From a virus: a stretch of DNA of 64,000 nucleotides. The DNA lies in IMG/VR virus record IMGVR_UViG_3300042691_038416, positions 1 to 64,000 of that record, one strand, 5' to 3'. The notes below the pieces were generated by a model. The model worked only from the letters and a program-made list of their open reading frames with translations. It was not told where the DNA came from and searched no databases. The stretch's first letter is position 1, and each line of letters opens with the position of its first letter. Positions 1 through 64,000 of this stretch are shown here, piece by piece. Both the position numbers and the translations under genes were made by a program.

Positions 1-387
1 TGTTTTATCTTTATTTTTCTCATCCTTCATCTCACAATAAAATCCTTTCATGATTTCGTTAAAATTAACGTTATCAGAATTTTTCATATCTGATGGTTGA
101 AAAGCATTTTTATTTGCTTCTGCTGCTTCTTTAGATATTTCTTTTTCTACAGCTTTTGTTTCTTCAGCTAAAATTTTCTTCCAATCATATACACTAAATC
201 CTTTAGCTACAACACCACCCGCTGCTTCACTAATAATTTGCTTAGATTTTAATACATTTGTGGCAGTATCAAAATCAGTATATTGGTTAAAATATTCTGG
301 AAATAATAAACGAGCTTGTTTTACAAATTGAGCTTTATTTCCTTGGCCAGTTTTGATGGCGTTGTAATGTTCTTGAAGTGTTTTCAT
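1..387 (-). CDS. Partial prohead-region protein, unknown function
   Basis: This is the N-terminal 129 residues of a protein that runs off the left edge. It begins MKTLQEHYNAIKTGQGNK and is rich in Lys, Glu and Ala, with no membrane segment. It lies downstream of portal-type genes, where T4 encodes core, protease and scaffold proteins, so a head-assembly role is inferred from position only. It contains ILAEE near residue 75, which fits a gp21-like (L/I)xE site. Its ATG overlaps the end of the 266-aa gene by one base. Confidence 0.7.
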   Translation of the reverse strand, partial: MKTLQEHYNAIKTGQGNKAQFVKQARLLFPEYFNQYTDFDTATNVLKSKQIISEAAGGVVAKGFSVYDWKKILAEETKAVEKEISKEAAEANKNAFQPSDMKNSDNVNFNEIMKGFYCEMKDEKNKDKT

Positions 388-1187
388 TATTTTTTATTTC
401 TAAATAATTTAATAATATCGTCTAAATAATCTACAGCTAAATCTGTTCCGTATTGTACTTTAAAATCTGGAGAATTTTTATAATACTCCATAGTTTTAGT
501 TTTAGCTTGTTTTAGTAATGGAAGCAATGTATTTAATTTATCTTCTATTTGATCAAAATCACCTACTCTTTTTTCAATAAATTGTGATAAAGTAGGGTCA
601 GTTAAATTAAGTGAATTAATATAAGTATCAGTTGCTTCTGTCTCCTCTAATTTTTTCTTCCATAAATCTTTATGCTCAATACCTTTAGCTTGTTTATGAA
701 GTTTTTTAGTATCAACTGGTTTCCAACCTAACTTATAGTAATATATGTTTTGCGCTCCTTTAGCTTTTTTATTTGGATTAAAAGCAAATGGAGTAGCGTA
801 ATTCTCTCCCGCGCCAGGTGTAAATGATGCTCCAGTTCCTGTCGCACTCATTTCTTTTAATTTAGCGAATACAACTTTTTTAAGTTTGTTTTCGTCAATT
901 GTTTTTAATTTTTTATATTCAGCTGGGTAGGCAGTACGGATATGTGTTCTAAAAGCATTCCAAACTGTATTAAAAGCATTATATATCTTTTTAAAGTTAG
1001 GATCTTCAGCAGTTTCTTTATATGTAAGAAATTTCTTATACTCACTATTAAGCTCTCTAAAAGCTTTATACATTAAAGCATAATCTGGTTTATAAGTAAT
1101 ATTCCAGGTAATAGTTCCTGTTTCAGGATCTATATCAGATTGCTTTGATGTGTACCCACCAGACGTAAATTTATTATTTGCTGCCAT
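387..1187 (-). CDS. Unknown protein of the head-assembly cluster (266 aa)
   Basis: This soluble protein is rich in Lys, Tyr and aromatic residues and has no signal peptide or membrane helix. I do not recognise a domain. It begins MAANNKFTSGGYTSK and its start lies 14 nt inside the end of the upstream gene, implying translational coupling. Its position after the portal gene suggests a head or neck role. That is inference from gene order alone. Confidence 0.75.
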   Translation of the reverse strand: MAANNKFTSGGYTSKQSDIDPETGTITWNITYKPDYALMYKAFRELNSEYKKFLTYKETAEDPNFKKIYNAFNTVWNAFRTHIRTAYPAEYKKLKTIDENKLKKVVFAKLKEMSATGTGASFTPGAGENYATPFAFNPNKKAKGAQNIYYYKLGWKPVDTKKLHKQAKGIEHKDLWKKKLEETEATDTYINSLNLTDPTLSQFIEKRVGDFDQIEDKLNTLLPLLKQAKTKTMEYYKNSPDFKVQYGTDLAVDYLDDIIKLFRNKK

Positions 1188-2037
1188 TTGCTGATTTAAG
1201 TTCTTCTAATAAATCACAATATTGTAATAAATTAACAATATTATCATTAGATACTTTATCATTCTTATTTAGTTCAACTAATAAATTAGCTACCTCATTA
1301 ATTTTAATTTTAGTAACTTCGTTTTTAGTTTTCTTATTTAATTTGATAAGATCTGTTTTAAACTCATTAATTTTAATATTATAAAATTCTTTAAGTTTAG
1401 TTGTATTATCAACACTATTTATAAATTCTTTAAGAATTTCTTTTTTAGTGTTACTAAAATCAGCATACTTATCATTAAACTTATTTAATAAAATTTTATA
1501 AGTTAAGATACGAGTATCTTTATCATAATGAGCAAATTCATTTAATACTTCATCTGTTTTTTCTTTAGGTTTAACTGATGTTGAAGTTAAATGTTCTAGC
1601 AATGCTAATTTATTAGATATTACTTGCTCATGAGCTAATTTTTTATCATTATTATAAGCTTCAATTAAAGTATAAATAGCTGCTTGAGCTTTATAATGAG
1701 GCAATTTAGTTTTAAAAAAATCTTCTAAATTATAATACTGTTTAATTTCTTTAATTAAATTATATTTTTGTCTCTTAAGAGCTGATCTATTTAATTGTTT
1801 AGAACTATCTAAAACTGTATTTATTATGACTTCCGCTTTACCTTCAGTTAAGTTAGTACGTTTTAATAAACTATCATATAATTTATATTCACGACCTAAT
1901 TCAGTTTTGCTAAAATATTTCTTAAGGATATTAGTGGCTTCTGAGTTTTTACCAGATAATGTATCTGCTGTTATTTGTCTAACAAGTAATTCAAAGAGAA
2001 TGCCAGTATTCTTAAATTTTGAATGTTTAATAAGCAT
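1174..2037 (-). CDS. Unknown late head-region protein (287 aa)
   Basis: This is a Lys/Leu-rich, highly charged and probably all-helical protein with an N-terminal GILFELLVRQITADTLSGK segment. I remember similar proteins next to the portal gene in aquatic phages but know no function. It follows the portal gene and carries its own class A motif about 20 nt upstream. Prohead core or scaffold is a reasonable guess from synteny with T4 (20-67-68-21-22) but there is no motif evidence. Confidence 0.75.
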   Translation of the reverse strand: MLIKHSKFKNTGILFELLVRQITADTLSGKNSEATNILKKYFSKTELGREYKLYDSLLKRTNLTEGKAEVIINTVLDSSKQLNRSALKRQKYNLIKEIKQYYNLEDFFKTKLPHYKAQAAIYTLIEAYNNDKKLAHEQVISNKLALLEHLTSTSVKPKEKTDEVLNEFAHYDKDTRILTYKILLNKFNDKYADFSNTKKEILKEFINSVDNTTKLKEFYNIKINEFKTDLIKLNKKTKNEVTKIKINEVANLLVELNKNDKVSNDNIVNLLQYCDLLEELKSANGSK

Positions 2038-2055
2038 CTAAAGTTGCGTTTTTTT

Positions 2056-2067
2056 GTTATAAATATA
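2056..2067 (-). promoter_or_regulatory. Class A late-type motif
   Basis: Sense strand reads TATATTTATAACAAAAA about 20 nt before the start of the 287-aa head-region gene. It is one of about 15 near-identical sites. Confidence 0.55.
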
Positions 2068-2077
2068 TAAGGAGTTT

Positions 2078-3952
2078 TTAATCTCGCAATTGATTTTCAT
2101 CAAGTAATGATTCTTTTGCTTTATCTGTTTGAAAAATTATTTTTTTCTCAATCTCATTTAATAATTGTTTATTCTTTAAATAAGTAGTTTGAGCACTTTC
2201 AGTCAATTGCTTAGACATACCCGCCATATCATCATCTTTTTTCATAGCTGTTCTACCTAATCTATCTCTACCTAATGGATTTTGTTGAGTATTAATAGTA
2301 CTTACCTTTTCTTTTGGTCTACCTAACTCAGCGTTATCACCATATCCCGCGGGTACATTACCTGGATCAGATACCATTCTACCTTTGCCATATAAAGCAG
2401 CTAGATCATGAGGAGTACCATATGACTTACCTGTTTCAAGTGGGTCATTTCCTTCCTCAGTAACTTGAGATAATCTAAATTTACGTTTAGCATCTTGTAA
2501 AATAAGTTCTCTGTATTCATCAAATTGATCCTCACTAAAGTGGAATATATGATGATAAACCCAATCACTAGGTAATAATTGAGCATCTATAATATTTTTA
2601 GCTAATTCAACTTTTTCCTTCATTAACATGATACGTTCTTGATCATAGATAATCGAAGGTGTTGTTAATGATAATTCAAAATTAGTTAAAGTTTCACCTT
2701 TATAACCTTGAACATATAAGTGTACTAAAGCAATTTTATATAACTCTGATAATATAATACGTTGTAATCTATCAATTGTGCGAGCAAATCTGATATCTTC
2801 AGCTGCTAATGTTGCTTTACCTGTTAAATCTTTTTCATAACCCATAAATGCTTTAGGTACCTTAAGAGCAGCAAATAATTTATCTCTTAAATAGTTAACA
2901 TCTTCAATACCGTTATACTCTAAGCCTTTAGTAGTTTCTATTTTAGTTGTTTGATCATTACCTCTAACAGGAATATAAAAATCTTCTAACATGTTTTGCA
3001 TGTTATATTTTAAATTATATTCACCGGTTTGTGGATCAATATAAGGTGTTTTTTTCATGGTACGAATTGTCTTTTGCATGAAATTTTCAACCTCATTAGG
3101 AGGAATAGCACCTACATTAATATAAAATACACGTTTTTCTGGCGCACGAGCAATTCTATGAATTAACATAGCGTCTTCCATCAACGTATATTGTTTAAAT
3201 AATTTACGGGCTGGTTCAATATATGATCTACCATAAGGTAAATAGTTCACATCTGTTAATAAACGGAAGTGAGCCATTTCATAATTATCAAAATATATTC
3301 CTGGAGCGTTATTATTTCCACCCATATTAGGTACAGTATATTGACCTGTACCACCAACAAATCCATCTGGATTAAATCTGAATCTTACAGCTGTTGGAGC
3401 ATTTGGATCATATCCTTCTTGTCTTTCAATATGATATGCTGTATAAGGAATAACATTATATACACCAAATTTTTCAGCAATTTCTAATTTTAAAAAGAAA
3501 TCACCATATTTACACATTTGACGAGTCCAAGACCACAAATTAAATTCTATGTTTAAAACATCATAGAATAAATTGTAAAGTATTTTTTGAATATCTTCAT
3601 CTGAACTACGAATTTGGAGTACTTCTCCCATTTCATTCTTTAATGAACATTCATCTGATACTATATCTAAAGCAGATGCTACAATAGCATCATTATCCAT
3701 CACATCATAATCTGAGTATAACTGGGATCTTAAATATTGGTAATTGACATTTAATTGTTGACCATAGAGTGAGGTAGCGTTTGTTGAATAAACTCTACTA
3801 TATCTATCAATTAGAGCATTAGTTTCATATTTACCGCTTCTTTGAATGGAATCTACGTCCATTACTTTAAGTTGATTTCCACCTTCGTTACGAATAATAA
3901 CGTCTGTTGAAAACAGTCTTTTTAATCTTGAAAATACACTAGTATCTGCCAT
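2078..3952 (-). CDS. Portal vertex protein, T4 gp20-like
   Basis: The portal forms the dodecameric DNA channel at the head vertex and docks terminase and neck. The 624-aa sequence has the T4 gp20-type core: LYGQQLNVNYQ near the N terminus, then MLIHRIARAPEKRVFYINVG, an IPVRGND segment and a KLFAALKVPKAFMGYE segment. After about residue 500 it has a Lys/Gly-rich C-terminal tail with low-complexity character, longer than the conserved core. It is encoded 10 nt after the large terminase, so the two are co-transcribed. Confidence 0.93.
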   Translation of the reverse strand: MADTSVFSRLKRLFSTDVIIRNEGGNQLKVMDVDSIQRSGKYETNALIDRYSRVYSTNATSLYGQQLNVNYQYLRSQLYSDYDVMDNDAIVASALDIVSDECSLKNEMGEVLQIRSSDEDIQKILYNLFYDVLNIEFNLWSWTRQMCKYGDFFLKLEIAEKFGVYNVIPYTAYHIERQEGYDPNAPTAVRFRFNPDGFVGGTGQYTVPNMGGNNNAPGIYFDNYEMAHFRLLTDVNYLPYGRSYIEPARKLFKQYTLMEDAMLIHRIARAPEKRVFYINVGAIPPNEVENFMQKTIRTMKKTPYIDPQTGEYNLKYNMQNMLEDFYIPVRGNDQTTKIETTKGLEYNGIEDVNYLRDKLFAALKVPKAFMGYEKDLTGKATLAAEDIRFARTIDRLQRIILSELYKIALVHLYVQGYKGETLTNFELSLTTPSIIYDQERIMLMKEKVELAKNIIDAQLLPSDWVYHHIFHFSEDQFDEYRELILQDAKRKFRLSQVTEEGNDPLETGKSYGTPHDLAALYGKGRMVSDPGNVPAGYGDNAELGRPKEKVSTINTQQNPLGRDRLGRTAMKKDDDMAGMSKQLTESAQTTYLKNKQLLNEIEKKIIFQTDKAKESLLDENQLRD

Positions 3953-3962
3953 ATTTTATTTT

Positions 3963-5531
3963 TTAAAATAACCAACTAATATCTTCAGAGCTTCCATTAT
4001 TTGTAGGCATATGATATGGATTATCTACACCAGATGAGAAGTAAGCCCCTTGATATGAAGAAGGTCTTGATATATTACTTATCGCTGCTTTTGTTAATTC
4101 TAAATTTTGAGCTTTATTTTTTAGAGCTGTATCTCTAAGATACATTGCTATACTATATGCCATAACTAGATCATCGTTATATCCTGATTGTGCTTCTGCT
4201 CTTCCATTTTTCCAAATAAACACTTTCATTTCTTCAATTAATCGTTTTGATCTAATTATAACACTATGATCACCAAAATATTCTCTACCTTTGTTAATAA
4301 CTAAAGGTCTAGTTTTTAATGAGTTAGTAAATCCAGCTACCATACTTGATGGATTTCCAGAGTTAATATACGAATCTCCTGTTGTGGAATCACTCTTTGA
4401 TGAAAAATAGAGATTCCTATATCCTCTTTCTTGTATAGCACTTAATGTGTCCCAACCTACATTTGCGTTTTCTACTACTAAAAGTGCTTCATTATATTCT
4501 GTGGCTAATCCTACTAAGAAATATCCAAATTCTCTAGTTGAAAGTTGACTTTTAAATTCAGCTACTTGAGCATTTGTTTCAATATCAAATACATGGCATG
4601 TAGAGAAATCCTTTCCATCTCCTCTAGCTACGTCAGCTACCACTAAATAATTTCTAGAGTAATCAGGTGATTCCCAAATCCATAAATTTTTATCTACTCC
4701 TCTACGTTCCATTGGTTCAGTGACATAAGAAGTTAGATAATATTCTATATGTTCTGGATAGTAAACTACATCACCAGATGTTGTAAAGTCGCAATCACAT
4801 TCTTGAGCTGCTAATCTAGGGTCACCTAATAATTCATCTTGACGTTTTCTCCAAGCCTCATCTCGTTCTGGATGAACATACCAAGGTAATTTAATTGGTA
4901 AGAAATCATTTTCTTGTGATTCTGCTTTTACCCATGTTTGATGAAACCAGTTACCAGTACCGTAAGGTGTAGATAATACAATAGCACCACCACCTGTAGC
5001 TAAGGTTTGTTGAGCAGAAGCCCAAATTTCACCTATATTTTCAATAAAAGCGGCCTCATCCACTATAAGTAAAGATACTGCTTCTGATCGACCCGCATCA
5101 CCCGCTGCTGATACTGCTTTTATTTGTGATCCGTTATTTAGTTTTAAACTTAACTTGTTATTTTCATCAGCTGGAATTTTTAACCATGATGGTAAATTAT
5201 CGTACATAAAACGTACTTTAGTTACCATATTTTTAGCTGTTTCTTGTTTAGTAGCTAAACATAATACGTTTTTATCCTTATGAAAAAGCATTAACCATAA
5301 TGAATAACTAGCGGCTAATGTAGAAATACCTAACTGTCTTGATTTAAGTACTATTGAATATGGATTTTCTTTCCAAAGATTCAATACTTTACCCTGGAAT
5401 GGATATAAGTTAAATATAACTCGTCCACGTTGTGGATGTTGGATATAACAATATTTACGCATAAAGTGCGCCGGATCTTGAGCGCACTTTATGTATTCTT
5501 CTTTTATTATTTGTTTTAAGTCTTGCGACAT
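3963..5531 (-). CDS. Terminase large subunit, T4 gp17-like
   Basis: This is the packaging motor ATPase/nuclease. Seen in the sequence: a Walker A variant KSRQLGIST near residues 63-71, Walker B LLIVDEAAF near 154-162, a coupling motif VLSTPYGTGNW, and a C-terminal RNase H-like nuclease with acidic residues in VVADVARGDGKDFS, LLVVENANVG and YNDDLVMAYS. Its 522 aa is slightly short for gp17 because it lacks a long N-terminal extension. The start lies 2 nt after the 253-aa gene, a position often held by the small terminase subunit. Confidence 0.94.
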   Translation of the reverse strand: MSQDLKQIIKEEYIKCAQDPAHFMRKYCYIQHPQRGRVIFNLYPFQGKVLNLWKENPYSIVLKSRQLGISTLAASYSLWLMLFHKDKNVLCLATKQETAKNMVTKVRFMYDNLPSWLKIPADENNKLSLKLNNGSQIKAVSAAGDAGRSEAVSLLIVDEAAFIENIGEIWASAQQTLATGGGAIVLSTPYGTGNWFHQTWVKAESQENDFLPIKLPWYVHPERDEAWRKRQDELLGDPRLAAQECDCDFTTSGDVVYYPEHIEYYLTSYVTEPMERRGVDKNLWIWESPDYSRNYLVVADVARGDGKDFSTCHVFDIETNAQVAEFKSQLSTREFGYFLVGLATEYNEALLVVENANVGWDTLSAIQERGYRNLYFSSKSDSTTGDSYINSGNPSSMVAGFTNSLKTRPLVINKGREYFGDHSVIIRSKRLIEEMKVFIWKNGRAEAQSGYNDDLVMAYSIAMYLRDTALKNKAQNLELTKAAISNISRPSSYQGAYFSSGVDNPYHMPTNNGSSEDISWLF

Positions 5532-5533
5532 TA

Positions 5534-6295
5534 TTAAGCGAATTTATCTATTTTAGCTTGTAAAGCTTTAATTTGTGTTGGAATATTACCAATCATTTCT
5601 TTATATTGGTCCATAGTGATTTCTTTAGATTTTAATTTCTTAAGTAAATCATCTTTTTTAGCATTAAGTTTAGCTAATTCATCAACCCATCTTCCTAAAT
5701 TATCAGTAGCTTTAGTTGGTGCTATTACTGGTTCTTCTTCAGGTGTTTCTTCTTCATCACCAGTGTAATAAGTATCAACTGTTTCTTCTTCTTCTGGCTC
5801 TTCTTCAGGAGTAAGAGTTGGTAATTCTGGCTCTTCTTCAGCTGGTGTAATGGTTTTTTCTCTTTTAGGAGTTAAAGCACCTGCTGCTCTAAGATTACTA
5901 ATAATAGGATTTAATTCAGAATCATTTTTAACACCTAAAGCTGTACCTAAGTCTTTTTGAGTTATACCTTCTTCACCAGCTGCTTCAACTGCCGCTAGTA
6001 AAGCTGATGTTCTACCAGCTGTGTATATTTCTTTGGCTAGAGCAAATTTAGCTGGATCTTGAATCTTAATTAAGCTAACTATATTAGCCATTTCTTTGAT
6101 TTTTTGACCAGTTCCAGTTTCAATACTCTTAATGTCAGTATTATCTTTAATTCTATTTAATTCATCACTTGTTTTATAATCAATAGCAGATGTTTTTCCA
6201 CTTTGAGTAGTTACCATTGCTGTTTTTTCTCCAGCCTCAGTTAATGCTATTACAATTTCTTCTTTAATATATTTAATTAAATCCTTACGTTTCAT
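5534..6295 (-). CDS. KEEI-leader protein next to terminase, winged-helix-like
   Basis: This 253-aa protein begins with the leader LIKYIKEEIVIALTE, shared by other late proteins here. Residues about 100-140 (EGITQKDLGTALGV, then ISNLRAAGALTP) look like a winged-helix DNA-binding unit. A Glu/Pro-rich linker follows, then a C-terminal coiled coil. Position directly before the large terminase makes a small-terminase role possible. The leader and a class A motif 14 nt upstream instead suggest a virion protein. Function is not settled. Confidence 0.8.
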   Translation of the reverse strand: MKRKDLIKYIKEEIVIALTEAGEKTAMVTTQSGKTSAIDYKTSDELNRIKDNTDIKSIETGTGQKIKEMANIVSLIKIQDPAKFALAKEIYTAGRTSALLAAVEAAGEEGITQKDLGTALGVKNDSELNPIISNLRAAGALTPKREKTITPAEEEPELPTLTPEEEPEEEETVDTYYTGDEEETPEEEPVIAPTKATDNLGRWVDELAKLNAKKDDLLKKLKSKEITMDQYKEMIGNIPTQIKALQAKIDKFA

Positions 6296-6308
6296 TAGCG
6301 AGTTTTAG

Positions 6309-6319
6309 TTATAAATATT
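6309..6319 (-). promoter_or_regulatory. Class A late-type motif
   Basis: Sense strand AATATTTATAACTAAAA lies about 13-20 nt before the ATG of the KEEI-leader/terminase/portal unit. Confidence 0.55.
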
Positions 6320-6848
6320 ACAGATTTAAATAAGATTTTATCTGTTTTATTCTATCCTCAGTAGAGCCACTAATTATTCCGAAATTTTTTATTTCATTTA
6401 ATTTAGAAGAACATAGATATTTAATCATATTATCTATTGTATTTCTGTAATCTGTATCTGTAGCGCGAACATTATTATCCTCAATAGGAACTCCAGCTGG
6501 ACTTACATAGAATATCCAATCATATTCTTCTATAAATTGAGAAGCATACTCTTCAAAATTAATTTTTTCACCTAACTCTACAGATTTAGCACAATTTGTA
6601 AATGCCATAACATCTATAATTGTTCTATCAGTTATAATGTTTTCATTTATTAATTCACTACAACGTTCTGCTAAAAATATAGTTTGACCTTTTAATGTAC
6701 TATCTGTATTTAATGGAATGCCTAAATCACGCAAATATTTACTACGCTCAGTAGCAAACTTATAGTCTTTAAATTCAGGTAATTCTTTTAACGCATTTAC
6801 TAATGTAGTTTTTCCTACACTTACTGTTCCACAAAAACCTATTTTCAT
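6318..6848 (-). CDS. P-loop kinase/ATPase of the NadR/AAA_28 type
   Basis: It starts with a clean Walker A, MKIGFCGTVSVGKTT, followed by ATERSKYLRDLGIP and a short Walker-B-like IFYVSPAGVP strand. The 176-aa size fits small nucleoside or nicotinamide-riboside kinase-like P-loop proteins common in T4-like phages. The substrate cannot be read from the sequence. It forms a two-gene unit with the 73-aa gene (1 nt apart) behind a class B promoter, which suggests early/middle expression unlike the flanking structural genes. Confidence 0.8.
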   Translation of the reverse strand: MKIGFCGTVSVGKTTLVNALKELPEFKDYKFATERSKYLRDLGIPLNTDSTLKGQTIFLAERCSELINENIITDRTIIDVMAFTNCAKSVELGEKINFEEYASQFIEEYDWIFYVSPAGVPIEDNNVRATDTDYRNTIDNMIKYLCSSKLNEIKNFGIISGSTEDRIKQIKSYLNL

Positions 6849-6849
6849 A

Positions 6850-7071
6850 TTAATGTCTCATTTTATTACCACTTTGTTTATAGAAAGGTAATCCAACTCC
6901 TTCTTTTTTACGTTTTTTAAAATCATCTTTAGTTAAGAAAATACCATTTAAATAATATTCTTCTTTACCATTTGGATGAATTAAAGCAGGACCATCAGCG
7001 TTATGTAATTTATTGTCCTTAATAAAACGAATTGTACCGTCAGGTGACTTGTATTTTTTTACAGGATTCAT
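6850..7071 (-). CDS. Small MORN-like-repeat protein
   Basis: This 73-aa basic protein carries a pattern of the form LHNADGPALIHPNGKEEYY, typical of short phage proteins with MORN-like or toxin-antitoxin-like repeats (H-x-dGPA...Y-x-nG). No catalytic motif is visible. The leader AAAAAGTTATG has no Shine-Dalgarno sequence, and the class B promoter is immediately upstream. Confidence 0.7.
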   Translation of the reverse strand: MNPVKKYKSPDGTIRFIKDNKLHNADGPALIHPNGKEEYYLNGIFLTKDDFKKRKKEGVGLPFYKQSGNKMRH

Positions 7072-7084
7072 AACTTTTTATTTT

Positions 7085-7113
7085 AATATATGTTAAAATT
7101 TTAAGAAAGCCAA
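7085..7113 (-). promoter_or_regulatory. Class B bipartite promoter
   Basis: TTGGCTTTC, 12 nt, CATATATT on the minus strand, upstream of the 73-aa gene and kinase. Confidence 0.75.
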
Positions 7114-7116
7114 ATT

Positions 7117-7398
7117 TTATGGATTTCTTCTAACAAAAAGTGGTGAAAAAGTTAAAACAGCATCATCAATAACTGTATCATCTGCTCCCCAATTATTTAA
7201 AGTAGCATGATCTAGTTCTACATCAAACATATCAACATGTTTAGTATTTCCGTTTCCGTCTTCCCAAATAAGTGTACATTGAGCAATAGCTGATGTAGCT
7301 CCTCTCATCAAAGGTGTGACAGTCCAAATAATAGCATTTGCTTGTTTTTCTTGCAGTTGTCCAAATTGTATTGGTTCAATTAAGATATATGGTTCCAT
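7117..7398 (-). CDS. Unknown small protein after tail-fibre gene (93 aa)
   Basis: The protein is beta-rich and acidic (TLIWEDGNGNTKHVDMFDV) with no recognised domain. It follows the 374-aa fibre gene by 6 nt and precedes no further late gene, so it is the last gene of the fibre operon. A fibre accessory or tail protein is plausible from position only. Confidence 0.7.
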   Translation of the reverse strand: MEPYILIEPIQFGQLQEKQANAIIWTVTPLMRGATSAIAQCTLIWEDGNGNTKHVDMFDVELDHATLNNWGADDTVIDDAVLTFSPLFVRRNP

Positions 7399-7404
7399 AA
7401 TTTT

Positions 7405-8529
7405 TTAATATAAATAAAATGCGTATCTATGTTGTACAGTTGTAATACCAGACGCAGCCTGTGATGTAGCTAATGTTGTTAATCCAGAACCTGCAGTACC
7501 GTTTGTTTTATTACTGTTTGTAAAGTCTATATTACCAAGACTAATAGTGCCCGCCGCGGCTGAACCAGCAAATGCTATAGCTGGGGCTGTTGTTTGTGCT
7601 GAGGTAGAGTATAATGCTCCAATATAATAAATTCCTGTCGCTGCTGAGTATGTTGATGTGAATGCTTTTGTTTGGAATGAATTGGCTGCTCCTTTCCATA
7701 TATTACCATCATTTGATGATGATGCTACTAATGTTAATGTTCCTCCACTTGCTCGGTATAAACCAACTCCATTATAGTTATTGGCTGTGTAGTTACCTTG
7801 GGTTTGTTGTTGAAATTTAACCCCAGTGATAGTGGTTGTTGTATATATATAAATAGCTGTATAAAGACATACTCCACTAGTTAAAGATTGTCCTTGAGTG
7901 GCTAACATAACTACTGGACAGCCTATATTATATCCTTTAATTACACTGCCAGCAGCTTGTTGAGCTGCTATTTGATGACTTAATCCAGCAGCCGATGATA
8001 TTACATATCCATTAGCATCAGTATTTAATACTGCTACCGCTGAACCAGTTAATGCAGTTGCGGAGTTATAAGTTGGAATTTGCATTTGTTTTGTATGCAT
8101 ATCCCAACTTGCTACAATTGCATCACTACCAGCATTAGTACCTCTTAATAATCTAGTTAAGTTTTGATAATTATCAAACATTGAAGCGGAAGTATAAGTT
8201 CCACCTGGTGCTTGTAATAATATTTGACCTCCTTCACCAGTACCTCCAGCTGGAGATGGTCCGATGACTAAAGTATTTTCATTAGCTCCTAAACTAGTAG
8301 CACCTACAGTTAAACTACCTGTAATTAAAACATTTTGATTAAGTGTATTAACATAAGATGATGTTAAAGAAGAGGTTATTGGATTAGTTGATATAATTGA
8401 ATTAATAGTTAATGTTCCTCCAGATGCATTTATATCACCAGAGACTGTTATGCCTGAGTTATTGATAGTGAGTCTATCAGTACTAGCTATATTTATTATT
8501 GTATTGTCTGAGCTTTTTATTACTGACAT
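7405..8529 (-). CDS. Tail-fibre-like protein (374 aa)
   Basis: The composition is Ser/Thr/Ala/Gly-rich and beta-repetitive, typical of phage fibres. It includes the module SYVNTLNQNVLITGSLTVG, which recurs in the 271-aa fibre protein as SYVNSLVQNVIITGSLDI. The C-terminal half (YTAIYIYTTTTITGVKF) looks like a receptor-binding or host-derived jelly-roll-like domain. It lies in a four-gene fibre cluster, presumably the host-range locus. Confidence 0.75.
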   Translation of the reverse strand: MSVIKSSDNTIINIASTDRLTINNSGITVSGDINASGGTLTINSIISTNPITSSLTSSYVNTLNQNVLITGSLTVGATSLGANENTLVIGPSPAGGTGEGGQILLQAPGGTYTSASMFDNYQNLTRLLRGTNAGSDAIVASWDMHTKQMQIPTYNSATALTGSAVAVLNTDANGYVISSAAGLSHQIAAQQAAGSVIKGYNIGCPVVMLATQGQSLTSGVCLYTAIYIYTTTTITGVKFQQQTQGNYTANNYNGVGLYRASGGTLTLVASSSNDGNIWKGAANSFQTKAFTSTYSAATGIYYIGALYSTSAQTTAPAIAFAGSAAAGTISLGNIDFTNSNKTNGTAGSGLTTLATSQAASGITTVQHRYAFYLY

Positions 8530-8541
8530 ATTTTATATCTT

Positions 8542-9291
8542 TTATACTGAATTACCGAAATTAGTAAATAGACCATTAAATATTATATCATAACCAGCGC
8601 TTGTACCTGTTGCATCCATATCTAAAGATATATCAGTTCCACTCCATGATAATGTAAATACCACTAATCCTAATTCATTAAAAACTGAGTCTCCATTAAC
8701 ATATGTGTCTTGTAATACAGGTGGAGTTGAGGTATCATAACTCCATGCCCCTAATAATGTTCCTACTCGAGAAGCTACTTTATTAAGACTACCATCTCGT
8801 ATTAATAAACTATAGTCACATTTAAATCCTTGCATACTTAAATTACCAGGTGTACCTCCTTGAGCATCAAATAAATAAATTGATGTCGCACCAGTACTTA
8901 TAGGCATTGAATATTGGTAATGACTAATACCAGCATGTTGTTTAAGAGCATTACATAAATTAACCTGATAATAGCTCGCTGGATAGTCTACAGTAAAGGG
9001 TGTTGTTCTAAAATCAACATTTCCTTCATGATACAATCTATATTTTTGCTGGCTAGTTGTATCATATGTGTATGTTAAGTTAATAGAGCCTCCAAATGCG
9101 CTTTGAGAATTAAATTGTATATAAGTATCAGTACCACCTGGTGATCCTCCACCACCAGGACTACTTAAAGCATATGATGCAGTTATAGCATTTGTAGCCC
9201 ATGAAGCGGTTCCAAAAAAACCGTTTGAAGCTGTTACAGAAGATAGTATGGCATTAGAACCTGATACTATAAGTTTTTTCCAATTTGGCAT
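8542..9291 (-). CDS. Tail-fibre-like protein with WKK-VSGS anchor (249 aa)
   Basis: The N terminus MPNWKKLIVSGSNAIL matches the 307-aa fibre protein (MATWKKVVVSGSQAHL), suggesting a common anchoring module. It then has GTASWATNAITASYAL, a Gly-rich hinge (SPGGGGSPGG) and TDTYIQFNSQSAFGG, parts of which recur in the 271-aa fibre. The C-terminal 150 residues are unique and likely the binding tip. Confidence 0.75.
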   Translation of the reverse strand: MPNWKKLIVSGSNAILSSVTASNGFFGTASWATNAITASYALSSPGGGGSPGGTDTYIQFNSQSAFGGSINLTYTYDTTSQQKYRLYHEGNVDFRTTPFTVDYPASYYQVNLCNALKQHAGISHYQYSMPISTGATSIYLFDAQGGTPGNLSMQGFKCDYSLLIRDGSLNKVASRVGTLLGAWSYDTSTPPVLQDTYVNGDSVFNELGLVVFTLSWSGTDISLDMDATGTSAGYDIIFNGLFTNFGNSV

Positions 9292-9358
9292 TTTTATATC
9301 AATTATGGTTGGGTACTGGGTTGTACCAGCCCACTTCCTTTTAAAGGCCTATAATTTG

Positions 9359-9368
9359 TTATAAATAT
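9359..9368 (-). promoter_or_regulatory. Class A late-type motif with hairpin-rich leader
   Basis: Sense strand TATATTTATAACAAA lies 68 nt before the 249-aa fibre gene. The intervening leader holds the palindrome CCTTTAAAAGG and a hairpin GGTAC-AACCCA-GTACC. This is a much longer leader than at other class A sites. Confidence 0.5.
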
Positions 9369-9378
9369 AGATAATAAA

Positions 9379-9606
9379 TTAAGATTTATTTTTCTTTTTA
9401 TCTGTTTCTATAGCTTTAACTAATTCACGTTGTTTTTCTAATTCAGTTTCTTGTAATTGCATTTGAATTGATTGTATTTCATGTTCAAGTTTTAACTGTA
9501 GATTAGCTATTATTTTGGCGTCTTTACCTGAAATAGTAATTACATCTAAAGATTGTCTTAAAAGTTGAATCTCACTTAAAGTAAGATCAATTGAAAATAT
9601 ATCCAT
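9379..9606 (-). CDS. Small helical protein, paralogue 1 of a tandem pair
   Basis: This 75-aa protein has the pattern LSEIQLLRQSLDVITISGKD followed by NLQLKLEHEIQ and a Lys-rich coiled-coil tail. The next gene upstream has the same spaced pattern (LELIIQLLRQANIKGEH, then NLVVKLQNQ), so the two look like tandem duplicates. Being inside a fibre cluster, a fibre chaperone role like T4 gp57A is possible but unproven. Confidence 0.65.
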   Translation of the reverse strand: MDIFSIDLTLSEIQLLRQSLDVITISGKDAKIIANLQLKLEHEIQSIQMQLQETELEKQRELVKAIETDKKKNKS

Positions 9607-9610
9607 AACT

Positions 9611-9799
9611 TTATTGTTCTAATTTAGATTGTTCTGTATGTTGATTTTGTAATTTTACTACTAAATTGTAGAAAATTTCAATATGTTCTCCTTTAATATT
9701 AGCTTGTCTTAATAATTGAATTATTAATTCTAATTCTTGAGAATTTAATTTATTAGGATCTTCACCAGGAGATTTTTTAATAATATCTAATAACGCCAT
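9611..9799 (-). CDS. Small helical protein, paralogue 2 of a tandem pair
   Basis: This 62-aa protein shares the ExxxIxxLLRQ-x-x-I-x-G and N-L-x-x-K-L pattern with the adjacent 75-aa gene 4 nt downstream. No signal peptide or membrane segment. The function is unknown; a chaperone or assembly factor for the surrounding fibres is an inference from context. Confidence 0.6.
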   Translation of the reverse strand: MALLDIIKKSPGEDPNKLNSQELELIIQLLRQANIKGEHIEIFYNLVVKLQNQHTEQSKLEQ

Positions 9800-9818
9800 A
9801 ACTTAATTATATGAAATT

Positions 9819-10742
9819 TTAAGACCAAATCCAAATAGATTCATCAGAAGTATTTACAAACATATTTCCATATCCACTAGTACCTCCATATGTTGGATTA
9901 CCAGATGGAGTTCCAGCTGAAGCTGATACAGAAACAAGCCAACTATTAGGCGTAGCAGTAGTATCCCCAGATGCTACCCCAGGAGCTACTGACCATCTAG
10001 ATATTCCTCCGTCATAGAATAAAGATTCACCTGTTCCAGCAGCACTAGTTTGAATTATAATACCACCATCAGCAGCACTTGTAGAGCCAGAAGATAATAA
10101 AATAAATTTATCTGTAACTAATAAATTAGATGAGCTTACTGTTGTTGTAGTACCATTAACTTGAAGATTACCTCCAATTATTACTGTAGAGCCATCATCT
10201 GTGATAGTTGAATTAGCAAATGCTGTACCAGTCCATTTAGTCACAGTATTTGTACTTAATGCGCTTGCTCCTGATACAGAGACAGTTACTGCTGCTCCTT
10301 CAGACGCAGCGGCTATAGTAGTAATACCTGTACTATTCGCTACACTAGCAACATAATTTCCAGTTGTATCTGTACCTAAAGCTACTGAGTCTGGTTGTAT
10401 TGTTGCTACTCCAGAGCCATTAATTAATATATCACCGCTAACTCCAGCCCAAGAAGCTGAGCTAAATTGAGACACTGTAGCGTATTTATTTGCTCCATCA
10501 TTAACAAATACTTGTGTTGTACCTAATATTGGTGTTAATTGAGTTGATGGAAATGTAGCTGTTACACCAGTTAAATTACTACCATCACCTTTAAATGATC
10601 CAGTGAATGAACCTGTTAAAAATGTTGTTGATTGTGCTGTTGTTATTTGTTGGTTAGTTCCAACTAAAATAGCTGTACTAGCTGTGACTGCTGTTAAATG
10701 TGCTTGTGATCCTGATACTACTACTTTCTTCCAAGTTGCCAT
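9819..10742 (-). CDS. Tail-fibre-like protein with WKK-VSGS anchor (307 aa)
   Basis: It starts MATWKKVVVSGSQAHLTAV, the same anchor as the 249-aa fibre. The body is a Thr/Ser/Ala beta-repeat region (LTGSFTGSFKGDGSNLTGV; NTVTKWTGTAFANST; LLVTDKFILLSSGS) and the protein ends in a compact FVNTSDESIWIWS tip. This is typical of trimeric phage fibres. A class A motif precedes it. Confidence 0.78.
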   Translation of the reverse strand: MATWKKVVVSGSQAHLTAVTASTAILVGTNQQITTAQSTTFLTGSFTGSFKGDGSNLTGVTATFPSTQLTPILGTTQVFVNDGANKYATVSQFSSASWAGVSGDILINGSGVATIQPDSVALGTDTTGNYVASVANSTGITTIAAASEGAAVTVSVSGASALSTNTVTKWTGTAFANSTITDDGSTVIIGGNLQVNGTTTTVSSSNLLVTDKFILLSSGSTSAADGGIIIQTSAAGTGESLFYDGGISRWSVAPGVASGDTTATPNSWLVSVSASAGTPSGNPTYGGTSGYGNMFVNTSDESIWIWS

Positions 10743-10774
10743 TCTTAACGTTTTTAAAGATTATTTTTATTTTA

Positions 10775-10784
10775 TTATAAATAT
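10775..10784 (-). promoter_or_regulatory. Class A late-type motif
   Basis: Sense strand ATATATTTATAATAAAATA, about 33 nt before the 307-aa fibre gene. Confidence 0.55.
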
Positions 10785-10785
10785 A

Positions 10786-11601
10786 TTAATATCCGAGATA
10801 AAAATCAGTACCATCAAAATATATACCACCAGCTATTGAGATTGGAGGTGAAGGAAAGATACCTAAAACTGTAACTCCAGATCCTGTTACTGTTAGTACA
10901 GAAGAAGATCCAGATTTAATTATTAAAGAGGAAGCTCCATTTTGATTTAAAATATCTAAACTACCAGTTATTATAACATTTTGAACTAGAGAATTAACAT
11001 AAGAAGCAGTTGAAGCATTAACTGCTAATACTGAATTACTAGACCAACTCGCTGTACCAAATAAACTACTAGTTATTCCACCAACATTTAATTGATTTGT
11101 AGATGGAGTATAAGAAAAACTAGTATCTAAATAAGGAACCATTTGTCCAGCATCATCAACGATAACTGGATAAAATAAAGATGCGGTTGTACTAGCATCT
11201 AATACATTAATTTTATTTGAAATTTCAGAGTGACTAGCTGAAAGTGCGTAACTAGCTGATAAAGAATTTCCTGAGAAGTAGGAAGCTGTTAGAGCATTAG
11301 TGGACCAACTTGATGTTCCTGTTAGAGGACCTATAAATGATCCATTAAAAGATCCGGTACCTATTAAAGTAGTACCATTATATGTTAATACAGGAACTCC
11401 TCCAAAAGTATTAGAATTATTATATTGAATTTGAGTATTAGAACCACCAGGAGTACCTCCCCCACCCCCACCATTCATAGCATAAGAGGAGGTTAAAGCA
11501 TAACTTGCACTTACAGATAATGAAGCTGATACTGCTCGTTGAGCTTTGATGGCTTCATTGACTACAACTTTAGATATTACTTTTTTACTATATCCAGCCA
11601 T
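10786..11601 (-). CDS. Tail-fibre-like protein (271 aa)
   Basis: It starts MAGYSKKVISKVVVNEAIK and then has long Ser/Ala/Tyr repeats (SASYALTSSYAM, GTSSWSTNALTASYF, GTASWSSNSVLAV), a Gly-rich hinge and NTQIQYNNSNTFGG. The repeats match pieces of the neighbouring fibre genes, indicating module exchange or duplication. Its start overlaps the stop of the 74-aa gene by one base. Confidence 0.75.
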   Translation of the reverse strand: MAGYSKKVISKVVVNEAIKAQRAVSASLSVSASYALTSSYAMNGGGGGGTPGGSNTQIQYNNSNTFGGVPVLTYNGTTLIGTGSFNGSFIGPLTGTSSWSTNALTASYFSGNSLSASYALSASHSEISNKINVLDASTTASLFYPVIVDDAGQMVPYLDTSFSYTPSTNQLNVGGITSSLFGTASWSSNSVLAVNASTASYVNSLVQNVIITGSLDILNQNGASSLIIKSGSSSVLTVTGSGVTVLGIFPSPPISIAGGIYFDGTDFYLGY

Positions 11602-11825
11602 TAAAGTTCTCTCATGTAAATTAGAAAGTCTTCTATTACAATTTTATGTTCAGGAGAAGCACTCTTAAATGCTTCAATTATAATTTGGTTTTGATCTTTT
11701 TTACCTTCTGTTATGAGCTGTCTCATAGGCTTTAAAGCAGATTCAGCTAATAATAAATCAGAACCATCATAGTCTGATAGATCATTAAGGTATAATTCTA
11801 TTACTTTATTTAGATAAGCACTCAT
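11601..11825 (-). CDS. Unknown small acidic helical protein (74 aa)
   Basis: MSAYLNKVIELYLNDLSDYD opens a short, probably all-helical protein with no recognised domain. It is sandwiched between a DUF6884-like gene (20-nt overlap) and a fibre gene (1-nt overlap), so it is translated as part of this unit. Confidence 0.6.
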   Translation of the reverse strand: MSAYLNKVIELYLNDLSDYDGSDLLLAESALKPMRQLITEGKKDQNQIIIEAFKSASPEHKIVIEDFLIYMREL

Positions 11826-12288
11826 AAATCATATTTTTTACTTTATTAAACAATTCATTTAATTTACTTATCTGAGAATTTAACCATTTTAATCGTTCTC
11901 CTAAGCGTTTTCCTTCCATTGGAGTTTCCATATTTGATTCTGGGATATAGGATTTAAATGGTTTTAAATATTCATTTCCAGTTAAGAATATAAATTTATC
12001 TTTATTTAAATTAAGACCAGCAGATTTCATTTGTTTTACTGTTTCTTCTCCCCATTTTTCTTTTTCATCTGATGGCATTTCCTTAAGAGTTTTATCATAA
12101 GGTGCCAATTCTTTGTTTAAAGGAACTAAATGGTGTTTAGCTGATAATATAAACATTTTATCAGGATTAAGTGATTTACCAAATTCTAATGTTTTTCTGA
12201 ACATAGGAGAAGCGGAGTAGAGCTCCTGCGCGGGAGCCCTATGATCCAATTTAGATTTAGTACAACTTAAAAGTACAATCTTGGCCAT
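11806..12288 (-). CDS. DUF6884-like protein
   Basis: The N-terminal LLSCTKSKLDHRAPAQELY, then FILSAKHHLVPL and LAPYDKTL are the pattern I associate with the DUF6884 family found in phages and bacteria. It has conserved Ser-Cys-x-x-x-K and His-His sites, but the biochemical role is not known to me. The C-terminal 40 residues form a coiled-coil-like helix. A class A motif precedes it by about 12 nt. Confidence 0.7.
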   Translation of the reverse strand: MAKIVLLSCTKSKLDHRAPAQELYSASPMFRKTLEFGKSLNPDKMFILSAKHHLVPLNKELAPYDKTLKEMPSDEKEKWGEETVKQMKSAGLNLNKDKFIFLTGNEYLKPFKSYIPESNMETPMEGKRLGERLKWLNSQISKLNELFNKVKNMIYECLSK

Positions 12289-12301
12289 TTAAAATATTTT
12301 G

Positions 12302-12311
12302 TTATAAATAT
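12302..12311 (-). promoter_or_regulatory. Class A late-type motif
   Basis: Sense strand AATATTTATAACAAAATATT ends about 12 nt before the DUF6884-like gene. It touches the stop of the preceding 338-aa gene. Confidence 0.55.
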
Positions 12312-13327
12312 TAGACAGGCACTATTTCTTTAATTATTTCTGATTTATATAAAGCGTTTAAATGAATTTTCATACACTGGCTAAATATAATTTTATATTC
12401 TGGACATTTTTCTAGTATTTTTTGTATTATTGCAAAATGTGTACTTACTTTATAAGTCCAGCAGTCAAAATATGTTCGCTCTAAATTTAGACGTTTATAT
12501 ACAGCATGATAATTTTTATTATCTGATTTAGTTAGTAATTTTTCAAACACACTAGCTAAAAATAGAATATATGGTCTAGATTGATCATATTCACAATTTG
12601 CTATAATTTCTCTAGCTATTTTAGTATTACCTTCATCAGTACTATTCAACATGTTATATAATGTCTCATAGATTTCTAAATCAATAACTGTATCTTTATT
12701 AATTTCTTTGTCTATAGATGAGTCAAGAACAACATGTAAATTATATTTTTCTATATTTTCAAATAATTCAATTATAAATTCTATGTTATCACATACTTTT
12801 TTATGACCATGATCTCTTTTAATTGGAAAACCTTCTATTTGAGGATGATTACTAAATTGTTTAAAATCACCAGAATGTTTTATAATGTTTTCACTTTCTG
12901 TATAGAAAAATAAAGTATCTGAGTATCCATTAGTTTTATTATATGCCCAATTATCTCTACCAAAATATTTATTTTTATCTTTTTGTATTTCTTTAGCTGG
13001 GATAAGTGTATATATTTTATTTTTTTCAGTTTTAAAACTGTTTAAAAAATCCTTATCAATAATAATAGTATCTATTTTATCCCACTTTCTAGCTTTTTTA
13101 ATATTCAATTTATTTTCTTGAATATGATTTTTTAATTTATAAACTGGATAATTTGATATTGGAGATAAATAAATTGTAGAGTTATCTTTAAGTTTATTAT
13201 CTTTATTTTTTTCACAAAGTTTATTATACTTAGTTAAAATTTCTTTAGTTAGAAATCCAGCTGTTAATGAGTAATTAATACTATATTTTGATGTGTTCCA
13301 ATTAGCGGAATATATTTCTCTATACAT
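12311..13327 (-). CDS. Unknown protein co-transcribed with AAA+ ATPase (338 aa)
   Basis: This is a Lys/Asn/Ile-rich soluble protein with no recognised motif. It follows the MoxR-like ATPase by 2 nt and so shares its class B promoter. Because MoxR ATPases usually act with a substrate or adaptor, it may be a partner of the ATPase and the VWA protein. This is inferred from context alone. Confidence 0.7.
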   Translation of the reverse strand: MYREIYSANWNTSKYSINYSLTAGFLTKEILTKYNKLCEKNKDNKLKDNSTIYLSPISNYPVYKLKNHIQENKLNIKKARKWDKIDTIIIDKDFLNSFKTEKNKIYTLIPAKEIQKDKNKYFGRDNWAYNKTNGYSDTLFFYTESENIIKHSGDFKQFSNHPQIEGFPIKRDHGHKKVCDNIEFIIELFENIEKYNLHVVLDSSIDKEINKDTVIDLEIYETLYNMLNSTDEGNTKIAREIIANCEYDQSRPYILFLASVFEKLLTKSDNKNYHAVYKRLNLERTYFDCWTYKVSTHFAIIQKILEKCPEYKIIFSQCMKIHLNALYKSEIIKEIVPV

Positions 13328-13329
13328 AA

Positions 13330-14532
13330 TTATTTAGTTAAGAATTTTAGAAGCGTTTTGTTTAACATTAATGATTTAAACGCTGATGAGTTACCATTAT
13401 AAATTGATTTAACTATACTATATTTCAAATCAACTGCGAATAAATCTTCATTCATTAGAAACGCTAAACGATCAATCATTCCTTTTTCAATCTTACTAGT
13501 TTTAGCATAAAACAAACTATAGTTAATAAGACGTGTTGATAAAATTGAAGCTAAATCTGCTCTATACTTATCACCTTTACCAATAATTCCTTTAAGTGTA
13601 TTTAAAACATATTCTTCACTTTCATGGAATAAGATATCTTCAGGTGAAATCATCTTATCTAACTTATTATTAATAAACATTGTAAATAATGTTGTAAATT
13701 CAGGCCCAACTGATCCTTCTCCAATCATTTGTATCAAACCTAAATTAGATTCAAATGATTTAATTGATGAAATAGCATTAAAAAATGTTGTAATACTTCT
13801 TGAGTTAGTATTTGTTGATACTAGTTCTGGATGTTTTAATAAGAAGTTAATACATCGACCATCAATTTGATTTTCTTCAGCCCACACACTCCAACATTTG
13901 ATATCAAATTTTAAATCAACAGTAATAAATCGAGTGCGTTGAGCGTTATCTATACTATTAACTAAATATTCTCCATTATCAGGATTACTTGTTAATATAA
14001 TATGCCAATCTTTAGGTAACTTCCAACTAATATATTCTTGACGATCAATTAGTTCCATCACAGCTTGTATAAACCTGATATCAGCGCGATTCCAATCATC
14101 TAATAATAGTACACCACCATTTTCTTTACCTGAGATCCATTCAGGTGGACAATAGCTCATTCGATTACGACCTGTAGTCATCCATCCTTTTTTATGAAAA
14201 TCTTCTACTGCGTGTTCATCAACCCATCCTTTTTGTGTTTGACTTTCCATTTCAAATTGACGAATTGGAAAACCAACCAAATCACCTAATTCTTCAATTT
14301 GGGCGAGATTCAATTTAACAAAATTAAATCCTAACTCATCTTTTAATTGAACAATAGATGATGTTTTACCAATACCTGAATCTCCTACAATTTCAACTGC
14401 TACTGGCGGTTTGTTATTTTCTTGTAGGTAACGATTGTTGTTAACAATGTGACGTAAGAAATCTTTTGCTTCATTAATGTTTAATGAAACACGCTGTGTT
14501 GTTGATTTTGATGATGTTTTTGCTTTAGCCAT
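13330..14532 (-). CDS. MoxR-like AAA+ ATPase
   Basis: Walker A is GDSGIGKTSS (residues 50-59), Walker B GGVLLLDDWNRAD (near 139-151), with sensor-1-like ILTSNPDNGEYLV and an arginine region NAQRTRFI. These fit the MoxR/dynein-related AAA+ group that remodels protein or metal complexes with VWA-domain partners. The metallopeptidase/VWA gene is encoded directly upstream, supporting a MoxR-VWA pair. A class B promoter with a consensus spacer is present. Confidence 0.85.
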   Translation of the reverse strand: MAKAKTSSKSTTQRVSLNINEAKDFLRHIVNNNRYLQENNKPPVAVEIVGDSGIGKTSSIVQLKDELGFNFVKLNLAQIEELGDLVGFPIRQFEMESQTQKGWVDEHAVEDFHKKGWMTTGRNRMSYCPPEWISGKENGGVLLLDDWNRADIRFIQAVMELIDRQEYISWKLPKDWHIILTSNPDNGEYLVNSIDNAQRTRFITVDLKFDIKCWSVWAEENQIDGRCINFLLKHPELVSTNTNSRSITTFFNAISSIKSFESNLGLIQMIGEGSVGPEFTTLFTMFINNKLDKMISPEDILFHESEEYVLNTLKGIIGKGDKYRADLASILSTRLINYSLFYAKTSKIEKGMIDRLAFLMNEDLFAVDLKYSIVKSIYNGNSSAFKSLMLNKTLLKFLTK

Positions 14533-14556
14533 AACTTTTATTTTTTATTTAGATTA

Positions 14557-14585
14557 AATATATGATTTAAAATCCTGGAATCCGA
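14557..14585 (-). promoter_or_regulatory. Class B bipartite promoter
   Basis: TCGGATTCC, 12 nt, CATATATT on the minus strand before the MoxR-like gene. It begins 2 nt after the stop of the VWA gene. Confidence 0.72.
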
Positions 14586-14586
14586 A

Positions 14587-15759
14587 CTATTGGATTTTAA
14601 TTATATTTCCCCAATTTAATTCTTTAACAGTTTCTATATCTGATCCATTTGATGATAATACTATCAACATAGGTTTAAAAGTAGTAGTTGATTTTTCAGG
14701 AATATATCCGTCTGTTAATATAATCAAACTATTATATTGTCTATGTTCATTAAAATATTTTACAAATGGATTCATATCTGTACCTCCTCTACCAGTTACA
14801 GTTTTAGGTACTTTACCATCATATTCATAAACATTATGTACACTAGCATCTCCTTCAGCTATAGTAATACTAATGCCTGTTTTATGCATATGATTAATTT
14901 CGTTAAAAAATTCTAATATGTCCTTATCACTAACTGAACCGGATGTGTCAATTCCTACTAATACATGTTTTTTAGGTTTAATTTTTAATGCTGGATTAGA
15001 TGGAAATCGTTTATTATATTTTCGTCTTGTTTTTTTAGTATATACTTTACTTGATGAGCCAAAAAATCTTCTAAAATATCCTTTCCAATCATATGATGGA
15101 GGTGTGACTTCAAGTAATTCATCAATATATGATTTAAGTTCAGATGGTACAAAACCCATATCTTTAGATGATTCTAAAACTTGTTTTACTTGATGTCTTA
15201 ATTGTGCTTCAGCTAATTTCTTATCAGCATCAGATAAATCATCAAATTCTTTCCATGTTGGATGTAATCCATCACCTTCACCTCTTAAAGCATCCATTAA
15301 ATCTTTTAAGGTCTTACAGGAGCATTCATCAAGTGATTTTTGTAATAGTCTATAATACTCTCTAGCACCAGCTTTTAATGGTAAATTAAGTTCAGGAAAT
15401 GAAGTTGGTAATAAAATATCAGGTGATGGATAATAATCAGGCGTTAAATACTGATTAATTTCAATATCCATAGCTACATTTGCTAATTCATGGTCTGGAA
15501 AATCATCTTTAAATGTTAGATGACCAAAACATATATGAAGTAATTCATGTTTAAATAAACCAATTTTTTTCTTATCTGTGTCTAAACTATTCCAAAATTC
15601 TTCATTTACTGCTAATTGGTAGTTAATTCCATTCTTACATACTCCAGCAGTAGGAACATCTTGTCTAATTACTTTATTTAGTGTTGATAAAAATACACCA
15701 TAAAATGGTTCACTAAACATTAATTGTTTTCCAATTTTGGAAAGATCATCGTGTATCAT
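14587..15759 (-). CDS. DUF2201-type putative metallopeptidase with VWA domain
   Basis: Residues 71-80 are HELLHICFGH, a zinc-type HExxH helix, followed by NVAMDIEINQYL, typical of the putative metallopeptidase family (DUF2201). The C-terminal part has a MIDAS-like VWA motif, VGIDTSGSVSD (271-275 is DTSGS), and the threonine/aspartate site GRGGTDMNP. Such proteins partner with MoxR ATPases; the ATPase gene follows directly. The target is unknown. Confidence 0.85.
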   Translation of the reverse strand: MIHDDLSKIGKQLMFSEPFYGVFLSTLNKVIRQDVPTAGVCKNGINYQLAVNEEFWNSLDTDKKKIGLFKHELLHICFGHLTFKDDFPDHELANVAMDIEINQYLTPDYYPSPDILLPTSFPELNLPLKAGAREYYRLLQKSLDECSCKTLKDLMDALRGEGDGLHPTWKEFDDLSDADKKLAEAQLRHQVKQVLESSKDMGFVPSELKSYIDELLEVTPPSYDWKGYFRRFFGSSSKVYTKKTRRKYNKRFPSNPALKIKPKKHVLVGIDTSGSVSDKDILEFFNEINHMHKTGISITIAEGDASVHNVYEYDGKVPKTVTGRGGTDMNPFVKYFNEHRQYNSLIILTDGYIPEKSTTTFKPMLIVLSSNGSDIETVKELNWGNIIKIQ

Positions 15760-15776
15760 AACTTTTATTTTTATTA

Positions 15777-15805
15777 AATATAAGAGAAAAGGCTCGGTAA
15801 TCCGA
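15777..15805 (-). promoter_or_regulatory. Class B promoter nested in a terminator
   Basis: TCGGATTAC, 12 nt, CTTATATT on the minus strand. The upstream box is the loop side and descending arm of the terminator stem of the preceding gene. Confidence 0.7.
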
Positions 15806-15809
15806 GCCT
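15785..15809 (-). terminator. Rho-independent terminator
   Basis: Stem AGGCTCGG/CCGAGCCT with an ATTA-type loop followed by TTTTCTCTT, directly after the 224-aa gene. Confidence 0.85.
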
Positions 15810-15814
15810 CTTAT

Positions 15815-16489
15815 TTACTTAATTTTTTGTAATCTTCGATATACTTCATGAAGTGGTTCTTCACTTAATGCTCTATTTATTCTAGAGAGTAATGGATCTT
15901 CACCACTTGGTTTTCGACCGCGTTTAGATAAACCTAAAGCTTTTGCTTTTAATTTAGCTACTTGATCAGCAGTAAGTGTTTCTGTTTGTCCACCACTTTT
16001 AGGTATAACATATGTAATTTCCTCTTCAGAAGGTACATAATTTGGATCAGTTATCCAACGTTGCTTTAATAATCTTTCAACTCCTTCTCTACTTGTATCA
16101 CTTGCTTTTCTACCTTTTTTACCTGGAGTTTCAGGTTTTACTTTTTTAGGAATAGCGGTTTCTGCTTTATCTGCTATGACACCACTAGCAATAAGTTCCT
16201 TAACTTGAGGACCAAATCTAGTGTTTTTCATGTTTAAGATTTGGGCTAAACCTTTAACAAAATTTCCTGTATTTGGATCTTTATATCCCAATCTAGTCAT
16301 ATCATAATCAGTAGCACCTTCAATAGCTGTAATTATTTTAACAACATAGTTGTCTTCTGGGTATAATCTTTTAATTTTAGCTGCTTTTTCAGGATTAACT
16401 ATAACTAATCCTTTACCAAGACGGTCTTCAGATATAGTTATTTCTTCTCTAACAATACTTCTAATTATTTGAACTAGTTTATTTGCCAT
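15815..16489 (-). CDS. KEEI-leader protein with AT-hook-like motifs
   Basis: The leader is LVQIIRSIVREEITISE, after which a basic domain follows. Two short AT-hook-like sites, KKGRKAS and KRGRKPSG, lie near residues 124 and 195, suggesting contact with AT-rich DNA. The middle region (residues about 40-100) has a globular, unknown fold. Class A motif 16 nt upstream and a strong terminator mark it as a single-gene late unit. A DNA-binding internal virion protein is inferred. Confidence 0.75.
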   Translation of the reverse strand: MANKLVQIIRSIVREEITISEDRLGKGLVIVNPEKAAKIKRLYPEDNYVVKIITAIEGATDYDMTRLGYKDPNTGNFVKGLAQILNMKNTRFGPQVKELIASGVIADKAETAIPKKVKPETPGKKGRKASDTSREGVERLLKQRWITDPNYVPSEEEITYVIPKSGGQTETLTADQVAKLKAKALGLSKRGRKPSGEDPLLSRINRALSEEPLHEVYRRLQKIK

Positions 16490-16504
16490 TTAAGTAATAT
16501 TTTA

Positions 16505-16514
16505 TTATAAATAT
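16505..16514 (-). promoter_or_regulatory. Class A late-type motif
   Basis: Sense strand AATATTTATAATAAAATATT, 16 nt before the 224-aa KEEI-leader gene. Confidence 0.55.
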
Positions 16515-16523
16515 TATTAAATT

Positions 16524-17828
16524 TTAAGAAAGCAATGACTCAGCAACATATATACCTTGTGCTCCACTAACAGTAATACCACGAGCACTTAAAGCATCTC
16601 CTACAAAATGTACATTAGGATAGTCAGTTAATGATAAATTGTTATAATTTACTAATGGTTCAGGACTTAAATATTTTACCTCAGGCATATATATACCCCA
16701 ATCATCTCCCATTTCTGGAAATACAATTTGCATTTCTGTAATGAAGTCTTCAATATATTGAGCGTATTCTTCACCTAATGCTTCAAATAATGGTTCCATT
16801 GTATCTACTTGAATTGCTGATACTGTATTTCCTTCAGATGTTAAAGCTGGTGTACGAGTACGATTAGGTGAGTAATAAGTACCGGTACCATCAATTTGTA
16901 ATTTTTTAACTGCTTCTCTACTCCATTTAAATGGATCTTCAATACCTTTGATTTCCATTAAAATACCAAAGTTAGTCATATCATTTCTAAATTGTTCACC
17001 TTTTTTAGCGTGACCATTATAAGTAATATCACCATATGTTTCTTCAACAGCTACATATGCTGCGTTATTGTTTGTACAAAACGAACGTAATGATACTTTA
17101 TCAAATTTCTTATATAATTTGAAATCATAACTTACATCAATTAATTTTTGGAAATATTTTTGTGGTGCTTCAAAACGTACTCCAATTTGAACTGATTTAG
17201 GCTCAGTTGGTAATTTATATTCATTTGATAGTGATTGAGCAAAGTCAATACCACTTTTACCTACTGCGAAGATTAATTTATCATAATGTGCTCTAAAGTC
17301 ATCATCTTGTCCTTTTTTAAGCCATAGATATTCATTATTAAAATCAATTTCTACTACTTCAGTATTCCATCTAAATTTAACACCTTTATCAATTAAATAT
17401 GAATACCATGCTTTAGCAATTTCATGCAAATAGTTTGAACCAATATGCCATACCGGGAATAATCTTAATCCAAAATATGGTTTAATGAATTCAGGTTCTT
17501 CTTGTGGATCAGAACAAAATATTTCTTCTGGTTTAGGATGGAAACGTCTAAAATTACTAATAACTTGATCCATTAATTCCATTGCTTTATCCTCACCACA
17601 GTATTTACTTAATACTCCTCCAATTGCTGTATGGTAAGTTAATTTACCATCACTCCACCCTCCAGCTCCTAACATACCTGTCATTACTTCTTCAGGTAAA
17701 CGATTGTGTGGGTCATTTCCTTTATCTATAATGGTAATACATTCTCCTGGGTATCCATTATCAACTAATTTAGTAGCAGCATTAATACCTGCCACACCAG
17801 CACCTACAATTACTATTCTTTTGTACAT
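16524..17828 (-). CDS. FAD-dependent dehydrogenase (COG2509-like)
   Basis: This 434-aa flavoprotein has an N-terminal dinucleotide fold IVIVGAGVAGINAA, the family signature GAGGWSDGKL near residue 60, and a C-terminal FAD-binding site VHFVGDALSARGITVSGA. These fit the COG2509 family of NAD(P)/FAD-dependent dehydrogenases; the substrate is unknown. The ORF can be extended upstream by 27 codons, but that stretch is the terminator and class B promoter, so I use the ATG at MYKRIVIV. It is an unusual metabolic gene in a phage. Confidence 0.88.
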   Translation of the reverse strand: MYKRIVIVGAGVAGINAATKLVDNGYPGECITIIDKGNDPHNRLPEEVMTGMLGAGGWSDGKLTYHTAIGGVLSKYCGEDKAMELMDQVISNFRRFHPKPEEIFCSDPQEEPEFIKPYFGLRLFPVWHIGSNYLHEIAKAWYSYLIDKGVKFRWNTEVVEIDFNNEYLWLKKGQDDDFRAHYDKLIFAVGKSGIDFAQSLSNEYKLPTEPKSVQIGVRFEAPQKYFQKLIDVSYDFKLYKKFDKVSLRSFCTNNNAAYVAVEETYGDITYNGHAKKGEQFRNDMTNFGILMEIKGIEDPFKWSREAVKKLQIDGTGTYYSPNRTRTPALTSEGNTVSAIQVDTMEPLFEALGEEYAQYIEDFITEMQIVFPEMGDDWGIYMPEVKYLSPEPLVNYNNLSLTDYPNVHFVGDALSARGITVSGAQGIYVAESLLS

Positions 17829-17850
17829 ATGTTTTTTTATCTTATAATTA

Positions 17851-17879
17851 AATATATTTAAATTTTTCTTGTAAGCCAA
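17851..17879 (-). promoter_or_regulatory. Class B bipartite promoter
   Basis: TTGGCTTAC, 12 nt, AATATATT on the minus strand, before the FAD dehydrogenase. It starts right after the terminator. Confidence 0.75.
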
Positions 17880-17881
17880 AT

Positions 17882-17907
17882 AAAAAGGCCCACCTAAAGG
17901 GTGGGCC
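17882..17907 (-). terminator. Rho-independent terminator
   Basis: Stem GGCCCACC/GGTGGGCC followed by TTTTTATTT after the secreted-protein gene. Confidence 0.88.
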
Positions 17908-17958
17908 ACTACTCCTATAAATTTTACTCTCGAATAGGTAATGAATCTATTCTATAAA

Positions 17959-18504
17959 TTACTTAAGTGTAAATCTAGTTGTACTTTGTAAAATAGGTAC
18001 ATTTAATAAATTAATTGATACACCAATAAGAGGTTTTCCATTTAAAACATTTACACCACCAAATAATCCATATCTAGAATATCCTACAATAGCTCCAATA
18101 GGAACAGATCCCATTAACTCACCATTAGGATCAGGCACGACACCAACATTAAATCCACCACCAAAGAAAAATCTATTTTCAACAGTAATTGAACTATCTT
18201 GATGTATAACTCCATTAGCAAAAGAGAAAATATAACTATATCCAACATAAATTGGTGTTGTTAATCTCCAGTTTCCATCAATTTTTTCAACTTGAGTGAA
18301 AGTTAATTGTAAGGCTGGAGTACGTACCTTCATAGATACGGTAATGTCTGGGATAACTCTAAATCTATCTGCTGTACTATCTATAGTAATAGCTTTATAA
18401 GATTTATTAGTAACACGACCTTTTACTATATCTGGAGTAAAAGTTTGAGCGGAGCAAAAGCTTACAGTTAATAGTAAGCTCATTAATAATAATAGTTTTT
18501 TCAT
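17959..18504 (-). CDS. Secreted or outer-membrane protein of the lysis region
   Basis: The signal peptide MKKLLLLMSLLLTVSFCSAQ ends at a SAQ-type site typical of Bacteroidota exported proteins. The remaining ~160 residues are beta-rich with Gly/aromatic strands (FFFGGGFNVGVV, RYGLFGGVNVL), like a small outer-membrane barrel or lipocalin-like fold. It follows the holin-like gene, so a spanin-like or envelope role during lysis is possible. Terminators bracket it on both sides. Confidence 0.75.
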   Translation of the reverse strand: MKKLLLLMSLLLTVSFCSAQTFTPDIVKGRVTNKSYKAITIDSTADRFRVIPDITVSMKVRTPALQLTFTQVEKIDGNWRLTTPIYVGYSYIFSFANGVIHQDSSITVENRFFFGGGFNVGVVPDPNGELMGSVPIGAIVGYSRYGLFGGVNVLNGKPLIGVSINLLNVPILQSTTRFTLK

Positions 18505-18516
18505 TTTTAAAATTGT

Positions 18517-18540
18517 TAAAAAAGTCCGCTTTCGCGGACT
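18517..18540 (-). terminator. Rho-independent terminator
   Basis: Stem AGTCCGC/GCGGACT with a GAAA tetraloop followed by TTTTTT, between the holin-like and secreted-protein genes. Because it precedes the secreted gene with no class A or B motif, read-through may control that gene. Confidence 0.88.
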
Positions 18541-18559
18541 TTAGTTTTTGTAAATTTAA

Positions 18560-18742
18560 TTATTTCAGTTTTGTAGAAGCTGCTACACGGAAATAAATAG
18601 CACCGGCAGCACCAGCGATTGTTAAAATATCTGCTAAAGTAGCGTCAACATCAAATCCAGCTAATCTAGAAATGATTGGAGCAAGAGTTACTAATACTGA
18701 CCAAATCGTCTTTGATTGGATCCATGATTTTACATCTGTCAT
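18560..18742 (-). CDS. Holin-like small membrane protein
   Basis: This 60-aa protein has two hydrophobic stretches (IWSVLVTLAPIISRLAGF and DILTIAGAAGAIYFRVAA) separated by a short acidic turn, and a Lys C terminus. That is the plan of small phage holins that place pores in the inner membrane. It lies next to a papain-like protease and a secreted protein. A class A motif gives late expression. Confidence 0.7.
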   Translation of the reverse strand: MTDVKSWIQSKTIWSVLVTLAPIISRLAGFDVDATLADILTIAGAAGAIYFRVAASTKLK

Positions 18743-18764
18743 AATTTTAATTTTTTAATGTTTA

Positions 18765-18774
18765 TTATAAATAT
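18765..18774 (-). promoter_or_regulatory. Class A late-type motif
   Basis: Sense strand AATATTTATAATAAACATT, about 23 nt before the holin-like gene. Confidence 0.55.
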
Positions 18775-18791
18775 TGTAAAAAATTTAAAGG

Positions 18792-19625
18792 TTACGATAC
18801 TACTTTTTGTATTACCCAAAAGTCATCTGCTAAATTGCGATTTAATAAGTAATCATAAGGCATATAGAAATGACCTTTGTCACCCCATTTAGTACCCCAT
18901 GAATTTCTAACTATAAAACATTCTGTTTCATCATCATATCCCATCACAATAACCGCGTGACCTCCTAATGATCTTTCATTAGGACCAGGCATAGGCATTT
19001 TACCAGTTTTAGCTACTTCTTTAGTTTGAAAACTTTCATAAACAGCAAAACCACATACAAATGGATGACCTGAGGCTAAACATGATTTAAAGTCATATAA
19101 CGAACGAGTTAAACGTTCATATTTTACGGCTTTATTACCATCAGCGTCTTTATATGAGCTTTCTGTGGGTTTATTTTTGAATTTTTCTATAGCGTATGGC
19201 CAATATTTTTCTTCACAGGTACCTACTTTATTAATTGATTTAACTGTGTTTCTAAGAGTAGCTCCACTATCTCTATCAACATTACCTTCTAACAATCTAG
19301 TGTTATAATATATAAATAATCTAGAAGGAACAAATAAAGGATCATTTTGTTTAACTAATTCAAAAGCGAAAGCAGTTGATATAGCATTTGCTGTACAACT
19401 ACCTAAAGATCCTTGATCAAAAATTGCTACTTTATCTGTTCTTAAATCTACCTTAGTAGGTAGTTTTTTCATTTTCTTTGGTAAAGAAAACATTATATCA
19501 CGTTGATCAGGAACATCTGGGGTCCATCCAAAAAATGCTTTACTTTTAGGTTGTAGTTTATCTACTGCTTTAGTTTTAGGAGCAGCTTTCTTAGAGGGTG
19601 TTTTAGTTACTTTTTTCTTGGCCAT
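18792..19625 (-). CDS. Papain-like (C1A) cysteine protease
   Basis: The catalytic set is complete: QGSLGSCTANA (Cys77), LGGHAVIVMGY (His223) and IVRNSWGTKWGDKG (Asn241), in the order of C1A peptidases. A 30-residue Lys/Ala/Pro-rich N terminus precedes the domain, with no signal peptide. The target could be host proteins or a phage protein during head maturation or lysis; the sequence does not say. It lies between a holin-like gene and an early-type gene. Confidence 0.88.
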   Translation of the reverse strand: MAKKKVTKTPSKKAAPKTKAVDKLQPKSKAFFGWTPDVPDQRDIMFSLPKKMKKLPTKVDLRTDKVAIFDQGSLGSCTANAISTAFAFELVKQNDPLFVPSRLFIYYNTRLLEGNVDRDSGATLRNTVKSINKVGTCEEKYWPYAIEKFKNKPTESSYKDADGNKAVKYERLTRSLYDFKSCLASGHPFVCGFAVYESFQTKEVAKTGKMPMPGPNERSLGGHAVIVMGYDDETECFIVRNSWGTKWGDKGHFYMPYDYLLNRNLADDFWVIQKVVS

Positions 19626-19634
19626 AATATTTTA

Positions 19635-19644
19635 TAATAAATAT
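19635..19644 (-). promoter_or_regulatory. Degenerate class A-like motif
   Basis: Sense strand AAATATTTATTATAAAATATT before the protease gene has one mismatch to the class A core. TTGGATTCC also lies 12 nt upstream of TATAAAAT here, but that overlaps coding sequence, so the class is ambiguous. Confidence 0.35.
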
Positions 19645-20127
19645 TTATGGAATCCAAGACGGTTTATTGTTTAATTTTTTCCAACTTAAACCTTTAACAC
19701 CTATTTTATCTTCAATATAGAATTTCTTATATGCCTCTATTGTATCTGGTAATTTATATTCTTCAGGCATACATTGTGGTGGAGGAATAAATTCTGTTGT
19801 TGGAATTTTACCATCTAAAAGATGTTTGTTTACTCTAACCCATTCTAATACATTTTCAGTAGCGTGAGTTTTACCATAGCGTTTTTTAAATTCACTGCAT
19901 ATTTCAAACCCATGATTTAATAACCAATCTACATGATGTATAGACTGACGAGTCCATTTTGTTGATGGATGATTATAATGAGCTTTTTTATATGGAGCCC
20001 AATGTCCATAATGCCAAAATGTAGTACATAACATTTGAGCACTTTCAATTTGCATTTTTCTAATGTGGTCATCAGCTAATTCTCTAGCAGCCACAATTGG
20101 ATCTTCATTGATATAAAATATGTTCAT
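19645..20127 (-). CDS. Conserved phage protein, function unknown (160 aa)
   Basis: The N terminus MNIFYINEDPIVAARELADD, then IESAQMLCTTFWHYG, NHPSTKWTRQS and PQCMPEEYK, resemble a family I remember in T4-like phages and giant viruses (hypothetical, sometimes linked to pyrimidine-dimer glycosylase by name only). Conserved His, Asp and Arg sites suggest an enzyme. A class B promoter precedes it, so expression is likely early/middle. Confidence 0.72.
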   Translation of the reverse strand: MNIFYINEDPIVAARELADDHIRKMQIESAQMLCTTFWHYGHWAPYKKAHYNHPSTKWTRQSIHHVDWLLNHGFEICSEFKKRYGKTHATENVLEWVRVNKHLLDGKIPTTEFIPPPQCMPEEYKLPDTIEAYKKFYIEDKIGVKGLSWKKLNNKPSWIP

Positions 20128-20144
20128 AACCTTAATTTTATTTA

Positions 20145-20173
20145 AATATAAAAAAGGCCTCCGAGGAGGCCTA
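20145..20173 (-). promoter_or_regulatory. Class B promoter nested in a terminator
   Basis: TAGGCCTCC, 12 nt, TTTATATT on the minus strand. The whole box and spacer form the terminator stem of the upstream gene. Confidence 0.6.
20150..20172 (-). terminator. Rho-independent terminator
   Basis: Stem AGGCCTC/GAGGCCT with a CTCG loop followed by TTTTTT after the 206-aa gene. Confidence 0.85.
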
Positions 20174-20196
20174 ACTTTATAAAAAAATTTGAAAAA

Positions 20197-20817
20197 TTAC
20201 TTTTTCTTGGTAGCTAATTTAGTAGCGGTAGCATACATTTTAGCTTTTTCTTCTTTAGACTTACCAAAGCTCTTAGATTTTTTCATGCTTTTCACAATAT
20301 CTTCTTTTTTCTCTTTTTGAGCAGCAGTCATTTTCTTTTTAGCTTCTTCTAATTTAGCATTATATTCAGTTTCTGAAATGATGCCTGCTCTTTTTTGCAT
20401 AAGCAACATTTGTTCTTCATTTAATGAATCTTCTTCTAATTGAGGACCAGCTGGAGGATCAATGGTAACTTCGTCAACTACTCCTTCTTCTTCTAAACCA
20501 TCTTTTACAACTTCTTTCTCATCACCTTTACCAGCTTTATTTTTCATTTTTTCAAGAAGTCTTTCAGTTTTTTTCTTGTAACTTTCAAGAGCTTTAACTT
20601 CTTTTTTAAGTTCATTAAGTTTAGACTGATCAATCATTTCATGCATTGTTTCATCTAAACCTTCTAAATTAATTTTTTTCTCACGAATAGCAATAGCTTC
20701 TTCACAAGCTCTAATTTTAGCTTCTTGAGCTGCGATATTACCTGATGCCTCTACTTCACGAATATATTCTTGAATTGATTCTCTAATAAGTTGTCTAAGT
20801 TGGGTATTTTGATCCAT
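20197..20817 (-). CDS. KEEI-leader coiled-coil protein (206 aa)
   Basis: The leader is LRQLIRESIQEYIRE followed by a long Glu/Lys coiled coil (residues about 35-105), an acidic linker and a Lys-rich basic tail (KKMTAAQKEKKEDIVKSMKK). An internal SLNEEQMLLMQKRAGII segment recurs in related late proteins. It is a likely virion or scaffold component. Class A motif upstream, strong terminator downstream. Confidence 0.75.
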   Translation of the reverse strand: MDQNTQLRQLIRESIQEYIREVEASGNIAAQEAKIRACEEAIAIREKKINLEGLDETMHEMIDQSKLNELKKEVKALESYKKKTERLLEKMKNKAGKGDEKEVVKDGLEEEGVVDEVTIDPPAGPQLEEDSLNEEQMLLMQKRAGIISETEYNAKLEEAKKKMTAAQKEKKEDIVKSMKKSKSFGKSKEEKAKMYATATKLATKKK

Positions 20818-20832
20818 TATAAAATGTTTTTA

Positions 20833-20842
20833 TTATAAATAT
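20833..20842 (-). promoter_or_regulatory. Class A late-type motif
   Basis: Sense strand TATATATTTATAATAAAAACA, 14 nt before the 206-aa gene. Confidence 0.55.
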
Positions 20843-20853
20843 ATATGAGTTAA

Positions 20854-22140
20854 TTAAGATTTATGTATTTTTAACTTTAAATTACCTGTACCTTTTATAA
20901 CACGATGCCACATATGTCTAGGTATAGAAATTGATTCATTCATTGAAGTTGGTAATTGATTATCTAATTGGATTTTCCAATCTGTTTCACCAATAATTTC
21001 AATTACACGATCTTCATTATCACGATGCCACATTAATTCAATTGGATCTATATTTTCATTAAATTCACGAATAATATACTTATCAGTCACTTCTAAATCT
21101 CTATATGGTTTTTTATCCTCATCTAAACCTTCTAAACCAGTATCATCTTTAGTTAGATCTTTAGCGATCTGTTTCATTTCACCCATAGCCCAGTTACGCT
21201 GAGTAGATGTAAGTTTATTATTGATTAAATTTTCAATAAAACTAATGAATTCACTTTCACTTAATTTATATACTTCAGCGAAAAATAATTCTCTAACACG
21301 AGCATCATCTATGTTACTGTCAAGATATAAATCATTTAAGCCATCATAAATGAATTTACCATATTGGAAATCACGAGGTTCATTAGATACTTTATCTACT
21401 GCTCCTATGATTGCTTTATTTTGTTCTTTATCTCCACTAAAACCTTGTGTACCAACAATTTCATATAAACCTTTTACAATTTCATGAACTAACATTGGGA
21501 AACAAATAGCTCTAGCTTTAATAACAAAGCGATCTTCTTCTTCATCATAAACCATTTCACTTTCTCCACCAGGCATATTTTTATTTTGGGCGATCATAGC
21601 TAACAGCATAGCAATAGCATTTTCATCATCATATATGCCAAAAGATAATTTTAATATTTCACCGTACTTATCTACTAAAGTATCATCTAAAAGATCTAGA
21701 TATTCTCTAAATAAATAAAAAGCAAAAGCTCCACGAATAGAAGCACCTTGAGTAATACCATTAATAATACGACGTTTAGCCTTCATTAGATCAGGATCAC
21801 CTTCTCCAAAATTAGGATTGTTTACTTCTTCTTCATTAGGTTCAGGAGCTACATTTAAATTACCCATACTGACTATTTTAGCGTCAATTTTAATATTCGC
21901 GTAGTCAATAATAGGATAAGCTTGAGTAACCATATCAGCTGCCATACCTTCTAAAGCATCACGGTGACCATCTTCAGCCGCCACAATTTCACTTACTAAC
22001 TGTGATGAGCGAGATATAGTTTGCATTAATGACTTGTTACCAAGCATTTGTTTTAAAGATTCACCTGATTTGCCCTTTAAGGCAGCCATGGTCTCAGGTT
22101 TAAATATTTTTTCGTATTCTATTTCAAGTAAACGTCCCAT
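20854..22140 (-). CDS. Unknown late protein with C-terminal cupin-like segment (428 aa)
   Basis: The N-terminal 350 residues are helical and unrecognised. The last ~70 (IELMWHRDNEDRVIEIIGE and PRHMWHRVIKGTGNLKLKI) look like a small cupin-type beta barrel with His residues in place for metal binding. It overlaps the stop of the 83-aa KEEI-leader gene by one base and so is translationally coupled. A virion role is inferred from these neighbours. Confidence 0.72.
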   Translation of the reverse strand: MGRLLEIEYEKIFKPETMAALKGKSGESLKQMLGNKSLMQTISRSSQLVSEIVAAEDGHRDALEGMAADMVTQAYPIIDYANIKIDAKIVSMGNLNVAPEPNEEEVNNPNFGEGDPDLMKAKRRIINGITQGASIRGAFAFYLFREYLDLLDDTLVDKYGEILKLSFGIYDDENAIAMLLAMIAQNKNMPGGESEMVYDEEEDRFVIKARAICFPMLVHEIVKGLYEIVGTQGFSGDKEQNKAIIGAVDKVSNEPRDFQYGKFIYDGLNDLYLDSNIDDARVRELFFAEVYKLSESEFISFIENLINNKLTSTQRNWAMGEMKQIAKDLTKDDTGLEGLDEDKKPYRDLEVTDKYIIREFNENIDPIELMWHRDNEDRVIEIIGETDWKIQLDNQLPTSMNESISIPRHMWHRVIKGTGNLKLKIHKS

Positions 22141-22391
22141 TATTTTTTAAGTTTTAAAAAGCGTTGAGCTATTTTATTAGCTAATTCTTTTTCAGCTTCT
22201 GAAAGATTTTCATTTTTAGGTGTTGGTTTCACACCAGGAGCTGGTTTATCAAATCCTCTACGTTTTGGTGTAGTACCAGGTTTAGTAGTAGGAGGTGCTT
22301 CAATAGTTTCCTTTTCTTTAGCAGGAGCATTCTCAGCTAATATTGATGCTAATTCTTCTTGAATTATACGTCTCAAATCACTTACTTTCAT
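22140..22391 (-). CDS. Small KEEI-leader protein (83 aa)
   Basis: The leader LRRIIQEELASILAE is one of the best matches to the shared pattern. After it comes a Pro/Thr/Lys-rich disordered region (TTKPGTTPKRRGFDK) and a short C-terminal helix. If the leader were cut at ILAE, a 63-aa basic peptide would remain, similar in style to T4 internal peptides. It sits in a late unit behind the 856-aa gene with a 14-nt overlap. Confidence 0.7.
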   Translation of the reverse strand: MKVSDLRRIIQEELASILAENAPAKEKETIEAPPTTKPGTTPKRRGFDKPAPGVKPTPKNENLSEAEKELANKIAQRFLKLKK

Positions 22392-24948
22392 TTTTCTTAT
22401 TTTTTAGGTTTAATAAAATTTCTCTCATTTGTTGAGCTTCTTCAGGCATAGCAACTGAGTGGAATCTTACTAATGTTTTTAATTCTTCAGATATATTATT
22501 TTGTTGTAAAGAAGCTGCTAATTGACTTACTCTAGGTACTCTATAAGATGCATTTGCTGTTACAATATAATGTCTAGCGTCAGGTTGCATAGTGGCAAAT
22601 CCAATTACTCGTCCACTAGGTAATCTAAGTATATAAAATCTACTTTGACCAGCCGCTACCATTCCAGTTACTCTACCAATAGCATCTAAAGAAGCGTTTC
22701 TTCTAGTATATGGAGCTACGTTTCCTGCTTGTATTCTTGTTCTTATATTAGCTGGTAAAGTATTAAATCCAGCTGTTAATCCTGCGTTTTCAATAGCTGT
22801 CGCTACATCTGCATTAACTTCTCCTCCGGCTGCGGGGGCTGCTGCGGGTGCAGCTACTCTTGCTCCTGTTGGTCTACCTCTTCTTCCTGCCGCTGGAGCC
22901 GCGGCTGGAGCTGCTGGGGCAGCTTGTCCTAAAGCTCTAGCTACTTCATTTGGTTTAATGCTAGTTCTAATTAGTCGACCTGTTCTATCAGATACTACTT
23001 GACTGTTTCTTGGATCTTGAGTGTTTATAAGAACATGTTTTCCATCAATTACAGCTGGTCTAATTCTACTATTATCAATCATAGGAGGATTAGAAGCAAT
23101 AATACTTTTTTTCCATTCTGCTCTATAGCTATTATTTACTAAAGATAATAATTCCTCACTAGTGTAAGCTCTATTTTTACTTCTTAAATAATCAAAATAT
23201 ACTCTCCAATTACTTATGTTTTCACTAAAAGAATTACTATATGTTCTTGCTCTCCAGTTATTATCACTTCCATATATTCTACCTAAATCAAACCCACTTG
23301 CTGGAGAAGTAGTTATAGCGAATATTTGGTTAGATTCTGGGTTTGCTAGTACTACATATCCGCCTCTTGTTCTATTATCATATGGTGTGCTGTTTAATAT
23401 TCTATAAAAAGCATCTTTATCTAATTGTTTAGGAAGTTCATTTGCTTCAGAGAATACTAAGTTAACCGCATTTTCTTGGAAACCACTATTTTCTGATTCA
23501 TCTGATAAAGCATTTTGTACTTCTTCACTATCAAAAGGAATAGGTGTTATTTTACCATCTTCTAATTTATATGAAGAGAATGAATTAGAATCTAATATTA
23601 ATTTACCTGTGTCAGTATTCTTAATTAGAATAGCGGAGTTAGGATCTTCTTGAGCTTTAGTTAATACTGTATTAATGAATTCTTTACTAACAACATTATT
23701 AGTTGCTAGTTTTAAAAGATTATTAAATGGTATTTTATCAAGATCCGGGTACTCAGTTAAATATTTAGATGTACGAGCGTTTAATTTAATATTTGGATAA
23801 TCATCTTCAGCTGTATATAAACCAGCACTAACATCATCTCCAAAAGTTAATTTAACTATAGTATTACCATCTTTAGTAATATATAGTCTTTCATTAGATT
23901 CTAAATCCCATTTATTTAAAGCTACTAATAATTTTTTAACAGGGAATGGTAAATTTTCTTTAGATAATTCTTCTATTTTAATTCTATCACGTAAATTAGC
24001 AGTAATAGATTTTCTATCTTGATTTGAGAATTTATCCAAATGTTTTAATAAAAGAGTTGTATTTAATACTCCTGGAGTAACAGCTATAAATGTAGCTAAC
24101 TGTGGATATTGAGGTAAATATTTGGATACAAATTCTTCATCATTAATATCTGAGAATAAATTTCTTCCTTTCCTGGCTACTAAATATTGTTTTTTAGTTG
24201 GGAAAGGTAAATCTACCCACCTACGAATAGATATTTCTCCTCCACCTTTACCGTATACTTGAGTAGCCTTTTCAGTTGATGATAAAGGAATATATTTAAG
24301 TATATTTTTAATATTAGGTATATCTCTTAACCATGGTACTTCACTCATTAAAGAGCTAAAATTCATTGGTTGAGATTCATGAGGACTATTAGCTCTATTA
24401 GTATAAACGTATTTTTTATTTTCGTCTGGATTATCTCTAACTTGAATAGCTACAAAACTTAATTTGTCACTGTCTGATAAATTATCATTTTTAGCTAAAT
24501 AGAATGTAGGATATGATCTATCTTTACTATATCTATAATTAGAAAAAGAACCTCTGGTTATACACCAACGTTCACCTCTACCATAAGTTACACAATTATC
24601 TTCTTTACTGCCATTCCATATAGTGATATTATTATCATCATATACTACATCTGGTGTTGTATCTTCTCTATCATCATCAGCTCCTTCAGAAGATGTAACT
24701 AATTTAATAAGTTTAGATAATGAGTATTTACGTAAATCTTTTTCTTGTATTTTAGGTGAATTCTTTAACTGATCAAAACGTTGGATATATGATTCTAATT
24801 TAGCATCATCTATATCAATATTTAAATCATCAGCTTCTTCCTTGAATTTGTCCATTAATTTTTTTATTTCCCCAGATGAGTATTCATTGAGAGGAAATAA
24901 ATTATTCACAACATGGACTATAAATGAATGTATATTTTTCACAGGCAA
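22378..24948 (-). CDS. Large late protein with WCIT-type domain (856 aa)
   Basis: Residues about 100-200 contain ERWCITRGSF followed by PTFYLAKN, resembling a phage-associated domain with an invariant Trp-Cys. The C-terminal third has an Ala/Pro-rich linker with an AT-hook-like GRRGRPTG. The rest is unrecognised. The frame opens with a TTG codon (MPVKN) only 9 nt after a class A motif; the GTG at codon 3 is an alternative start. A virion or DNA-associated role is possible but unproven. Confidence 0.75.
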   Translation of the reverse strand: MPVKNIHSFIVHVVNNLFPLNEYSSGEIKKLMDKFKEEADDLNIDIDDAKLESYIQRFDQLKNSPKIQEKDLRKYSLSKLIKLVTSSEGADDDREDTTPDVVYDDNNITIWNGSKEDNCVTYGRGERWCITRGSFSNYRYSKDRSYPTFYLAKNDNLSDSDKLSFVAIQVRDNPDENKKYVYTNRANSPHESQPMNFSSLMSEVPWLRDIPNIKNILKYIPLSSTEKATQVYGKGGGEISIRRWVDLPFPTKKQYLVARKGRNLFSDINDEEFVSKYLPQYPQLATFIAVTPGVLNTTLLLKHLDKFSNQDRKSITANLRDRIKIEELSKENLPFPVKKLLVALNKWDLESNERLYITKDGNTIVKLTFGDDVSAGLYTAEDDYPNIKLNARTSKYLTEYPDLDKIPFNNLLKLATNNVVSKEFINTVLTKAQEDPNSAILIKNTDTGKLILDSNSFSSYKLEDGKITPIPFDSEEVQNALSDESENSGFQENAVNLVFSEANELPKQLDKDAFYRILNSTPYDNRTRGGYVVLANPESNQIFAITTSPASGFDLGRIYGSDNNWRARTYSNSFSENISNWRVYFDYLRSKNRAYTSEELLSLVNNSYRAEWKKSIIASNPPMIDNSRIRPAVIDGKHVLINTQDPRNSQVVSDRTGRLIRTSIKPNEVARALGQAAPAAPAAAPAAGRRGRPTGARVAAPAAAPAAGGEVNADVATAIENAGLTAGFNTLPANIRTRIQAGNVAPYTRRNASLDAIGRVTGMVAAGQSRFYILRLPSGRVIGFATMQPDARHYIVTANASYRVPRVSQLAASLQQNNISEELKTLVRFHSVAMPEEAQQMREILLNLKNKKNESK

Positions 24949-24956
24949 AATATTTG

Positions 24957-24966
24957 TTATAAATAT
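24957..24966 (-). promoter_or_regulatory. Class A late-type motif
   Basis: Sense strand ATATATTTATAACAAATATT ends a few nt before the proposed TTG start of the 856-aa gene. A promoter this close would give an almost leaderless transcript. Confidence 0.5.
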
Positions 24967-24968
24967 AT

Positions 24969-25235
24969 TTATTCTTTAGGCAAAAACCAATTAGAACACC
25001 ATTTAGTTGGATCTTTTATTTGATTACCCTCATCATCAACTAATTCTGCTGTGCCTTTATATTCTTGATATTTTTTATTTTTACACATGTGTTTTTCATC
25101 TTCCATGTAATGATATTTACAAACAGCGCAACTAAAACCTATAGGAGAATACATGTATGGAGGATATTCTTCTCCTTCATGTTCTTTTAATCTAGTTTTA
25201 GATACCCAATCTGTTATGTTAAATTCTTTTTTCAT
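24969..25235 (-). CDS. Small Cys-rich, possibly metal-binding protein
   Basis: This 88-aa protein has the pattern FSCAVCKYHY, HMCKNKKY and KWCSNWF, giving four spaced Cys residues (C-x2-C, C, C) as in small Fe-S or zinc proteins. It starts in the overlap with the DUF5872 gene (4 nt), making it part of that unit. Confidence 0.72.
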   Translation of the reverse strand: MKKEFNITDWVSKTRLKEHEGEEYPPYMYSPIGFSCAVCKYHYMEDEKHMCKNKKYQEYKGTAELVDDEGNQIKDPTKWCSNWFLPKE

Positions 25236-25654
25236 TTTGTTTTACCCCATTTTTTACCTTTACCTGGTTGCCCACATTGAGCTGGTGTTGGACGACATGA
25301 TGGATATTTAGCACGTTTTTCACCTTTTTTTCTACCACATGCCTTACATTTTTTTCTACCTGTTTTTTTATCTTTACGACAAGTATTACAATCTACCCAA
25401 CCACCTTCTTTACCTGAGGTACCTTGACGTTTGAACCATTTATGAAGTGATTCGTCTTCTTGAATAATTTCTTTAATTATTTCTTTTAATTCTTCCTCTT
25501 TTATACCTTTCCAAATTTTACCTTGGCGACATCTAACAACAGCACCTGATTTATAAGCAGATGGTTTATCGAACTTACGATCAGCAATACGTAAACATCT
25601 GTCACGTTTTGCTTTTTCTTCAAGTAGTTGTATAATTATATCTTTTAAATTCAT
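25232..25654 (-). CDS. DUF5872-like Cys-rich basic protein
   Basis: This 140-aa protein ends in a Cys/Lys-rich module (WVDCNTCRKDKKTGRKKC, then KACGRKKGEKRAKYPSCR and PTPAQCGQ) that I associate with DUF5872 of phages and giant viruses; function unknown. The module probably binds zinc and nucleic acid. Residues about 55-68 (ELKEIIKEIIQEDES) carry an internal copy of the KEEI-type pattern. The gene couples by overlap to the amidase and the 88-aa protein. Confidence 0.75.
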   Translation of the reverse strand: MNLKDIIIQLLEEKAKRDRCLRIADRKFDKPSAYKSGAVVRCRQGKIWKGIKEEELKEIIKEIIQEDESLHKWFKRQGTSGKEGGWVDCNTCRKDKKTGRKKCKACGRKKGEKRAKYPSCRPTPAQCGQPGKGKKWGKTK

Positions 25655-26310
25655 AATGATTTAAGCATTTCAATCATCTTAGGGTGAGGATAAATATCTA
25701 CTTTATCATAACGTACACTATTATGAGTATATACACCTGCTTCACCTCTTAAGGCCCTAGGTGTTACATCCCAAATATCATCATTATATGTCAAAGGAAT
25801 ATTCCATCTTTGTTTCCAATAAACTAATAGTTCTTTTACTGATTGAATTTGAGCATCAGTATAATTATGGAAATATTTAAATCCTCTAAATGGTGTTGCT
25901 AATTCAATTATTTCTTCTTCAGGTACAACCGTATTAGCCCAACTGTAGAATTTAGTATTTTTGCGAACTAATTGGCCCCAGTTACAAATTTCAACACCAA
26001 TTGAAATTTTGTCTAAGGACTTATATGGTAAATCAAATTTATGAAATGTAGATTCTTTTAAACCTAAATGATAAGCCCAAAATCTAGATGAATATCCTTG
26101 TACTACTTGACCATCAAAATGTGTATTGCCTTTTTTAGGTTTTCCACCAACAACAATACAAGTAGCAATTCTTTCTTTATTACTTTCCCAATCTTTATAA
26201 GTACCAAATGGATTAGAATTACCAGCGGTATGATGTAAATAAATTTGTACTTTTTGAGTCTCAGTAGGGATATACTGAGTTTGAGGGAAGTTATATTGAG
26301 TAATAGTCAT
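25651..26310 (-). CDS. Endolysin: N-acetylmuramoyl-L-alanine amidase
   Basis: The zinc and catalytic pattern of the amidase_2/PGRP fold is visible: IYLHHTAGN (His26, His27), WAYHLG, ISIGVEICNWG and VYTHNSVRYDKVDIYPHP. The 219-aa length with no signal peptide fits a cytoplasmic lysin released by a holin. It lies away from the holin-like gene at 18.6 kb but in the same direction and late region. Confidence 0.88.
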   Translation of the reverse strand: MTITQYNFPQTQYIPTETQKVQIYLHHTAGNSNPFGTYKDWESNKERIATCIVVGGKPKKGNTHFDGQVVQGYSSRFWAYHLGLKESTFHKFDLPYKSLDKISIGVEICNWGQLVRKNTKFYSWANTVVPEEEIIELATPFRGFKYFHNYTDAQIQSVKELLVYWKQRWNIPLTYNDDIWDVTPRALRGEAGVYTHNSVRYDKVDIYPHPKMIEMLKSL

Positions 26311-26687
26311 TATATACCTATATTAATTAATTGAGGTTCCTTCACAACAAACTTAACTACTCCTCTTATTTTATTTATATTACTTATTATTTGATTAATA
26401 GTATCTATATCAAATTGTCCAAATTTAGTGTATGGATATGGGTCTACTTTAATAACTACTCTATCATATTTGTATCCAGGTTTAGGAACATTAGGTATAT
26501 ATTCTTCAGTATCCATAGTTGTAACACCAGTCACAGAACGGATGTCTGAGAATATTTGTGTTTGAGTTTTCTTTTTTAAATTAGTAACTAATAAACCTTC
26601 AATTTTATATAATTTAGAAGCAGAATCCTCACGTAATGTTTTACGTATTTCCTCTTTAATATATTTTTTAAATTCTGATTTATTCAT
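26310..26687 (-). CDS. KEEI-leader protein with small alpha/beta domain (125 aa)
   Basis: The leader FKKYIKEEIRKTLREDSAS is the clearest match to the shared pattern. It is followed by a ~100-residue ferredoxin-like alpha/beta domain (LVTNLKKKTQTQIFSDIR, VVIKVDPYPYTKFG). It sits between a KEEI-leader gene and the amidase, coupled by a one-base overlap with the amidase. A virion protein is inferred. Confidence 0.75.
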   Translation of the reverse strand: MNKSEFKKYIKEEIRKTLREDSASKLYKIEGLLVTNLKKKTQTQIFSDIRSVTGVTTMDTEEYIPNVPKPGYKYDRVVIKVDPYPYTKFGQFDIDTINQIISNINKIRGVVKFVVKEPQLINIGI

Positions 26688-26688
26688 A

Positions 26689-27597
26689 TTACCAATATCC
26701 TGAGAATGTTGTATTAAATCCTAATGCTTTAGCATAACGAGGCAAACGACAGCTCCAATATGAAGCTTTTGTTTTATCTTTCTTTTGAGCGCAATTATGA
26801 CGTTTAGCAAACGCTTTACGTGCTTTTGGGTTATTTAATTTAGCTCTTAATCCTCCACCAGCCATACCAAATGATACTTTTTTAATACGCTTGGATTTAG
26901 GATCACGAACATATACATAAAATTTCTTTGAACCACCACGTTTTGGTTTATTTAAAGCGGGTGTTTTCTTTTTATCTGCCTCATTTAATCCTACAAAATA
27001 TTTTGGATATTTAGTTACTACATTATTAATAGCATCTCTATCCATTCTAGTAATAGCGTCTAAAAGATCATCATGTAATTTACTAAAAAATTCTTTAGAT
27101 TTAGGATCTTGAGATCTTTCATATCTCATCTTAAGATCTTTTAATTTATCTAAATAAGGTAAAAATAATATACTAGTTGTATATTCAGCGTCTTCTTTAC
27201 TACCTAATGTACTATCATAATCATCATCACTCATTAGTAAATCTAAAGGTACTTTTCTACCCTCATATAAACCAAATTTACCTAAATCAGTTTCATTAAG
27301 AAATGCTTTATCAATATCATTTAAGAAAATAGCTTTTTGTTCATATAACTCACGAGCTTCAGCCCATAAATTTAAAAATGCTTCTGAGCCATATCTGAAT
27401 GCGTTTTCAGTTAAAGGTAACTTATTAGTCACATGATACTGCATATTTTCAGTCATAGTAATCTTAGTACCTAAATTTTCATTAAGTACTGGACCTTTAT
27501 TACCAACATTCTCACATGAATGACATCCACAATTACATTTATCCTCTGAGGGAGGAGTGGATAGTACTTCACGTATAAGTTTTTGAATTTTATTCAT
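26689..27597 (-). CDS. Leader-bearing virion-type protein with HNC/WSCR domain (302 aa)
   Basis: It opens with the variant leader MNKIQKLIREVLSTPPSED, then a Cys/His cluster CNCGCHSCEN. The C-terminal ~80 residues (KKFYVYVRDPKSKRIKKVSF, then RHNCAQKKDKTKASYWSCR) match a domain I recall from many aquatic phage virion-associated proteins. Its ATG lies only 2 nt after the class A motif. It heads a multi-gene late unit ending with the 856-aa gene. Confidence 0.78.
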   Translation of the reverse strand: MNKIQKLIREVLSTPPSEDKCNCGCHSCENVGNKGPVLNENLGTKITMTENMQYHVTNKLPLTENAFRYGSEAFLNLWAEARELYEQKAIFLNDIDKAFLNETDLGKFGLYEGRKVPLDLLMSDDDYDSTLGSKEDAEYTTSILFLPYLDKLKDLKMRYERSQDPKSKEFFSKLHDDLLDAITRMDRDAINNVVTKYPKYFVGLNEADKKKTPALNKPKRGGSKKFYVYVRDPKSKRIKKVSFGMAGGGLRAKLNNPKARKAFAKRHNCAQKKDKTKASYWSCRLPRYAKALGFNTTFSGYW

Positions 27598-27599
27598 GA

Positions 27600-27609
27600 T
27601 TATAAATAT
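27600..27609 (-). promoter_or_regulatory. Class A motif abutting a start codon
   Basis: Sense strand AATATTTATAATC then ATG. The spacing is too short for a normal -10 element unless the transcript is leaderless. This makes the promoter reading uncertain. Confidence 0.45.
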
Positions 27610-28673
27610 TAGACTAGTTTACATCTAGGAATAATATCTGAGGCTAAGTTGAATTTTATACGTCCTTCTTGAACTGCTTTCTCAAAGACATTATAATTTT
27701 CAGCACAGATATATTCATTTTTATCATTTATAAATAATAAGTCTTTATTTTGTAGATAATCTTTAGCTAAAGCTAATCCTATAGCGTCATTTAAATCTTG
27801 AGTATTAGATACATCTATTGAGCCAAAATCTACATCTAACCCAGGATATAAACTTTCTATTACATCTCTAATCTCATTCTTATCAGCTCCAACTGATGTG
27901 ATTTGAGCTATCCAAGGTACACTTTTAGTAAGATCTATATTATATTTTTCAACAAAATCTTTTGGTTTTCCACTATTAAATAAAGACATTTTAGAAGCTC
28001 TATTTATATATTTTGGAGAGGCTAATATTGATAATCCTCTTTTAACTTCTAAAACATGACTATCTATACTAATATCACCTTTTGATTCTTTACTAGATTT
28101 ATGTTTTTTAGCATTTCTTAAAAATATAACTAAAGCTAATTCACCTTTACCAAAAGTAACATTCTCAGAGGCTCCAGCCATATTAATTATCTTATTTTTA
28201 AAAGAATCAGTTAATGGAATAGGAGCAAATAAGGTTTCTAAAGTATCATTACCTAATAAATCACTATGATTTACAGTTGGATCTTTTATATAATCTGCTA
28301 ATTCTTGAAGTTGATTTGCTTTATTAGCATAAAGTAATATTAAATCTATTATTTGATCTGATAAGTTTTTATCAGTAAGTTCTTTAGATATATCTTTTTC
28401 TAACTGGCTGTCATCTTTATCTTCGGCTTTATTTACTTTATTTAAATAAGTAATAACTTTCTTTTTAACTTCATCATCAGATAAAGATGTTAATAAATTT
28501 AATATTTCACCATCATAATCAGGTTTTTCTTCTTTTTCCTGCTCATCTAATTTAACGCCTAAATTTTCTAATAAATCAGCTAAAAGATTGATATCCTGCT
28601 CATCACTTAAGTCAGGATATCCTTTTGGAAATTTATACGCGTATTTTTTAAAAAACAAATCTAATGAATCCAT
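27609..28673 (-). CDS. PD-(D/E)XK-like nuclease in the late region (354 aa)
   Basis: Residues 175-212 show GKGELAL, KGDISID and HVLEVK, giving the Glu178, Asp200, Glu209 and Lys211 pattern of PD-(D/E)XK nucleases. The N-terminal part is helical and acidic. I recall similar aquatic phage proteins. Being inside a late unit, it could act in packaging, recombination or as a delivered nuclease. Activity is inferred from motif only. Confidence 0.72.
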   Translation of the reverse strand: MDSLDLFFKKYAYKFPKGYPDLSDEQDINLLADLLENLGVKLDEQEKEEKPDYDGEILNLLTSLSDDEVKKKVITYLNKVNKAEDKDDSQLEKDISKELTDKNLSDQIIDLILLYANKANQLQELADYIKDPTVNHSDLLGNDTLETLFAPIPLTDSFKNKIINMAGASENVTFGKGELALVIFLRNAKKHKSSKESKGDISIDSHVLEVKRGLSILASPKYINRASKMSLFNSGKPKDFVEKYNIDLTKSVPWIAQITSVGADKNEIRDVIESLYPGLDVDFGSIDVSNTQDLNDAIGLALAKDYLQNKDLLFINDKNEYICAENYNVFEKAVQEGRIKFNLASDIIPRCKLV

Positions 28674-29185
28674 TATGTTATAGGGGGTATTTCTTCAGTA
28701 GGTTCTTCAATTGGTTCCTCATCAGCTGGGGCTTCTGGAGCTGTCTCAGGAGCTGCTGATTCTTCAGGAGCTGATTTTTCTGGTGTTGGTTTAGCACCGT
28801 AAGATAAAATTCTAGCAATTGCTTCTATACAATTTTGCTCTTCACTTAAATTTAATAAGTAATATTTTTTACCTTCAACTTTAGCAATCCAAGTTCTGTC
28901 AGTATATATAAGATAAAATACTTGATCATTACCTAATATAATACGGAATGTAGTAGGGCGTGGTGCTACCCATTCAATATCTTTTAAAAATAATTCATAC
29001 TGATCTGTTAAAATTTTAACAATAGTATCTTTAAGAGTAGGGAATTTAACTAATACTGGAAATCTCTCATTATCTAATGAGACCACAGAAGGACTATCTA
29101 AATCCACCTCAGTTGATTTAGCGGTACTTGAGTAGACTTTTTTTACTAAATCTTTAATTTTATTTTTTAATTCGTCTTTAGTCAT
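28673..29185 (-). CDS. Leader-like late protein with acidic tail (170 aa)
   Basis: The N terminus MTKDELKNKIKDLVKKVYSS is a looser version of the shared leader. It is followed by a ~90-residue domain (PVLVKFPTLKD, IEWVAPRPTTFRI, FYLIYTDRTWIAK) that I recall without function, and a Pro/Glu/Ala-rich disordered tail. It is coupled to its neighbours by a 1-nt overlap and a nearby overlap. Confidence 0.75.
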   Translation of the reverse strand: MTKDELKNKIKDLVKKVYSSTAKSTEVDLDSPSVVSLDNERFPVLVKFPTLKDTIVKILTDQYELFLKDIEWVAPRPTTFRIILGNDQVFYLIYTDRTWIAKVEGKKYYLLNLSEEQNCIEAIARILSYGAKPTPEKSAPEESAAPETAPEAPADEEPIEEPTEEIPPIT

Positions 29186-29570
29186 TTGATATAGATACTA
29201 TACGATTATAATCACTCATAGTAAGAGTTTTACCTTCTTTAGATAATGCTATAATATTTTCAGCTACTTTATGCAAATCCATATCAGTTTGAGCATCTTC
29301 TTTAGAATACTCTAATAAACGAATTAATAATGGAATATCCAATGTTGCTTTATCTGTTGGATTACTTGGACCCATTAGCGCTTTTCTAACAGCTTCTTTA
29401 ATTCGTTGTTTATTTTCTTTCATAGCAGTAGATTCAGCTCTTTTAAACGCAGCACCAGTCATTACTTTTTCAGCATCAGCGCCATATTTATCAATCCAAG
29501 ACTTTTTATTTGCCTTATATTGATTGAAGAACTGTTTTTGTAAAGCTAATATACGTGGTGTTGGTTTCAT
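29178..29570 (-). CDS. Unknown late helical protein (130 aa)
   Basis: This basic then acidic protein contains RIKEAVRKALMGPSN, an internal copy of the leader pattern, followed by LDIPLLIRLLEYSKED. I recall similar proteins from aquatic phages with no known function. Translation is coupled to the preceding small gene by TAATG. Confidence 0.72.
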   Translation of the reverse strand: MKPTPRILALQKQFFNQYKANKKSWIDKYGADAEKVMTGAAFKRAESTAMKENKQRIKEAVRKALMGPSNPTDKATLDIPLLIRLLEYSKEDAQTDMDLHKVAENIIALSKEGKTLTMSDYNRIVSISND

Positions 29571-29743
29571 TATTTTACTTTTGCTTCAGCAACTGAGGCT
29601 TTATTGTAAGCTGATATAAGTTTCTTTAATTCACTTAATGCTTTACGAGCTCTTCCTTTAGCTGCTTTAGTTGTGTCTTCGTGATTAGTTTTTGCGGTTT
29701 CATATAACCCACTAATTTGTTCAAATAGTTCTTGACTGTTCAT
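29570..29743 (-). CDS. Small Lys-rich histone-like protein (57 aa)
   Basis: The ORF is too short for usual cut-offs but begins MNSQELFEQISGLYETAK and has a basic centre KAAKGRARKALSELKK with Lys/Ala-rich tail. It shares a TAATG overlap with the 130-aa gene and lies in a tight late unit, so it is probably real. A DNA-condensing role is suggested by composition only. Confidence 0.6.
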   Translation of the reverse strand: MNSQELFEQISGLYETAKTNHEDTTKAAKGRARKALSELKKLISAYNKASVAEAKVK

Positions 29744-29781
29744 AATTTTTATTTTTTAATTGTTTATAAATTTTATTTTAA

Positions 29782-30372
29782 TTAGAATCTAGTTTCTAAA
29801 TCATCAATAATTGATCCAGCCATACTTGTGAAATCAATATTGTTATTGTTTTTACCCATATTCCAAACATGTTGTAATGCAATTTTCATATATTCTACTT
29901 TATCTGAAGAATTATCATCATCTAACATTTCCTCTAATGATTCGGCTACAGCTTGTTGTCCTACTACTTGTGTTCTAACTAACATAGTAATAGTATTACC
30001 AATTTGGTTGGTTAATTTTTCATCACCTAATGCTTTAGCATTTGCTAATGCTTTACTTAAAGCGTCTTGAATAGCTTTAACTTTAGGATCAATATCAATT
30101 TCATTAGATACCTCAGGAGACATAGTATCAGTTGGCATTTCCATACCAGTGTCTACAGTTGGTTCTTCAGTATCCATACTCATATCTAATTCTACTGAGT
30201 CATCTTGTGGAGCTACATCTTTTTTCTTTTTCTTAGCTTCACCTAATGAAGAATGTATGATTTCTTTAATTTTATCTCTAAGTGTAGATTCAGTTAAAGT
30301 ATGAGGAGTTTCGCTTTCAATGATTATTTTACCGAAAGCTAACTTTTGCATTTTTTCATATTGGTTGTTCAT
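29782..30372 (-). CDS. Late protein with internal KEEI leader (196 aa)
   Basis: The shared pattern appears at residues about 28-45 (LRDKIKEIIHSSLGEAKKKK), after a short N-terminal arm. An acidic linker and a C-terminal helical domain (LEEMLDDDNSSDKVEYMKIA) follow. It is preceded by a class A motif and belongs with the KEEI set. A virion role is inferred. Confidence 0.75.
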   Translation of the reverse strand: MNNQYEKMQKLAFGKIIIESETPHTLTESTLRDKIKEIIHSSLGEAKKKKKDVAPQDDSVELDMSMDTEEPTVDTGMEMPTDTMSPEVSNEIDIDPKVKAIQDALSKALANAKALGDEKLTNQIGNTITMLVRTQVVGQQAVAESLEEMLDDDNSSDKVEYMKIALQHVWNMGKNNNNIDFTSMAGSIIDDLETRF

Positions 30373-30386
30373 TTGAGTATATTTTG

Positions 30387-30396
30387 TTATAAATAT
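30387..30396 (-). promoter_or_regulatory. Class A late-type motif
   Basis: Sense strand AATATTTATAACAAAATATAC, 14 nt before the 196-aa gene. Confidence 0.55.
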
Positions 30397-30404
30397 TAAT
30401 GATT

Positions 30405-31046
30405 TTAATTAGATTTTATTTTTTTATCATGAAGGTAATCAGTTAATATACTACCAATAGCTCCAATTTTTTGTCTAACTAAAATCCAATCATCTAATGT
30501 TAATTGATATTTGTTTTCATAATATGACATAGCTAGTACACCAATAAAATTATCATTTAAATCATGGATAGCTAATAAATAAAAAGATTTAGTACTATAT
30601 TCTTTTTCATTAATAGGAAAAAGACCACAATCTGTATCACTTTTACTTGTGTCTGGTATAGCTATTTCACCTTCTTTGTATAGAGTTGAAAATGTTTTAG
30701 GGAATAAAGAAACTGGGATGTTTTGAAATGTTTCTTTAATTGATGGGGTATTACTTGTAGTACGTTCATAGAATATACTAAATTTTTTAATAGATTTACC
30801 TGTTGGGTAAAAATTACCTCCATTATGAAATTGAGAAATACATATTCTATCACAACCTAATTCCTCCATAAGTTGTTCAATTTGTAAATCTACCTTTTCA
30901 TCTTTAATAATAGATTCACCTAAAATATCCCTACTATTTTTTTGAAAAAACTTTAATTTTATCCATTCTAAAATAGTTGGTCCTATTATAGATGTTATCA
31001 AAGCTGTTATAATAGCTACCATTACTGGTATTGGTAAATTACTCAT
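30405..31046 (-). CDS. Membrane-anchored GAF-like domain protein
   Basis: An N-terminal membrane helix (residues about 5-27, VMVAIITALITSIIGPTIL) is followed by a ~170-residue soluble domain with CDRICISQFHNGGNFYPTG and FIGVLAMSYYENK, like a GAF ligand-sensing fold. The soluble part would face the cytoplasm. A sensor or membrane-sensing role during infection is inferred. It lies 4 nt after the Zn-ribbon-like gene. Confidence 0.7.
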   Translation of the reverse strand: MSNLPIPVMVAIITALITSIIGPTILEWIKLKFFQKNSRDILGESIIKDEKVDLQIEQLMEELGCDRICISQFHNGGNFYPTGKSIKKFSIFYERTTSNTPSIKETFQNIPVSLFPKTFSTLYKEGEIAIPDTSKSDTDCGLFPINEKEYSTKSFYLLAIHDLNDNFIGVLAMSYYENKYQLTLDDWILVRQKIGAIGSILTDYLHDKKIKSN

Positions 31047-31050
31047 AAGT

Positions 31051-31620
31051 TTACTTTTTCAGATTTTGTAAATATTTAATTGTTTCCTCTTTGTTTTCCA
31101 ACAACTTTTTCTTTGAAGAACCAACCCATTTTTCTACATCACCTGCTTCAGTGATAAAAGATTCATTTGAGCTATTTATAATTTCATCCATCCAAGTACT
31201 ATAATCTCCGATAATATGATCTAAATCAGAGTTAATAATATTTTTCTCGTATTCTTCCCACAAACCCAATTTACGAATGTCAGTTTCAAATTCTACCTGA
31301 CAATTAAAACATCTTTTATATTGAATATAAAATAACTTATCATATTTATTTTTCATTAAATTAGAGCAGCAAGGACAAAATAGTGGAAGGGTAACTTCCT
31401 TCTTTGCCTTATCTAATTTAGTAATATTTTGCTTTATACCGTTTTTGATGGTCCACTGTCTTCCATCTTCTTCCCATATATCACCTTCCTCATGAAACTC
31501 TTGTTTTTTACTATAACCTACACCACCAATAGTTCTTTCACCTTGTTTACCTGTCATTAGGTTACGAAGACGCTGAACATCAGCTGATTTAAAATCTTTT
31601 TTTAAAACGTTTTCAGACAT
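31051..31620 (-). CDS. Zn-ribbon-like protein (189 aa)
   Basis: It has the pattern LFCPCCSNLMK followed by KRCFNCQVEFE, a C-x2-C...C-x2-C zinc ribbon, after GDIWEEDGRQWTIKNG. I recall the same architecture in aquatic phages. Nucleic-acid binding or transcription-related roles are possible. It is in the same unit as the GAF-like gene. Confidence 0.72.
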   Translation of the reverse strand: MSENVLKKDFKSADVQRLRNLMTGKQGERTIGGVGYSKKQEFHEEGDIWEEDGRQWTIKNGIKQNITKLDKAKKEVTLPLFCPCCSNLMKNKYDKLFYIQYKRCFNCQVEFETDIRKLGLWEEYEKNIINSDLDHIIGDYSTWMDEIINSSNESFITEAGDVEKWVGSSKKKLLENKEETIKYLQNLKK

Positions 31621-31621
31621 A

Positions 31622-32146
31622 TTATTTTAGTAACTTTTTGATTTCTTCTTTAACTAATTTTTTAAGTTCACTCATTGATTCTTCACTCTTTAAATCAAAA
31701 TCTAGACCAGCATTATCCATAACAGTACCAATAATTTTTTCAGTTACTTTTTTAGTTGGATTACCAGTTGATGGAAATACTAAAGTATCTCCTACTATTT
31801 TCCATTTTAATAAACTAGGTTTAGATGACAAAGTCTTAATAAAAGCATCAATAGCAGCTTTAGTTTTTACTGGGAATGGTTTACCTCTTTCTTTTTCTGC
31901 TTTTTTCTTAGCAAAGGGTTGACTAGGTCCAAAATGATCAGTTACTGCTTTTTCAATATCCGCTTTAGTATTTCTTACATTAGAAACATAAGCTCCATAG
32001 TTATCTATTTTTTCTAAAGCAGCTACAGCATCTTTAACTGTACCACCTAGAGGTGTAAGTACTAAGTCATAAGTTAATTTTTCCTTATTACTTTTTTCTT
32101 CACCACCTTCTTCTTGTTCTACTAACTTATATTTAAATTTATTCAT
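31622..32146 (-). CDS. Late protein with C-terminal KEEI-like motif (174 aa)
   Basis: This 174-aa Lys-rich protein ends in MSELKKLVKEEIKKLLK, a C-terminal copy of the shared leader pattern. It overlaps the HAD gene by 4 nt, so the two are co-translated. If the leader is a targeting tag, a C-terminal position would be unusual. Confidence 0.72.
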   Translation of the reverse strand: MNKFKYKLVEQEEGGEEKSNKEKLTYDLVLTPLGGTVKDAVAALEKIDNYGAYVSNVRNTKADIEKAVTDHFGPSQPFAKKKAEKERGKPFPVKTKAAIDAFIKTLSSKPSLLKWKIVGDTLVFPSTGNPTKKVTEKIIGTVMDNAGLDFDLKSEESMSELKKLVKEEIKKLLK

Positions 32147-32673
32147 AGTCCTAGTTTTTCTAATTCATTTATTACTTGCCCAGTTGATGTATATAATATA
32201 CCTATACCACCTGCTACTTTCCATTCGTCTATATTTTTAGGTAAATCGTCAATAAGAATAGATTTACCTGAAGCATAATCTTTTTTATTTTCTCTTTTAG
32301 ATAAAATTAATCTGGTTCCAGGTAAATTTTCTTGAACCCATAATTTTTTACCATAGCGAGATGAATAATCAGATGAAGGAGCTGATAGTAATGATGGTTT
32401 ATATTTTGATATATAACTCCATAATTGTTTACCTCCAGATGTCCATGGCATTTTAGACCAAAACTGTTCACCTACTTTAGTGATTAGTTCCCAAAACTTT
32501 TTAGTACCAAATCTAGTTTCATACTCATTAGGAGACATACCTCCAAACTGTTCAAAACGTCTATTAAAATCACATAGTACACCATCCATATCACAATATA
32601 TTTTATATTGTGCTACTTGAGCTGCTTGTTCTTCTTCTCTTAACTGTTTATATATATTTGTTAATTTATACAT
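32143..32673 (-). CDS. HAD-family phosphatase / 5'-nucleotidase-like
   Basis: The HAD motif I, IYCDMDGVLCDF (Asp28, Asp30), motif II LLSAPSSD and motif IV ILIDDLPKN are present, fitting 5'(3')-deoxyribonucleotidase-like enzymes. A ~20-residue N-terminal extension (MYKLTNIYKQLREEEQ) precedes the domain and loosely resembles the shared leader. It lies beside the nucleotidyltransferase genes, hinting at a nucleotide-processing cluster. Confidence 0.8.
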   Translation of the reverse strand: MYKLTNIYKQLREEEQAAQVAQYKIYCDMDGVLCDFNRRFEQFGGMSPNEYETRFGTKKFWELITKVGEQFWSKMPWTSGGKQLWSYISKYKPSLLSAPSSDYSSRYGKKLWVQENLPGTRLILSKRENKKDYASGKSILIDDLPKNIDEWKVAGGIGILYTSTGQVINELEKLGL

Positions 32674-34807
32674 TCTTAATTGAATCTTCCCAATTTCTAA
32701 AAATTATATTTCCGTTAAGGTAGGCTTCTTTTTCCAACTCTTGTAAGTTAGAATCCTCATTAGTATTAGTAGTGTTAACATTATTTAATCTACCTTCATT
32801 ATCTTGAATACGATGAATCATTTCATGTGAGTAAGAACGCAACACATCTTTTGGATGACGATTTAAAGTATATAAAGTAATTGAACATTCATTAGGATTA
32901 TAATATGCGGTTTTACCTAAAATATTTTCAGCGTTTTTTACATCACTATTTATTATTTTTAATTTAGGTAAAGGTGATATATTTAAACCTTGATCCATCA
33001 TATATTTAGTTAATGATGCTAAAGCACTTTTAAAATCAGTTGGTTGAGAATGCATACAACCACAATTTTCATTTAACTCAATTTTAGGATCTGGAGTCTG
33101 GAAATCCTTTTTACGCATTATAGTTTTAGCTATAATTTTATCAGACATTTGAACTAATGGAATATTGATATTAGTCCTATTATCTGATGCTACTACTTCT
33201 CTGTATTTAGTAAGGAAATCATTTAATTCATTTTTCTTACGAGCTAAACGTTTAAAAAATCCAATAAGTTCAGCTGGTGAGATAGGTTTGATATTTCTAG
33301 GATCATTTAATCTATCAAAGAAATGTTTAGTAAAATCAACATCTACAGGTGATAATTCCTTATCAGCATATGCTTCAACTGATTTAAGATCAGCTTGAGA
33401 CATTTCTTCTTGAATATTAAATATTTTCTTAATTTTTTCTTGAGGTATTCCAGCTGGTAGAAATTTAGATATATCTTGTTCAGGCTGTAATGCTTGTCTA
33501 AAATCTGTGGCGTTTATATTTTCACCTTGAGATACAGTTGTTCCACCATCAAATACTTTAGCATTCATATAACGAGGATCATTACCTACTTTCACATATC
33601 TATCTTCTTCTCCTTTACCATATACAGCTATATAATTGTTATTTTGATTAGCTTCTATAGTATCTAAAACATATTTTACAGGTGAACCCTGAATAATTTT
33701 AATATCTAATTTTCCGCCTAATAATGTATTATATAGTTCCCAAATAGCTTTACTTTGTTCAGCAGTAACACCCTCAACTGGTTTAGCTGAGATTAGGATT
33801 TCTATTTTATCTGCTATATTAAGTAATTTTTTAGCTACTTCAAAATGTCCTTTATGAGGTGGTTTAAATTTACCTGGGTATAAAGCAATTATTGGATTTG
33901 ATTCTTGTTCAAATAATAATGGTAAAAGTAATGCTCTAGTTAAAGCATTAGCTTCTAATAAACTATCAACAGAATTTAAAGCTGCTTGTTTATTATCACC
34001 TTTAGGTGTATTAACTTCACCACTTTTAATAGATACCATTGATTTAAAAATACCTTTTACTCTATTTTTAGAACGAGGATTTTTTAAATTAGTAGATAAA
34101 TCTTTTAATAATGTTTTAAAATCAGCGTCTATATTATAATTTGTAAATAATTTTTTAACATCATTCCAATTAGATGATTTCCAAACATCTGTTCTTTCAG
34201 TTTCTTTAAAATTATCTAAAGTAACAATACGTAATGTTAAAGCTTGACTTGATAAATTAAATTCATATTCTTGATTAGGTTCTAAAGCAGGTACATTTTT
34301 AATACCTAAACGAGCAAATATTTCTTTAGGATCTTCTTCTAAACATATTACTTTAGTTAAACCTAATAATAAACCCTGTACCTCAGCTGGATAATCTAAA
34401 AATGTATTTTTAAATGTAGATTCTTCTTCACTAATAGATACAATATTATCTATTTGAACAAATTCACCAGGCATTCCTACTATCGGATATAATATAGTCA
34501 CTAATTCTCCACTACTAAGAGATTTCTTACCTTTATATTTATCACTTTTAAATGGTACAATTACTGAGTCAGGTTGAGAAGCAAAAAATTTAGCTAAATC
34601 TTGTTTAATTATTTTTTTATCTTCACCTTCTAATTGTACAATTAAGTCAATATCACCAAAATCTTGTTTTGTTCCTGCGTTGTATGAGCCAGTAATTTTA
34701 GCTGATTTAAAGCCAGAAAATTTAGATAATACTTTTTCAATATAATCTTTAACTGTATTCTCAACAGCTGCTCTAGATATTCTATTTCCTCCTGCTGAAC
34801 CTGACAT
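32666..34807 (-). CDS. Three-domain nucleotidyltransferase / HxGH / HExxH protein
   Basis: Residues 39-56 (GSYNAGTKQDFGDIDL) are a DNA-polymerase-beta-type nucleotidyltransferase core. Residues 308-321 (YPGKFKPPHKGH) give the HxGH of cytidylyltransferase/NMN adenylyltransferase-like folds. Residues 661-665 (HEMIH) are a HExxH metallopeptidase-like helix with EKEAY near 690. The region 490-570 resembles a phage domain I recall in similar proteins. The combination is unusual. It is coupled to a second nucleotidyltransferase and the HAD gene. Confidence 0.8.
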   Translation of the reverse strand: MSGSAGGNRISRAAVENTVKDYIEKVLSKFSGFKSAKITGSYNAGTKQDFGDIDLIVQLEGEDKKIIKQDLAKFFASQPDSVIVPFKSDKYKGKKSLSSGELVTILYPIVGMPGEFVQIDNIVSISEEESTFKNTFLDYPAEVQGLLLGLTKVICLEEDPKEIFARLGIKNVPALEPNQEYEFNLSSQALTLRIVTLDNFKETERTDVWKSSNWNDVKKLFTNYNIDADFKTLLKDLSTNLKNPRSKNRVKGIFKSMVSIKSGEVNTPKGDNKQAALNSVDSLLEANALTRALLLPLLFEQESNPIIALYPGKFKPPHKGHFEVAKKLLNIADKIEILISAKPVEGVTAEQSKAIWELYNTLLGGKLDIKIIQGSPVKYVLDTIEANQNNNYIAVYGKGEEDRYVKVGNDPRYMNAKVFDGGTTVSQGENINATDFRQALQPEQDISKFLPAGIPQEKIKKIFNIQEEMSQADLKSVEAYADKELSPVDVDFTKHFFDRLNDPRNIKPISPAELIGFFKRLARKKNELNDFLTKYREVVASDNRTNINIPLVQMSDKIIAKTIMRKKDFQTPDPKIELNENCGCMHSQPTDFKSALASLTKYMMDQGLNISPLPKLKIINSDVKNAENILGKTAYYNPNECSITLYTLNRHPKDVLRSYSHEMIHRIQDNEGRLNNVNTTNTNEDSNLQELEKEAYLNGNIIFRNWEDSIKNV

Positions 34808-35769
34808 TACGCTGTTTTATATTTAGATAAGTTAGAATTGTCTGGTAGAAATTTACCTTTAAGGCCTAAACGATCTTGATTTTTAATCCAATAGTCTTGT
34901 AAATCATTTGGAATATCAGCTCTAGTTGAGTCTAAAATTCTTAAATATGTATCAAACACTCTATTCAATTTATCTTCAGGTAAATTCTTTTTAATATAAT
35001 CCATTAATTCAAAATAGTCATTTAGAATATCTTGAGTTAAATTAATGTTAAATCCTTTATTTAAAGCTTGTAATGCTTCTTGAGGACTAGTAGCTACTAT
35101 CTCACCAGTACTTTTTAATTTTACTCCTGTACCGTGACTGAAAGTCATATCTAATGCCTGGAATAAAGCTACCATTAATTGAGTTCTATGTAAACCTTTA
35201 ACATTATCTTTGTAAGTATTAGAATAGTAACTAAAATTTAACCAATCTATATTACCTACGTTAATATCAATTTGAACTGCTTTATCTTCTATTTGCTCAC
35301 CATTCTCATTAAACTGAGGGAAATTACAAAATATGGATCCGTTAGCAGTTGATTTATTATCAGTTTCCATAAACTCAGATTTTTCTTCCATGTTAGTAGA
35401 TACTAACTCTAACATGGCTCTAAGTTTACTTTGAGCCTCAGTTGCGCTTTTAGCTCTTTTTCTTATTTTTTCATAAGTAGCATTAAACTCATCAGAATTA
35501 ATATTCCAATCAGATAATAATGGTTCACCATCTTTAATAAAATGATCAACACTAAAACCTAAATCAATATCACCAGACTCGTCTTTTTTACCGACTGAGC
35601 CTAAAGTACTAAAGTCAAATTTTACTTTAGGATATATCTTTTTTAATTCCGCTACAAATTTTTCTAATGTAGGTTTAATATATTCTTTTTTTATACTAGA
35701 TGTGGTACCGAATACGTTACCTCCTTCATCAAGATATATTTCCCTTAAAAGACTGATTAAAGATACCAT
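34807..35769 (-). CDS. Pol-beta-like nucleotidyltransferase (320 aa)
   Basis: Residues 57-70 (GSVGKKDESGDIDL, Asp67 and Asp69) form the nucleotidyltransferase core. The N terminus SLISLLREIYLDEGGNVFG is a weak leader-like stretch followed by the conserved TTSSIKKEYIKPTLEK. I recall this family in aquatic phages without an assigned substrate. It starts the nucleotidyltransferase unit with a class A-like motif. Confidence 0.8.
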   Translation of the reverse strand: MVSLISLLREIYLDEGGNVFGTTSSIKKEYIKPTLEKFVAELKKIYPKVKFDFSTLGSVGKKDESGDIDLGFSVDHFIKDGEPLLSDWNINSDEFNATYEKIRKRAKSATEAQSKLRAMLELVSTNMEEKSEFMETDNKSTANGSIFCNFPQFNENGEQIEDKAVQIDINVGNIDWLNFSYYSNTYKDNVKGLHRTQLMVALFQALDMTFSHGTGVKLKSTGEIVATSPQEALQALNKGFNINLTQDILNDYFELMDYIKKNLPEDKLNRVFDTYLRILDSTRADIPNDLQDYWIKNQDRLGLKGKFLPDNSNLSKYKTA

Positions 35770-35781
35770 TAAATATTTTTG

Positions 35782-35791
35782 TCATAAATAT
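35782..35791 (-). promoter_or_regulatory. Class A-like motif (one mismatch)
   Basis: Sense strand ATATTTATGACAAAAATATT, 16 nt before the 320-aa nucleotidyltransferase. The preceding gene is early-type. Confidence 0.5.
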
Positions 35792-35792
35792 G

Positions 35793-36587
35793 TTAAGTAC
35801 CCGGAACAATTTGAATTTCAGTGGGAAACTGTTCATTTGATGCCTTTGGCTCAGGATGTTCTAGTTTATATAACTCATGTATATATCCAAATAATTTTAA
35901 ATTTTCTTCAATAGATTTTGTAGGTTCATATAATTCCCATCCTTTACCTTGAATTTTTTCACCTTTTTTATCTTCACCGCGTTTTGATGATTTTAACCAT
36001 AATATTCCTATATGATCAATTTTTTCTTCATATAACTCATTCCATGCTTGAGCATAAGCGGCTAATTGTAGATCATAACTAGTATGTAATGAATTTGATG
36101 TTTTAATATCTAATAACCATCTTTTACCATCTATTTCTACTACTAAATCACAAGTACCAGCGTAAGTATATATATCTGAGAATAAATGGATTTCACTTTC
36201 AATTAATGTTGGTTTATATGTTGTCCAAAAATCATGGAATTTTAAAATCATTTTCCATACTTCTAAAGAATATTTAGAGTATCCATTTTCATCAACCCAT
36301 ACTATTTTTTCACCAGTTAAATATCTTTCAATAGCATCATGTACCTGTGTTCCTTCGTCAGCGGCTTTTCTAGCTATAATATCTGCATTATGTCCTACAT
36401 CTTTTAACCAGTTTTCAAAAAACTTATTTTTGGGCATATATTGTAATATACTAGTCACAGAAGGATATAATTTATTTTCTCGACTGTAATATCTGGTATC
36501 TAAAATATTAACTCGTTTAGATTCAGAATCTATTTTTACTAATCTTGTAACACTTTTTTTATGTACATTCACATTTTTTTCTATCAT
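35793..36587 (-). CDS. RecB/Cas4-like PD-(D/E)XK exonuclease
   Basis: Seen: SVTSILQYMPKN, EGTQVHDAIERYL, YAGTCDLVVEIDGKRWLLDIKTSNS (Asp, Asp and Lys core), then QLAAYAQAW. This is the PDDEXK_1/RecB nuclease pattern used in phage DNA end processing. The start overlaps the primase gene by 4 nt, so replication-linked expression is likely. Confidence 0.85.
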   Translation of the reverse strand: MIEKNVNVHKKSVTRLVKIDSESKRVNILDTRYYSRENKLYPSVTSILQYMPKNKFFENWLKDVGHNADIIARKAADEGTQVHDAIERYLTGEKIVWVDENGYSKYSLEVWKMILKFHDFWTTYKPTLIESEIHLFSDIYTYAGTCDLVVEIDGKRWLLDIKTSNSLHTSYDLQLAAYAQAWNELYEEKIDHIGILWLKSSKRGEDKKGEKIQGKGWELYEPTKSIEENLKLFGYIHELYKLEHPEPKASNEQFPTEIQIVPGT

Positions 36588-37516
36588 ATAATTTGTAGTT
36601 TTTTCTCAAGTAAATTTGAGAATGTTAGTGGTAAAGTGTTTTGAATTAAATTAGTAAATTTCTCAAACCCCATTTCACTAGGATCTTTATCTTCAAGATT
36701 CACCAAATAAACCTCTTTACCTTCGTTCATTAGTGTTTCACAAAAATTTAACGCCTGTTTAATAGCGTCTTTATCTAAGGCAATATATATTTTTTCAACT
36801 GATGAGTTGAGGATTTTCTTCATTAAGCTCTTCTGTATTGTTTTACCTAATAATGGTATAGCATTACGTTTAATAGTAATAGCATCAAACATGCCTTCAC
36901 ATAAAATAATAGGTACATTCCAATTAATAAAATGCTCTAAACCAATGATATCTCTAGCTACATCAGGATTTTTATATTTAATAGGTGAGTTTTTATCGAA
37001 GTTTCTTGCGGTAAAATAATTGAGATTTCCATTCTCACCATATGAGGGAATAATAATCATATTAGAGAATAAACCAAATTCACAATAACCTATATTATAC
37101 TTAATTATATCTTCTTTAGTAATACCTCTATTTTTAAGATATGTTATAGCTTTTTTAGCGGTTAAACTGTTTAATTGGGCGTTAGTTAATGGTATAAACT
37201 CTTTAGGTAACTCTGCTTTTTTATTATCAATAATTTCAACTTGTTTACCATCAGTTTTTACTAACAGTTTTAACTGGTTGATTTTATCTTGATCTACCTC
37301 TATCTTTTTAAATAATATAGTTAATTTTTTACCTTTAAATCCACATACCCAGCACTGATAAAATTGGAAATGAGGTGATGTTTCATTTAGGTTAATTTCT
37401 AGTTTTAATTTATGATGTTTGCATTCAGGGCAATGGTATGCTCTATTACCTTTAGATGTAGACTTACCTTTACCTAAGACAGAATCAATTAAGAATACTA
37501 GAGCATTATTAGTCAT
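36584..37516 (-). CDS. DnaG/gp61-like primase
   Basis: An N-terminal zinc finger has Cys29, Cys32, Cys55 and Cys58 (HCPECKHH and QCWVCGF). A TOPRIM domain follows (PIILCEGMFDAI; IYIALDKDAIK; DKDPSEMGFE). This fits a short phage primase of the T4 gp61 type. A class B promoter starts this operon with the Cas4-like nuclease. Confidence 0.9.
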   Translation of the reverse strand: MTNNALVFLIDSVLGKGKSTSKGNRAYHCPECKHHKLKLEINLNETSPHFQFYQCWVCGFKGKKLTILFKKIEVDQDKINQLKLLVKTDGKQVEIIDNKKAELPKEFIPLTNAQLNSLTAKKAITYLKNRGITKEDIIKYNIGYCEFGLFSNMIIIPSYGENGNLNYFTARNFDKNSPIKYKNPDVARDIIGLEHFINWNVPIILCEGMFDAITIKRNAIPLLGKTIQKSLMKKILNSSVEKIYIALDKDAIKQALNFCETLMNEGKEVYLVNLEDKDPSEMGFEKFTNLIQNTLPLTFSNLLEKKLQII

Positions 37517-37524
37517 GTTTACTA

Positions 37525-37553
37525 ATATATGAAATTATATTCTATAAGCCAAG
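37525..37553 (-). promoter_or_regulatory. Class B bipartite promoter
   Basis: TTGGCTTAT, 12 nt, CATATATT on the minus strand, about 9 nt before the primase start. Confidence 0.75.
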
Positions 37554-37554
37554 C

Positions 37555-38019
37555 TTAGCTTAAAAAATCTTTTGTAAAAAATTTACCTAATATATTATCG
37601 TTAAAATAATAATCTGGATTTTCTAGGACACCTAATGTAAATAACACTTTGGTCTCATAGTATGTTAATAATTTTTTATTAGGAACAATAATCAATATTT
37701 CACGAGTGAACTCATCTTCTTTACCTTCCTTAACCATCTCAAGAATAGGTTTAGCAGAACCATGATATTTTAACCAATCTGATTCTTTTTGTACTTTTTT
37801 AGAAGTAGATTTACGGCCAGGACCTGATTGTTCAGCTAATTCTTTTTTAGTAAGTTTTTTAGTTAAATTGTGGTATAAAGCTTTTTTACCAACATATGCT
37901 TTACCTGTGGGAGTATGAGTAACTATATAAATAAAACCATACATTCCTTCAGGAAAATCTTCTAGTGAATTATATTCTTTAATAACATCATCAGATATTT
38001 GAGAAAACCATTTATTCAT
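37555..38019 (-). CDS. GIY-YIG-type endonuclease-like protein
   Basis: Seen: YGFIYIVTHTPTGKAYVGKK (GIY-YIG-like core), then WLKYHGSAKPI, LLTYYETKVL and FNDNILGKF. This resembles the T4-like phage GIY-YIG proteins annotated as putative endonucleases. Whether it is a homing nuclease is unclear; there is no flanking intron. Confidence 0.78.
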   Translation of the reverse strand: MNKWFSQISDDVIKEYNSLEDFPEGMYGFIYIVTHTPTGKAYVGKKALYHNLTKKLTKKELAEQSGPGRKSTSKKVQKESDWLKYHGSAKPILEMVKEGKEDEFTREILIIVPNKKLLTYYETKVLFTLGVLENPDYYFNDNILGKFFTKDFLS

Positions 38020-38022
38020 AAA

Positions 38023-39444
38023 TTATTGATCTATATTAATTAATATTGTTGTATCTGTTGTTGGTGATCCAGGAACAGGTTGTGCTAACTTACCTATTGC
38101 TAGTAAATTTTGTTGTTCATCATATAAACCAATTGTTGTAATATAAGGTGAAAAATATGATTCTGTTACATATCCGTACACACTACCTGATGTATTATCT
38201 TGTATAGTACTAGGATTTAATGTGAAATTAAATTCATTTTCTCTAATAGTACATTTATATTGAGTTTCATAAATAGTATATGAACTTGAAAACGAACATG
38301 TGAAATTAGTAGCATCTACAAATCCAAATATAGTATTATTTACATTAATAGGTAATGGAGCTGTACCGTATACATAATTAGATCCATAAATAGCACTACC
38401 ATAAAGAGCGCTAAATACTGTTGAAGGAGAAATAGTAGCGCTAGAAGCAGCAGCGAATAGATCTTGATTTCCAGTCAATGTAACTATACCATGAGTATAT
38501 ATAATATTTCCTACTATATTGGAACCAGTTAATATATTTCCTTCACCATCATCATAAAATGAACTACTATCAAAACTCATTCTAAATGAATTTGGTTCTA
38601 TATATTCACCAAACACACCAGCGGGAATAGATAAAACACCTATATAGCTATTTGAGGCTGTTGGGAAAAATCTAGGGTAAGATAATGTAGTTTGTAAGTA
38701 ATTATCATAATGACCTTGACTACTTGCTGATCCTATATATCTATCTCCTTCAGAATCTCTTCCAGGAATTAGAACTTGTCTATTAACTGAGTCACTATAT
38801 GAGGAAGATAAATAATTTGAATAATATAATTGTTTTACAGAGTCATAAACTAGTCTTTGATATTGATATGAACCAGAGATTACATCATTTGTACCATCAT
38901 AAAAATAAGTTAATACACTAGCTGAATTAAAATAATTGTAGTTTCCTATGTAGCCAGTTACAGTTGAAGTTAAATTTAAAAATGATAATAAATTAACAGC
39001 AGATATAGTATATATTCCAGGATAATATGATGATGAAGCATTAATATGTGATGCTATTCTATTAGCTGTCATAGTACTATTTGATCCAGAGGGTATAAAG
39101 ATAGTGTTAAAATTATTAAGAGGAGTAGTACTACCTGTTATAACAAAAACAGTATCATTTATAGCAAATGAACTTGACCCAATAGAAACTGCTTGGTTAT
39201 GAAAATCAACTGTATTTACACCATATAATATAGCATTTACTCCAGGTGTTATAACAGTATATTCTCCAGTATATGGATCTATATTAGGACTAAAATCAAA
39301 TTGAGTAATATTTCGACCTAATAATCTACTAATACCAACATCAGAAGCTGTGAGTTCTGAGTTACCTTGAAAAGTAAATCCTTTACTTACCTGTAAAGGT
39401 GTAACAATAACATCGGATGTGAGAAGTTGTTTGTATGCACTCAT
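38023..39444 (-). CDS. Tail/baseplate structural protein (473 aa)
   Basis: Ser/Thr/Asn/Tyr-rich beta protein beginning MSAYKQLLTSDVIVTPLQVS. The C-terminal ~120 residues (NEFNFTLNPSTIQDNTSGSV, TTIGLYDEQQNLLAIGKL) match the neighbouring 333-aa protein, so the two share a domain. I recall such proteins next to baseplate genes in aquatic phages. Role is structural by context. Confidence 0.75.
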   Translation of the reverse strand: MSAYKQLLTSDVIVTPLQVSKGFTFQGNSELTASDVGISRLLGRNITQFDFSPNIDPYTGEYTVITPGVNAILYGVNTVDFHNQAVSIGSSSFAINDTVFVITGSTTPLNNFNTIFIPSGSNSTMTANRIASHINASSSYYPGIYTISAVNLLSFLNLTSTVTGYIGNYNYFNSASVLTYFYDGTNDVISGSYQYQRLVYDSVKQLYYSNYLSSSYSDSVNRQVLIPGRDSEGDRYIGSASSQGHYDNYLQTTLSYPRFFPTASNSYIGVLSIPAGVFGEYIEPNSFRMSFDSSSFYDDGEGNILTGSNIVGNIIYTHGIVTLTGNQDLFAAASSATISPSTVFSALYGSAIYGSNYVYGTAPLPINVNNTIFGFVDATNFTCSFSSSYTIYETQYKCTIRENEFNFTLNPSTIQDNTSGSVYGYVTESYFSPYITTIGLYDEQQNLLAIGKLAQPVPGSPTTDTTILINIDQ

Positions 39445-39449
39445 TCATC

Positions 39450-40451
39450 TTAGAAATCTAACTTAACTCTTACTAATGCTTCTTTTGTAAAGTCTTTTAA
39501 TAAAGGTCTTGATAATTTAGCAACTGCTAATAATTCATTATTATCATTATATAATCCTATTGTAGTAGGAAAGGTTTGTGGGTTATTAATAAATGAATTA
39601 TAAATTACTTCACCTGTACTACCTGAAATAAAACTTGGATTTTCTGAGTAGTTAAACTCAGCATTTCTAGCTCGTATAAAAATATAATCAGATGAAATAG
39701 TTTCTTGACTATTAGCTGAGAATCCTCCTCCTAAATTTAAAGAATTAAATAGAGCTCTATAATTTAAACCATCTGAATTATTAGATTGGCTAGAGGCTAG
39801 TAATATAGATGAGCTAAGAGCTAGAGGATTTAGTAATACAGTTCCAATATCTGGAAGAAATAGACCATAAGAACCAGAAGCAGCACTGTAACCATTTGGG
39901 TTAGTAGTATTGACACTACCAGCAGATCCACTAACTAATTGAAAAACTCTTCCAGCATCATTAAAAACAATAGATGAAGCTACTAAACTATCATCTGTTA
40001 AAGATAAAAAACCTCCTGATCCTGATAATTTTAAAGTTAAGACTCCAGGAAGTAAAGATTGTTTATATCTATTTCTATCTACTGATATTACCCAAAAATC
40101 TGGTGATGTTATCCCACCAAAAGTAAAATCAGAATTTTCATTACCTAGAACTAAATTCCTATATTGACCATAAGTTGTTCTTGTTGGAGATTGTCCATTA
40201 ACCGCATTATTATATAAAGAACTACCACTACCATATTTGTTTCCATAAGCTACAGCAAATTGAACTTCAGCTGAATCATCATCTGAGGCAGTTTGGTAAA
40301 CATTTAGGTAAAAATCTCCAGAGGAACCGGCTTCTTGAACTGATGAACTATAAAAGACTGTTAATGTTGTACTTCCGTCTGTCCATAAAGGAGCTGTGAC
40401 AGAGTCAGAACTCACTACAAAATCTTCAGGTGCTAATCTATTAAATGACAT
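39450..40451 (-). CDS. Tail/baseplate structural protein (333 aa)
   Basis: Same overall composition as the 473-aa protein, with a shared C-terminal segment (NAEFNYSENPSFISGSTGEV, TTIGLYNDNNELLAVAKLSR). The N-terminal part has LTVFYSSSVQEAGSSGDFY. It is co-transcribed 5 nt from the 473-aa gene. Confidence 0.75.
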   Translation of the reverse strand: MSFNRLAPEDFVVSSDSVTAPLWTDGSTTLTVFYSSSVQEAGSSGDFYLNVYQTASDDDSAEVQFAVAYGNKYGSGSSLYNNAVNGQSPTRTTYGQYRNLVLGNENSDFTFGGITSPDFWVISVDRNRYKQSLLPGVLTLKLSGSGGFLSLTDDSLVASSIVFNDAGRVFQLVSGSAGSVNTTNPNGYSAASGSYGLFLPDIGTVLLNPLALSSSILLASSQSNNSDGLNYRALFNSLNLGGGFSANSQETISSDYIFIRARNAEFNYSENPSFISGSTGEVIYNSFINNPQTFPTTIGLYNDNNELLAVAKLSRPLLKDFTKEALVRVKLDF

Positions 40452-40470
40452 ATTTTATATAAATTTATTT

Positions 40471-41124
40471 TTAGGATATTTTTGTTACAGTGACAGGAAT
40501 TGTTAAACGAGCTCCACTATCTCTACCTTCAACAGTTAATGTTGCTTGTAATTGAGTATTAGAACCAAATAATGTATTTACAGTAGTTGCTCTTATATTA
40601 ATTGTTGTACCTACAACTGTTTTAGAAACACTAGTTCCTAATGTAGTAGTACTATTTAATGCTTGAGCGGAAGGTGTATTAATACCTACTCCTTCAAATG
40701 TACTCATTAAACGAACATCAGAAATAGTTGCAGTATAACCAGAAGTTTCAAATGTATTACCACCAAAATAATTTAATGTTTGAGGTGTGATTGCTAATGA
40801 AGCACCTTGTTTAATTACAATAGCTGAGTAACCTAAATCAAGAATAGGCATTTTAGCTGTACCACGAGGAAGTGTAACTAATTTATATTTCATAATTTGA
40901 GTTTCCTCAGGAAATGCTTCTAACAAAGGCATATTTACAATTGCTTCACCATAATATGCTGAGCCTGATGGGTGACTAGGATTATATAATGTATAATCAA
41001 CTTCATCATCTGCTAAAGCAAATTGTGTAATTCTAAATGAACCATCATTTTTCGCTAATAATTGTCTTCCTTTTGTTGTTAAAATCGCGTCTACTGTTAC
41101 AACTGCGTTATTTAAATATCCCAT
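40471..41124 (-). CDS. Conserved tail structural protein (217 aa)
   Basis: It begins MGYLNNAVVTVDAILTTKGR followed by FRITQFALADDEVDYTLY, a pattern I recall widely in aquatic myovirus-like genomes near the baseplate. The C-terminal half is a Thr-rich Ig-like beta domain (VGTTINIRATTVNTLFG). Class A motif upstream. Confidence 0.78.
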   Translation of the reverse strand: MGYLNNAVVTVDAILTTKGRQLLAKNDGSFRITQFALADDEVDYTLYNPSHPSGSAYYGEAIVNMPLLEAFPEETQIMKYKLVTLPRGTAKMPILDLGYSAIVIKQGASLAITPQTLNYFGGNTFETSGYTATISDVRLMSTFEGVGINTPSAQALNSTTTLGTSVSKTVVGTTINIRATTVNTLFGSNTQLQATLTVEGRDSGARLTIPVTVTKIS

Positions 41125-41149
41125 GGGTTATATATTATTATATATTTTA

Positions 41150-41159
41150 TTATAAATAT
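41150..41159 (-). promoter_or_regulatory. Class A late-type motif
   Basis: Sense strand AATATTTATAATAAAATATA, about 25 nt before the 217-aa gene. Confidence 0.55.
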
Positions 41160-41174
41160 TATTAAGTTTTATTT

Positions 41175-44100
41175 TTATATTAAAGTTCTTTCTCTAAGAC
41201 TAACAGCTATATTATCAAAATTCTGTCTTAATTCATTAGTAGAATACTCTGGGAGTAAAAATCCACTACCACTAAGAACTACATTATCTATGACAACAAA
41301 ATTAGGATGAGGATGGAAACGTCTAATTAAAAATGAATTTAGGTTAGTTCCATCAGTTATATCTCGATCTAAATTTAAAACTAAACTTGGAGTCACGCCA
41401 AATATATTTGAAATAGTTCCAATAAAATTATTAGATATAATATATAAACCAGTTTGATCTTGTTCCGCTACTCCGCTTGCTGAGTAAAATCCTGTACCTG
41501 TTATACCAACACTAGAGGTATTTCCACCAGCTATACTGACATCTATATCACCACTAGTATAACTAGTTACTTCAAAATAAATAGTATATAATTGAGTGTA
41601 ATCAAAACCTTGATATGAAGTTTGATCAAATTGAAGAGAATTGGCTCCAAATACTCCAGGAGGTCCCCCAGTGCATGTAGCAGAAGTAGCACTATTAATA
41701 GTCCAATTCACATTAGCACTCCATGAACCTGGGGCGTTATAATCTGAGTATGGTGTTTCACCAGCTATAACATCAGTTATACTAGCGCTACCTATAGTGT
41801 AAGTTTGAAGTTCATCTCCTTCAAATCTTATTTGATCTCCTGAGTTTATAACAAAAGGCAAGCATGGAGCATATCCATGGTCTGGGGCATAAGATTGATA
41901 TACTGGATTACTTGGAGTGTATAAAGGTAAAAGCTGTGTACTATGTATAAGATTTTTAGGTGTACCATCTAATTGTGATCCTGTAGTCCAATAATCGCTT
42001 ATATTAATAGATGCTGTAACACTTGTTGGAGGAGGGGTTTGAGTGACTAAAACTCTTGTTGTTGGTTTAAAATATAATCTATAATAGCTACTAGGATTTA
42101 CAAATCTATATCTATATAAATCTCCAACTACAGGAACAAATTGATCTTGTAAAAGCCAATTATTAGATTTATTTGTATTACTTTGTCCTTGAACATATGT
42201 TCGACTATTAAAAGGAGTATAAGCAGCGGTGGACCAAGAAGAACCTCCATCTGTTGATTTTTCTAAAAATAAATTTAAATTATAACTACTATAGTTAGGT
42301 ACAGTAGTTGGATTAGATAATTCAAAATCAGCATAAAGAGCAAAACTTATTTTCACATTATTACTGCCACTAATTACTTCAATCCAATTATTTCCAGCGT
42401 TAAGTTGAATATAAGGAGATGCTAAAGTAGTATAATCTAAATTTAAAATTATTTGAGAATTAAAATCTAATAATTGATTAGGTACAGTTGTTGAATATCT
42501 AGAAAGATAATTTATAGGATCAGAAGCTACAGCTGAACCAGAATCACCAAAAGTTATACCATCTTGAATATTAAATCCACTTCCTGTTTGTGTATATAAT
42601 ATAGCTCTAGGTATAGTTCCAGGTCTTATTACTCTTTTATTACCAATAAATAATTTGTCTCCATTTTCTGCCTCAATAATAATATTAGCATTTTTATTTG
42701 TCTCAAAATTATCTATTAAATTTGAATAATATGAACCTGTTAATGTTGGTGTTTGAATAACACCATCTTTATCAATTAAATATAAAATATGAGCAGCAGA
42801 TTTATCTATTAATTCAGCTGTAGTATCTTGTATATAATCAAAATATGCTAAATATGTTTGTAATTGTTCAACATTAGCTAAATTAGAAGCATTATTAGAT
42901 ATAGCTACATCATTTAATTCTATATCAGATAACTCAGTACTTGTAAAACCAATAGAATATGGTAAATTATAATTATTACTAGTTGTTCTTACTCCTTCAT
43001 ATCTTGGACGAGTATTAGCGCTAGCATTATATAAATAATCATTTATTTCAGCTTGTTCAGCTGTGCCATTTATAATTTGCTGTAAATTTGAAGGAATAGT
43101 TCCACCATCTTCATAAAGTACTCTTTGATGAGTTTGACTAATATCATTTCCATTAGCATTATTCATTAACACATCACAATCACTATTTCTAAATGTACTT
43201 AATAAATAAGGCTCAATTACAACTGAGCTAGTAGCAGTTTGAGGAGACTGTGACTGAGTCATAGTCCAAAATACATTACTTAAAGAAATAGGAGCGTTTA
43301 GATTTTTAGTTTCTAACCAATAGCTTGTTTCTCCTAAAAATTGATAACTAGCTATACCATTTAAAGCTACAGTTTGATTATTTCCAGCTGGAATAGTTAT
43401 AAGACTACTAGTTTTTACTGGGGTAAAATAGTTAAAATCACTTGTACTCCAAAATCCAAAACTAAAACTAATAGGTACAGCATTATAGTTAGTAGCTGTT
43501 ATAGAAGCGGAATATGTTATATTACAATTTGGAGTATTAGCAAATTGATAAAATGCTCCTCCTATTTGTCCTGAGGCATTATTTATTACATTCCAATTAC
43601 TAATATAATATAAACCAGCTGAGGCAGATGGATCAGCTGAGGAGGCTGAGAATGCGTAATTAAAAACATTATCATCTGCGTAATAAGGTATATCATACCA
43701 TTCTTTAGAATTTACTTTATATAAATAATAAGTTGGATATTCTGTTATATTTTCTACTGTTAAAACTATTTCACCTACAGTTACTTCTGAGTCTGTCCAT
43801 ATAAAATGTGTTAATTCTTGTAATGATAAAGTATTATCATTTCCTTCTTGATCAAATCTAGCTACTTTAATATAATCAATAGTATACGTTTCAATATTTG
43901 GAAAAACTTCAGTATTTAAATCAACATTATAATGCATTAAGAACTGTCCGTTATATGGAAGAGTATTTTTATTTAAAAAAGTATCTAAAGACGAAGTAGA
44001 ACCATTAACAATACCATCAGTATAAGAAGTAGCATATGGAAACATACTATAACTAATTGTTGTAGTACCTACTGTTAAAAATTGCTCACATTGAGCATCA

Positions 44101-44420
44101 TTTAAACTCCCATCACTAACTACATAATTTGAACCACTAAATTCTCCATCAATGAATTCCTCCATTGTATTATGAATATATGGAACTATACCTAAAGGAG
44201 TAACAATAGATTCAGACCAAGATTGAGTAACATTTACTACTAAATCTACTGTATAGTTTGTACCTGGAATAAAATTTGGCCAAGCTTTAGCATCACTTCC
44301 TGTAATATGTTCTATTGGAAATGATTGATCATCTGTAGAAGAAATATATGTTCTTTGTCCATATGATTGAGTAGCTATACTACCTATTGATCCTGTTATT
44401 GTTATATCTTGCAACGGCAT
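41175..44420 (-). CDS. Large baseplate/tail structural protein (1081 aa)
   Basis: A very Ser/Thr/Asn/Tyr-rich, beta-strand-type protein with no enzyme motif; begins MPLQDITITGSIGSIATQS. The composition and size, and position in the baseplate operon, indicate a tail or fibre-base component. It overlaps the stop of the 1068-aa gene by one base, so the two are co-translated. Confidence 0.75.
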   Translation of the reverse strand: MPLQDITITGSIGSIATQSYGQRTYISSTDDQSFPIEHITGSDAKAWPNFIPGTNYTVDLVVNVTQSWSESIVTPLGIVPYIHNTMEEFIDGEFSGSNYVVSDGSLNDAQCEQFLTVGTTTISYSMFPYATSYTDGIVNGSTSSLDTFLNKNTLPYNGQFLMHYNVDLNTEVFPNIETYTIDYIKVARFDQEGNDNTLSLQELTHFIWTDSEVTVGEIVLTVENITEYPTYYLYKVNSKEWYDIPYYADDNVFNYAFSASSADPSASAGLYYISNWNVINNASGQIGGAFYQFANTPNCNITYSASITATNYNAVPISFSFGFWSTSDFNYFTPVKTSSLITIPAGNNQTVALNGIASYQFLGETSYWLETKNLNAPISLSNVFWTMTQSQSPQTATSSVVIEPYLLSTFRNSDCDVLMNNANGNDISQTHQRVLYEDGGTIPSNLQQIINGTAEQAEINDYLYNASANTRPRYEGVRTTSNNYNLPYSIGFTSTELSDIELNDVAISNNASNLANVEQLQTYLAYFDYIQDTTAELIDKSAAHILYLIDKDGVIQTPTLTGSYYSNLIDNFETNKNANIIIEAENGDKLFIGNKRVIRPGTIPRAILYTQTGSGFNIQDGITFGDSGSAVASDPINYLSRYSTTVPNQLLDFNSQIILNLDYTTLASPYIQLNAGNNWIEVISGSNNVKISFALYADFELSNPTTVPNYSSYNLNLFLEKSTDGGSSWSTAAYTPFNSRTYVQGQSNTNKSNNWLLQDQFVPVVGDLYRYRFVNPSSYYRLYFKPTTRVLVTQTPPPTSVTASINISDYWTTGSQLDGTPKNLIHSTQLLPLYTPSNPVYQSYAPDHGYAPCLPFVINSGDQIRFEGDELQTYTIGSASITDVIAGETPYSDYNAPGSWSANVNWTINSATSATCTGGPPGVFGANSLQFDQTSYQGFDYTQLYTIYFEVTSYTSGDIDVSIAGGNTSSVGITGTGFYSASGVAEQDQTGLYIISNNFIGTISNIFGVTPSLVLNLDRDITDGTNLNSFLIRRFHPHPNFVVIDNVVLSGSGFLLPEYSTNELRQNFDNIAVSLRERTLI

Positions 44421-47400
44421 TAGTTTGGTATATTAAGTATTTTTGATGTTGGACTTCCTACAAAAGCAATTGTACTTTGTGTGTTAGCTCTAGGTTGAGG
44501 ATATCTACATCTTTCTAATAATGTTTGTTTTATTACTAAACCTGAAGCTAAACCTGCTCTGGCAGGAGTAAAATCTTTAATCATTTTAAATAATGAATTA
44601 TCATAAAATTTAATTAATCTAATATAATCATTCAAGTCATAATTATGAGTATATTTAGAGAAATAATAATCTCTTAGTCTATTAAAATCAGGATAATAAT
44701 TTAATGAACCAGAAGTTGTTAATGATAATAATTGTCTTGGATCACCAATATATGAACCTATATTGAAATATCCAAGCTGAGCTATAATATCATCATTAAT
44801 TTCATCTTGAGGTGAAAAAGCAGCCTCAACATAATTCACATCTTTTGTAAATGTTTCATTAGCTGGGGAATATTGTTGAATAGATATATATTGAGATAAA
44901 GTACTACCTGATGGTAAAACCATATCTACTATTCTAATTTTTTCAGATACTGAGTTTTTAATACCAGCTACAAATTGATTTTGGTATATAGTTTCAGTAT
45001 TAGGTTCAAAAGTGAAAGTACCATTTAATATATAATTACTATTTCCAGATGTAGTAAAAGATTCAGTAGGAGGAATAAAGGAAATAGCAGGATGAATAGA
45101 TTCTCGTGTTGTTAGAGAAGCATTATTATCTAACATTGTTCCTAATGGTGCTCTAAAATATAAAGAATTAGGTGTTGAATTTGATCCAATTTGTGAGTTT
45201 CCTTCTATTGAATATGGATTCATTGTATAATCTTTAAAAGCATCAACATTTAAAGTATCAGCTGAGCTGGAGTAATAGTAAACTCTCCATTCTTGAAAAG
45301 AGCCAGAGAATGGATAACAAGTTTTACCATTTACAGTTCTAAAAGTTGAATTTGAGAGATATTGAGTAGCAGGTGTTATAAAAGAAGGGCTAGTTGTAGA
45401 AGAAGAAGCTATAAAACCTATATTACTACCATCATAACCTTCATATATATTATTAGCTGCGTATAAAGTAGCATTAGTTCCATCTAATGTTAACATTACA
45501 GACCACCATTCACCATTATAAAAAGGTAAACTTAATGTACATGAACTTCCTCCACCAAATTCTTGAAAAAATTCTAAAGTAGCATATTCATTATTAGTAT
45601 CAGGTATAGATCCACTATATGATCCACTAGTATACCCAGTACCACTATATGTTAAAGTTATATATTTTCGAGCTGAGATAGCAGGTACTGTCCACCATAA
45701 TAATTCAGAGTATGGAGAAGTAGGAGGAATACCATTAGTTTTAAATCTAAATTGTATAGTAGTTGGATTAAGAGAGTTTTCACTATCATCAAGATTTGTT
45801 GAAATATATCCATTTCCTTCAGAATAAAAAGCATAATTAAACTGTTCAATAAAGTTATCCCATGACTGATCTTGGTATGATTTACCACCAAATTCATTTA
45901 TACGAACAATAGTATCAGGAATACCATATATATTTAATAATAAATTTAAACCTTCTGTTGTTCCTTTTTTCTTAAGTAAAGCTGGTAAGTTATGATAAAT
46001 TCGTTTATAAATTTCTTTATTAATATCATCTACGGGTTCTAAAGAACTAGTAGCTGAGGCAGTTATAAATGTATTAACATACTCATATCCTGATGGTGTA
46101 GGTAAAGAACCTGTAGTATAAGGAAGATTATATAAGCTACCTGATGGAGTAATACCTAATAACGCCGAGTATAGATCATTTGTTGAAAAATTATTTTGAT
46201 ATATTTTAACTCCTAAATCTCGAATAGCTTGTGCTACTATATCTTTAGAAATACCATAATTTAATCTATTATCAGCATCAAATTTGTTAGTTATATCTTT
46301 TAAATAAACCCAAACATTATCAAAATTTTGACCAATCATTTGAATAAATAATTTATATTGGTCATTATTTGGATCATCAATTAAATAATTAGGTATTGTA
46401 TTTGTTAAAATATCCATATTCTCCTCATCATAAAGAGAAGCTGAAATACTTTGAGTTGTAAACCAATTTAAGGCAGGAACAGATGTTGTTAATTCATTTA
46501 CATATGGATAAATTGAATTAGTTTTAGGCCAAGCATAACTACTAGATTCATAGTAAAGATAATATTCATAACCATCAAAGTTAGTTATAATATCATCTAT
46601 TTTATTTTGCCATATAATTTGACTACCTGAAGTATATAAATTTAAAGGAAGACCACTGTCAGAATAACTAGCACTATAATTATATTGTTCTATTAGAGAT
46701 AATTTATAGTAAAAATTTTCTAAACGAGTTTGTGCTGAAGAAAAATGAATAAAATTTGAATAATCAGTATAATCTATATTTATCTCAATACCTTTCTCAG
46801 CTAAAATACTATTTATTTGATATAGTAAACTTCCTGATCCTAATGAAGAATAATTTTGAGTTAAAATATTTTGATTAAAATAAGGTGTTGAATTATTAAT
46901 TTGATCTTGAATTTCAAGATTAAAATTAGGACCACCTATATAATTAAATTCCTCCTCAGGAGAAAATATAGTTGTTAATTCAATTTGATATGCTTGAGAT
47001 TCAGCTATTTGTTCTACAACCCAACATTGAGAATTAATTATAAATTCATCTGGTAAAGGATCATATAATTTAATTAAAACTGTTGGATCATTAGGATTAG
47101 TATTATCTAAAGCAATATTATTAGCTATAACTAATTTATTTTCTCCAAAATTCAAAGCAAAATCTAAATACACACCTGTAGAATTAGCTATTTGATTTGC
47201 TAATTGGATTGTTAAATCAGCTACATCAATATTAGAAATTTGAGTTGTATTTAATCTTAACTCAGTTCTATCAGAACTTATATCTTGAATATAAAATGTA
47301 CTATTAGGAGAAGAAGATAATTTTCTCTTTAAAAAATTATAAACAGTATAATATTGACCTTCTGTAAATCCTTGTGATTCTAAATCATTTTGAGGATCAA

Positions 47401-47626
47401 TTGTAACTAAATTATCTCTAAGAGTATAATTAGGATATCCAGCTACATTTTGATATAAAACATTTTCATTAAAATCTAAAATAAAATATTCAAGATAATC
47501 CTCAGATGGATTAAAAATTATATCTTGTTGAGTGAAATTAGATATAAGAGATTCATCTTCAACTGAGTAGTTTTGTAGTTGAAAAGTATTTGGGTCTACA
47601 TTTTGTATATTTACTATTTTATCCAT
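44420..47626 (-). CDS. Large baseplate/tail structural protein (1068 aa)
   Basis: Asn/Tyr/Ser-rich structural protein starting MDKIVNIQNVDPNTFQLQNY. Residues about 530-600 hold a KRIYHNLPALLKKKGTTEGL segment followed by GIPDTIVRINEFGG, resembling an element of T4-type baseplate proteins I recall in aquatic phages. It is flanked by short overlapping genes in one operon. Confidence 0.75.
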   Translation of the reverse strand: MDKIVNIQNVDPNTFQLQNYSVEDESLISNFTQQDIIFNPSEDYLEYFILDFNENVLYQNVAGYPNYTLRDNLVTIDPQNDLESQGFTEGQYYTVYNFLKRKLSSSPNSTFYIQDISSDRTELRLNTTQISNIDVADLTIQLANQIANSTGVYLDFALNFGENKLVIANNIALDNTNPNDPTVLIKLYDPLPDEFIINSQCWVVEQIAESQAYQIELTTIFSPEEEFNYIGGPNFNLEIQDQINNSTPYFNQNILTQNYSSLGSGSLLYQINSILAEKGIEINIDYTDYSNFIHFSSAQTRLENFYYKLSLIEQYNYSASYSDSGLPLNLYTSGSQIIWQNKIDDIITNFDGYEYYLYYESSSYAWPKTNSIYPYVNELTTSVPALNWFTTQSISASLYDEENMDILTNTIPNYLIDDPNNDQYKLFIQMIGQNFDNVWVYLKDITNKFDADNRLNYGISKDIVAQAIRDLGVKIYQNNFSTNDLYSALLGITPSGSLYNLPYTTGSLPTPSGYEYVNTFITASATSSLEPVDDINKEIYKRIYHNLPALLKKKGTTEGLNLLLNIYGIPDTIVRINEFGGKSYQDQSWDNFIEQFNYAFYSEGNGYISTNLDDSENSLNPTTIQFRFKTNGIPPTSPYSELLWWTVPAISARKYITLTYSGTGYTSGSYSGSIPDTNNEYATLEFFQEFGGGSSCTLSLPFYNGEWWSVMLTLDGTNATLYAANNIYEGYDGSNIGFIASSSTTSPSFITPATQYLSNSTFRTVNGKTCYPFSGSFQEWRVYYYSSSADTLNVDAFKDYTMNPYSIEGNSQIGSNSTPNSLYFRAPLGTMLDNNASLTTRESIHPAISFIPPTESFTTSGNSNYILNGTFTFEPNTETIYQNQFVAGIKNSVSEKIRIVDMVLPSGSTLSQYISIQQYSPANETFTKDVNYVEAAFSPQDEINDDIIAQLGYFNIGSYIGDPRQLLSLTTSGSLNYYPDFNRLRDYYFSKYTHNYDLNDYIRLIKFYDNSLFKMIKDFTPARAGLASGLVIKQTLLERCRYPQPRANTQSTIAFVGSPTSKILNIPN

Positions 47627-47988
47627 TATATTTGTGAACTTGAAACTTGTAATTCTACTATTTGTTGATTAAGTTCTAAATTTTGTTGTTGTAATAAATT
47701 TATCTCATCTATTAAAGCTTGAATATCATCACTCATAGGAGTAAAATTAATATATTCAGAACTTGTCTTCACAAGATATTCATGTGAATTAGTAGCTCCT
47801 TCTTTTGGAATTTGAAGAAATAATTGTTGATAATCTTGAAAAAATTGATCAACAGTTATCGTAGGGGCAGTTAAAGCCGCTTGTTCAGCTGGAGTAATGG
47901 TAGTGGCTAATTGAGAAAATTTAGTATCTATAACTCTCTCATATTGACTCTTAACATATACTTTTTTATTTAAATTAACTGTTTCCAT
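47626..47988 (-). CDS. Unknown baseplate-operon protein with coiled-coil end (120 aa)
   Basis: It ends in a Gln/Leu coiled coil (INLLQQQNLELNQQIVELQV). It overlaps its neighbours by one base on both sides, so it is part of the structural operon. A small tail or chaperone-type protein is inferred. Confidence 0.7.
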   Translation of the reverse strand: METVNLNKKVYVKSQYERVIDTKFSQLATTITPAEQAALTAPTITVDQFFQDYQQLFLQIPKEGATNSHEYLVKTSSEYINFTPMSDDIQALIDEINLLQQQNLELNQQIVELQVSSSQI

Positions 47989-49100
47989 TATCCGTTAACT
48001 ATTTTAAAGTAATAATTATCATCTAATACTATTGTATTACCATTAATAATAGTTTTAATTAGTATTTTATAATATCTTTCAGGTTCTAAACCATTCATAT
48101 ATAAAGTAAAATAACTACTTGTCTCATCAATACTTAATTTAGTATAAGTAGTATCAAAATCAATTACAAATTCATTTGTATCTAAATCTTTAATAGCATA
48201 ATATGATGAGGTTGGTAGATAATAATTTTGTGTATAATATGAAGATGTTGAGAATACTCTAGCAGGATATTGAGGTCTAGAATTAACTCTAAATTTATTT
48301 ATACTTTCTGTATAGAAAACACCTGGATTTTCACTTATGGTTATTGTTAAAGGTAATGTATTAAGTGTTGTAATTGTAGATGATCCAGTATTAATTATAC
48401 AATCGTTCCATTTAAATTCTAAACAAGGAGGATATATAGTATGAGTATCAATTGAAAAATATTTAATTTTTGGTTGAATATCTTCATTATTAATAAATTC
48501 ATCTTTTTGTTTAACAATGAATCCATTATTACTATATGATCCACTATACCAAGCTTTAACTATATTTGTTGTATTAATATTTAAATCTTTATCTGAGTAG
48601 AATCCAAATATTTGAGATCCACTTAATGATTGAGTTACATACCATGTACCACCACCTACTGCTACTGATGATGAATATGAACCAGTTGTTCCTGGATTAA
48701 AAGTTCCATCTGTCCATTCACTTCCACTATAAAAATCTTTCCATACCCAACTAGCTCCATTTTGAACTTCAGGAGAAAGAAGATATTTTCCTGTTCCCAT
48801 ATTCCAAGATTGAGATACAGGATATACTTCTAATGTAGTATCTGAATTTAAAGCTGAGATATCTGCTATAAAACATTTTAAATATGAATCCCATTGTGAA
48901 CCAGATATTTTATTATTAATAATATCTGATATTTCTGTAGATGAGAATTGGATTAAAAATCTGCTTGCTTGAGGAGAAGGATTAGGTAGAGTACCTACTT
49001 CTAAAGATGCTTCTAATATTGGATCCATTCCTGTATTCATATTGGGATAAGATGAATATAGGGTTGTGTCTTGAGTTGGGAATATTTTATATACTGCCAT
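47988..49100 (-). CDS. DNRLRE-like structural protein (370 aa)
   Basis: The N-terminal IFPTQDTTLYSSYPNMNTG resembles DNRLRE-type beta domains, with a second similar block near WNMGTGKYLLSPEV. The rest is Ser/Tyr-rich. It follows the gp6-like gene by 9 nt and is part of the baseplate operon. Confidence 0.75.
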   Translation of the reverse strand: MAVYKIFPTQDTTLYSSYPNMNTGMDPILEASLEVGTLPNPSPQASRFLIQFSSTEISDIINNKISGSQWDSYLKCFIADISALNSDTTLEVYPVSQSWNMGTGKYLLSPEVQNGASWVWKDFYSGSEWTDGTFNPGTTGSYSSSVAVGGGTWYVTQSLSGSQIFGFYSDKDLNINTTNIVKAWYSGSYSNNGFIVKQKDEFINNEDIQPKIKYFSIDTHTIYPPCLEFKWNDCIINTGSSTITTLNTLPLTITISENPGVFYTESINKFRVNSRPQYPARVFSTSSYYTQNYYLPTSSYYAIKDLDTNEFVIDFDTTYTKLSIDETSSYFTLYMNGLEPERYYKILIKTIINGNTIVLDDNYYFKIVNG

Positions 49101-49109
49101 TGTTTATTT

Positions 49110-50963
49110 TTATAATGATACTACTCTACCTTGAATATCAGCGTTCGGATATTTTACTTCAAAAATCATAGGATCTATTGATGGATAAACTACTCCATTT
49201 TTAGTAGCTCCAGGAATATCATAAGCATATTCTGAGTAGCCTAAACTAGTTCCTACAAAATTTGAAATTTCAATATTTTTAACTGTTTGAACTCCTTCTA
49301 TTTTATCTAATAGAATATATAAATCTCTTAATATAATAGGTTGATTAATTTGCCAATTTTCAATAGCAAAATATGTTTGTAATGCTGTTATACAATTAGT
49401 TAAAACTAAATTATTATTATAATTAGGTAAAACAATAATATCAAAATTAACTCCTATATTAATAACAAAAGCATCTTTTATATTAATAGAATCATTTACC
49501 ATTCTATATTGAGAAAGATAAGTTATTAAATTTTGTTTTAAAGCATATGAAGCATTAATTAAATTTTTATTGATATCATAAGTTAAAATATATAAATCTA
49601 ATATACCTAAGTTTTCACCAGGAAGAGCATTTCTTAATTTTGTTGGTTCAATATATGCTTTAGCTACTTCACCATATTTAGAAGGCATAGATAAAGCTCT
49701 TACTAAATAGTCATCTTGAGTAACATTTCGTTGTTGACTAGCGAAATTAGATATTGAGTTTTGTCTTATTTCTTCAATTGAATCTCCATCTCCTCCTCCA
49801 CTAGCTGCTTCAGGATTAGTTATAGCTAAAGAATTAAAAATATTATCAGCTAAAGCAGTATTAGAAATATTAGGATTTAAAAAATTTATAGTACCATTTA
49901 ATGTGTTTAAAGTATTAGCAGAAATATTAGCTGTGACTCCACCTCCTGTTAAATATCTAAATGTTAGTGTGGTATTTGAAGGAGCAATACCATAAGTTTT
50001 TGTATATAAAAAGTTTGAAGGTGAATACGCTGTTGTGAGTTTATCTTGTTCAAATGGTAAACCAATACCTACATTATCTGGGTTAGGTATTATAGTTTCA
50101 TCTGAATCTGTGGTAGTACCTGCTCCGAATTGAATTTGTAGAGTATTAGAATCTTTAAAACGGGTAGTAAATCTATTTTGTATTTTTTTAAGTTTTAATA
50201 AATAAGGTGTATTACCTGGGTTTTGAGATAGATTAGGATCATTAACATTAGTATTTTTGATACTATCATAAATCATTTCTTGACCTAAATAATCTACTTC
50301 ATACCAATTATTACCATCACTATCAACACAATCTAGTATACCAATTAAATTAGAAGTACTTATTTCAACTGTTGAGAATTTAATAGGAGAAGTGAATGAA
50401 AATGTAGTTGTATTAATAGCAGCTGATATAGCTTTTCTTGTTTTCTTTAATAAAAAAGATTGAGGATTAACTCCAGCTATTTCATAAATAGTAATCTCAG
50501 TTGGATCATTAGAGCTAGAAACTGTAAAATCAACGGGATCATTTATTAAAAATGAGTTATTTGAAGAATCAACAGCTGTAGAATTACCAGCTATATATAA
50601 AGCATAATCAAAATCAGGTACATAAGAACCACCAGATATTTTAGATGGAACTTTTTGATAAAAATCAATATCTACAACTGCCACACCAGTAACATTTGGT
50701 TTATAACCAAACATATAAGCTAATTCAAATAAATTATTTGACTGACGAGCAAATTGTAAATAATTTTCTTGTACTTGATTATCCAAATAAAATGACAAAA
50801 CATCACCTACATATGATGCCATCTCAATAAACATCATCCCAGGAGATGATGGACTAAAATCATTATATGTTGTTGGATAATAGGTTTTAGCATAATCAAT
50901 TAAGCTTGTCCTATAATCACTAAAACTTTTATTAAGATATTTTATATTTTTAATTACAGCCAT
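49110..50963 (-). CDS. Baseplate wedge protein, gp6/baseplate-J-like
   Basis: The N-terminal TYNDFSPSSPGMMFIEMASY, then YVGDVLSFYLDNQVQENYL, is the classic T4 gp6/baseplate-J start. The C-terminal half contains SISNFASQQRNVTQDDYLVR and LRDLYILLDKIEGVQTVKN of this family. It links wedge units around the baseplate hub. The gp25-like gene lies 2 nt upstream, as in other myoviruses. Confidence 0.9.
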   Translation of the reverse strand: MAVIKNIKYLNKSFSDYRTSLIDYAKTYYPTTYNDFSPSSPGMMFIEMASYVGDVLSFYLDNQVQENYLQFARQSNNLFELAYMFGYKPNVTGVAVVDIDFYQKVPSKISGGSYVPDFDYALYIAGNSTAVDSSNNSFLINDPVDFTVSSSNDPTEITIYEIAGVNPQSFLLKKTRKAISAAINTTTFSFTSPIKFSTVEISTSNLIGILDCVDSDGNNWYEVDYLGQEMIYDSIKNTNVNDPNLSQNPGNTPYLLKLKKIQNRFTTRFKDSNTLQIQFGAGTTTDSDETIIPNPDNVGIGLPFEQDKLTTAYSPSNFLYTKTYGIAPSNTTLTFRYLTGGGVTANISANTLNTLNGTINFLNPNISNTALADNIFNSLAITNPEAASGGGDGDSIEEIRQNSISNFASQQRNVTQDDYLVRALSMPSKYGEVAKAYIEPTKLRNALPGENLGILDLYILTYDINKNLINASYALKQNLITYLSQYRMVNDSINIKDAFVINIGVNFDIIVLPNYNNNLVLTNCITALQTYFAIENWQINQPIILRDLYILLDKIEGVQTVKNIEISNFVGTSLGYSEYAYDIPGATKNGVVYPSIDPMIFEVKYPNADIQGRVVSL

Positions 50964-50965
50964 TA

Positions 50966-51373
50966 TTATGAGAATGTTATTTGAACTTGATCATTTATTC
51001 CTGTGTCTATTATACTATATGTTATTATTATCTCAATTTCATTAGTATCAGGATATTGTAAGATATCTAATTTTTCTACTTTAATATTAGGAAAATAATA
51101 ATTTATTAATTGTTGGATAGAATCTTTAAGATTATTAATATTATTTGTTGTAATTTGTTCAAAAATAAATTGTCTTAAATTAGCTCCAAAATCAATATTT
51201 AAAAATCTTTCAGTTTTATTAGTTAATAAATAATTTAATAAATTATTTCTAATAGCGTCTTTTGTAGTATATGTTGAAAAAAAAGTAGAAGGAGCATTAA
51301 AAGGCAAAGACACACCTATAGCAGTGCCTGGTTTAGTATCTAAAGGAAATATCTTTTTTGCTCCAAATGCCAT
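50966..51373 (-). CDS. Baseplate wedge protein, gp25-like
   Basis: The 135-aa protein has the GPW/gp25 core: TYTTKDAIRNNLLNYLLTNK, TERFLNIDFGANLRQFIFEQ and ending EIIITYSIIDTGINDQVQI. This lysozyme-like wedge protein attaches sheath initiation to the baseplate. Its order with gp6-like is conserved among T4-like phages. Confidence 0.9.
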   Translation of the reverse strand: MAFGAKKIFPLDTKPGTAIGVSLPFNAPSTFFSTYTTKDAIRNNLLNYLLTNKTERFLNIDFGANLRQFIFEQITTNNINNLKDSIQQLINYYFPNIKVEKLDILQYPDTNEIEIIITYSIIDTGINDQVQITFS

Positions 51374-51375
51374 AA

Positions 51376-51729
51376 TTATTTATTTATTAAATTCATTATT
51401 TGATCTAATCCTAATTGTCCTTGAGGTAAAGCACTTCCTTCAGCCATAGTATTAATAGGACCATTTATTTTAAATTCACCAGATAAACCAGTTTCAGGAC
51501 CTTTAGCCATATCACCTAAAATATCCATATATGCTTGTTTAGTATTTATAGGAGTTTTAGGTACTTGATTTGATGTGAAATTTAAAGTTCTATCATCACT
51601 TACCTGGTAAGATTCTTTGATAGGTTGCTTGTTAGAACGAATTGTTTCAAGTAGAATATCTTTTAATTCTTCTTGAATTGCTTCTTTAACTGCTTCTTTG
51701 ATAATTTTTTTAAGTATATCAGTTTTCAT
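51376..51729 (-). CDS. KEEI-leader protein in the baseplate operon (117 aa)
   Basis: It starts ILKKIIKEAVKEAIQEELKD, a long version of the leader with a second LLETIRS site. The rest is a short, Gln/Asn-rich, mostly disordered protein ending in GQLGLDQIMNLINK. The class A motif lies only 3 nt before the ATG. If it is a baseplate part rather than a head part, the leader hypothesis would be weakened. Confidence 0.72.
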   Translation of the reverse strand: MKTDILKKIIKEAVKEAIQEELKDILLETIRSNKQPIKESYQVSDDRTLNFTSNQVPKTPINTKQAYMDILGDMAKGPETGLSGEFKINGPINTMAEGSALPQGQLGLDQIMNLINK

Positions 51730-51732
51730 CTA

Positions 51733-51742
51733 TTATAAATAT
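51733..51742 (-). promoter_or_regulatory. Class A motif abutting a start codon
   Basis: Sense strand AATATTTATAATAG then ATG of the 117-aa gene. This is the second case where the motif touches the start codon. Confidence 0.45.
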
Positions 51743-51746
51743 TTAA

Positions 51747-52577
51747 TTAATCAGCTTTTAAATTATTTGAGTCAATTAAAAGTTTAATTTGGTTAAGTAA
51801 AGTTTGATCATTTGTGGTAAATGATAAAGGAGTTGATAATAATATTATATTATCTTTATTTTTTGCTACAGCTTTTCTTCTATTTACAGTTGGTGAATAT
51901 GGTTCTTCAATTATTTCTAAAGTAAATTCTTGATATACTTCTTTATTACTTGGAATATTTTCAAGTTCAGAATACTGTTGATTTATTTTAATAGCATAAT
52001 CATTAATTATTGGTGAATCAGTTATTGATACTCCACATCCAGTTAAATATTGATCTATACTTTTTAAAATATTTACTAATTTAGATAAAATACTATTAAC
52101 ATAATCTAAGGCTCCCTTAATAGAATTTAATTTATTTGATGCTTGAGTTATAATAGGAGGTATAGTACCATTTAATAAATCTTTAGCAATAGATAATCCT
52201 GTTATTAATTGACCAGGAATAGGAATTGATGGTGGAGTTACTAACATAGCAGTACTAATTGCTGTAACAGTAGTTTTAGCTATACCTAAACTTGTTTTAG
52301 CTGTATTAACTGATGTAGTTAATGGGTCTAAAGATTTACTTAAAGTTTCAATTATTTTAGAAGCAGAATTAATTTGATTTACTATACTATTTCTAAATTT
52401 TAAAATTTCTTGAAGTTCATCATTAAATAAACAAGCACTAGGTAACTCTACATTTGGTTGACCTATATTTTGAATACCGGTTTTAGCCGCTATTTGAGCT
52501 ATAGTAGGTACTGATTGCTGAATTAATTTTTCAGCGGTTTTAATCAATAAAGCAGGTATTTTACTTTGAGCGCTCAT
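51747..52577 (-). CDS. Unknown baseplate-region protein (276 aa)
   Basis: A helical Ser/Thr/Ile-rich protein (SIVNQINSASKIIETLSKSL; PLTTSVNTAKTSLGIAKTTV) with an amphipathic central region that could form a long helical rod or insert in membranes. It follows the 289-aa gene by a 4-nt overlap. Function not recognised. Confidence 0.72.
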   Translation of the reverse strand: MSAQSKIPALLIKTAEKLIQQSVPTIAQIAAKTGIQNIGQPNVELPSACLFNDELQEILKFRNSIVNQINSASKIIETLSKSLDPLTTSVNTAKTSLGIAKTTVTAISTAMLVTPPSIPIPGQLITGLSIAKDLLNGTIPPIITQASNKLNSIKGALDYVNSILSKLVNILKSIDQYLTGCGVSITDSPIINDYAIKINQQYSELENIPSNKEVYQEFTLEIIEEPYSPTVNRRKAVAKNKDNIILLSTPLSFTTNDQTLLNQIKLLIDSNNLKAD

Positions 52578-53443
52578 TTAGTTAATACTCCTTTTATTCC
52601 AGTTTGAATTTGTAATGTTTTTTTATCTACATTTGTTTTAACAGTATCAGCATTTACTTTTTCTGCTGATTTAGATATAGATACAGTTTCTGCTAATGAT
52701 GTCCATTCTCTTCTTGTATTAAAATTATATGTCCATTTATCTTCAGGATGTTTGGTAGGATCATAAAGTGTTATGATTTGAAAAAGTGATTTTCTTGTAC
52801 TACTATTTTCTTTATTCCATTTCTCAAAATCTCCATTTGACACAACATATCTTTTATTTCCCCAAACTATAGGGATTAAAAGTTCAGGAGCACCATTTGT
52901 GACAATTTCTTTCCCATCTTTATCTTTATATTTATTAACAACTATCATTGTTAATAATTTAGGATACTCCATTCTAAGAGTTTGAGTTCCTAACCAACCA
53001 TCTACTTGAGCATTAGGATCAGTTTTTTGAGTAAATCTTTGAATAGCATATATATCTTCTCGAGTGAGTGGATTTTGAAATCCTCTATTAGGTGATGAGC
53101 CACCAAATCGGACCCAATTAGAATCTTGATTAGTATTAAATTCTCTAATAAGATCTAAAGTCAAACTCTCCCATACTGCTTGACTATTTAAAGATGTATC
53201 ATTTATATTTACTCGTGGAGGAATAATATTATCATTTTCATCTTTTGAACTTTGAGTAGCAAATCTTAAAAAAGCACTCCATTTTTCTTGAGTATATCCT
53301 TTATCACGTCCTCCTAAAGATTCAATATCAAATGGATTTAAATTAAATTTTAATGGAGCTGTAAGATCTACTCCTGTAGAACTATATCTATAATCTCTTT
53401 GACCATCTGATCCTGTAGGTGGAGTTACTAAAGTTTTAGCCAT
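52574..53443 (-). CDS. Tail/hub protein with peptidoglycan-binding-like motif (289 aa)
   Basis: Residues about 120-150 contain AIQRFTQKTDPNAQVDGWLG, resembling the AV-GW-G pattern of peptidoglycan-binding domain 1. The rest is Lys/Asn-rich. Encoded directly after the spike gene (one-base overlap), it may help the tail penetrate the cell wall. Confidence 0.68.
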   Translation of the reverse strand: MAKTLVTPPTGSDGQRDYRYSSTGVDLTAPLKFNLNPFDIESLGGRDKGYTQEKWSAFLRFATQSSKDENDNIIPPRVNINDTSLNSQAVWESLTLDLIREFNTNQDSNWVRFGGSSPNRGFQNPLTREDIYAIQRFTQKTDPNAQVDGWLGTQTLRMEYPKLLTMIVVNKYKDKDGKEIVTNGAPELLIPIVWGNKRYVVSNGDFEKWNKENSSTRKSLFQIITLYDPTKHPEDKWTYNFNTRREWTSLAETVSISKSAEKVNADTVKTNVDKKTLQIQTGIKGVLTK

Positions 53444-54714
53444 TATACTGTAAAATTACGTTTTGAAGTTATAGTACAATTACTAGGAGATGAACCTAAT
53501 TGAGCATTTAAAGAATCTAAAATTCCTAGAACTTTAGTAGCAGGGACTAATAAATTAGGAAACACCGCTGGTGTATTAGGAGCTACAGGTGCAGATTGAA
53601 GAAATTGTAATGCTGTTGCTAATTCTTTAATAGATGAAGTAAGATCTCTTAATACTTGAGCTGTTGTATCTCCTAATAATAATGGTTCAGTAGCTAAATC
53701 TTCTTTACCTAAAAATATTTTATCCGCTTGAGTAATAAACTTTTTAGTGTCTATATTAACTGATTCTAAAGCATTAAAATTAATAGATTTAGCTGAGCTT
53801 AATAATATATGATCTAAATGAGCATTAAATACTAATCTACCTGAGTCTAGAATTATTTGGGCCCCAGAATATTTATTTGGAGATGTGGGAGCTACTTTGT
53901 CATTATAACTAACATAACTATCACTAGATACAGTTATAGGTATATTTTGAGTACTAGTTAGGTATATAGAAGATAAGTCTAAAGTTATATTTTCTGTGGT
54001 AGGAATCCATCCTTCTTTAGTTTGATCACCTTGTCCATTTCTAATTATAGTGATAGGATCTCCATTTTCACCAGTTGAAGACCAATTATTAGGAGTTCCA
54101 TTAACTGTACTTCCTAAACGTATTGAATTACCCCATCTACCTTCAAGTATAGTATCACCTTCAAAAGGTAATAAAGGATGTATATTAGCTCGTTCTTTAA
54201 AAGTTTTACCTAAATTAATTTCAGTTGAATTATCTGTTACTCTTCTAACACTTCCAGCTTGAGTTTGAGTATAATCCTTTTTTTGAGATGGAGGTAATTC
54301 ATTAGAATTATCAGGATACCCATTATGATGAGGATGATTCCAAAGATTAATTGTATTAATATAATAAGCGTTAATTGAGTAAGGATTATTTCCTAAATCA
54401 GTATTAGGAGCTAATATAATATATACTAATTCATTTACTAATGGATATTTTTTAATATTTGAATCTATAGGTTTAGCGAATCCACTTATATTTTGAACTC
54501 TTTTATCTATAGATTCATATTGTATAATACCTAAACCATTCCATTCACCTAAAGAATTAAATTTATTTTTATCACTATCATCTAATAATATATCTTTAAC
54601 TCTAGCTATAGTGATAATATTATTAGTAGATTGAGCTAAATTAGTAAGAAAATCATTTCCATATTTAGAAGAAAATCTATTATTTACAGCTGAAAAACCA
54701 TATTTAGTTATCAT
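53443..54714 (-). CDS. Baseplate central spike, gp5/gpV-like
   Basis: The N-terminal region is OB-fold-like. Then ILEGRWGNSIRLGST and NGDPITIIRNGQG are typical of gp5/gpV spike proteins, and the C-terminal region (LDSGRLVFNAHLDHILLSS, LESVNIDTKKFITQADKIFL) is the triangular beta-helix spike. No lysozyme motif is visible. It sits in the hub region of the baseplate operon. Confidence 0.82.
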   Translation of the reverse strand: MITKYGFSAVNNRFSSKYGNDFLTNLAQSTNNIITIARVKDILLDDSDKNKFNSLGEWNGLGIIQYESIDKRVQNISGFAKPIDSNIKKYPLVNELVYIILAPNTDLGNNPYSINAYYINTINLWNHPHHNGYPDNSNELPPSQKKDYTQTQAGSVRRVTDNSTEINLGKTFKERANIHPLLPFEGDTILEGRWGNSIRLGSTVNGTPNNWSSTGENGDPITIIRNGQGDQTKEGWIPTTENITLDLSSIYLTSTQNIPITVSSDSYVSYNDKVAPTSPNKYSGAQIILDSGRLVFNAHLDHILLSSAKSINFNALESVNIDTKKFITQADKIFLGKEDLATEPLLLGDTTAQVLRDLTSSIKELATALQFLQSAPVAPNTPAVFPNLLVPATKVLGILDSLNAQLGSSPSNCTITSKRNFTV

Positions 54715-55066
54715 TGTTATTTGGTTTTAAATTTTCTTGGATTTTATTTATTTCACCTAATAATTGCGCTTTTTCTTCTTCAGAGATTAGATAATTATCT
54801 CCTCCTCCAGCATTATCATTTGATAAACAACGCTGAATAATTGTGGCCATTTTAATTAATTGTTCGTCATTTTTAACACCTATTTCAAGATATTCTTTAA
54901 TTAATGGAACAACTAAGGTAGCATCACCAATATCATCAATTAAAGGTTTTAATTCTTCAATCAACGCGGATATTTGTTTTTCTTTTTTCTTTTGGTTTTG
55001 ATAAATTTCTTGAAAAATATCTTTTAATTTTTTATCACCAAAAATATCAGAATCTAAACTACTCAT
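54704..55066 (-). CDS. Unknown coiled-coil protein upstream of the spike gene (120 aa)
   Basis: Helical protein (IYQNQKKKEKQISALIEELK; VVPLIKEYLEIGVKNDEQLI) with a 11-nt overlap with the spike gene. I recall the pattern from aquatic phages near spike genes, but without function. Confidence 0.7.
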   Translation of the reverse strand: MSSLDSDIFGDKKLKDIFQEIYQNQKKKEKQISALIEELKPLIDDIGDATLVVPLIKEYLEIGVKNDEQLIKMATIIQRCLSNDNAGGGDNYLISEEEKAQLLGEINKIQENLKPNNNDN

Positions 55067-55087
55067 AATTAAGATAATATTTATTTA

Positions 55088-55097
55088 TCATAAATAC
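55088..55097 (-). promoter_or_regulatory. Class A-like motif (two mismatches)
   Basis: Sense strand AGTATTTATGATAAATAAAT, 24 nt before the spike/baseplate operon. Confidence 0.42.
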
Positions 55098-55102
55098 TAG
55101 AT

Positions 55103-55807
55103 TTATTGAAATTTTATATATCCATTTTCTATATAAAAGATATAACCTTTTTTATATATATCATATAAACGATCAGCTATTTTAGTAATTTTAGGAGTTT
55201 TAACATCTATCATTTCTCGTATATAGATATATAATGCTTTTTTATTAAATACTTCTAAACTATCACGTTTTCTAAATAACTCAAGAATAGCATCAGCTAT
55301 TTTAGCATCATTTTCTTTAGGGAAAATATGATATATATTTGAAGTACAATAATCTACAAATAAATCTGTGAATAAAGATATTTTATCATTATGACCTAGT
55401 TTATCACTAGGTGAATTATTTTCTTCAATAACATATGAGTGACTATTATCTTCTTCTAATACAGATGTAGAAACTGAGTTAACACGTTTTTTGTAATTTT
55501 TTTCATTATATAAAATTAACCAACGTTTAACAATAGTACCAAAATATGAATATGCTTTAGCTCCTTTAGATGGGTCAAATAAATGTATTTTACTGAGTAA
55601 AAAAGTTATAATTTCATGTTGTAAATCTTCAATATTTTCAACTTCAGTATAATAAAATTTAAATGTATGGATAATATTTTGAGTTAATTTAAAGAAAGCA
55701 TAATGAATTTTTTCATCATATATTTTACTTCTTATAATAGGATCGTCACATAAATTATAGGCTACTATAGCGTCCTCAGTATCTTGTGTAAAGTAATTTT
55801 TACTCAT
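55103..55807 (-). CDS. Late-transcription sigma factor, gp55-like
   Basis: The region FDPSKGAKAYSYFGTIVKRW followed by LILYNEKNYKKRV matches the sigma-2-type segment of T4 gp55 (a FD-x-x-K...AYI...V-x-RI-KKE pattern) and an early QHEIITFLLSKIHLF helix. The protein lacks a recognisable region 4, as expected for gp55 (which relies on a sliding clamp for activation). It would direct RNA polymerase to late promoters, a natural reader of the class A motif. Confidence 0.8.
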   Translation of the reverse strand: MSKNYFTQDTEDAIVAYNLCDDPIIRSKIYDEKIHYAFFKLTQNIIHTFKFYYTEVENIEDLQHEIITFLLSKIHLFDPSKGAKAYSYFGTIVKRWLILYNEKNYKKRVNSVSTSVLEEDNSHSYVIEENNSPSDKLGHNDKISLFTDLFVDYCTSNIYHIFPKENDAKIADAILELFRKRDSLEVFNKKALYIYIREMIDVKTPKITKIADRLYDIYKKGYIFYIENGYIKFQ

Positions 55808-56077
55808 TTATTTAACTTTAAAATTATTTAATTGTTCTTGAAGATACTTTAATTGTTGAAAAAAGAATCCTACTTCATCATCACTTTCAAATGATCCTTT
55901 ACGGTCTATTTCTTTAAGTTTTTCATTTGAGAAACTAATTGTGTTAGATAAGTTAACCATATAGTTTTCATATGAACTAATTATATCCTCACATTTTTCA
56001 TTTTTCTTAAGAAGATTATAAGAGGTATAACCTAATATAATCACTAAAACTGAGAGTATTGATATAGCTATTACCAT
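55808..56077 (-). CDS. Membrane-anchored small protein next to gp55-like (89 aa)
   Basis: An N-terminal membrane helix (VIAISILSVLVIILGYTSY) is followed by a coiled coil and an acidic conserved stretch SFESDDEVGFFF. I recall the same gene pair in aquatic phages. A regulatory or membrane-associated role is possible but unknown. It is coupled directly to the sigma gene. Confidence 0.7.
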   Translation of the reverse strand: MVIAISILSVLVIILGYTSYNLLKKNEKCEDIISSYENYMVNLSNTISFSNEKLKEIDRKGSFESDDEVGFFFQQLKYLQEQLNNFKVK

Positions 56078-56087
56078 AGTTTGAATA

Positions 56088-56118
56088 TAAAAAGGCTGTA
56101 ACTTTCATTACAACCTTT
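56088..56118 (-). terminator. Rho-independent terminator
   Basis: Stem GGTTGTAA/TTACAGCC followed by TTTTTA, after the HD-domain gene. Confidence 0.75.
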
Positions 56119-56138
56119 ATTTTAATTATTATTTATTA

Positions 56139-56921
56139 TTAATCTTTAAAAAAATCATTCATTGCATTTTTTAAACTAGCGCTTTTTATATTACTTAAAG
56201 CTTTAGTTTTAGTTGGAGCTTTTTTCTCTGTCTTAGGTAATGTACTATCCTTTTTTTGAGGAACCACATTTCCTGTTAATTTAGGCATCCACTCACGTTC
56301 AAATTCAACACGAGCAGCCATTAAATCTGCTTGATGTAGAATATAAATTAAAGCAGTACGTGGTTTAGTTTCTGGCATCCATGACATTAAATAAGGTTTA
56401 TTTGCTTCATCATATAAACCATCATGTAATTTAATAGCTAACATTTCATTTTTAGTATATGAAATGCCATGTTGATTAAGTAAATATAAACCACGATCTG
56501 GTACTGACATAAATTCTAAAGCATCATTAAATTTATAATCTTCACCTAATTTATCTTTACGCCATTGGTCAGTCTGAGGAATATATGCTTCATTTTTCTC
56601 ATCTCCCATCTTACCTAAATCATGATTCATAGCAGAGAACACTAACTCTTCAGTGGTCCAATTCTTATGAACATTATATTTAGTCCAAATTTGATCAAAA
56701 TCAAGAGCAGCTCGAATAACTCGATTAACATGTTCAATATATCCACCTGGGAAAGCATTATGATATTCTTTTTTATGAGCAGCAGGCATTAACATGATAC
56801 GCTCTGCATATTTCTCATAAAAAGTTTTTAAATAAGATCTACGTGGTTCTGAGATATATGTTTCAATATATGAGATAAACTCATCCCAATTTTCTTGGAT
56901 TTGTTCTGCTGTTAAATTCAT
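56139..56921 (-). CDS. HD-domain phosphohydrolase-like protein
   Basis: The HD pattern is clear: His in GYIEHVNRVIR, His-Asp in AMNHDLGKMGDE, and later AIKLHDGLYDE and LHQADLMAARVE. The start is set at MNLTAEQIQ because the reading frame further upstream is the small 66-aa gene. Protein is 260 aa. Such enzymes hydrolyse nucleotides or act on tRNA/oligo-nucleotides; target unknown. Confidence 0.82.
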   Translation of the reverse strand: MNLTAEQIQENWDEFISYIETYISEPRRSYLKTFYEKYAERIMLMPAAHKKEYHNAFPGGYIEHVNRVIRAALDFDQIWTKYNVHKNWTTEELVFSAMNHDLGKMGDEKNEAYIPQTDQWRKDKLGEDYKFNDALEFMSVPDRGLYLLNQHGISYTKNEMLAIKLHDGLYDEANKPYLMSWMPETKPRTALIYILHQADLMAARVEFEREWMPKLTGNVVPQKKDSTLPKTEKKAPTKTKALSNIKSASLKNAMNDFFKD

Positions 56922-56922
56922 A

Positions 56923-57123
56923 TTACTGAGCTGATGTATTAAGTTCGTATCCTGTAATAGGTTCTGAATCGATATATGTTCTGAGTTGATCGATTTGTTC
57001 ACGCATATTTTCTGCGGTTTCATTAAATCCTTGTTCATCACCTCTTCTGAGGAGATTAATTAATTTGTTTAAAGATGTATCAATTTGATCAATCTTTCTA
57101 AGAGCTGCTTCTCTATTTCTCAT
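56923..57123 (-). CDS. Small helical protein upstream of HD gene (66 aa)
   Basis: It begins MRNREAALRKIDQIDTSLNK and ends SEPITGYELNTSAQ, a pattern I recall from related phages. It ends 1 nt before the HD gene. Function unknown. Confidence 0.68.
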   Translation of the reverse strand: MRNREAALRKIDQIDTSLNKLINLLRRGDEQGFNETAENMREQIDQLRTYIDSEPITGYELNTSAQ

Positions 57124-57221
57124 AAATTTATATTTAGTTTATAACTTACCCCCATTTACTCATCCGCGCCTTACTCATTTCCTTCTCGCCTCATATTCTT
57201 TTCCTTAAAACCCGTAATACT

Positions 57222-57250
57222 AATATACGTGAGAAATTTTAAAAGGCCAA
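57222..57250 (-). promoter_or_regulatory. Class B bipartite promoter
   Basis: TTGGCCTTT, 12 nt, CGTATATT on the minus strand, giving a ~100-nt leader before the 66-aa gene. The leader shows no ORF of note. Confidence 0.62.
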
Positions 57251-57251
57251 A

Positions 57252-57671
57252 CTATTTTAAAAACTCTTTTATTTTATTTTCAATATTTTTCAATAGGGCA
57301 CATTTTTCATACTCTTCTAAGGGCTCAAAAAATTGAATAGCTATTTGTAAATTATGAACCATAGATTCATCAGCCTTAGACTTTAAGCATTCAATATGAA
57401 AAGGTTTATCTAAATCAAAATCCTTAATATAATTCCAAGCTTTTCTAAACATTAACTCCTCACCAGCTTTCTCTAACTCCTCTATATTGATATCCGGAGA
57501 TATACTTTGAAATGTTTTAACAGTATATTGTTTAAAAAATAAATGATTACTTATAACTTTATTAAAACCACTAATCCAAAAAAGAGGATGCTCAGAAAAA
57601 TCCATCAACAATGATGTTTCATCATCACTATTTTCACTATTAAACAAATTAAATATACTATTGATGTTCAT
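57252..57671 (-). CDS. Unknown early-type protein (139 aa)
   Basis: Acidic, helical protein starting MNINSIFNLFNSENSDDET with Phe/Leu-rich helices (ISGFNKVISNHLFFKQYTV). No motif recognised. It ends just before a class B box. Confidence 0.62.
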   Translation of the reverse strand: MNINSIFNLFNSENSDDETSLLMDFSEHPLFWISGFNKVISNHLFFKQYTVKTFQSISPDINIEELEKAGEELMFRKAWNYIKDFDLDKPFHIECLKSKADESMVHNLQIAIQFFEPLEEYEKCALLKNIENKIKEFLK

Positions 57672-57681
57672 AATGATAGAG

Positions 57682-57713
57682 AAATTGCCTCATAAATAAA
57701 TACGAGGCAATTC
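57682..57713 (-). terminator. Rho-independent terminator
   Basis: Stem ATTGCCTC/GAGGCAAT with a ~12-nt loop followed by TTTCTC, between the mini-lipoprotein gene and the 139-aa gene. Confidence 0.78.
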
Positions 57714-57717
57714 TTAA

Positions 57718-57885
57718 TTATTTAGTAACAGCTGTGTCTGTAGTAGCTGTAACAGAATCTACAGTTGAAGATACCTCAACACTCAAAGTATCAACTGGCG
57801 CAGCTGAAGTAGGAGTTTCACTAGTAGATGAAGAACAAGATGCTAACAAAGTAGCAATCGCGAATAGAATAAGTACTTTTTTCAT
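57718..57885 (-). CDS. Mini-lipoprotein 1 (55 aa)
   Basis: Short ORF below usual cut-offs: MKKVLILFAIATLLASCSSS, with lipobox LLAS-C, then a Thr/Ser/Val-rich disordered tail. A lipidated, periplasm-facing product is predicted. It has its own class B promoter and terminator. One of five such genes in this arm. Confidence 0.72.
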   Translation of the reverse strand: MKKVLILFAIATLLASCSSSTSETPTSAAPVDTLSVEVSSTVDSVTATTDTAVTK

Positions 57886-57928
57886 TTTTTGTTTTTTAAT
57901 TTGTTTTTTTTAAGGTTAATAATGATTT

Positions 57929-57957
57929 AATATATAATAAATATCCTAAGATTCCAA
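57929..57957 (-). promoter_or_regulatory. Class B promoter (two deviations)
   Basis: TTGGAATCT, 12 nt, TATATATT on the minus strand, upstream of mini-lipoprotein 1. Confidence 0.55.
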
Positions 57958-57973
57958 ATAAAATAAATATTTT

Positions 57974-58165
57974 TCAATCTGTTTTCAAAATATTAGTATA
58001 ATATATAACTGTGTCCCAACCATCCTTAGAAGGATAAATCGGATCAGTAGAAGATTCTATGGTATAAAAATATAAAAAACTATTAGTAAAATCTTCATCC
58101 GCGGAGACATACTTTGATGCCTCCTCAGATGAAATTTTTTTAAGCGGCTTAAAGCGTCTTTCCAT
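57974..58165 (-). CDS. Unknown small protein (63 aa)
   Basis: MERRFKPLKKISSEEASKYV starts an acidic, Tyr/Phe-containing soluble protein with no recognised motif. No clear promoter; it may be read from the upstream small operon. Confidence 0.55.
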   Translation of the reverse strand: MERRFKPLKKISSEEASKYVSADEDFTNSFLYFYTIESSTDPIYPSKDGWDTVIYYTNILKTD

Positions 58166-58193
58166 TACCTAACCTATCTTTATACGTATATAC

Positions 58194-58334
58194 TTATTTA
58201 CTTTTACGCTTCATAACCTCACTAATAGAATTGTGAGCGTTATTAGTGTACGGTTTACTCTTAGGTTTAAATTTCATGAATGCTAACCATTCTTTAAGAC
58301 ATTCAACGCTTTGTTTAGGACTGTTTTTTGACAT
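58194..58334 (-). CDS. Unknown small basic protein (46 aa)
   Basis: Short ORF beginning MSKNSPKQSVECLKEWLAFM and ending in a basic tail (MKRKSK). It is 4 nt after the stop of mini-lipoprotein 2, so it is probably co-transcribed. Function unknown. Confidence 0.5.
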   Translation of the reverse strand: MSKNSPKQSVECLKEWLAFMKFKPKSKPYTNNAHNSISEVMKRKSK

Positions 58335-58338
58335 ATGA

Positions 58339-58542
58339 TTATTCGTTTATTAATATTTTTCTAGTTGAAACTCGTACTGCGGGGTGATTTACTCCTGCGC
58401 GTTTGCGCTCTGGAATATATCTACCATGTTTTGGTCTGTCAAATTTTCTTAGCACTGATGTTTGATAACGAGTGTGCATGTGTGATGTTTGACATGATGT
58501 GATGATCACTGTGGTGATTAATAATAGAATAAATTTTTTCAT
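58339..58542 (-). CDS. Mini-lipoprotein 2 (67 aa)
   Basis: MKKFILLLITTVIITSCQTS has a classic lipobox (ITS-C) and a basic Arg-rich mature part (YQTSVLRKFDRPKHGRYIPE). Class B promoter present. A small lipidated envelope protein of unknown role. Confidence 0.75.
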   Translation of the reverse strand: MKKFILLLITTVIITSCQTSHMHTRYQTSVLRKFDRPKHGRYIPERKRAGVNHPAVRVSTRKILINE

Positions 58543-58559
58543 AACTTTTATTTTTATTT

Positions 58560-58588
58560 AATATATAAAATGGGGTCCTGGAAGCCAA
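58560..58588 (-). promoter_or_regulatory. Class B bipartite promoter
   Basis: TTGGCTTCC, 12 nt, TATATATT on the minus strand before mini-lipoprotein 2. Confidence 0.75.
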
Positions 58589-58855
58589 GCAGTATATACT
58601 TTGTCGACGGTGAAAGATTTTTAAAAGGAAAGATTTTGGTTTTTATGGGGAGATATCAAAAGGGGTTAAATGGAAATTGTGGGATTTATTTCTGTTTTTT
58701 GATAAGTTTATCATGGGGTAGAAATGGATAGGTTTAATATATAAATATATACAATCGAGCCGCACTATACGTTTAAGATCTAAAAATTAATGATATTCCC
58801 GTTTGCCCAACACGTACCGTTATATGGATAATAACGCGCGTGGTGCTATAATACA

Positions 58856-58881
58856 GGCGTATATGTACGTACGTACACGCC
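58856..58881. repeat. Near-perfect 26-nt palindrome
   Basis: GGCGT...ACGCC arms enclose a TACGTACGTA core; the 13-nt arms pair with only two G-T/mismatch positions. It could form a long hairpin or a protein-binding site. Confidence 0.7.
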
Positions 58882-58890
58882 CAGGAGTAC

Positions 58891-58919
58891 GGAGGTGGGA
58901 CCTTACGGTCCCGCCCTCC
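58891..58919 (-). terminator. Hairpin after the AT-hook gene
   Basis: Strong GGGACC-GTAA-GGTCCC stem extended by GGAGG/CCTCC. It lies 20 nt after the stop but lacks a U-run, so it could be a processing signal rather than a terminator. Confidence 0.5.
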
Positions 58920-58940
58920 TATAACACACACAATTTCTAA

Positions 58941-59324
58941 TTACGCGTTTTCAGTGCTCGCAACTTCCGCATGTGCGGTGCTCTCACTGTTACGGCTTGG
59001 GCGACCACGTTTAACTTCAGCACCCGATGTTTTTGCTGCTAGTGCCTGTTGACGTTTACTGTTTACATTCACCGGACGGCCTTTACTTAGTGTTCCACCT
59101 GCTGCTACTTTCTCAGCACGTGCCGCTAGTACTGCTTGACGTTTCGATCCTGCTACAGCTGGTCTACCGCGTTTCAATTCTCCCGCTGCACGTTTTGCTT
59201 CACGGTCGGCGATTTTCTTCTGGCGAGCGCTCTCAGGATTTGCTGGACGGCCCAATGCTTTTGCTACGTTTGTTTCTACGTTCGCTACTGCTTTTTCTGT
59301 TGATACTGATTTTTTCTTGCTCAT
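58941..59324 (-). CDS. HMGA-like protein with four AT-hook repeats
   Basis: This 127-aa Lys/Arg/Ala-rich protein repeats a unit GRPAxxxSxRQxx about four times (LGRPANPESARQKK; KRGRPAVAGSKRQAV; SKGRPVNVNSKRQQA; KRGRPSRNSES). GRP with flanking Lys/Arg is the AT-hook, which binds the minor groove of AT-rich DNA. This is a rare multi-hook design for a phage. It likely condenses or marks phage or host DNA, or regulates transcription early. A class B promoter precedes it. Confidence 0.82.
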   Translation of the reverse strand: MSKKKSVSTEKAVANVETNVAKALGRPANPESARQKKIADREAKRAAGELKRGRPAVAGSKRQAVLAARAEKVAAGGTLSKGRPVNVNSKRQQALAAKTSGAEVKRGRPSRNSESTAHAEVASTENA

Positions 59325-59372
59325 GCGATTTGTGTTTTTTAATTATTAATTATTTATTTATTTTATTTACTG

Positions 59373-59401
59373 AATATATGATTAAGGTTCTTGATAGCCT
59401 A
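59373..59401 (-). promoter_or_regulatory. Class B promoter starting at a stop codon
   Basis: TAGGCTATC, 12 nt, CATATATT on the minus strand. The TAG of the box is the stop codon of the upstream 47-aa gene. Confidence 0.72.
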
Positions 59402-59542
59402 GCGCTTAATTGCATCATATAATTCTGCTATGTTTACTATAACCCACAATGTTAACATAACAGGAATTGCAGTCGGGTGTGATTGGTGTATTGGGCTGTT
59501 CCAAACCAAATAAAATAAAATGTAGGCGATGATGTCTTTCAT
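59399..59542 (-). CDS. Small membrane protein (47 aa)
   Basis: Short ORF MKDIIAYILFYLVWNSPIHQ with a second hydrophobic stretch (IPVMLTLWVIVNIAELY), so probably two membrane segments. Its stop TAG forms the first three bases of the next class B box, and it has its own class B promoter, which supports it being real. Confidence 0.65.
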   Translation of the reverse strand: MKDIIAYILFYLVWNSPIHQSHPTAIPVMLTLWVIVNIAELYDAIKR

Positions 59543-59569
59543 GTGTTTAAATGTTTTAAATTATACTTA

Positions 59570-59598
59570 AATATATGATACTAAATTCTGTTTACCTA
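59570..59598 (-). promoter_or_regulatory. Class B bipartite promoter
   Basis: TAGGTAAAC, 12 nt, CATATATT on the minus strand before the small membrane protein. Confidence 0.68.
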
Positions 59599-59608
59599 GC
59601 AGTAGGCG

Positions 59609-59872
59609 TTAACTGTTTGTTAACGCCATTTTAATTTCCTCCAACTGTTTAACCAACTTACTGGCATCGCCTTTTAATCCAAAATATGTCTTCACATTAC
59701 TTATTTTCCAGTGGCGATTCGGTTTAATTCCTTTAGCGTATAAACTGCAGTCACGGATGCTTAAAATCAGGTTCCAGTACCCCATAGGCATTACATTACC
59801 ATTTACATTCACCGTTCTTGATTCGTCGGTCATGTCTTTAAAGAATTGTGTGTTTGAGCTAAGTGTTATCAT
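59609..59872 (-). CDS. Unknown early-type protein (87 aa)
   Basis: MITLSSNTQFFKDMTDESRT starts a small soluble protein with SNVKTYFGLKGDASKLVKQL near the end. I do not recognise a domain. It has its own class B promoter. Confidence 0.65.
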   Translation of the reverse strand: MITLSSNTQFFKDMTDESRTVNVNGNVMPMGYWNLILSIRDCSLYAKGIKPNRHWKISNVKTYFGLKGDASKLVKQLEEIKMALTNS

Positions 59873-59897
59873 GTGTTTTAATTTTTTAATTTACCTA

Positions 59898-59926
59898 AAT
59901 ATAAGTTAACTCACTCCGAGACCCTA
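59898..59926 (-). promoter_or_regulatory. Class B bipartite promoter
   Basis: TAGGGTCTC, 12 nt, CTTATATT on the minus strand, inside the end of the 62-aa gene. Confidence 0.68.
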
Positions 59927-60099
59927 GCGGCGCGCTTATCCTTCACCATCGCCGCTAGTTCGACTAACATGTTCGGGTACCTTATAAATGTAGCTGCTGC
60001 TGTCTCTGCTACCTCGCGGGACGTCTCTGGGTACACGAACATGATGTCTGTGATCAAATCCTCGAGCACCATATCAATCTGTTTGTTATTCAAAAGCAC
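59911..60099 (-). CDS. Unknown small protein, GTG start (62 aa)
   Basis: The frame opens at GTG (MLLNNKQID) inside the end of mini-lipoprotein 3 (14-nt overlap); a start at MVLEDLITD is the alternative. Helical Ala-rich protein with no recognised motif. Confidence 0.55.
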   Translation of the reverse strand: MLLNNKQIDMVLEDLITDIMFVYPETSREVAETAAATFIRYPNMLVELAAMVKDKRAARVSE

Positions 60100-60265
60100 A
60101 GTATTGAGTATTTACGTTAGACAATTTGTGGCGGCTATAATAAGCCTGTTTAGACGATGAACATGATGTCATTGCCATCATAATCGCTAGAATAATTAGT
60201 GTAGCAGTAGCTGCTTGAAATGTTGACATCACTAGATGTTGTGTGAAATTTAAAGCTTTTTTCAT
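60086..60265 (-). CDS. Mini-lipoprotein 3 (59 aa)
   Basis: Short ORF with N-terminal MKKALNFTQHLVMSTFQAAT, a hydrophobic core and lipobox MTS-C at residue 35, then a small basic mature part (SSSKQAYYSRHKLSN). Missed by length filters. Own class B promoter. Confidence 0.68.
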   Translation of the reverse strand: MKKALNFTQHLVMSTFQAATATLIILAIMMAMTSCSSSKQAYYSRHKLSNVNTQYCAFE

Positions 60266-60293
60266 GTGTTTATGTTTTTAAATTATTTTACTA

Positions 60294-60322
60294 AATATAA
60301 ATTATATTATTAAATAATCCTA
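60294..60322 (-). promoter_or_regulatory. Class B promoter starting at a stop codon
   Basis: TAGGATTAT, 12 nt, TTTATATT on the minus strand. The box starts with the stop TAG of mini-lipoprotein 4. Confidence 0.65.
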
Positions 60323-60598
60323 GCGCTGCCACTCAGCAGCTGTCCCCCAGTACTCAATACAAAACGAATCACATCTGGTAATTTGCATCTTATATCCCTC
60401 AGTTTGCTTATAAAATTCAAGTGCGGCGATTGAATCTTTAGTGTCCATAATAAAAAAGTTGGTGGTGATTGACCCTGATACATCCTGGCCACCATAAAGT
60501 TTAGCCTTATTTATGAAAGACGCTTTATACATGTGTCCATCTTTCTTACAGGCAGTCATACTTAAAATTGCAAACGCGATAACGGCTAATTTTTTCAT
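60320..60598 (-). CDS. Mini-lipoprotein 4 (92 aa), YWGT family
   Basis: MKKLAVIAFAILSMTACKKD has the lipobox MTA-C. The mature part ends CIEYWGTAAEWQR, matching the ITYWGTRKEW end of the fused ORF upstream, so the two are paralogues. A small lipidated envelope protein; role unknown. Confidence 0.75.
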   Translation of the reverse strand: MKKLAVIAFAILSMTACKKDGHMYKASFINKAKLYGGQDVSGSITTNFFIMDTKDSIAALEFYKQTEGYKMQITRCDSFCIEYWGTAAEWQR

Positions 60599-60618
60599 GT
60601 GCTTTTTATTTTTGTTTG

Positions 60619-60647
60619 AATATAAGTTAATGGACCTGGTGATCCTA
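60619..60647 (-). promoter_or_regulatory. Class B promoter starting at a stop codon
   Basis: TAGGATCAC, 12 nt, CTTATATT on the minus strand. The box opens with the stop TAG of the upstream fused ORF. Confidence 0.68.
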
Positions 60648-60914
60648 TCTACCTTGTGCTTTCCACTCCTTGCGAGTACCCCAATATGTGATTGTAACTG
60701 AGTCTGACTTAGGCATCAGTTCCTTAAACACAGACGTTTCCTTATACCAGTCCCAGCAGGCGGTATCTTCCTTAGACACGTGAATAAAATCTGTTGTCAC
60801 TAACATGCCTGTGTTTTCTAACTCCTGGTAGTAGGCGACCTCGTAAACATATTTTTTGCTAGCGCATGAGGCGAAGATTGAAGATGATATAATAATAATA
60901 ATTAATTTTTTCAT
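60645..60914 (-). CDS. Mini-lipoprotein 5 nested in the fused ORF (89 aa)
   Basis: An internal ATG starts MKKLIIIIISSSIFASC, with a strong signal peptide and lipobox FAS-C, then a mature part ending in SVTITYWGTRKEW like mini-lipoprotein 4. It may be translated separately from its own, degenerate promoter, and would be a membrane-exposed protein that the long ORF product cannot be. Confidence 0.65.
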   Translation of the reverse strand: MKKLIIIIISSSIFASCASKKYVYEVAYYQELENTGMLVTTDFIHVSKEDTACWDWYKETSVFKELMPKSDSVTITYWGTRKEWKAQGR

Positions 60915-61523
60915 ATAATTTTTAATTTTAGATGAACATAGGATAAAAGAATCTGCTTCCCTAGCAGGTACTCCCTCGGGCTCAAAGTACCAGCGCTGGT
61001 TATTATAATCTGCTATTTTATTTACCTCGGCAAGTTCACCGTAGGAATTTTTTACGTGCTCAAAGATCATCTTATAGTCTGGCGAATCACCTGGTATCAC
61101 GCCTCCTAAGAGGTCGGCGAACCTAGAGTTTGAGGCATCGACGGTCTCTTGATCCGCAGACACCCCACAGTAACTAGCCTCTTTAACCTCGCTGATAAAC
61201 ATCCCAGTGTAGAGACCTTTTAGGCGGTGCCGTCCGACAAATTGATCTGCGTTGCACCAGATGAAAATACAGTGCTTGTCTCTTAAAAGTGGAACCTGCT
61301 TTTCTCCTACGGCATATAATCCTTCGCCTATCCTAGAGACATTCATCAATCCATAAGGTGTCCCGTGGCCCATCATCAAAATTTGATCGTGCGAGCGGAT
61401 TTCCTTCTCCAGACGGTGTCTAGAAACTCCTTTTGTTAACACAGTAGCACCCTCTAGGCCGCTGTAGATAGGGCGAAGAAAATCTGTTGATCGATCGTCT
61501 GGATGAATGATTAAGGTTTTCAT
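60645..61523 (-). CDS. Caspase-like-fold protein fused in frame to a lipoprotein (292 aa)
   Basis: The N-terminal ~200 residues (MKTLIIHPDDRSTDFLRPIY; ILMMGHGTPYG; CIFIWCNADQF; GLYTGMFISEV) show a His-Gly...Cys pattern that could be a caspase/CHAT-like peptidase, a family I vaguely recall in Bacteroidota. The C-terminal ~90 residues are a complete lipoprotein (see next entry) joined without a stop codon. The join carries a degraded class B promoter, so it looks like a fusion of two genes. The longer upstream start is rejected because it would cross a promoter and hairpin. Confidence 0.7.
   Translation of the reverse strand: MKTLIIHPDDRSTDFLRPIYSGLEGATVLTKGVSRHRLEKEIRSHDQILMMGHGTPYGLMNVSRIGEGLYAVGEKQVPLLRDKHCIFIWCNADQFVGRHRLKGLYTGMFISEVKEASYCGVSADQETVDASNSRFADLLGGVIPGDSPDYKMIFEHVKNSYGELAEVNKIADYNNQRWYFEPEGVPAREADSFILCSSKIKNYMKKLIIIIISSSIFASCASKKYVYEVAYYQELENTGMLVTTDFIHVSKEDTACWDWYKETSVFKELMPKSDSVTITYWGTRKEWKAQGR
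60935..60963 (-). promoter_or_regulatory. Degenerate class B promoter
   Basis: TAGGGAAGC, 12 nt, CCTATGTT on the minus strand, inside the fused ORF and 21 nt before the nested lipoprotein ATG. Two mismatches in the -10 part suggest decay. Confidence 0.42.
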
Positions 61524-61546
61524 AGGCTGTAATTTTATAATTATTA

Positions 61547-61575
61547 AATATAAGGCGAGGGGTAAGGGGACCCTA
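61547..61575 (-). promoter_or_regulatory. Class B promoter overlapping a hairpin
   Basis: TAGGGTCCC, 12 nt, CTTATATT on the minus strand before the caspase-like gene. The box is one arm of the hairpin below. Confidence 0.65.
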
Positions 61576-61585
61576 ACCGGGTCCC
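61567..61585 (-). terminator. Hairpin after the second AT-hook gene
   Basis: GGGACCC/GGGTCCC stem with a five-base loop, extended by AAG/CTT. There is no U-run, so terminator function is uncertain. Confidence 0.45.
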
Positions 61586-61604
61586 TTCCCTTTACTTTAA
61601 CCAA

Positions 61605-61904
61605 TTAACCTCTTTCTAATTCAACAACATCTGAATTATTCTTCTTGGCTAACGCTACTTGGCGCTTTGAATTTACATTAACCGGCCTTCCCTTCTTAAG
61701 CTCAATTCCATTACTAACCTTCTCATTACGCTTCTTAATAATTTCTTGGCGCTTAGATCCCTCAATAACTGGGCGACCTCGTTTCAACAACCCCGCCTCT
61801 CGTTTGGCGTTACGATCTTGAATTTTCATTTGACGTGCACTGTTTGGATTAGCTGGACGTCCTTTTTGTTTTGTTTCTGTGGTGTTTGTGATTGTGTTTT
61901 TCAT
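61605..61904 (-). CDS. HMGA-like AT-hook protein, truncated fourth repeat
   Basis: A 99-aa paralogue of the four-hook protein: QKGRPANPNSARQMK; KRGRPVIEGSKRQEI; KKGRPVNVNSKRQVAL; then ends NNSDVVELERG at a stop where the other protein has its last hook (EVKRGRPSRN). So it has three full hooks and a cut fourth one. Class B promoter upstream. Confidence 0.8.
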   Translation of the reverse strand: MKNTITNTTETKQKGRPANPNSARQMKIQDRNAKREAGLLKRGRPVIEGSKRQEIIKKRNEKVSNGIELKKGRPVNVNSKRQVALAKKNNSDVVELERG

Positions 61905-61950
61905 AACCTTTTTTTTTAATTGTTTTTATTATTTATTTTTTAACATTTTA

Positions 61951-61979
61951 AATATATGTAACTGAACCCTGAAATCCTA
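61951..61979 (-). promoter_or_regulatory. Class B bipartite promoter
   Basis: TAGGATTTC, 12 nt, CATATATT on the minus strand before the three-hook gene. Confidence 0.72.
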
Positions 61980-61981
61980 AC

Positions 61982-62137
61982 TTAAAATTGAATCAAATCA
62001 ATTGCTTTTGTTCCAATACTTTTCCCATTCTTATAAACCCAATAATTTGGATCCATACCTGATGCCATGATGTCATCTAATAATTCATGAATGGTGTTGA
62101 ATTTCTTTTTGTAATACTTACAGTTGAGTGTGTACAT
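61982..62137 (-). CDS. Unknown small protein (51 aa)
   Basis: Short ORF MYTLNCKYYKKKFNTIHELL ending SIGTKAIDLIQF, a basic soluble protein with no recognised domain. It has its own class B promoter and lies beyond the tRNA locus terminator. Confidence 0.6.
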   Translation of the reverse strand: MYTLNCKYYKKKFNTIHELLDDIMASGMDPNYWVYKNGKSIGTKAIDLIQF

Positions 62138-62158
62138 ATCTTATTTTTCTTTTATTTA

Positions 62159-62187
62159 AATATAAGTAACAGGATCCTGTATGCCTA
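62159..62187 (-). promoter_or_regulatory. Class B bipartite promoter
   Basis: TAGGCATAC, 12 nt, CTTATATT on the minus strand before the 51-aa gene. Confidence 0.72.
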
Positions 62188-62215
62188 ACCTGGCCTTAAA
62201 AATGGAAATAAACGT

Positions 62216-62250
62216 TTTAAAAAGCGGAGAGCGCCCACAACAGCGCCCTC
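62216..62250 (-). terminator. Terminator of the tRNA cluster
   Basis: Stem GGAGGGCGC/GCGCTCTCC (one mispair) followed by GCTTTTTAAAA, after the last tRNA-type element. Confidence 0.78.
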
Positions 62251-62287
62251 CTAAAACACACACATGAAAATCACTATAAACACTAGT

Positions 62288-62384
62288 CGCTGAGGTGAGA
62301 TTCGAACTCACATTTTCTACTCTGGCCTTAACCGCGGGTTGACCTTTTTCGAGGTGTTATCCATTTAATTTTACACTACTCAGC
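62288..62384 (-). tRNA. tRNA-like element, anticodon arm not canonical
   Basis: A T-arm (GTGAG-TTCGAAT-CTCAC), an acceptor of six pairs (GCTGAG/CTCAGC) and a D-arm (GTGT...ACAC with a GG in the loop) are clear. Between D-arm and T-arm only a 4-bp/6-nt ACCT-CGAAAA-AGGT hairpin and a long AACC-CGC-GGTT variable-type hairpin can be drawn, so no normal five-pair anticodon arm forms. It may be a degenerate class II tRNA, an edited tRNA or a tRNA mimic. Confidence 0.5.
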
Positions 62385-62482
62385 TTGGCTCTGCCTCTTA
62401 TGAGGTGGCTTTATACATCAGCCTTGGGTCTCAAACCCTCAGAACCTGAATTGGCCCGTCGGCCCCATCCGTCGATGGTTTG

Positions 62483-62555
62483 TTGCGGAGACAGGAATCG
62501 AACCTGTGACCTCCAGGTTATGAGCCTGGCGAGCTACCTCTGCTACCACTCCGCG
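62483..62555 (-). tRNA. tRNA-Met (CAT), initiator-like
   Basis: Anticodon loop CTCATAA between CCAGG/CCTGG, T-arm ACAGG-TTCGATT-CCTGT. The acceptor starts with C1 facing A72 (unpaired), the hallmark of bacterial initiator tRNA, though the anticodon stem has only two of three G:C pairs. CCA is not encoded. Confidence 0.82.
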
Positions 62556-62566
62556 ATATTTCTTTG

Positions 62567-62651
62567 TACTCGGGGCGGGGGTCGAACCCGCACGGCCTCT
62601 TCGGCCAAGGGATTTTAAGTCCCTCGTGTATACCAGTTTCACCACCCGAGC
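62567..62651 (-). tRNA. tRNA-Leu (TAA)
   Basis: Class II tRNA with anticodon loop CTTAAAA between GAGGGA- and TCCCT-type arms, long variable arm (GGCC-GAAG-GGCC like), T-arm GCGGG-TTCGACC-CCCGC and discriminator A. It reads UUA, a very common codon in this AT-rich genome. CCA not encoded. Confidence 0.88.
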
Positions 62652-62657
62652 ATACTT

Positions 62658-62894
62658 TTAATTCACATTCACTTCAATCGTACCTAACATCTCTGACTCT
62701 AACACTTCTAAAACACACTCTACTATGTGAACCTTCCTTGGCTCTAACTTTGGCTTTAACCCTGGCTCTACTCCCAGTACTTCATTTAATATTTCTAATA
62801 ATTCCTCTGGCTCTAAGCCCACTATATTCATTACTGTTTCCACTGGATGGCCTGCGGCTATCATTTGGAGTGCTGTGTGTGATTTGTTTTTCAT
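62658..62894 (-). CDS. Unknown Leu/Glu-rich protein (78 aa)
   Basis: MKNKSHTALQMIAAGHPVET opens a soluble protein with repeated Leu/Glu/Val helices (EVLGVEPGLKPKLEPRKVHI). The stop is 6 nt before the Leu tRNA. Class B promoter upstream. Function unknown. Confidence 0.65.
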   Translation of the reverse strand: MKNKSHTALQMIAAGHPVETVMNIVGLEPEELLEILNEVLGVEPGLKPKLEPRKVHIVECVLEVLESEMLGTIEVNVN

Positions 62895-62916
62895 AACCTT
62901 TTTTTCTTATAAATTA

Positions 62917-62945
62917 AATATATGAAGCTGGATTTTGAAAGCCAA
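62917..62945 (-). promoter_or_regulatory. Class B bipartite promoter
   Basis: TTGGCTTTC, 12 nt, CATATATT on the minus strand; may also drive the tRNA cluster. Confidence 0.75.
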
Positions 62946-62948
62946 ATC

Positions 62949-63155
62949 TTACTTTGAAAGAATTTCTTGAATTTCTTGTTTAACAGAATCAGACATTGGT
63001 GCCCCTGAAGTTTCATAACACCACAATAATTGTTTAGCCAACAATTTTTTGTCCTGTAATGAAATGTTGTCGTTCCATTTTAGTAATCCTGTAATTGTTC
63101 CTGTCATGTAACTTGAAAGTGAACTTAAGGTGAAATACTTTTCAGCGTAATCCAT
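62949..63155 (-). CDS. Unknown small protein (68 aa)
   Basis: MDYAEKYFTLSSLSSYMTGT starts a helical protein with LSLQD/KKLLAKQLLWCYETSG-like helix and no recognised motif. Class B promoter upstream. Confidence 0.65.
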   Translation of the reverse strand: MDYAEKYFTLSSLSSYMTGTITGLLKWNDNISLQDKKLLAKQLLWCYETSGAPMSDSVKQEIQEILSK

Positions 63156-63183
63156 AGTGTCTTTGTGTTTTTTATTATGATTA

Positions 63184-63212
63184 AATATATGAAGTTGAAT
63201 CTAGTAAGCCAA
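63184..63212 (-). promoter_or_regulatory. Class B bipartite promoter
   Basis: TTGGCTTAC, 12 nt, CATATATT on the minus strand; a consensus copy. Confidence 0.78.
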
Positions 63213-63313
63213 ATTTGGGGGTATATCCTTATATCTCTTGTATAGGGGAGAAGGGGGCGGGATCGCAACAGGGGGGTTACCTTACCACCACTCTCCTATC
63301 ACCCATTCATCTC

Positions 63314-63374
63314 CACACCTGTCACATACTATACTTATATACATATTTGTTTATATTGTTATAGGACAGGTGTG
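63314..63374. repeat. 10-bp inverted repeat in a non-coding gap
   Basis: CACACCTGTC (63314-63323) and GACAGGTGTG (63365-63374) form a perfect inverted repeat separated by a 41-nt AT-rich loop. Half of it also enters the neighbouring small hairpin. Operator-like, or part of a transcript structure. The rest of the 63213-63385 gap is G-rich on the plus strand and has no ORF. Confidence 0.6.
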
Positions 63375-63389
63375 ACATACGTTTGTCAC
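63372..63389 (-). terminator. Small hairpin at the end of the 71-aa gene
   Basis: GTGACA/TGTCAC with a six-base loop overlapping the stop codon, lacking a U-run. It may act with the larger inverted repeat. Confidence 0.4.
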
Positions 63390-63601
63390 CCATTTCTCTC
63401 CATCTCATCCACTTTATCTTGAATCTGCTCCATTAGGATTGGATCACTTATCTCATATCCACTTTTGGTCCTCAATGTACAATCAATCACTTTACCTTCC
63501 TCATTCAACCATTCTTTATAGAACACCACCTCACCTGTTTCAAGTTGAAATCGATATTCCGCCTCTGTCACTGTTGATTTACTTGTGAATAATAGTTCCA
63601 T
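63386..63601 (-). CDS. Unknown small acidic protein (71 aa)
   Basis: MELLFTSKSTVTEAEYRFQL starts a beta-then-alpha acidic protein (FYKEWLNEEGKVIDCTLRTK). No domain recognised. Class B promoter upstream. Confidence 0.65.
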   Translation of the reverse strand: MELLFTSKSTVTEAEYRFQLETGEVVFYKEWLNEEGKVIDCTLRTKSGYEISDPILMEQIQDKVDEMERNG

Positions 63602-63626
63602 GTGTTTTTATTTTTTATTTGAATTG

Positions 63627-63655
63627 AATATATGTTATCCTACTTTGTAAGCCTA
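63627..63655 (-). promoter_or_regulatory. Class B promoter starting at a stop codon
   Basis: TAGGCTTAC, 12 nt, CATATATT on the minus strand. The TAG is the stop of the 98-aa gene. Confidence 0.75.
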
Positions 63656-63949
63656 TCCCAAAAATACCTTCAACGTCCTACCCCCATCTTGATATGACAA
63701 TTCAATATCTATAAAATCATTTGTTTCCTTATACAATGTCATAATCCGTCCCGCTCGCATACTGTTTTTAGCATGATTGATCACCTCAAATCGAGTCACG
63801 TTATAATCATTTTTCAATTGATGTAACATTTGTTCTTTCAACCCTACCTGTTCAATGATGTATTGCATTGTTTCCCCATCCACATCCATTTCATTTAGTG
63901 TTTGAATGATGTAGTTGATTCTTGCTTCGTTGTGTTCTGAGTGTGTCAT
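63653..63949 (-). CDS. Unknown protein (98 aa)
   Basis: MTHSEHNEARINYIIQTLNE starts an acidic alpha/beta protein (FIDIELSYQDGGRTLKVFLG). No recognised motif. It follows the partial gene by 9 nt, so they are probably co-transcribed from a promoter beyond the window. Confidence 0.65.
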   Translation of the reverse strand: MTHSEHNEARINYIIQTLNEMDVDGETMQYIIEQVGLKEQMLHQLKNDYNVTRFEVINHAKNSMRAGRIMTLYKETNDFIDIELSYQDGGRTLKVFLG

Positions 63950-63958
63950 GTTATTTTC

Positions 63959-64000
63959 TTATTTATTGATTCTTACCATATATTGTCCTTCCACGATACG
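63959..64000 (-). CDS. C-terminal end of a gene entering from the right
   Basis: An open frame ending RIVEGQYMVRINK then TAA. Only 13 residues are visible, so identity cannot be judged. Confidence 0.35.
   Translation of the reverse strand, partial: RIVEGQYMVRINK

What the first reader, a model, noticed from the sequence alone, without database searches (positions are those of the whole stretch)
5534..51729. A shared cleavable-looking leader (LxxxIxEEIxxxLxE) on about ten unrelated late proteins
The same 15-20 residue amphipathic pattern opens proteins starting at 6295 (LIKYIKEEIVIALTE), 16489 (LVQIIRSIVREEITISE), 20817 (LRQLIRESIQEYIRE), 22391 (LRRIIQEELASILAE), 26687 (FKKYIKEEIRKTLRE) and 51729 (LKKIIKEAVKEAIQE). 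It is looser at 27597 and 29185, internal at 30372 (LRDKIKEIIHSSLGE) and in the DUF5872 gene, and C-terminal in the 174-aa gene. The bodies after it are unrelated (coiled coils, alpha/beta domain, AT-hook protein, winged-helix-like protein). Seen: recurrence and association with class A motifs. Established: T4 packages internal proteins with a short N-terminal capsid-targeting sequence cut by gp21 protease after (L/I)xE. Inference: this could be an equivalent head-loading tag, a system for stocking the capsid with effectors, possibly including neighbours with weak tags such as the HAD phosphatase and the nucleotidyltransferase.
Basis: partly seen in the sequence, partly recalled or inferred. 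Interest (0 to 1): 0.87.

Follow-up and report, generated by a model that had tools for sequence, protein, structure and literature searches.

The report
Phage head-loading tags copying scaffold peptides
A large virus of bacteria, probably infecting Bacteroidota, appears to put short cut-off address labels on a dozen or more otherwise unrelated proteins so that they are packed inside its head before the DNA, and some labels look copied from the proteins that build the head, which would make this a wider version of a trick known mainly from phage T4.

Summary
In this 124-kb T4-like phage fragment the strict motif opens 6 of 180 minus-strand ORFs (shuffles: mean 0.06, maximum 2) and never occurs inside one. 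A leader HMM finds 77 N-terminal hits among 86 seed-free hits of 10 bits or more in 1,941 proteins of the clade; reversed and shuffled controls give none.

(1) An HMM of leader residues 1-14 only predicts [LIVM]xE just downstream in 51 of 60 proteins (null 11.9±2.9), with Glu mostly at residue 20. (2) Relatives encode an S77 (T4 gp21-type) prohead protease, with LxE/IxE-type sites at the expected places in capsid, core and protease proteins. (3) The leader is one of at least four exchangeable classes: orthologous bodies carry different leaders or none, and homology starts at or within a few residues of the predicted cut. (4) Class 4 matches the C-terminal tail of the prohead scaffold in 17 relatives; class 1 resembles a segment inside the core protein.

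Best reading: T4-like capsid-targeting peptides, not detectably homologous to T4's, on a large cargo set. The copy beside gp25 (51376-51729) is doubtful. No virion data exist; injection and cargo functions are inference.

The parts
6236..6295 (-). class-1 leader of the 253-aa protein (gene 5534-6295): MKRKDLIKYIKEEIVIALTE|AGEKTA, predicted cut E20|A21
   Evidence: HMM 30.4 bits; immuto_191 has a different short leader (MKKLIRIVE) and homology resumes at AGEKTA
16427..16489 (-). divergent leader of the 224-aa protein: MANKLVQIIRSIVREEITISE|DRLGKG
   Evidence: orthologues L023 and L016 carry other leader sequences of similar type before the shared body; no class-1 HMM call of its own
20755..20817 (-). 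class-1 leader of the 206-aa coiled-coil protein: ...LRQLIRESIQEYIRE|VEASGN
   Evidence: HMM 32 bits; body 46% identical to the C-terminal coiled coil of prohead core protein '199' of L089
20371..20415 (-). class-4 (scaffold-tail-like) motif inside the same protein, flanked by LxE-type sites: LNE|EQMLLMQKRAGIISE|TEYN
   Evidence: class-4 HMM 32.4 bits, but this sequence was one of the class-4 seeds; flanking sites read from sequence
22332..22391 (-). class-1 leader of the 83-aa protein: MKVSDLRRIIQEELASILAE|NAPAKE
   Evidence: HMM 34.8 bits
25182..25235 (-). class-3 leader of the 88-aa protein: MKKEFNITDWVSKTRLKE|HEGEEYPPYMYS
   Evidence: class-3 HMM 23.5 bits, but this sequence was one of the class-3 seeds; orthologues have class-2 leaders MIRLIDILKE|HKEGEEYPPYMYS and MIKLVDLLKE|AEKEEYVPYMYS
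25619..25654 (-). short class-2-like leader of the DUF5872-like protein (MNLKDIIIQLLE|EKAKRDRC)
   Evidence: orthologues vary in leader length and sequence before the conserved (K)RDRCLRIADRK body; Pfam DUF5872 below cut-off
25457..25492 (-). internal class-1-like segment ELKEIIKEIIQE|D in the same gene
   Evidence: sequence
26628..26687 (-). class-1 leader of the 125-aa alpha/beta protein: MNKSEFKKYIKEEIRKTLRE|DSASKLYK
   Evidence: HMM 35.9 bits; AF2: helix 3-21, confidence minimum at residues 16-23, confident body from about 27; orthologues L098/L122 have class-2 leader MIKLIDILNE|SYNPKIYQIKG
27544..27597 (-). leader-like N-terminus of the 302-aa protein: MNKIQKLIREVLSTPPSE|DKCNCGC
   Evidence: orthologues ...LSKPLSE|DKC (L120) and ...LSKPLKE|DKC (L112)
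29141..29185 (-). half leader (MTKDELKNKIKDLVK) of the 170-aa protein, no LxE cut site
   Evidence: conserved in orthologues without a site; counted as weak
30238..30372 (-). compound tag of the 196-aa protein: class-4/scaffold-tail motif QYEKMQKLAFGKIIIE|S then LTE|STLRDKIKEIIHSSLGE|AKKKKK
   Evidence: HMM built only from scaffold C-tails hits residues 2-15 at 9.8 bits
32117..32146 (-). short leader of the 174-aa protein: MNKFKYKLVE|QEEGG
   Evidence: conserved as KYKL(V/K)E|QE in orthologues
31625..31672 (-). C-terminal class-1 motif SELKKLVKEEIKKLLK of the same protein
   Evidence: HMM 15 bits; kept in orthologue L095
32635..32673 (-). class-2-like leader of the HAD/5'-nucleotidase-like protein: MYKLTNIYKQLRE|EEQ
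   Evidence: conserved MYKLTD(L/I)Y(K/R)Q(L/I)KE in relatives; immuto orthologue has MKKVMGNLADLLLE|ES; NT5C weak Pfam match
35725..35769 (-). class-2-like leader of the nucleotidyltransferase-fold protein: MVSLISLLREIYLDE|GGNVFG
   Evidence: E15 invariant in 11 leader-bearing orthologues; immuto orthologue starts M|GGNVFS with an in-frame stop upstream; AF2 residues 1-22 below pLDDT 50
51670..51729 (-). class-1-like N-terminus of the 117-aa gene next to gp25; doubtful as a head tag
   Evidence: HMM 30 bits, but conserved position in the baseplate cluster of immuto (immuto_156) and no leader swap seen

Best explanation
The motif is one of several interchangeable capsid-targeting leaders used by a clade of T4-like phages. 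A short amphipathic peptide, usually N-terminal and sometimes internal or C-terminal, docks a late protein onto the prohead core or scaffold. The S77 prohead protease (T4 gp21 type) then cuts after a Glu in an (L/I/V)-x-E site at the end of the peptide, releasing the body inside the head before DNA packaging; the cargo may be ejected with the DNA. Shown here by computation: recurrence, N-terminal position, site position, exchangeability, gene location, and sharing with scaffold and core proteins. Inferred: docking partner, cleavage, packaging, ejection, cargo function.
For: Leader enrichment against controls. Non-circular site test: HMM of residues 1-14 only, [LIVM]xE in residues 15-23 in 51/60 proteins vs 11.9±2.9 for shuffles (maximum 21 in 2,000), P1 Glu at residue 20 in 41. 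S77 protease by Pfam in immuto and Mel-JY01, with GELDHP and SSRG blocks conserved in alignment; 23 of the 80 terminase loci carry it. MCP (LVVE|S type), core protein (ILSE|A) and protease (QLTE|G) carry matching sites. Leader swaps or absence on the same body: 5534 vs immuto_191, 26310 vs L098, 24969 vs L104/L114, 34807 vs immuto_181, two further families. Scaffold tail = class 4 in 17/17 scaffolds inspected, and an HMM of scaffold tails alone finds about 25 non-scaffold proteins, mostly at their N-termini (1 reversed, 0 shuffled hits). Core protein carries a class-1-like segment. Tagged genes cluster beside terminase/portal/protease: G001 mostly 117-135.6 kb, LR756508 at 33-43 kb of the fetched stretch around the protease. 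AF2 places the leader outside the confident body in two cargoes. Literature: T4 CTSs are 10-19 aa, gp21 cuts after L/I-x-E, IPIII residues 4 and 7 target, 8 and 10 affect processing (PMC9026906); MIKLTDILNE has hydrophobics at 4, 7, 8 and Glu at 10.
Against: No proteomics for any member. The own protease, scaffold and capsid genes lie beyond the contig end. A cut-site PSSM trained only on capsid/core/protease sites barely separates the cargo block from the rest of the own genome (p=0.04). 15 of 82 class-1 leaders lack the LxE. P1' is not restricted. T4 CTS and core proteins do not score with the leader HMMs. One strong copy lies in the baseplate cluster and two in the 85-87 kb region. The swap junctions were picked by inspection, not scored by a formal junction statistic.
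Confidence: 0.84

Rival explanations
1. The leaders are docking helices that place proteins in the tail or baseplate, or in a cytoplasmic assembly complex, and are never cut.
For: A strong copy is encoded next to gp25/gp6 and is conserved in immuto_156; a half copy opens the terminase; 15 of 82 class-1 leaders lack LxE.
Against: Site position is strongly non-random; leaders swap at the predicted cut; the motifs occur in the scaffold tail and core protein, not in the tail genes inspected other than the gp25 neighbour.
Confidence: 0.08
2. The tagged proteins are extra scaffold or core components: the motifs build the prohead core, are digested and leave the head, and little cargo stays or is injected.
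For: 20197-20817 is homologous to the core protein's coiled coil; T4 core proteins gp22/67/68 are digested the same way (PMC9026906); several bodies hold further internal sites.
Against: Several tagged bodies are compact, conserved or enzyme-like domains (HAD, nucleotidyltransferase fold, ferredoxin-like alpha/beta) with no obvious scaffold role.
Confidence: 0.25
3. The resemblance is convergence of short Leu/Ile/Glu/Lys amphipathic helices in an A+T-rich genome, not a functional tag.
For: The genome is about 30% G+C and its proteins are K/E/I-rich; some half motifs look like chance resemblance (terminase).
Against: Reversed and composition-matched shuffled controls give no hits at 10 bits; 77/86 hits are N-terminal; leader swaps on shared bodies.
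Confidence: 0.02

Closest known systems
T4 capsid-targeting sequences of internal proteins IPI, IPII, IPIII and Alt, cut by gp21 (S77)
   Same: short N-terminal peptide on unrelated late bodies; cut after L/I-x-E; diverse, fast-changing cargo; class-2 leaders share length (10 aa) and hydrophobic spacing with MKTYQEFIAE
   Different: no detectable sequence homology; at least four leader classes; many more tagged genes in one block; class 4 shared with the scaffold C-terminus; internal and C-terminal copies
P1 Dar system (DarB N-terminal packaging signal)
   Same: N-terminal signal that loads proteins into the head (PMC9024508)
   Different: P1 Dar N-termini show no common consensus by BLAST, and P1 has no identified separate scaffold protein (same paper)
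phiKZ/SPN3US head proteins cut by gp175/gp245
   Same: gp21-related protease; cuts after a Glu motif; several head proteins with 20-24 aa or longer propeptides (PMC10052503)
   Different: propeptides mostly longer (111-254 aa); no shared short leader on many bodies described in the passages read

Membership tests
T4-type capsid-targeting sequence (works like) | short N-terminal peptide (about 10-20 aa) on unrelated bodies | tested here: met
T4-type capsid-targeting sequence (works like) | (L/I)-x-E cut site at the end of the peptide | tested here: met
   51/60 vs 11.9 expected; actual cutting not testable
T4-type capsid-targeting sequence (works like) | gp21-type S77 prohead protease in the same phage | tested here: inconclusive
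   present in immuto, Mel-JY01 and 23 of the 80 terminase loci including L016 (86% TerL identity); own contig ends before the expected position
T4-type capsid-targeting sequence (works like) | tagged proteins found in virions with the leader removed | not testable with these tools
   no proteomics found in the held library for this clade
T4 IP/CTS sequence family (homology) | sequence similarity to T4 IPI/IPII/IPIII leaders or bodies | tested here: not met
   HMM and phmmer comparisons gave no significant match in the output seen
Peptidase S77 | Pfam S77 match and conserved GELDHP...SSRG blocks in the relatives' protease | tested here: met
   E 9e-35 and 6e-30, alignment
P1 Dar | Dar protein homology | not tested
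   no Dar-like name in Pfam/PHROGs output for the proteins scanned; no direct comparison run

The most novel reading that the evidence does not exclude
The clade uses a docking code borrowed from head-building proteins: class 4 is a portable copy of the scaffold's C-terminal tail and class 1 of a segment in the core protein, so each leader class would have its own binding partner, and any late gene could be made head cargo by gaining one of at least four cassettes that join its body at a protease site.
Probability: 0.45. Interest if true: 0.86.

Novelty: new variant of a known kind. Interest (0 to 1): 0.74.

Why it matters
It would extend capsid targeting from a T4 and P1 speciality to a clade of environmental phages (80 terminase-bearing contigs examined here, a cultured Flavobacterium phage and a 484-kb huge phage) and give a sequence rule for finding head cargo among unannotated phage genes. 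The link to scaffold tail and core protein suggests what the tags bind, which appears unsettled for T4, and natural leader swaps offer ready-made tests. Candidate cargoes (HAD phosphatase, nucleotidyltransferase-fold protein, coiled coils) are proteins that might act in the first minutes of infection.

Tried and rejected
A cut-site PSSM from MCP, core and protease sites was too weak alone. The first site-enrichment test (67/82) was circular, because the HMM includes the site, and was replaced by the 14-residue test. A tblastn of a 20-aa consensus leader against cultured phages found nothing. PHROGs names no tagged protein; only an unnamed family matched 26692-27597. Fold search of the 125-aa cargo body gave only weak ferredoxin-like/ACT-like matches. 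A convergence-only reading was rejected on controls.

Full report
What was checked. The window is the first 64 kb of a 124,139-bp linear virus record. TerL places it in a T4-like clade: Flavobacterium phage immuto (59% identity), Microcystis phage Mel-JY01 (53%) and the 484-kb LR756508 (44.5%). The contig starts just past the portal region, so this phage's own protease, core, scaffold and capsid genes are not in the record; relatives supply them.

The six named starts are exact. The strict motif occurs in the first 34 residues of 6 of 180 minus-strand ORFs (five of them in the window), against a shuffle mean of 0.06 and a maximum of 2, with no internal match. A class-1 HMM from the seven own copies, searched in 1,941 proteins from own, immuto, Mel-JY01 and 110 related loci, gives 86 seed-free hits of at least 10 bits, 77 at the N-terminus; reversed and block-shuffled sets give none. 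Two more copies lie at 85253-85759 and 86349-87314.

The cut site. The clade's prohead protease is Peptidase S77. In relatives, the capsid protein carries ENQAKQ(L/I)(V/I)xE just before the Gp23 domain, the place corresponding to T4's known gp23 cut, and the core protein and protease carry ILSE|A and QLTE|G type sites; these are read from position and sequence, not measured. As a non-circular test, an HMM was built from leader residues 1-14 only; among 60 non-redundant N-terminal hits outside the own genome, 51 have [LIVM]xE in residues 15-23, against 11.9±2.9 for shuffles (maximum 21 in 2,000), with P1 Glu at residue 20 in 41. The next two 9-residue stretches carry the pattern in 2 and 1 of 60. 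An earlier version of the test was circular and is not used. Training a site matrix on capsid/core/protease sites alone separates cargo genes only weakly in the own genome.

Several leader classes. Beside class 1 (MKKSELKxxIKEEIxxxLxE), relatives use class 2 (MIKLxxILxE, about 10 aa), class 3 (FDLRKYLAEGKL) and class 4 (FxRMQKLAGIITE). Their seeds were picked by eye from these sets, so the HMM counts describe spread, while the reversed and shuffled counts control for composition.

Leaders are exchangeable. On the same body: KTLRE|DSASKLYKIEG (26310) vs MIKLIDILNE|SYNPKIYQIKG; RLKE|HEGEEYPPYMYS (24969) vs MIRLIDILKE|HKEGEEYPPYMYS; ALTE|AGEKTA (5534) vs MKKLIRIVE|AGEKTA; a family with class 4 (GIISE|SQYKEKLAEVDINLDD) vs class 3 (KFLSE|GQLEKNLQEVDINLDD). 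The nucleotidyltransferase-fold protein 34807 has (D/N/T/S)E|GGNVF-type junctions in leader-bearing orthologues and M|GGNVF in immuto, where an in-frame stop precedes the start. These examples were chosen by inspection; no formal junction statistic was computed.

Link to the head builders. All 17 scaffold proteins inspected (gene upstream of the capsid gene) end in a (I/V/L/M)E...R(M/W/F)xxLA(G/F) tail. An HMM built from these tails alone retrieves about 25 other proteins, mostly at their N-termini, including own 29782-30372 at 9.8 bits; reversed gives 1 hit and shuffled 0. The core protein encoded just upstream of the protease contains a class-1-like segment (ESxLRSxIxxLIKExLxE) in about 8 of 21 sequences by reading, and own 20197-20817 is 46% identical to that protein's coiled coil in L089. 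Internal copies have an upstream [LIVMF]xE in 18 of 20 cases vs 9.9 expected; several of these are the scaffold tails themselves.

Location. In the 135-kb relative G001, classes 1, 2 and 4 lie at 108-129 kb around terminase, protease and scaffold, with one class-3 hit at 48.6 kb; further class-2-like starts reach 135.6 kb by reading. In LR756508 class-1 N-termini of 8 bits or more cluster at 33-43 kb of the fetched stretch beside the protease, with none in its first 30 kb. In the own block, primase, exonuclease, thymidylate-kinase-like, amidase and oxidoreductase genes carry no leader.

Structure. AF2 of the 125-aa cargo gives a low-confidence helix 3-21, a confidence minimum at 16-23 (site E20|D21) and a confident body. 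In the 34807 protein residues 1-22 are below pLDDT 50 (site E15|G16) and the body resembles Pol beta-type nucleotidyltransferases weakly (E 2e-4, TM about 0.35).

Comparison with known systems. T4 CTSs are 10-19 aa, cut by gp21 after L/I-x-E, with IPIII residues 4 and 7 needed for targeting and 8 and 10 affecting processing; Alt is processed at both ends (PMC9026906), a precedent for C-terminal tags. P1 DarB uses an N-terminal signal but Dar N-termini show no consensus (PMC9024508). The T4 leaders and core proteins show no significant match to the leader HMMs, so this is filed as working like a CTS, not as a member of the T4 family. Literature searches found no description in this clade; the library is open-access only, so prior description cannot be excluded.

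Limits. No virion data. Ejection, effector role and each class's binding partner are inference. The gp25-adjacent gene 51376-51729 is probably not head cargo: it is conserved in the same place in immuto and shows no leader exchange.

Noticed in passing
window 387-1187, residues 108-131 (about 795-866): The protein encoded next to the portal-side gene contains KLKE|MSATGTGASFTPGAGENYA, matching in register the capsid protein's predicted cut and new N-arm (VVE|QSQTGTGATFTPGQGENWA in L016); the LxE-before-SxTGTGA pattern recurs in six relatives of this protein.
   Followed up: partly
L014 (LR756508) 31-43 kb: Huge phage with a run of small ORFs starting with class-1-like leaders beside its S77 protease and portal genes.
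   Followed up: partly
record G000 85253-85759 and 86349-87314: Two further class-1 leader proteins far outside the late block, so tagged genes are not confined to it.
   Followed up: no
window 32143-35769: Cluster of a HAD/5'-nucleotidase-like protein, a protein with a cytidylyltransferase-like domain and a Pol beta-fold-like nucleotidyltransferase; Mel-JY01's cytidylyltransferase-like protein itself starts with a leader-like MGKLINILLSE.
   Followed up: partly
L112 9259-10014; G001 134757-135581: P-loop (GxxGxGK) kinase-like proteins with class-2 leaders (MIKLTELLRE, MIGLISLLKE) in relatives.
   Followed up: no
L016 707-1378; L049 843-3050: Cargo proteins with a leader at the N-terminus and a scaffold-tail motif at the C-terminus, recalling T4 Alt's processing at both ends.
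   Followed up: no
window 58941-59324 and 61605-61904: Two related small proteins made of repeated (K)GRPxNxxSxRQ units, resembling AT-hook-type basic repeats.
   Followed up: no

What the first reader, a model, noticed from the sequence alone, without database searches (positions are those of the whole stretch)
58941..61904. Two HMGA-like multi-AT-hook proteins, one with a cut fourth hook
The 127-aa protein has four GRP-based AT-hooks spaced about 30 residues apart and the 99-aa paralogue has three with the fourth ended by a stop (ELERG). Other AT-hook-like sites occur in the 224-aa KEEI-leader protein (KKGRKAS, KRGRKPSG) and the 856-aa protein (GRRGRPTG). Such arrays are typical of eukaryotic HMGA and rare in phages. 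They suggest a phage strategy of coating or bending AT-rich DNA, either early host/phage regulation or in the virion.
Basis: partly seen in the sequence, partly recalled or inferred. Interest (0 to 1): 0.62.

Follow-up and report, generated by a model that had tools for sequence, protein, structure and literature searches.

The report
Phage AT-hook repeat protein family
A large T4-like phage, probably of a Bacteroidota host, carries two small, very basic proteins made of repeated DNA-gripping "GRP" hooks; they belong to a widespread, apparently undescribed virus-only family that probably coats or bends AT-rich DNA early in infection, much as HMGA proteins do in animal cells, though this has not been tested.

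Summary
ORFs 58941-59324(-) and 61605-61904(-) encode 127- and 99-aa basic proteins (net +17/+16; no F, W, Y or C) with four and three GRP motifs 25-29 residues apart; 0 of 100,000 shuffles reach these counts. One detail is wrong: the short protein has no cut fourth hook. Its ...VVELERG end is conserved across relatives, and the gene is under purifying selection. They belong to a family found on about 100 IMG/VR contigs (105 distinct complete proteins with 3-5 hooks, plus two-hook forms). I found none in cultured phages or plasmids, no family member in 84,980 bacterial/archaeal genomes, and no match in Pfam, PHROGs, NCBIfam or PDB. The unit is GRPVNxNSxRQ plus a predicted helix, period about 28 aa: more than an AT-hook. 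It occurs in a T4-like clade, often as two copies, at a conserved locus upstream of an HD-like gene and the gp55-like late sigma gene. Both genes share a bipartite promoter with a RecA-like and a clamp-loader gene, and have unusually long A-rich leaders. Most likely: early or middle, abundant, nucleoid-type DNA-binding proteins. DNA binding and timing are inferred; virion packaging is less supported. Real; new variant of a known kind.

The parts
58941..59324 (-). long GRP-repeat protein, 127 aa, four GRP hooks (residues 25, 53, 82, 107)
   Evidence: orthologues at 83-91% identity in L001, L003-L005; dN/dS 0.08-0.31; AF2 model has a helix after each of the first three hooks
61605..61904 (-). 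short GRP-repeat protein, 99 aa, three GRP hooks (residues 15, 43, 72)
   Evidence: orthologues at 78-88% identity; dN/dS 0.10-0.27
61608..61622 (-). C-terminus ELERG of the short protein: a conserved tail, not a truncated hook
   Evidence: same or similar tail in L001, L003, L004, L005 and L015; no conserved hook downstream of the stop
61949..61979 (-). bipartite promoter-like site of the short gene, TAGGATTTC-N14-TATATTTA
   Evidence: 13 such sites in the window, 0.04 expected
59371..59401 (-). bipartite promoter-like site of the long gene, TAGGCTATC-N14-TATATTCA
61905..61948 (-). long A-rich leader of the short gene
   Evidence: nine GRP genes of this clade have leaders of 38-48 nt, other genes median 21 nt
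59325..59370 (-). long A-rich leader of the long gene
   Evidence: 47 nt by the measure; leaders listed
58733..58943 (-). conserved non-coding element directly after the long gene (neighbour, function unknown)
   Evidence: no Rfam match
56139..57041 (-). HD/TraI_2-like gene, conserved neighbour downstream
   Evidence: homologue in 63 of 97 neighbourhoods, downstream and same strand in 60; weak TraI_2 match
57252..57671 (-). conserved neighbour, unknown function
   Evidence: homologue in 43 neighbourhoods
55103..55807 (-). gp55-like late sigma factor, conserved neighbour
   Evidence: Pfam Sigma70_r2 E 9e-4 (below cut-off), PHROG 234 late sigma factor E 0.002; a similar gene in 39 other neighbourhoods

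Best explanation
The two genes encode phage nucleoid-type (architectural) DNA-binding proteins. [quoted passage not shown] Three to five modules joined at about 28-residue spacing give avidity and let one molecule span, bend or coat AT-rich DNA (this genome is about 30% GC in its structural region). Both genes share the phage's bipartite promoter with DNA-metabolism genes and have long A-rich leaders, so they are probably made early or middle and abundantly, and act on phage and/or host DNA inside the cell. Shown here: the repeats, their conservation and selection, the virus-only family, the locus, the promoter class and leader. Inferred: DNA binding, AT preference, abundance, timing and the architectural role.
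For: GRP is nearly invariant over 105 complete members (G, R 100%; P 96%), hook spacing 27-30 aa in 276 of 298 gaps, median net charge +15, FWYC under 1%. Purifying selection on both genes. AF2 predicts extended GRP segments and helices that start just after the conserved serine (33-46, 61-74, 90-100; block pLDDT about 72-90 over the repeats, pTM 0.28). Several relatives (L008, L033, L035, L038, L048, L049, L106) carry an N-terminal helix-extension-helix module (MNRxEIIAKxKELGI...KTxxLxELL), modelled at pLDDT about 87, with a sub-threshold Rho_N match in one; such modules usually bind nucleic acid (general knowledge). Same bipartite promoter as a RecA-like and a clamp-loader-like gene. Leaders twice the usual length; AAAG(G)TT-ATG in 45% of members against 11% of other ORFs. 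A GRP core flanked by basic residues is the published description of most AT-hooks (PMC11354804).
Against: Only about half the hooks have the strict RGRP core: R precedes G in 10% of first, 63% of middle and 50% of last hooks. Pfam AT_hook scores 10.4 bits against a cut-off of 17.4 for the long protein. The conserved NSxRQ helix is not explained by an AT-hook alone and might bind something else, for example RNA or a protein. The protein is absent from complete cultured relatives such as immuto, so it is dispensable in the wider clade. No expression or binding data exist.
Confidence: 0.55

Rival explanations
1. They are regulators that bind AT-rich promoter regions (the TATATTTA boxes or their own long A-rich leaders) to switch phage gene expression, with autoregulation, rather than bulk architectural proteins.
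For: Leader of GRP genes twice the usual length in this clade and very A-rich; location between the small-gene region and the gp55-like late sigma gene; two diverged paralogues kept together.
Against: The leader's A+T fraction is not clearly higher than that of other leaders in this clade (p 0.08), and long A-rich leaders may simply raise translation. Hooks alone have low sequence specificity.
Confidence: 0.17
2. They counter host xenogeneic silencing or host nucleoid proteins by competing for AT-rich DNA, an analogue of T4 MotB.
For: The phage DNA is AT-rich; T4 early MotB is an abundant nonspecific DNA binder that alters H-NS-DNA binding (PMC7827196); the promoter class suggests non-late expression.
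Against: No homology to MotB was tested or seen; the host's AT-binding silencer is not identified; no evidence of host gene targets.
Confidence: 0.13
3. They bind RNA (chaperone, antitermination or tRNA/mRNA handling) through the basic helices rather than DNA.
For: Basic repeats with conserved SxRQ helix; the N-terminal module of some relatives weakly resembles Rho_N, which binds RNA.
Against: GRP flanked by lysine/arginine at regular spacing is the hallmark of minor-groove DNA hooks; helix-extension-helix modules are also found in DNA-binding proteins.
Confidence: 0.1
4. They are packaged in the virion with the DNA (condensing protein or injected early factor).
For: Small, basic, abundant-looking proteins; the same phage makes another hook-bearing protein with the KEEI-type leader (224-aa protein).
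Against: Neither protein has the leader; they share the promoter of the small-gene region, most of whose 33 sites lie at 59-74 kb, away from most head and tail genes.
Confidence: 0.08

Closest known systems
HMGA1/HMGA2 (eukaryotic multi-AT-hook architectural proteins)
   Same: small, basic, poor in aromatic residues, three or more GRP hooks with basic flanks
   Different: no sequence homology shown; hook is usually K-[RLK]-GRP followed by a conserved NSxRQ helix at a near-fixed 28-aa period; no acidic tail; found only in viruses of bacteria
H-NS/Lsr2-type xenogeneic silencers and their phage homologues
   Different: those have one hook in a folded domain plus an oligomerisation domain; here hooks are tandem and no oligomerisation domain is seen
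T4 MotB
   Same: early DNA-binding protein of T4-like phages, proposed nucleoid-level role (PMC7827196)
   Different: MotB is predicted KOW plus OB fold; no GRP repeats; relation not tested by direct comparison
Isolated AT-hooks on other proteins of the same phage (RecA-like ATPase MKKRGRPATK; 169-aa protein at record 85783-86292 with KRGRPKK hooks)
   Same: GRP or GRR hooks in the same genome
   Different: hooks are isolated or lack the NSxRQ helix; not members of the repeat family

Membership tests
AT-hook motif (Pfam PF02178) | profile score at or above the curated cut-off (17.4 bits) | tested here: not met
   10.4 bits for the long protein, no match for the short one; best relative 15.5 bits (L028)
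AT-hook motif, descriptive | GRP core flanked by basic residues (PMC11354804) | tested here: met
   GRP at every hook of the window proteins; in the family K or R directly before G in 23% of first, 82% of middle, 57% of last hooks; strict RGRP in 2 of 4 and 1 of 3 hooks of the window proteins
[quoted passage not shown]
   needs EMSA, footprinting or structure
HMGA | sequence homology to HMGA proteins | tested here: not met
   no PDB chain of any kind matched the family profile, none relevant for a canonical member
HMGA | several hooks, basic, low aromatic content | tested here: met
HMGA | acidic C-terminal tail | tested here: not met
   no run of acidic residues at the end of either protein
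This GRP-NSxRQ repeat family (proposed) | two or more units GRPxxxxSxRQ plus helix at about 28-aa period, in T4-like phages | tested here: met
   carriers share the window's T4-like terminase at 55-81% identity in 21 of 30 records
SAP/HeH/Rho_N module (N-terminus of some relatives) | Pfam cut-off or fold match | tested here: inconclusive
   Rho_N 19.5 bits against 24.9 in one member; no significant fold match for the whole model; not present in the window's proteins

The most novel reading that the evidence does not exclude
A virus-only class of chromatin protein: tandem AT-hook/helix arrays that large T4-like phages evolved independently of HMGA, carried as a diverged pair beside the late-sigma locus, that package or mark the replicating phage genome (or strip host DNA) during infection.
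Probability: 0.25. Interest if true: 0.75.

Novelty: new variant of a known kind. Interest (0 to 1): 0.5.

Why it matters
Multi-hook architectural proteins are known mainly from eukaryotes. A common, apparently undescribed, virus-restricted family with regular hook-helix repeats would be a convergent solution to handling AT-rich DNA, would give a testable candidate for how large Bacteroidota-type phages organise their own DNA or override host nucleoid proteins, and supplies a ready set of natural variants (2-5 hooks, with and without an N-terminal module) for measuring how hook number sets binding.

Tried and rejected
Truncated fourth hook: rejected (conserved tail, selection, no conserved downstream hook). 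Host-derived gene: no relative confirmed in 84,980 genomes; two single-unit pattern hits were not members. Core gene of the clade: not supported; immuto, Mel-JY01 and RM378 lack it, and most contigs without it also lack the neighbouring HD-like gene, so they say little. Defence or anti-defence family: no PADLOC match. Homology to the serine-recombinase arm (GRP plus helix) was a lead from memory; no PDB or Pfam match supports it. Late T4-type TATAAATA promoter: not enriched on the coding strand. Fold searches gave nothing significant; the best was one uncharacterised phage protein at E 0.026. The neighbour count scored only the short gene of the window as a family member, because an antisense ORF (59027-59422 +) is longer than the long gene.

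Full report
Observation. The window is the first 64 kb of a 124,139-base virus record. Its portal and terminase genes are T4-like, and the closest cultured relative by terminase is Flavobacterium phage immuto at 59% identity, so the host is probably a member of the Bacteroidota (inference). Both ORFs named in the finding are present. GRP occurs four and three times; no shuffle of 100,000 reaches either count. The GRP sites are encoded with differing synonymous codons between units, so the repetition is at the protein level.

The 'cut fourth hook' is not there. Short-gene orthologues in four contigs end in the same VVELERG-like tail, and in L015 the tail follows a complete RGRP hook. Past the stop there is no conserved hook in frame. 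The window's stop is followed by a GC-rich hairpin, though the stretch as a whole is not more stable than shuffles (z -1.1). Both genes are under purifying selection, dN/dS 0.08-0.31. In contrast the fourth hook of the long protein is missing in three of its four closest orthologues.

Family. I collected 105 distinct complete proteins with three or more hooks. 76 have four, 23 three, 6 five; two-hook forms exist. Spacing is 27-30 residues in 276 of 298 intervals, with a second class at 22. Consensus unit: K-[R/L/K]-G-R-P-V-N-x-N-S-x-R-Q-x-R-L-x-E-L-x-A-K-R-x-x-G. The serine at +7 is present after 80% of all hooks (many last hooks lack the rest of the unit), and AF2 starts a helix just after it in the first three units of the long protein; I read it as the helix N-cap (inference). 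No Pfam, PHROGs, NCBIfam or PADLOC family and no PDB chain matches convincingly. No match was found in 50,697 cultured-phage records or 72,556 plasmids by tblastn with low-complexity filtering on (two searches gave only chance-level hits). In genomes, a peptide-pattern scan confirmed none and a DNA-pattern scan gave two hits; the one that could be read is a single-unit protein, neither is a family member. These negatives are limited by the sensitivity of pattern scans and filtered BLAST.

Context. In 21 of 30 carrier records the window's terminase is found at 55-81% identity. The complete immuto, Mel-JY01 and RM378 genomes lack the family, and two of ten other terminase-matched contigs carry distant two-hook forms, so it is a common accessory gene of this clade. 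In 97 neighbourhoods the HD-like gene of the window is found in 63, downstream and on the same strand in 60, at a median of 3.2 kb. A gp55-like gene is found in 39. Two copies are common, and in the window and five relatives the short gene lies 1.3-3.1 kb upstream of the long one.

Expression signals. TATATT[TC]A sites sit upstream of many genes of the record. Adding an upstream TNGGNWNNC box gives 13 sites in the window against 0.04 expected and 33 in the record with a slightly looser pattern, all on the coding strand, most of them between 59 and 74 kb. Both GRP genes have one, as do a RecA-like ATPase gene and a clamp-loader-like gene. This suggests a non-late class, but the class was inferred from gene content and not from transcripts. 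GRP-gene leaders in this clade are 38-48 nt against a median of 21 (p 7e-6; related sequences are not independent). Across the family AAAG(G)TT stands directly before ATG in 45% of members against 11% of other ORFs (members are related, so the p-value overstates).

Mechanism. Shown: repeats, selection, family, locus, promoter class, leader. Inferred: minor-groove binding, AT preference, high abundance, early or middle timing, architectural role. The strongest independent hints for nucleic-acid binding are the invariant GRP with basic flanks and the N-terminal helix-extension-helix module fused to the repeats in some relatives, whose family assignment stayed below threshold.

Comparison with what is known. 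It works like an HMGA-type multi-hook protein if the binding inference is right, but it is not a member of HMGA: no homology, no acidic tail, and an added conserved helix. By the loose published description it contains AT-hooks (PMC11354804); by the Pfam AT_hook cut-off it does not. H-NS/Lsr2 proteins use a single Q/RGR hook in a folded domain (PMC7074111). T4 MotB is a functional analogue at most (PMC7827196). I found no paper in the library describing this family.

Other hooks named in the finding. The 224-aa and 856-aa proteins have isolated GRK/GRP sites without the NSxRQ unit. By composition the record would be expected to show about 1.2 [KR]GR[PK] motifs; 13 are seen in 7 proteins, six of them in the two paralogues. 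The 224-aa protein with two GRK sites may still bind DNA, but it is a separate matter.

Noticed in passing
window 58733-58943 (-): About 210 nt of non-coding sequence after the long gene is strongly conserved in seven contigs, and its core recurs 1.3-1.6 kb downstream of the GRP gene in more distant ones (L015, L031). It has conserved palindromes (TACGTACGTAC, CGTTAT-TATCCAT-ATAACG, GTATATAC-TTATATA). Consensus RNA folding is weak, so it may be a DNA element (origin, regulatory site) or an RNA (no Rfam match).
   Followed up: partly
record 59.4-73.6 kb and elsewhere; 13 sites in the window: Bipartite promoter-like motif TTAGGMTTnC-N14-TATATTTA upstream of many small genes, all on one strand; some sites overlap hairpins of the form TCGGATTACCGAGCC.
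   Followed up: partly
record 68881-69693 (L018:5382-6194, -): RecA/KaiC/UvsX-like ATPase that begins MKKRGRPATKNKP, an N-terminal AT-hook-like stretch; a similar N-terminus (KKGKGRPKKTQ) is on an ATPase-like protein of another phage, L296:5488-6291.
   Followed up: partly
record 85783-86292 (L019:3284-3793, -): 169-aa protein with KRGRPKK, KRGRR and KRGRPKK hooks, no family match.
   Followed up: no
window 15815-16489, 5534-6295, 20197-20817, 26310-26687, 51376-51729 (-) and others: Many proteins share an N-terminal amphipathic leader of the type MKxxLxxxIKEEI; reminiscent of T4 capsid-targeting propeptides (from memory, untested).
   Followed up: no
window 59027-59422 (+): Antisense ORF of 131 aa over the long GRP gene, longer than the gene itself; judged spurious.
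   Followed up: partly
window 57718-57885, 58339-58542, 60320-60598 (-): Several small lipoprotein-like ORFs (signal peptide and cysteine) among the small genes; 60320-60598 and the C-terminal part of 60645-61523 cluster together.
   Followed up: no
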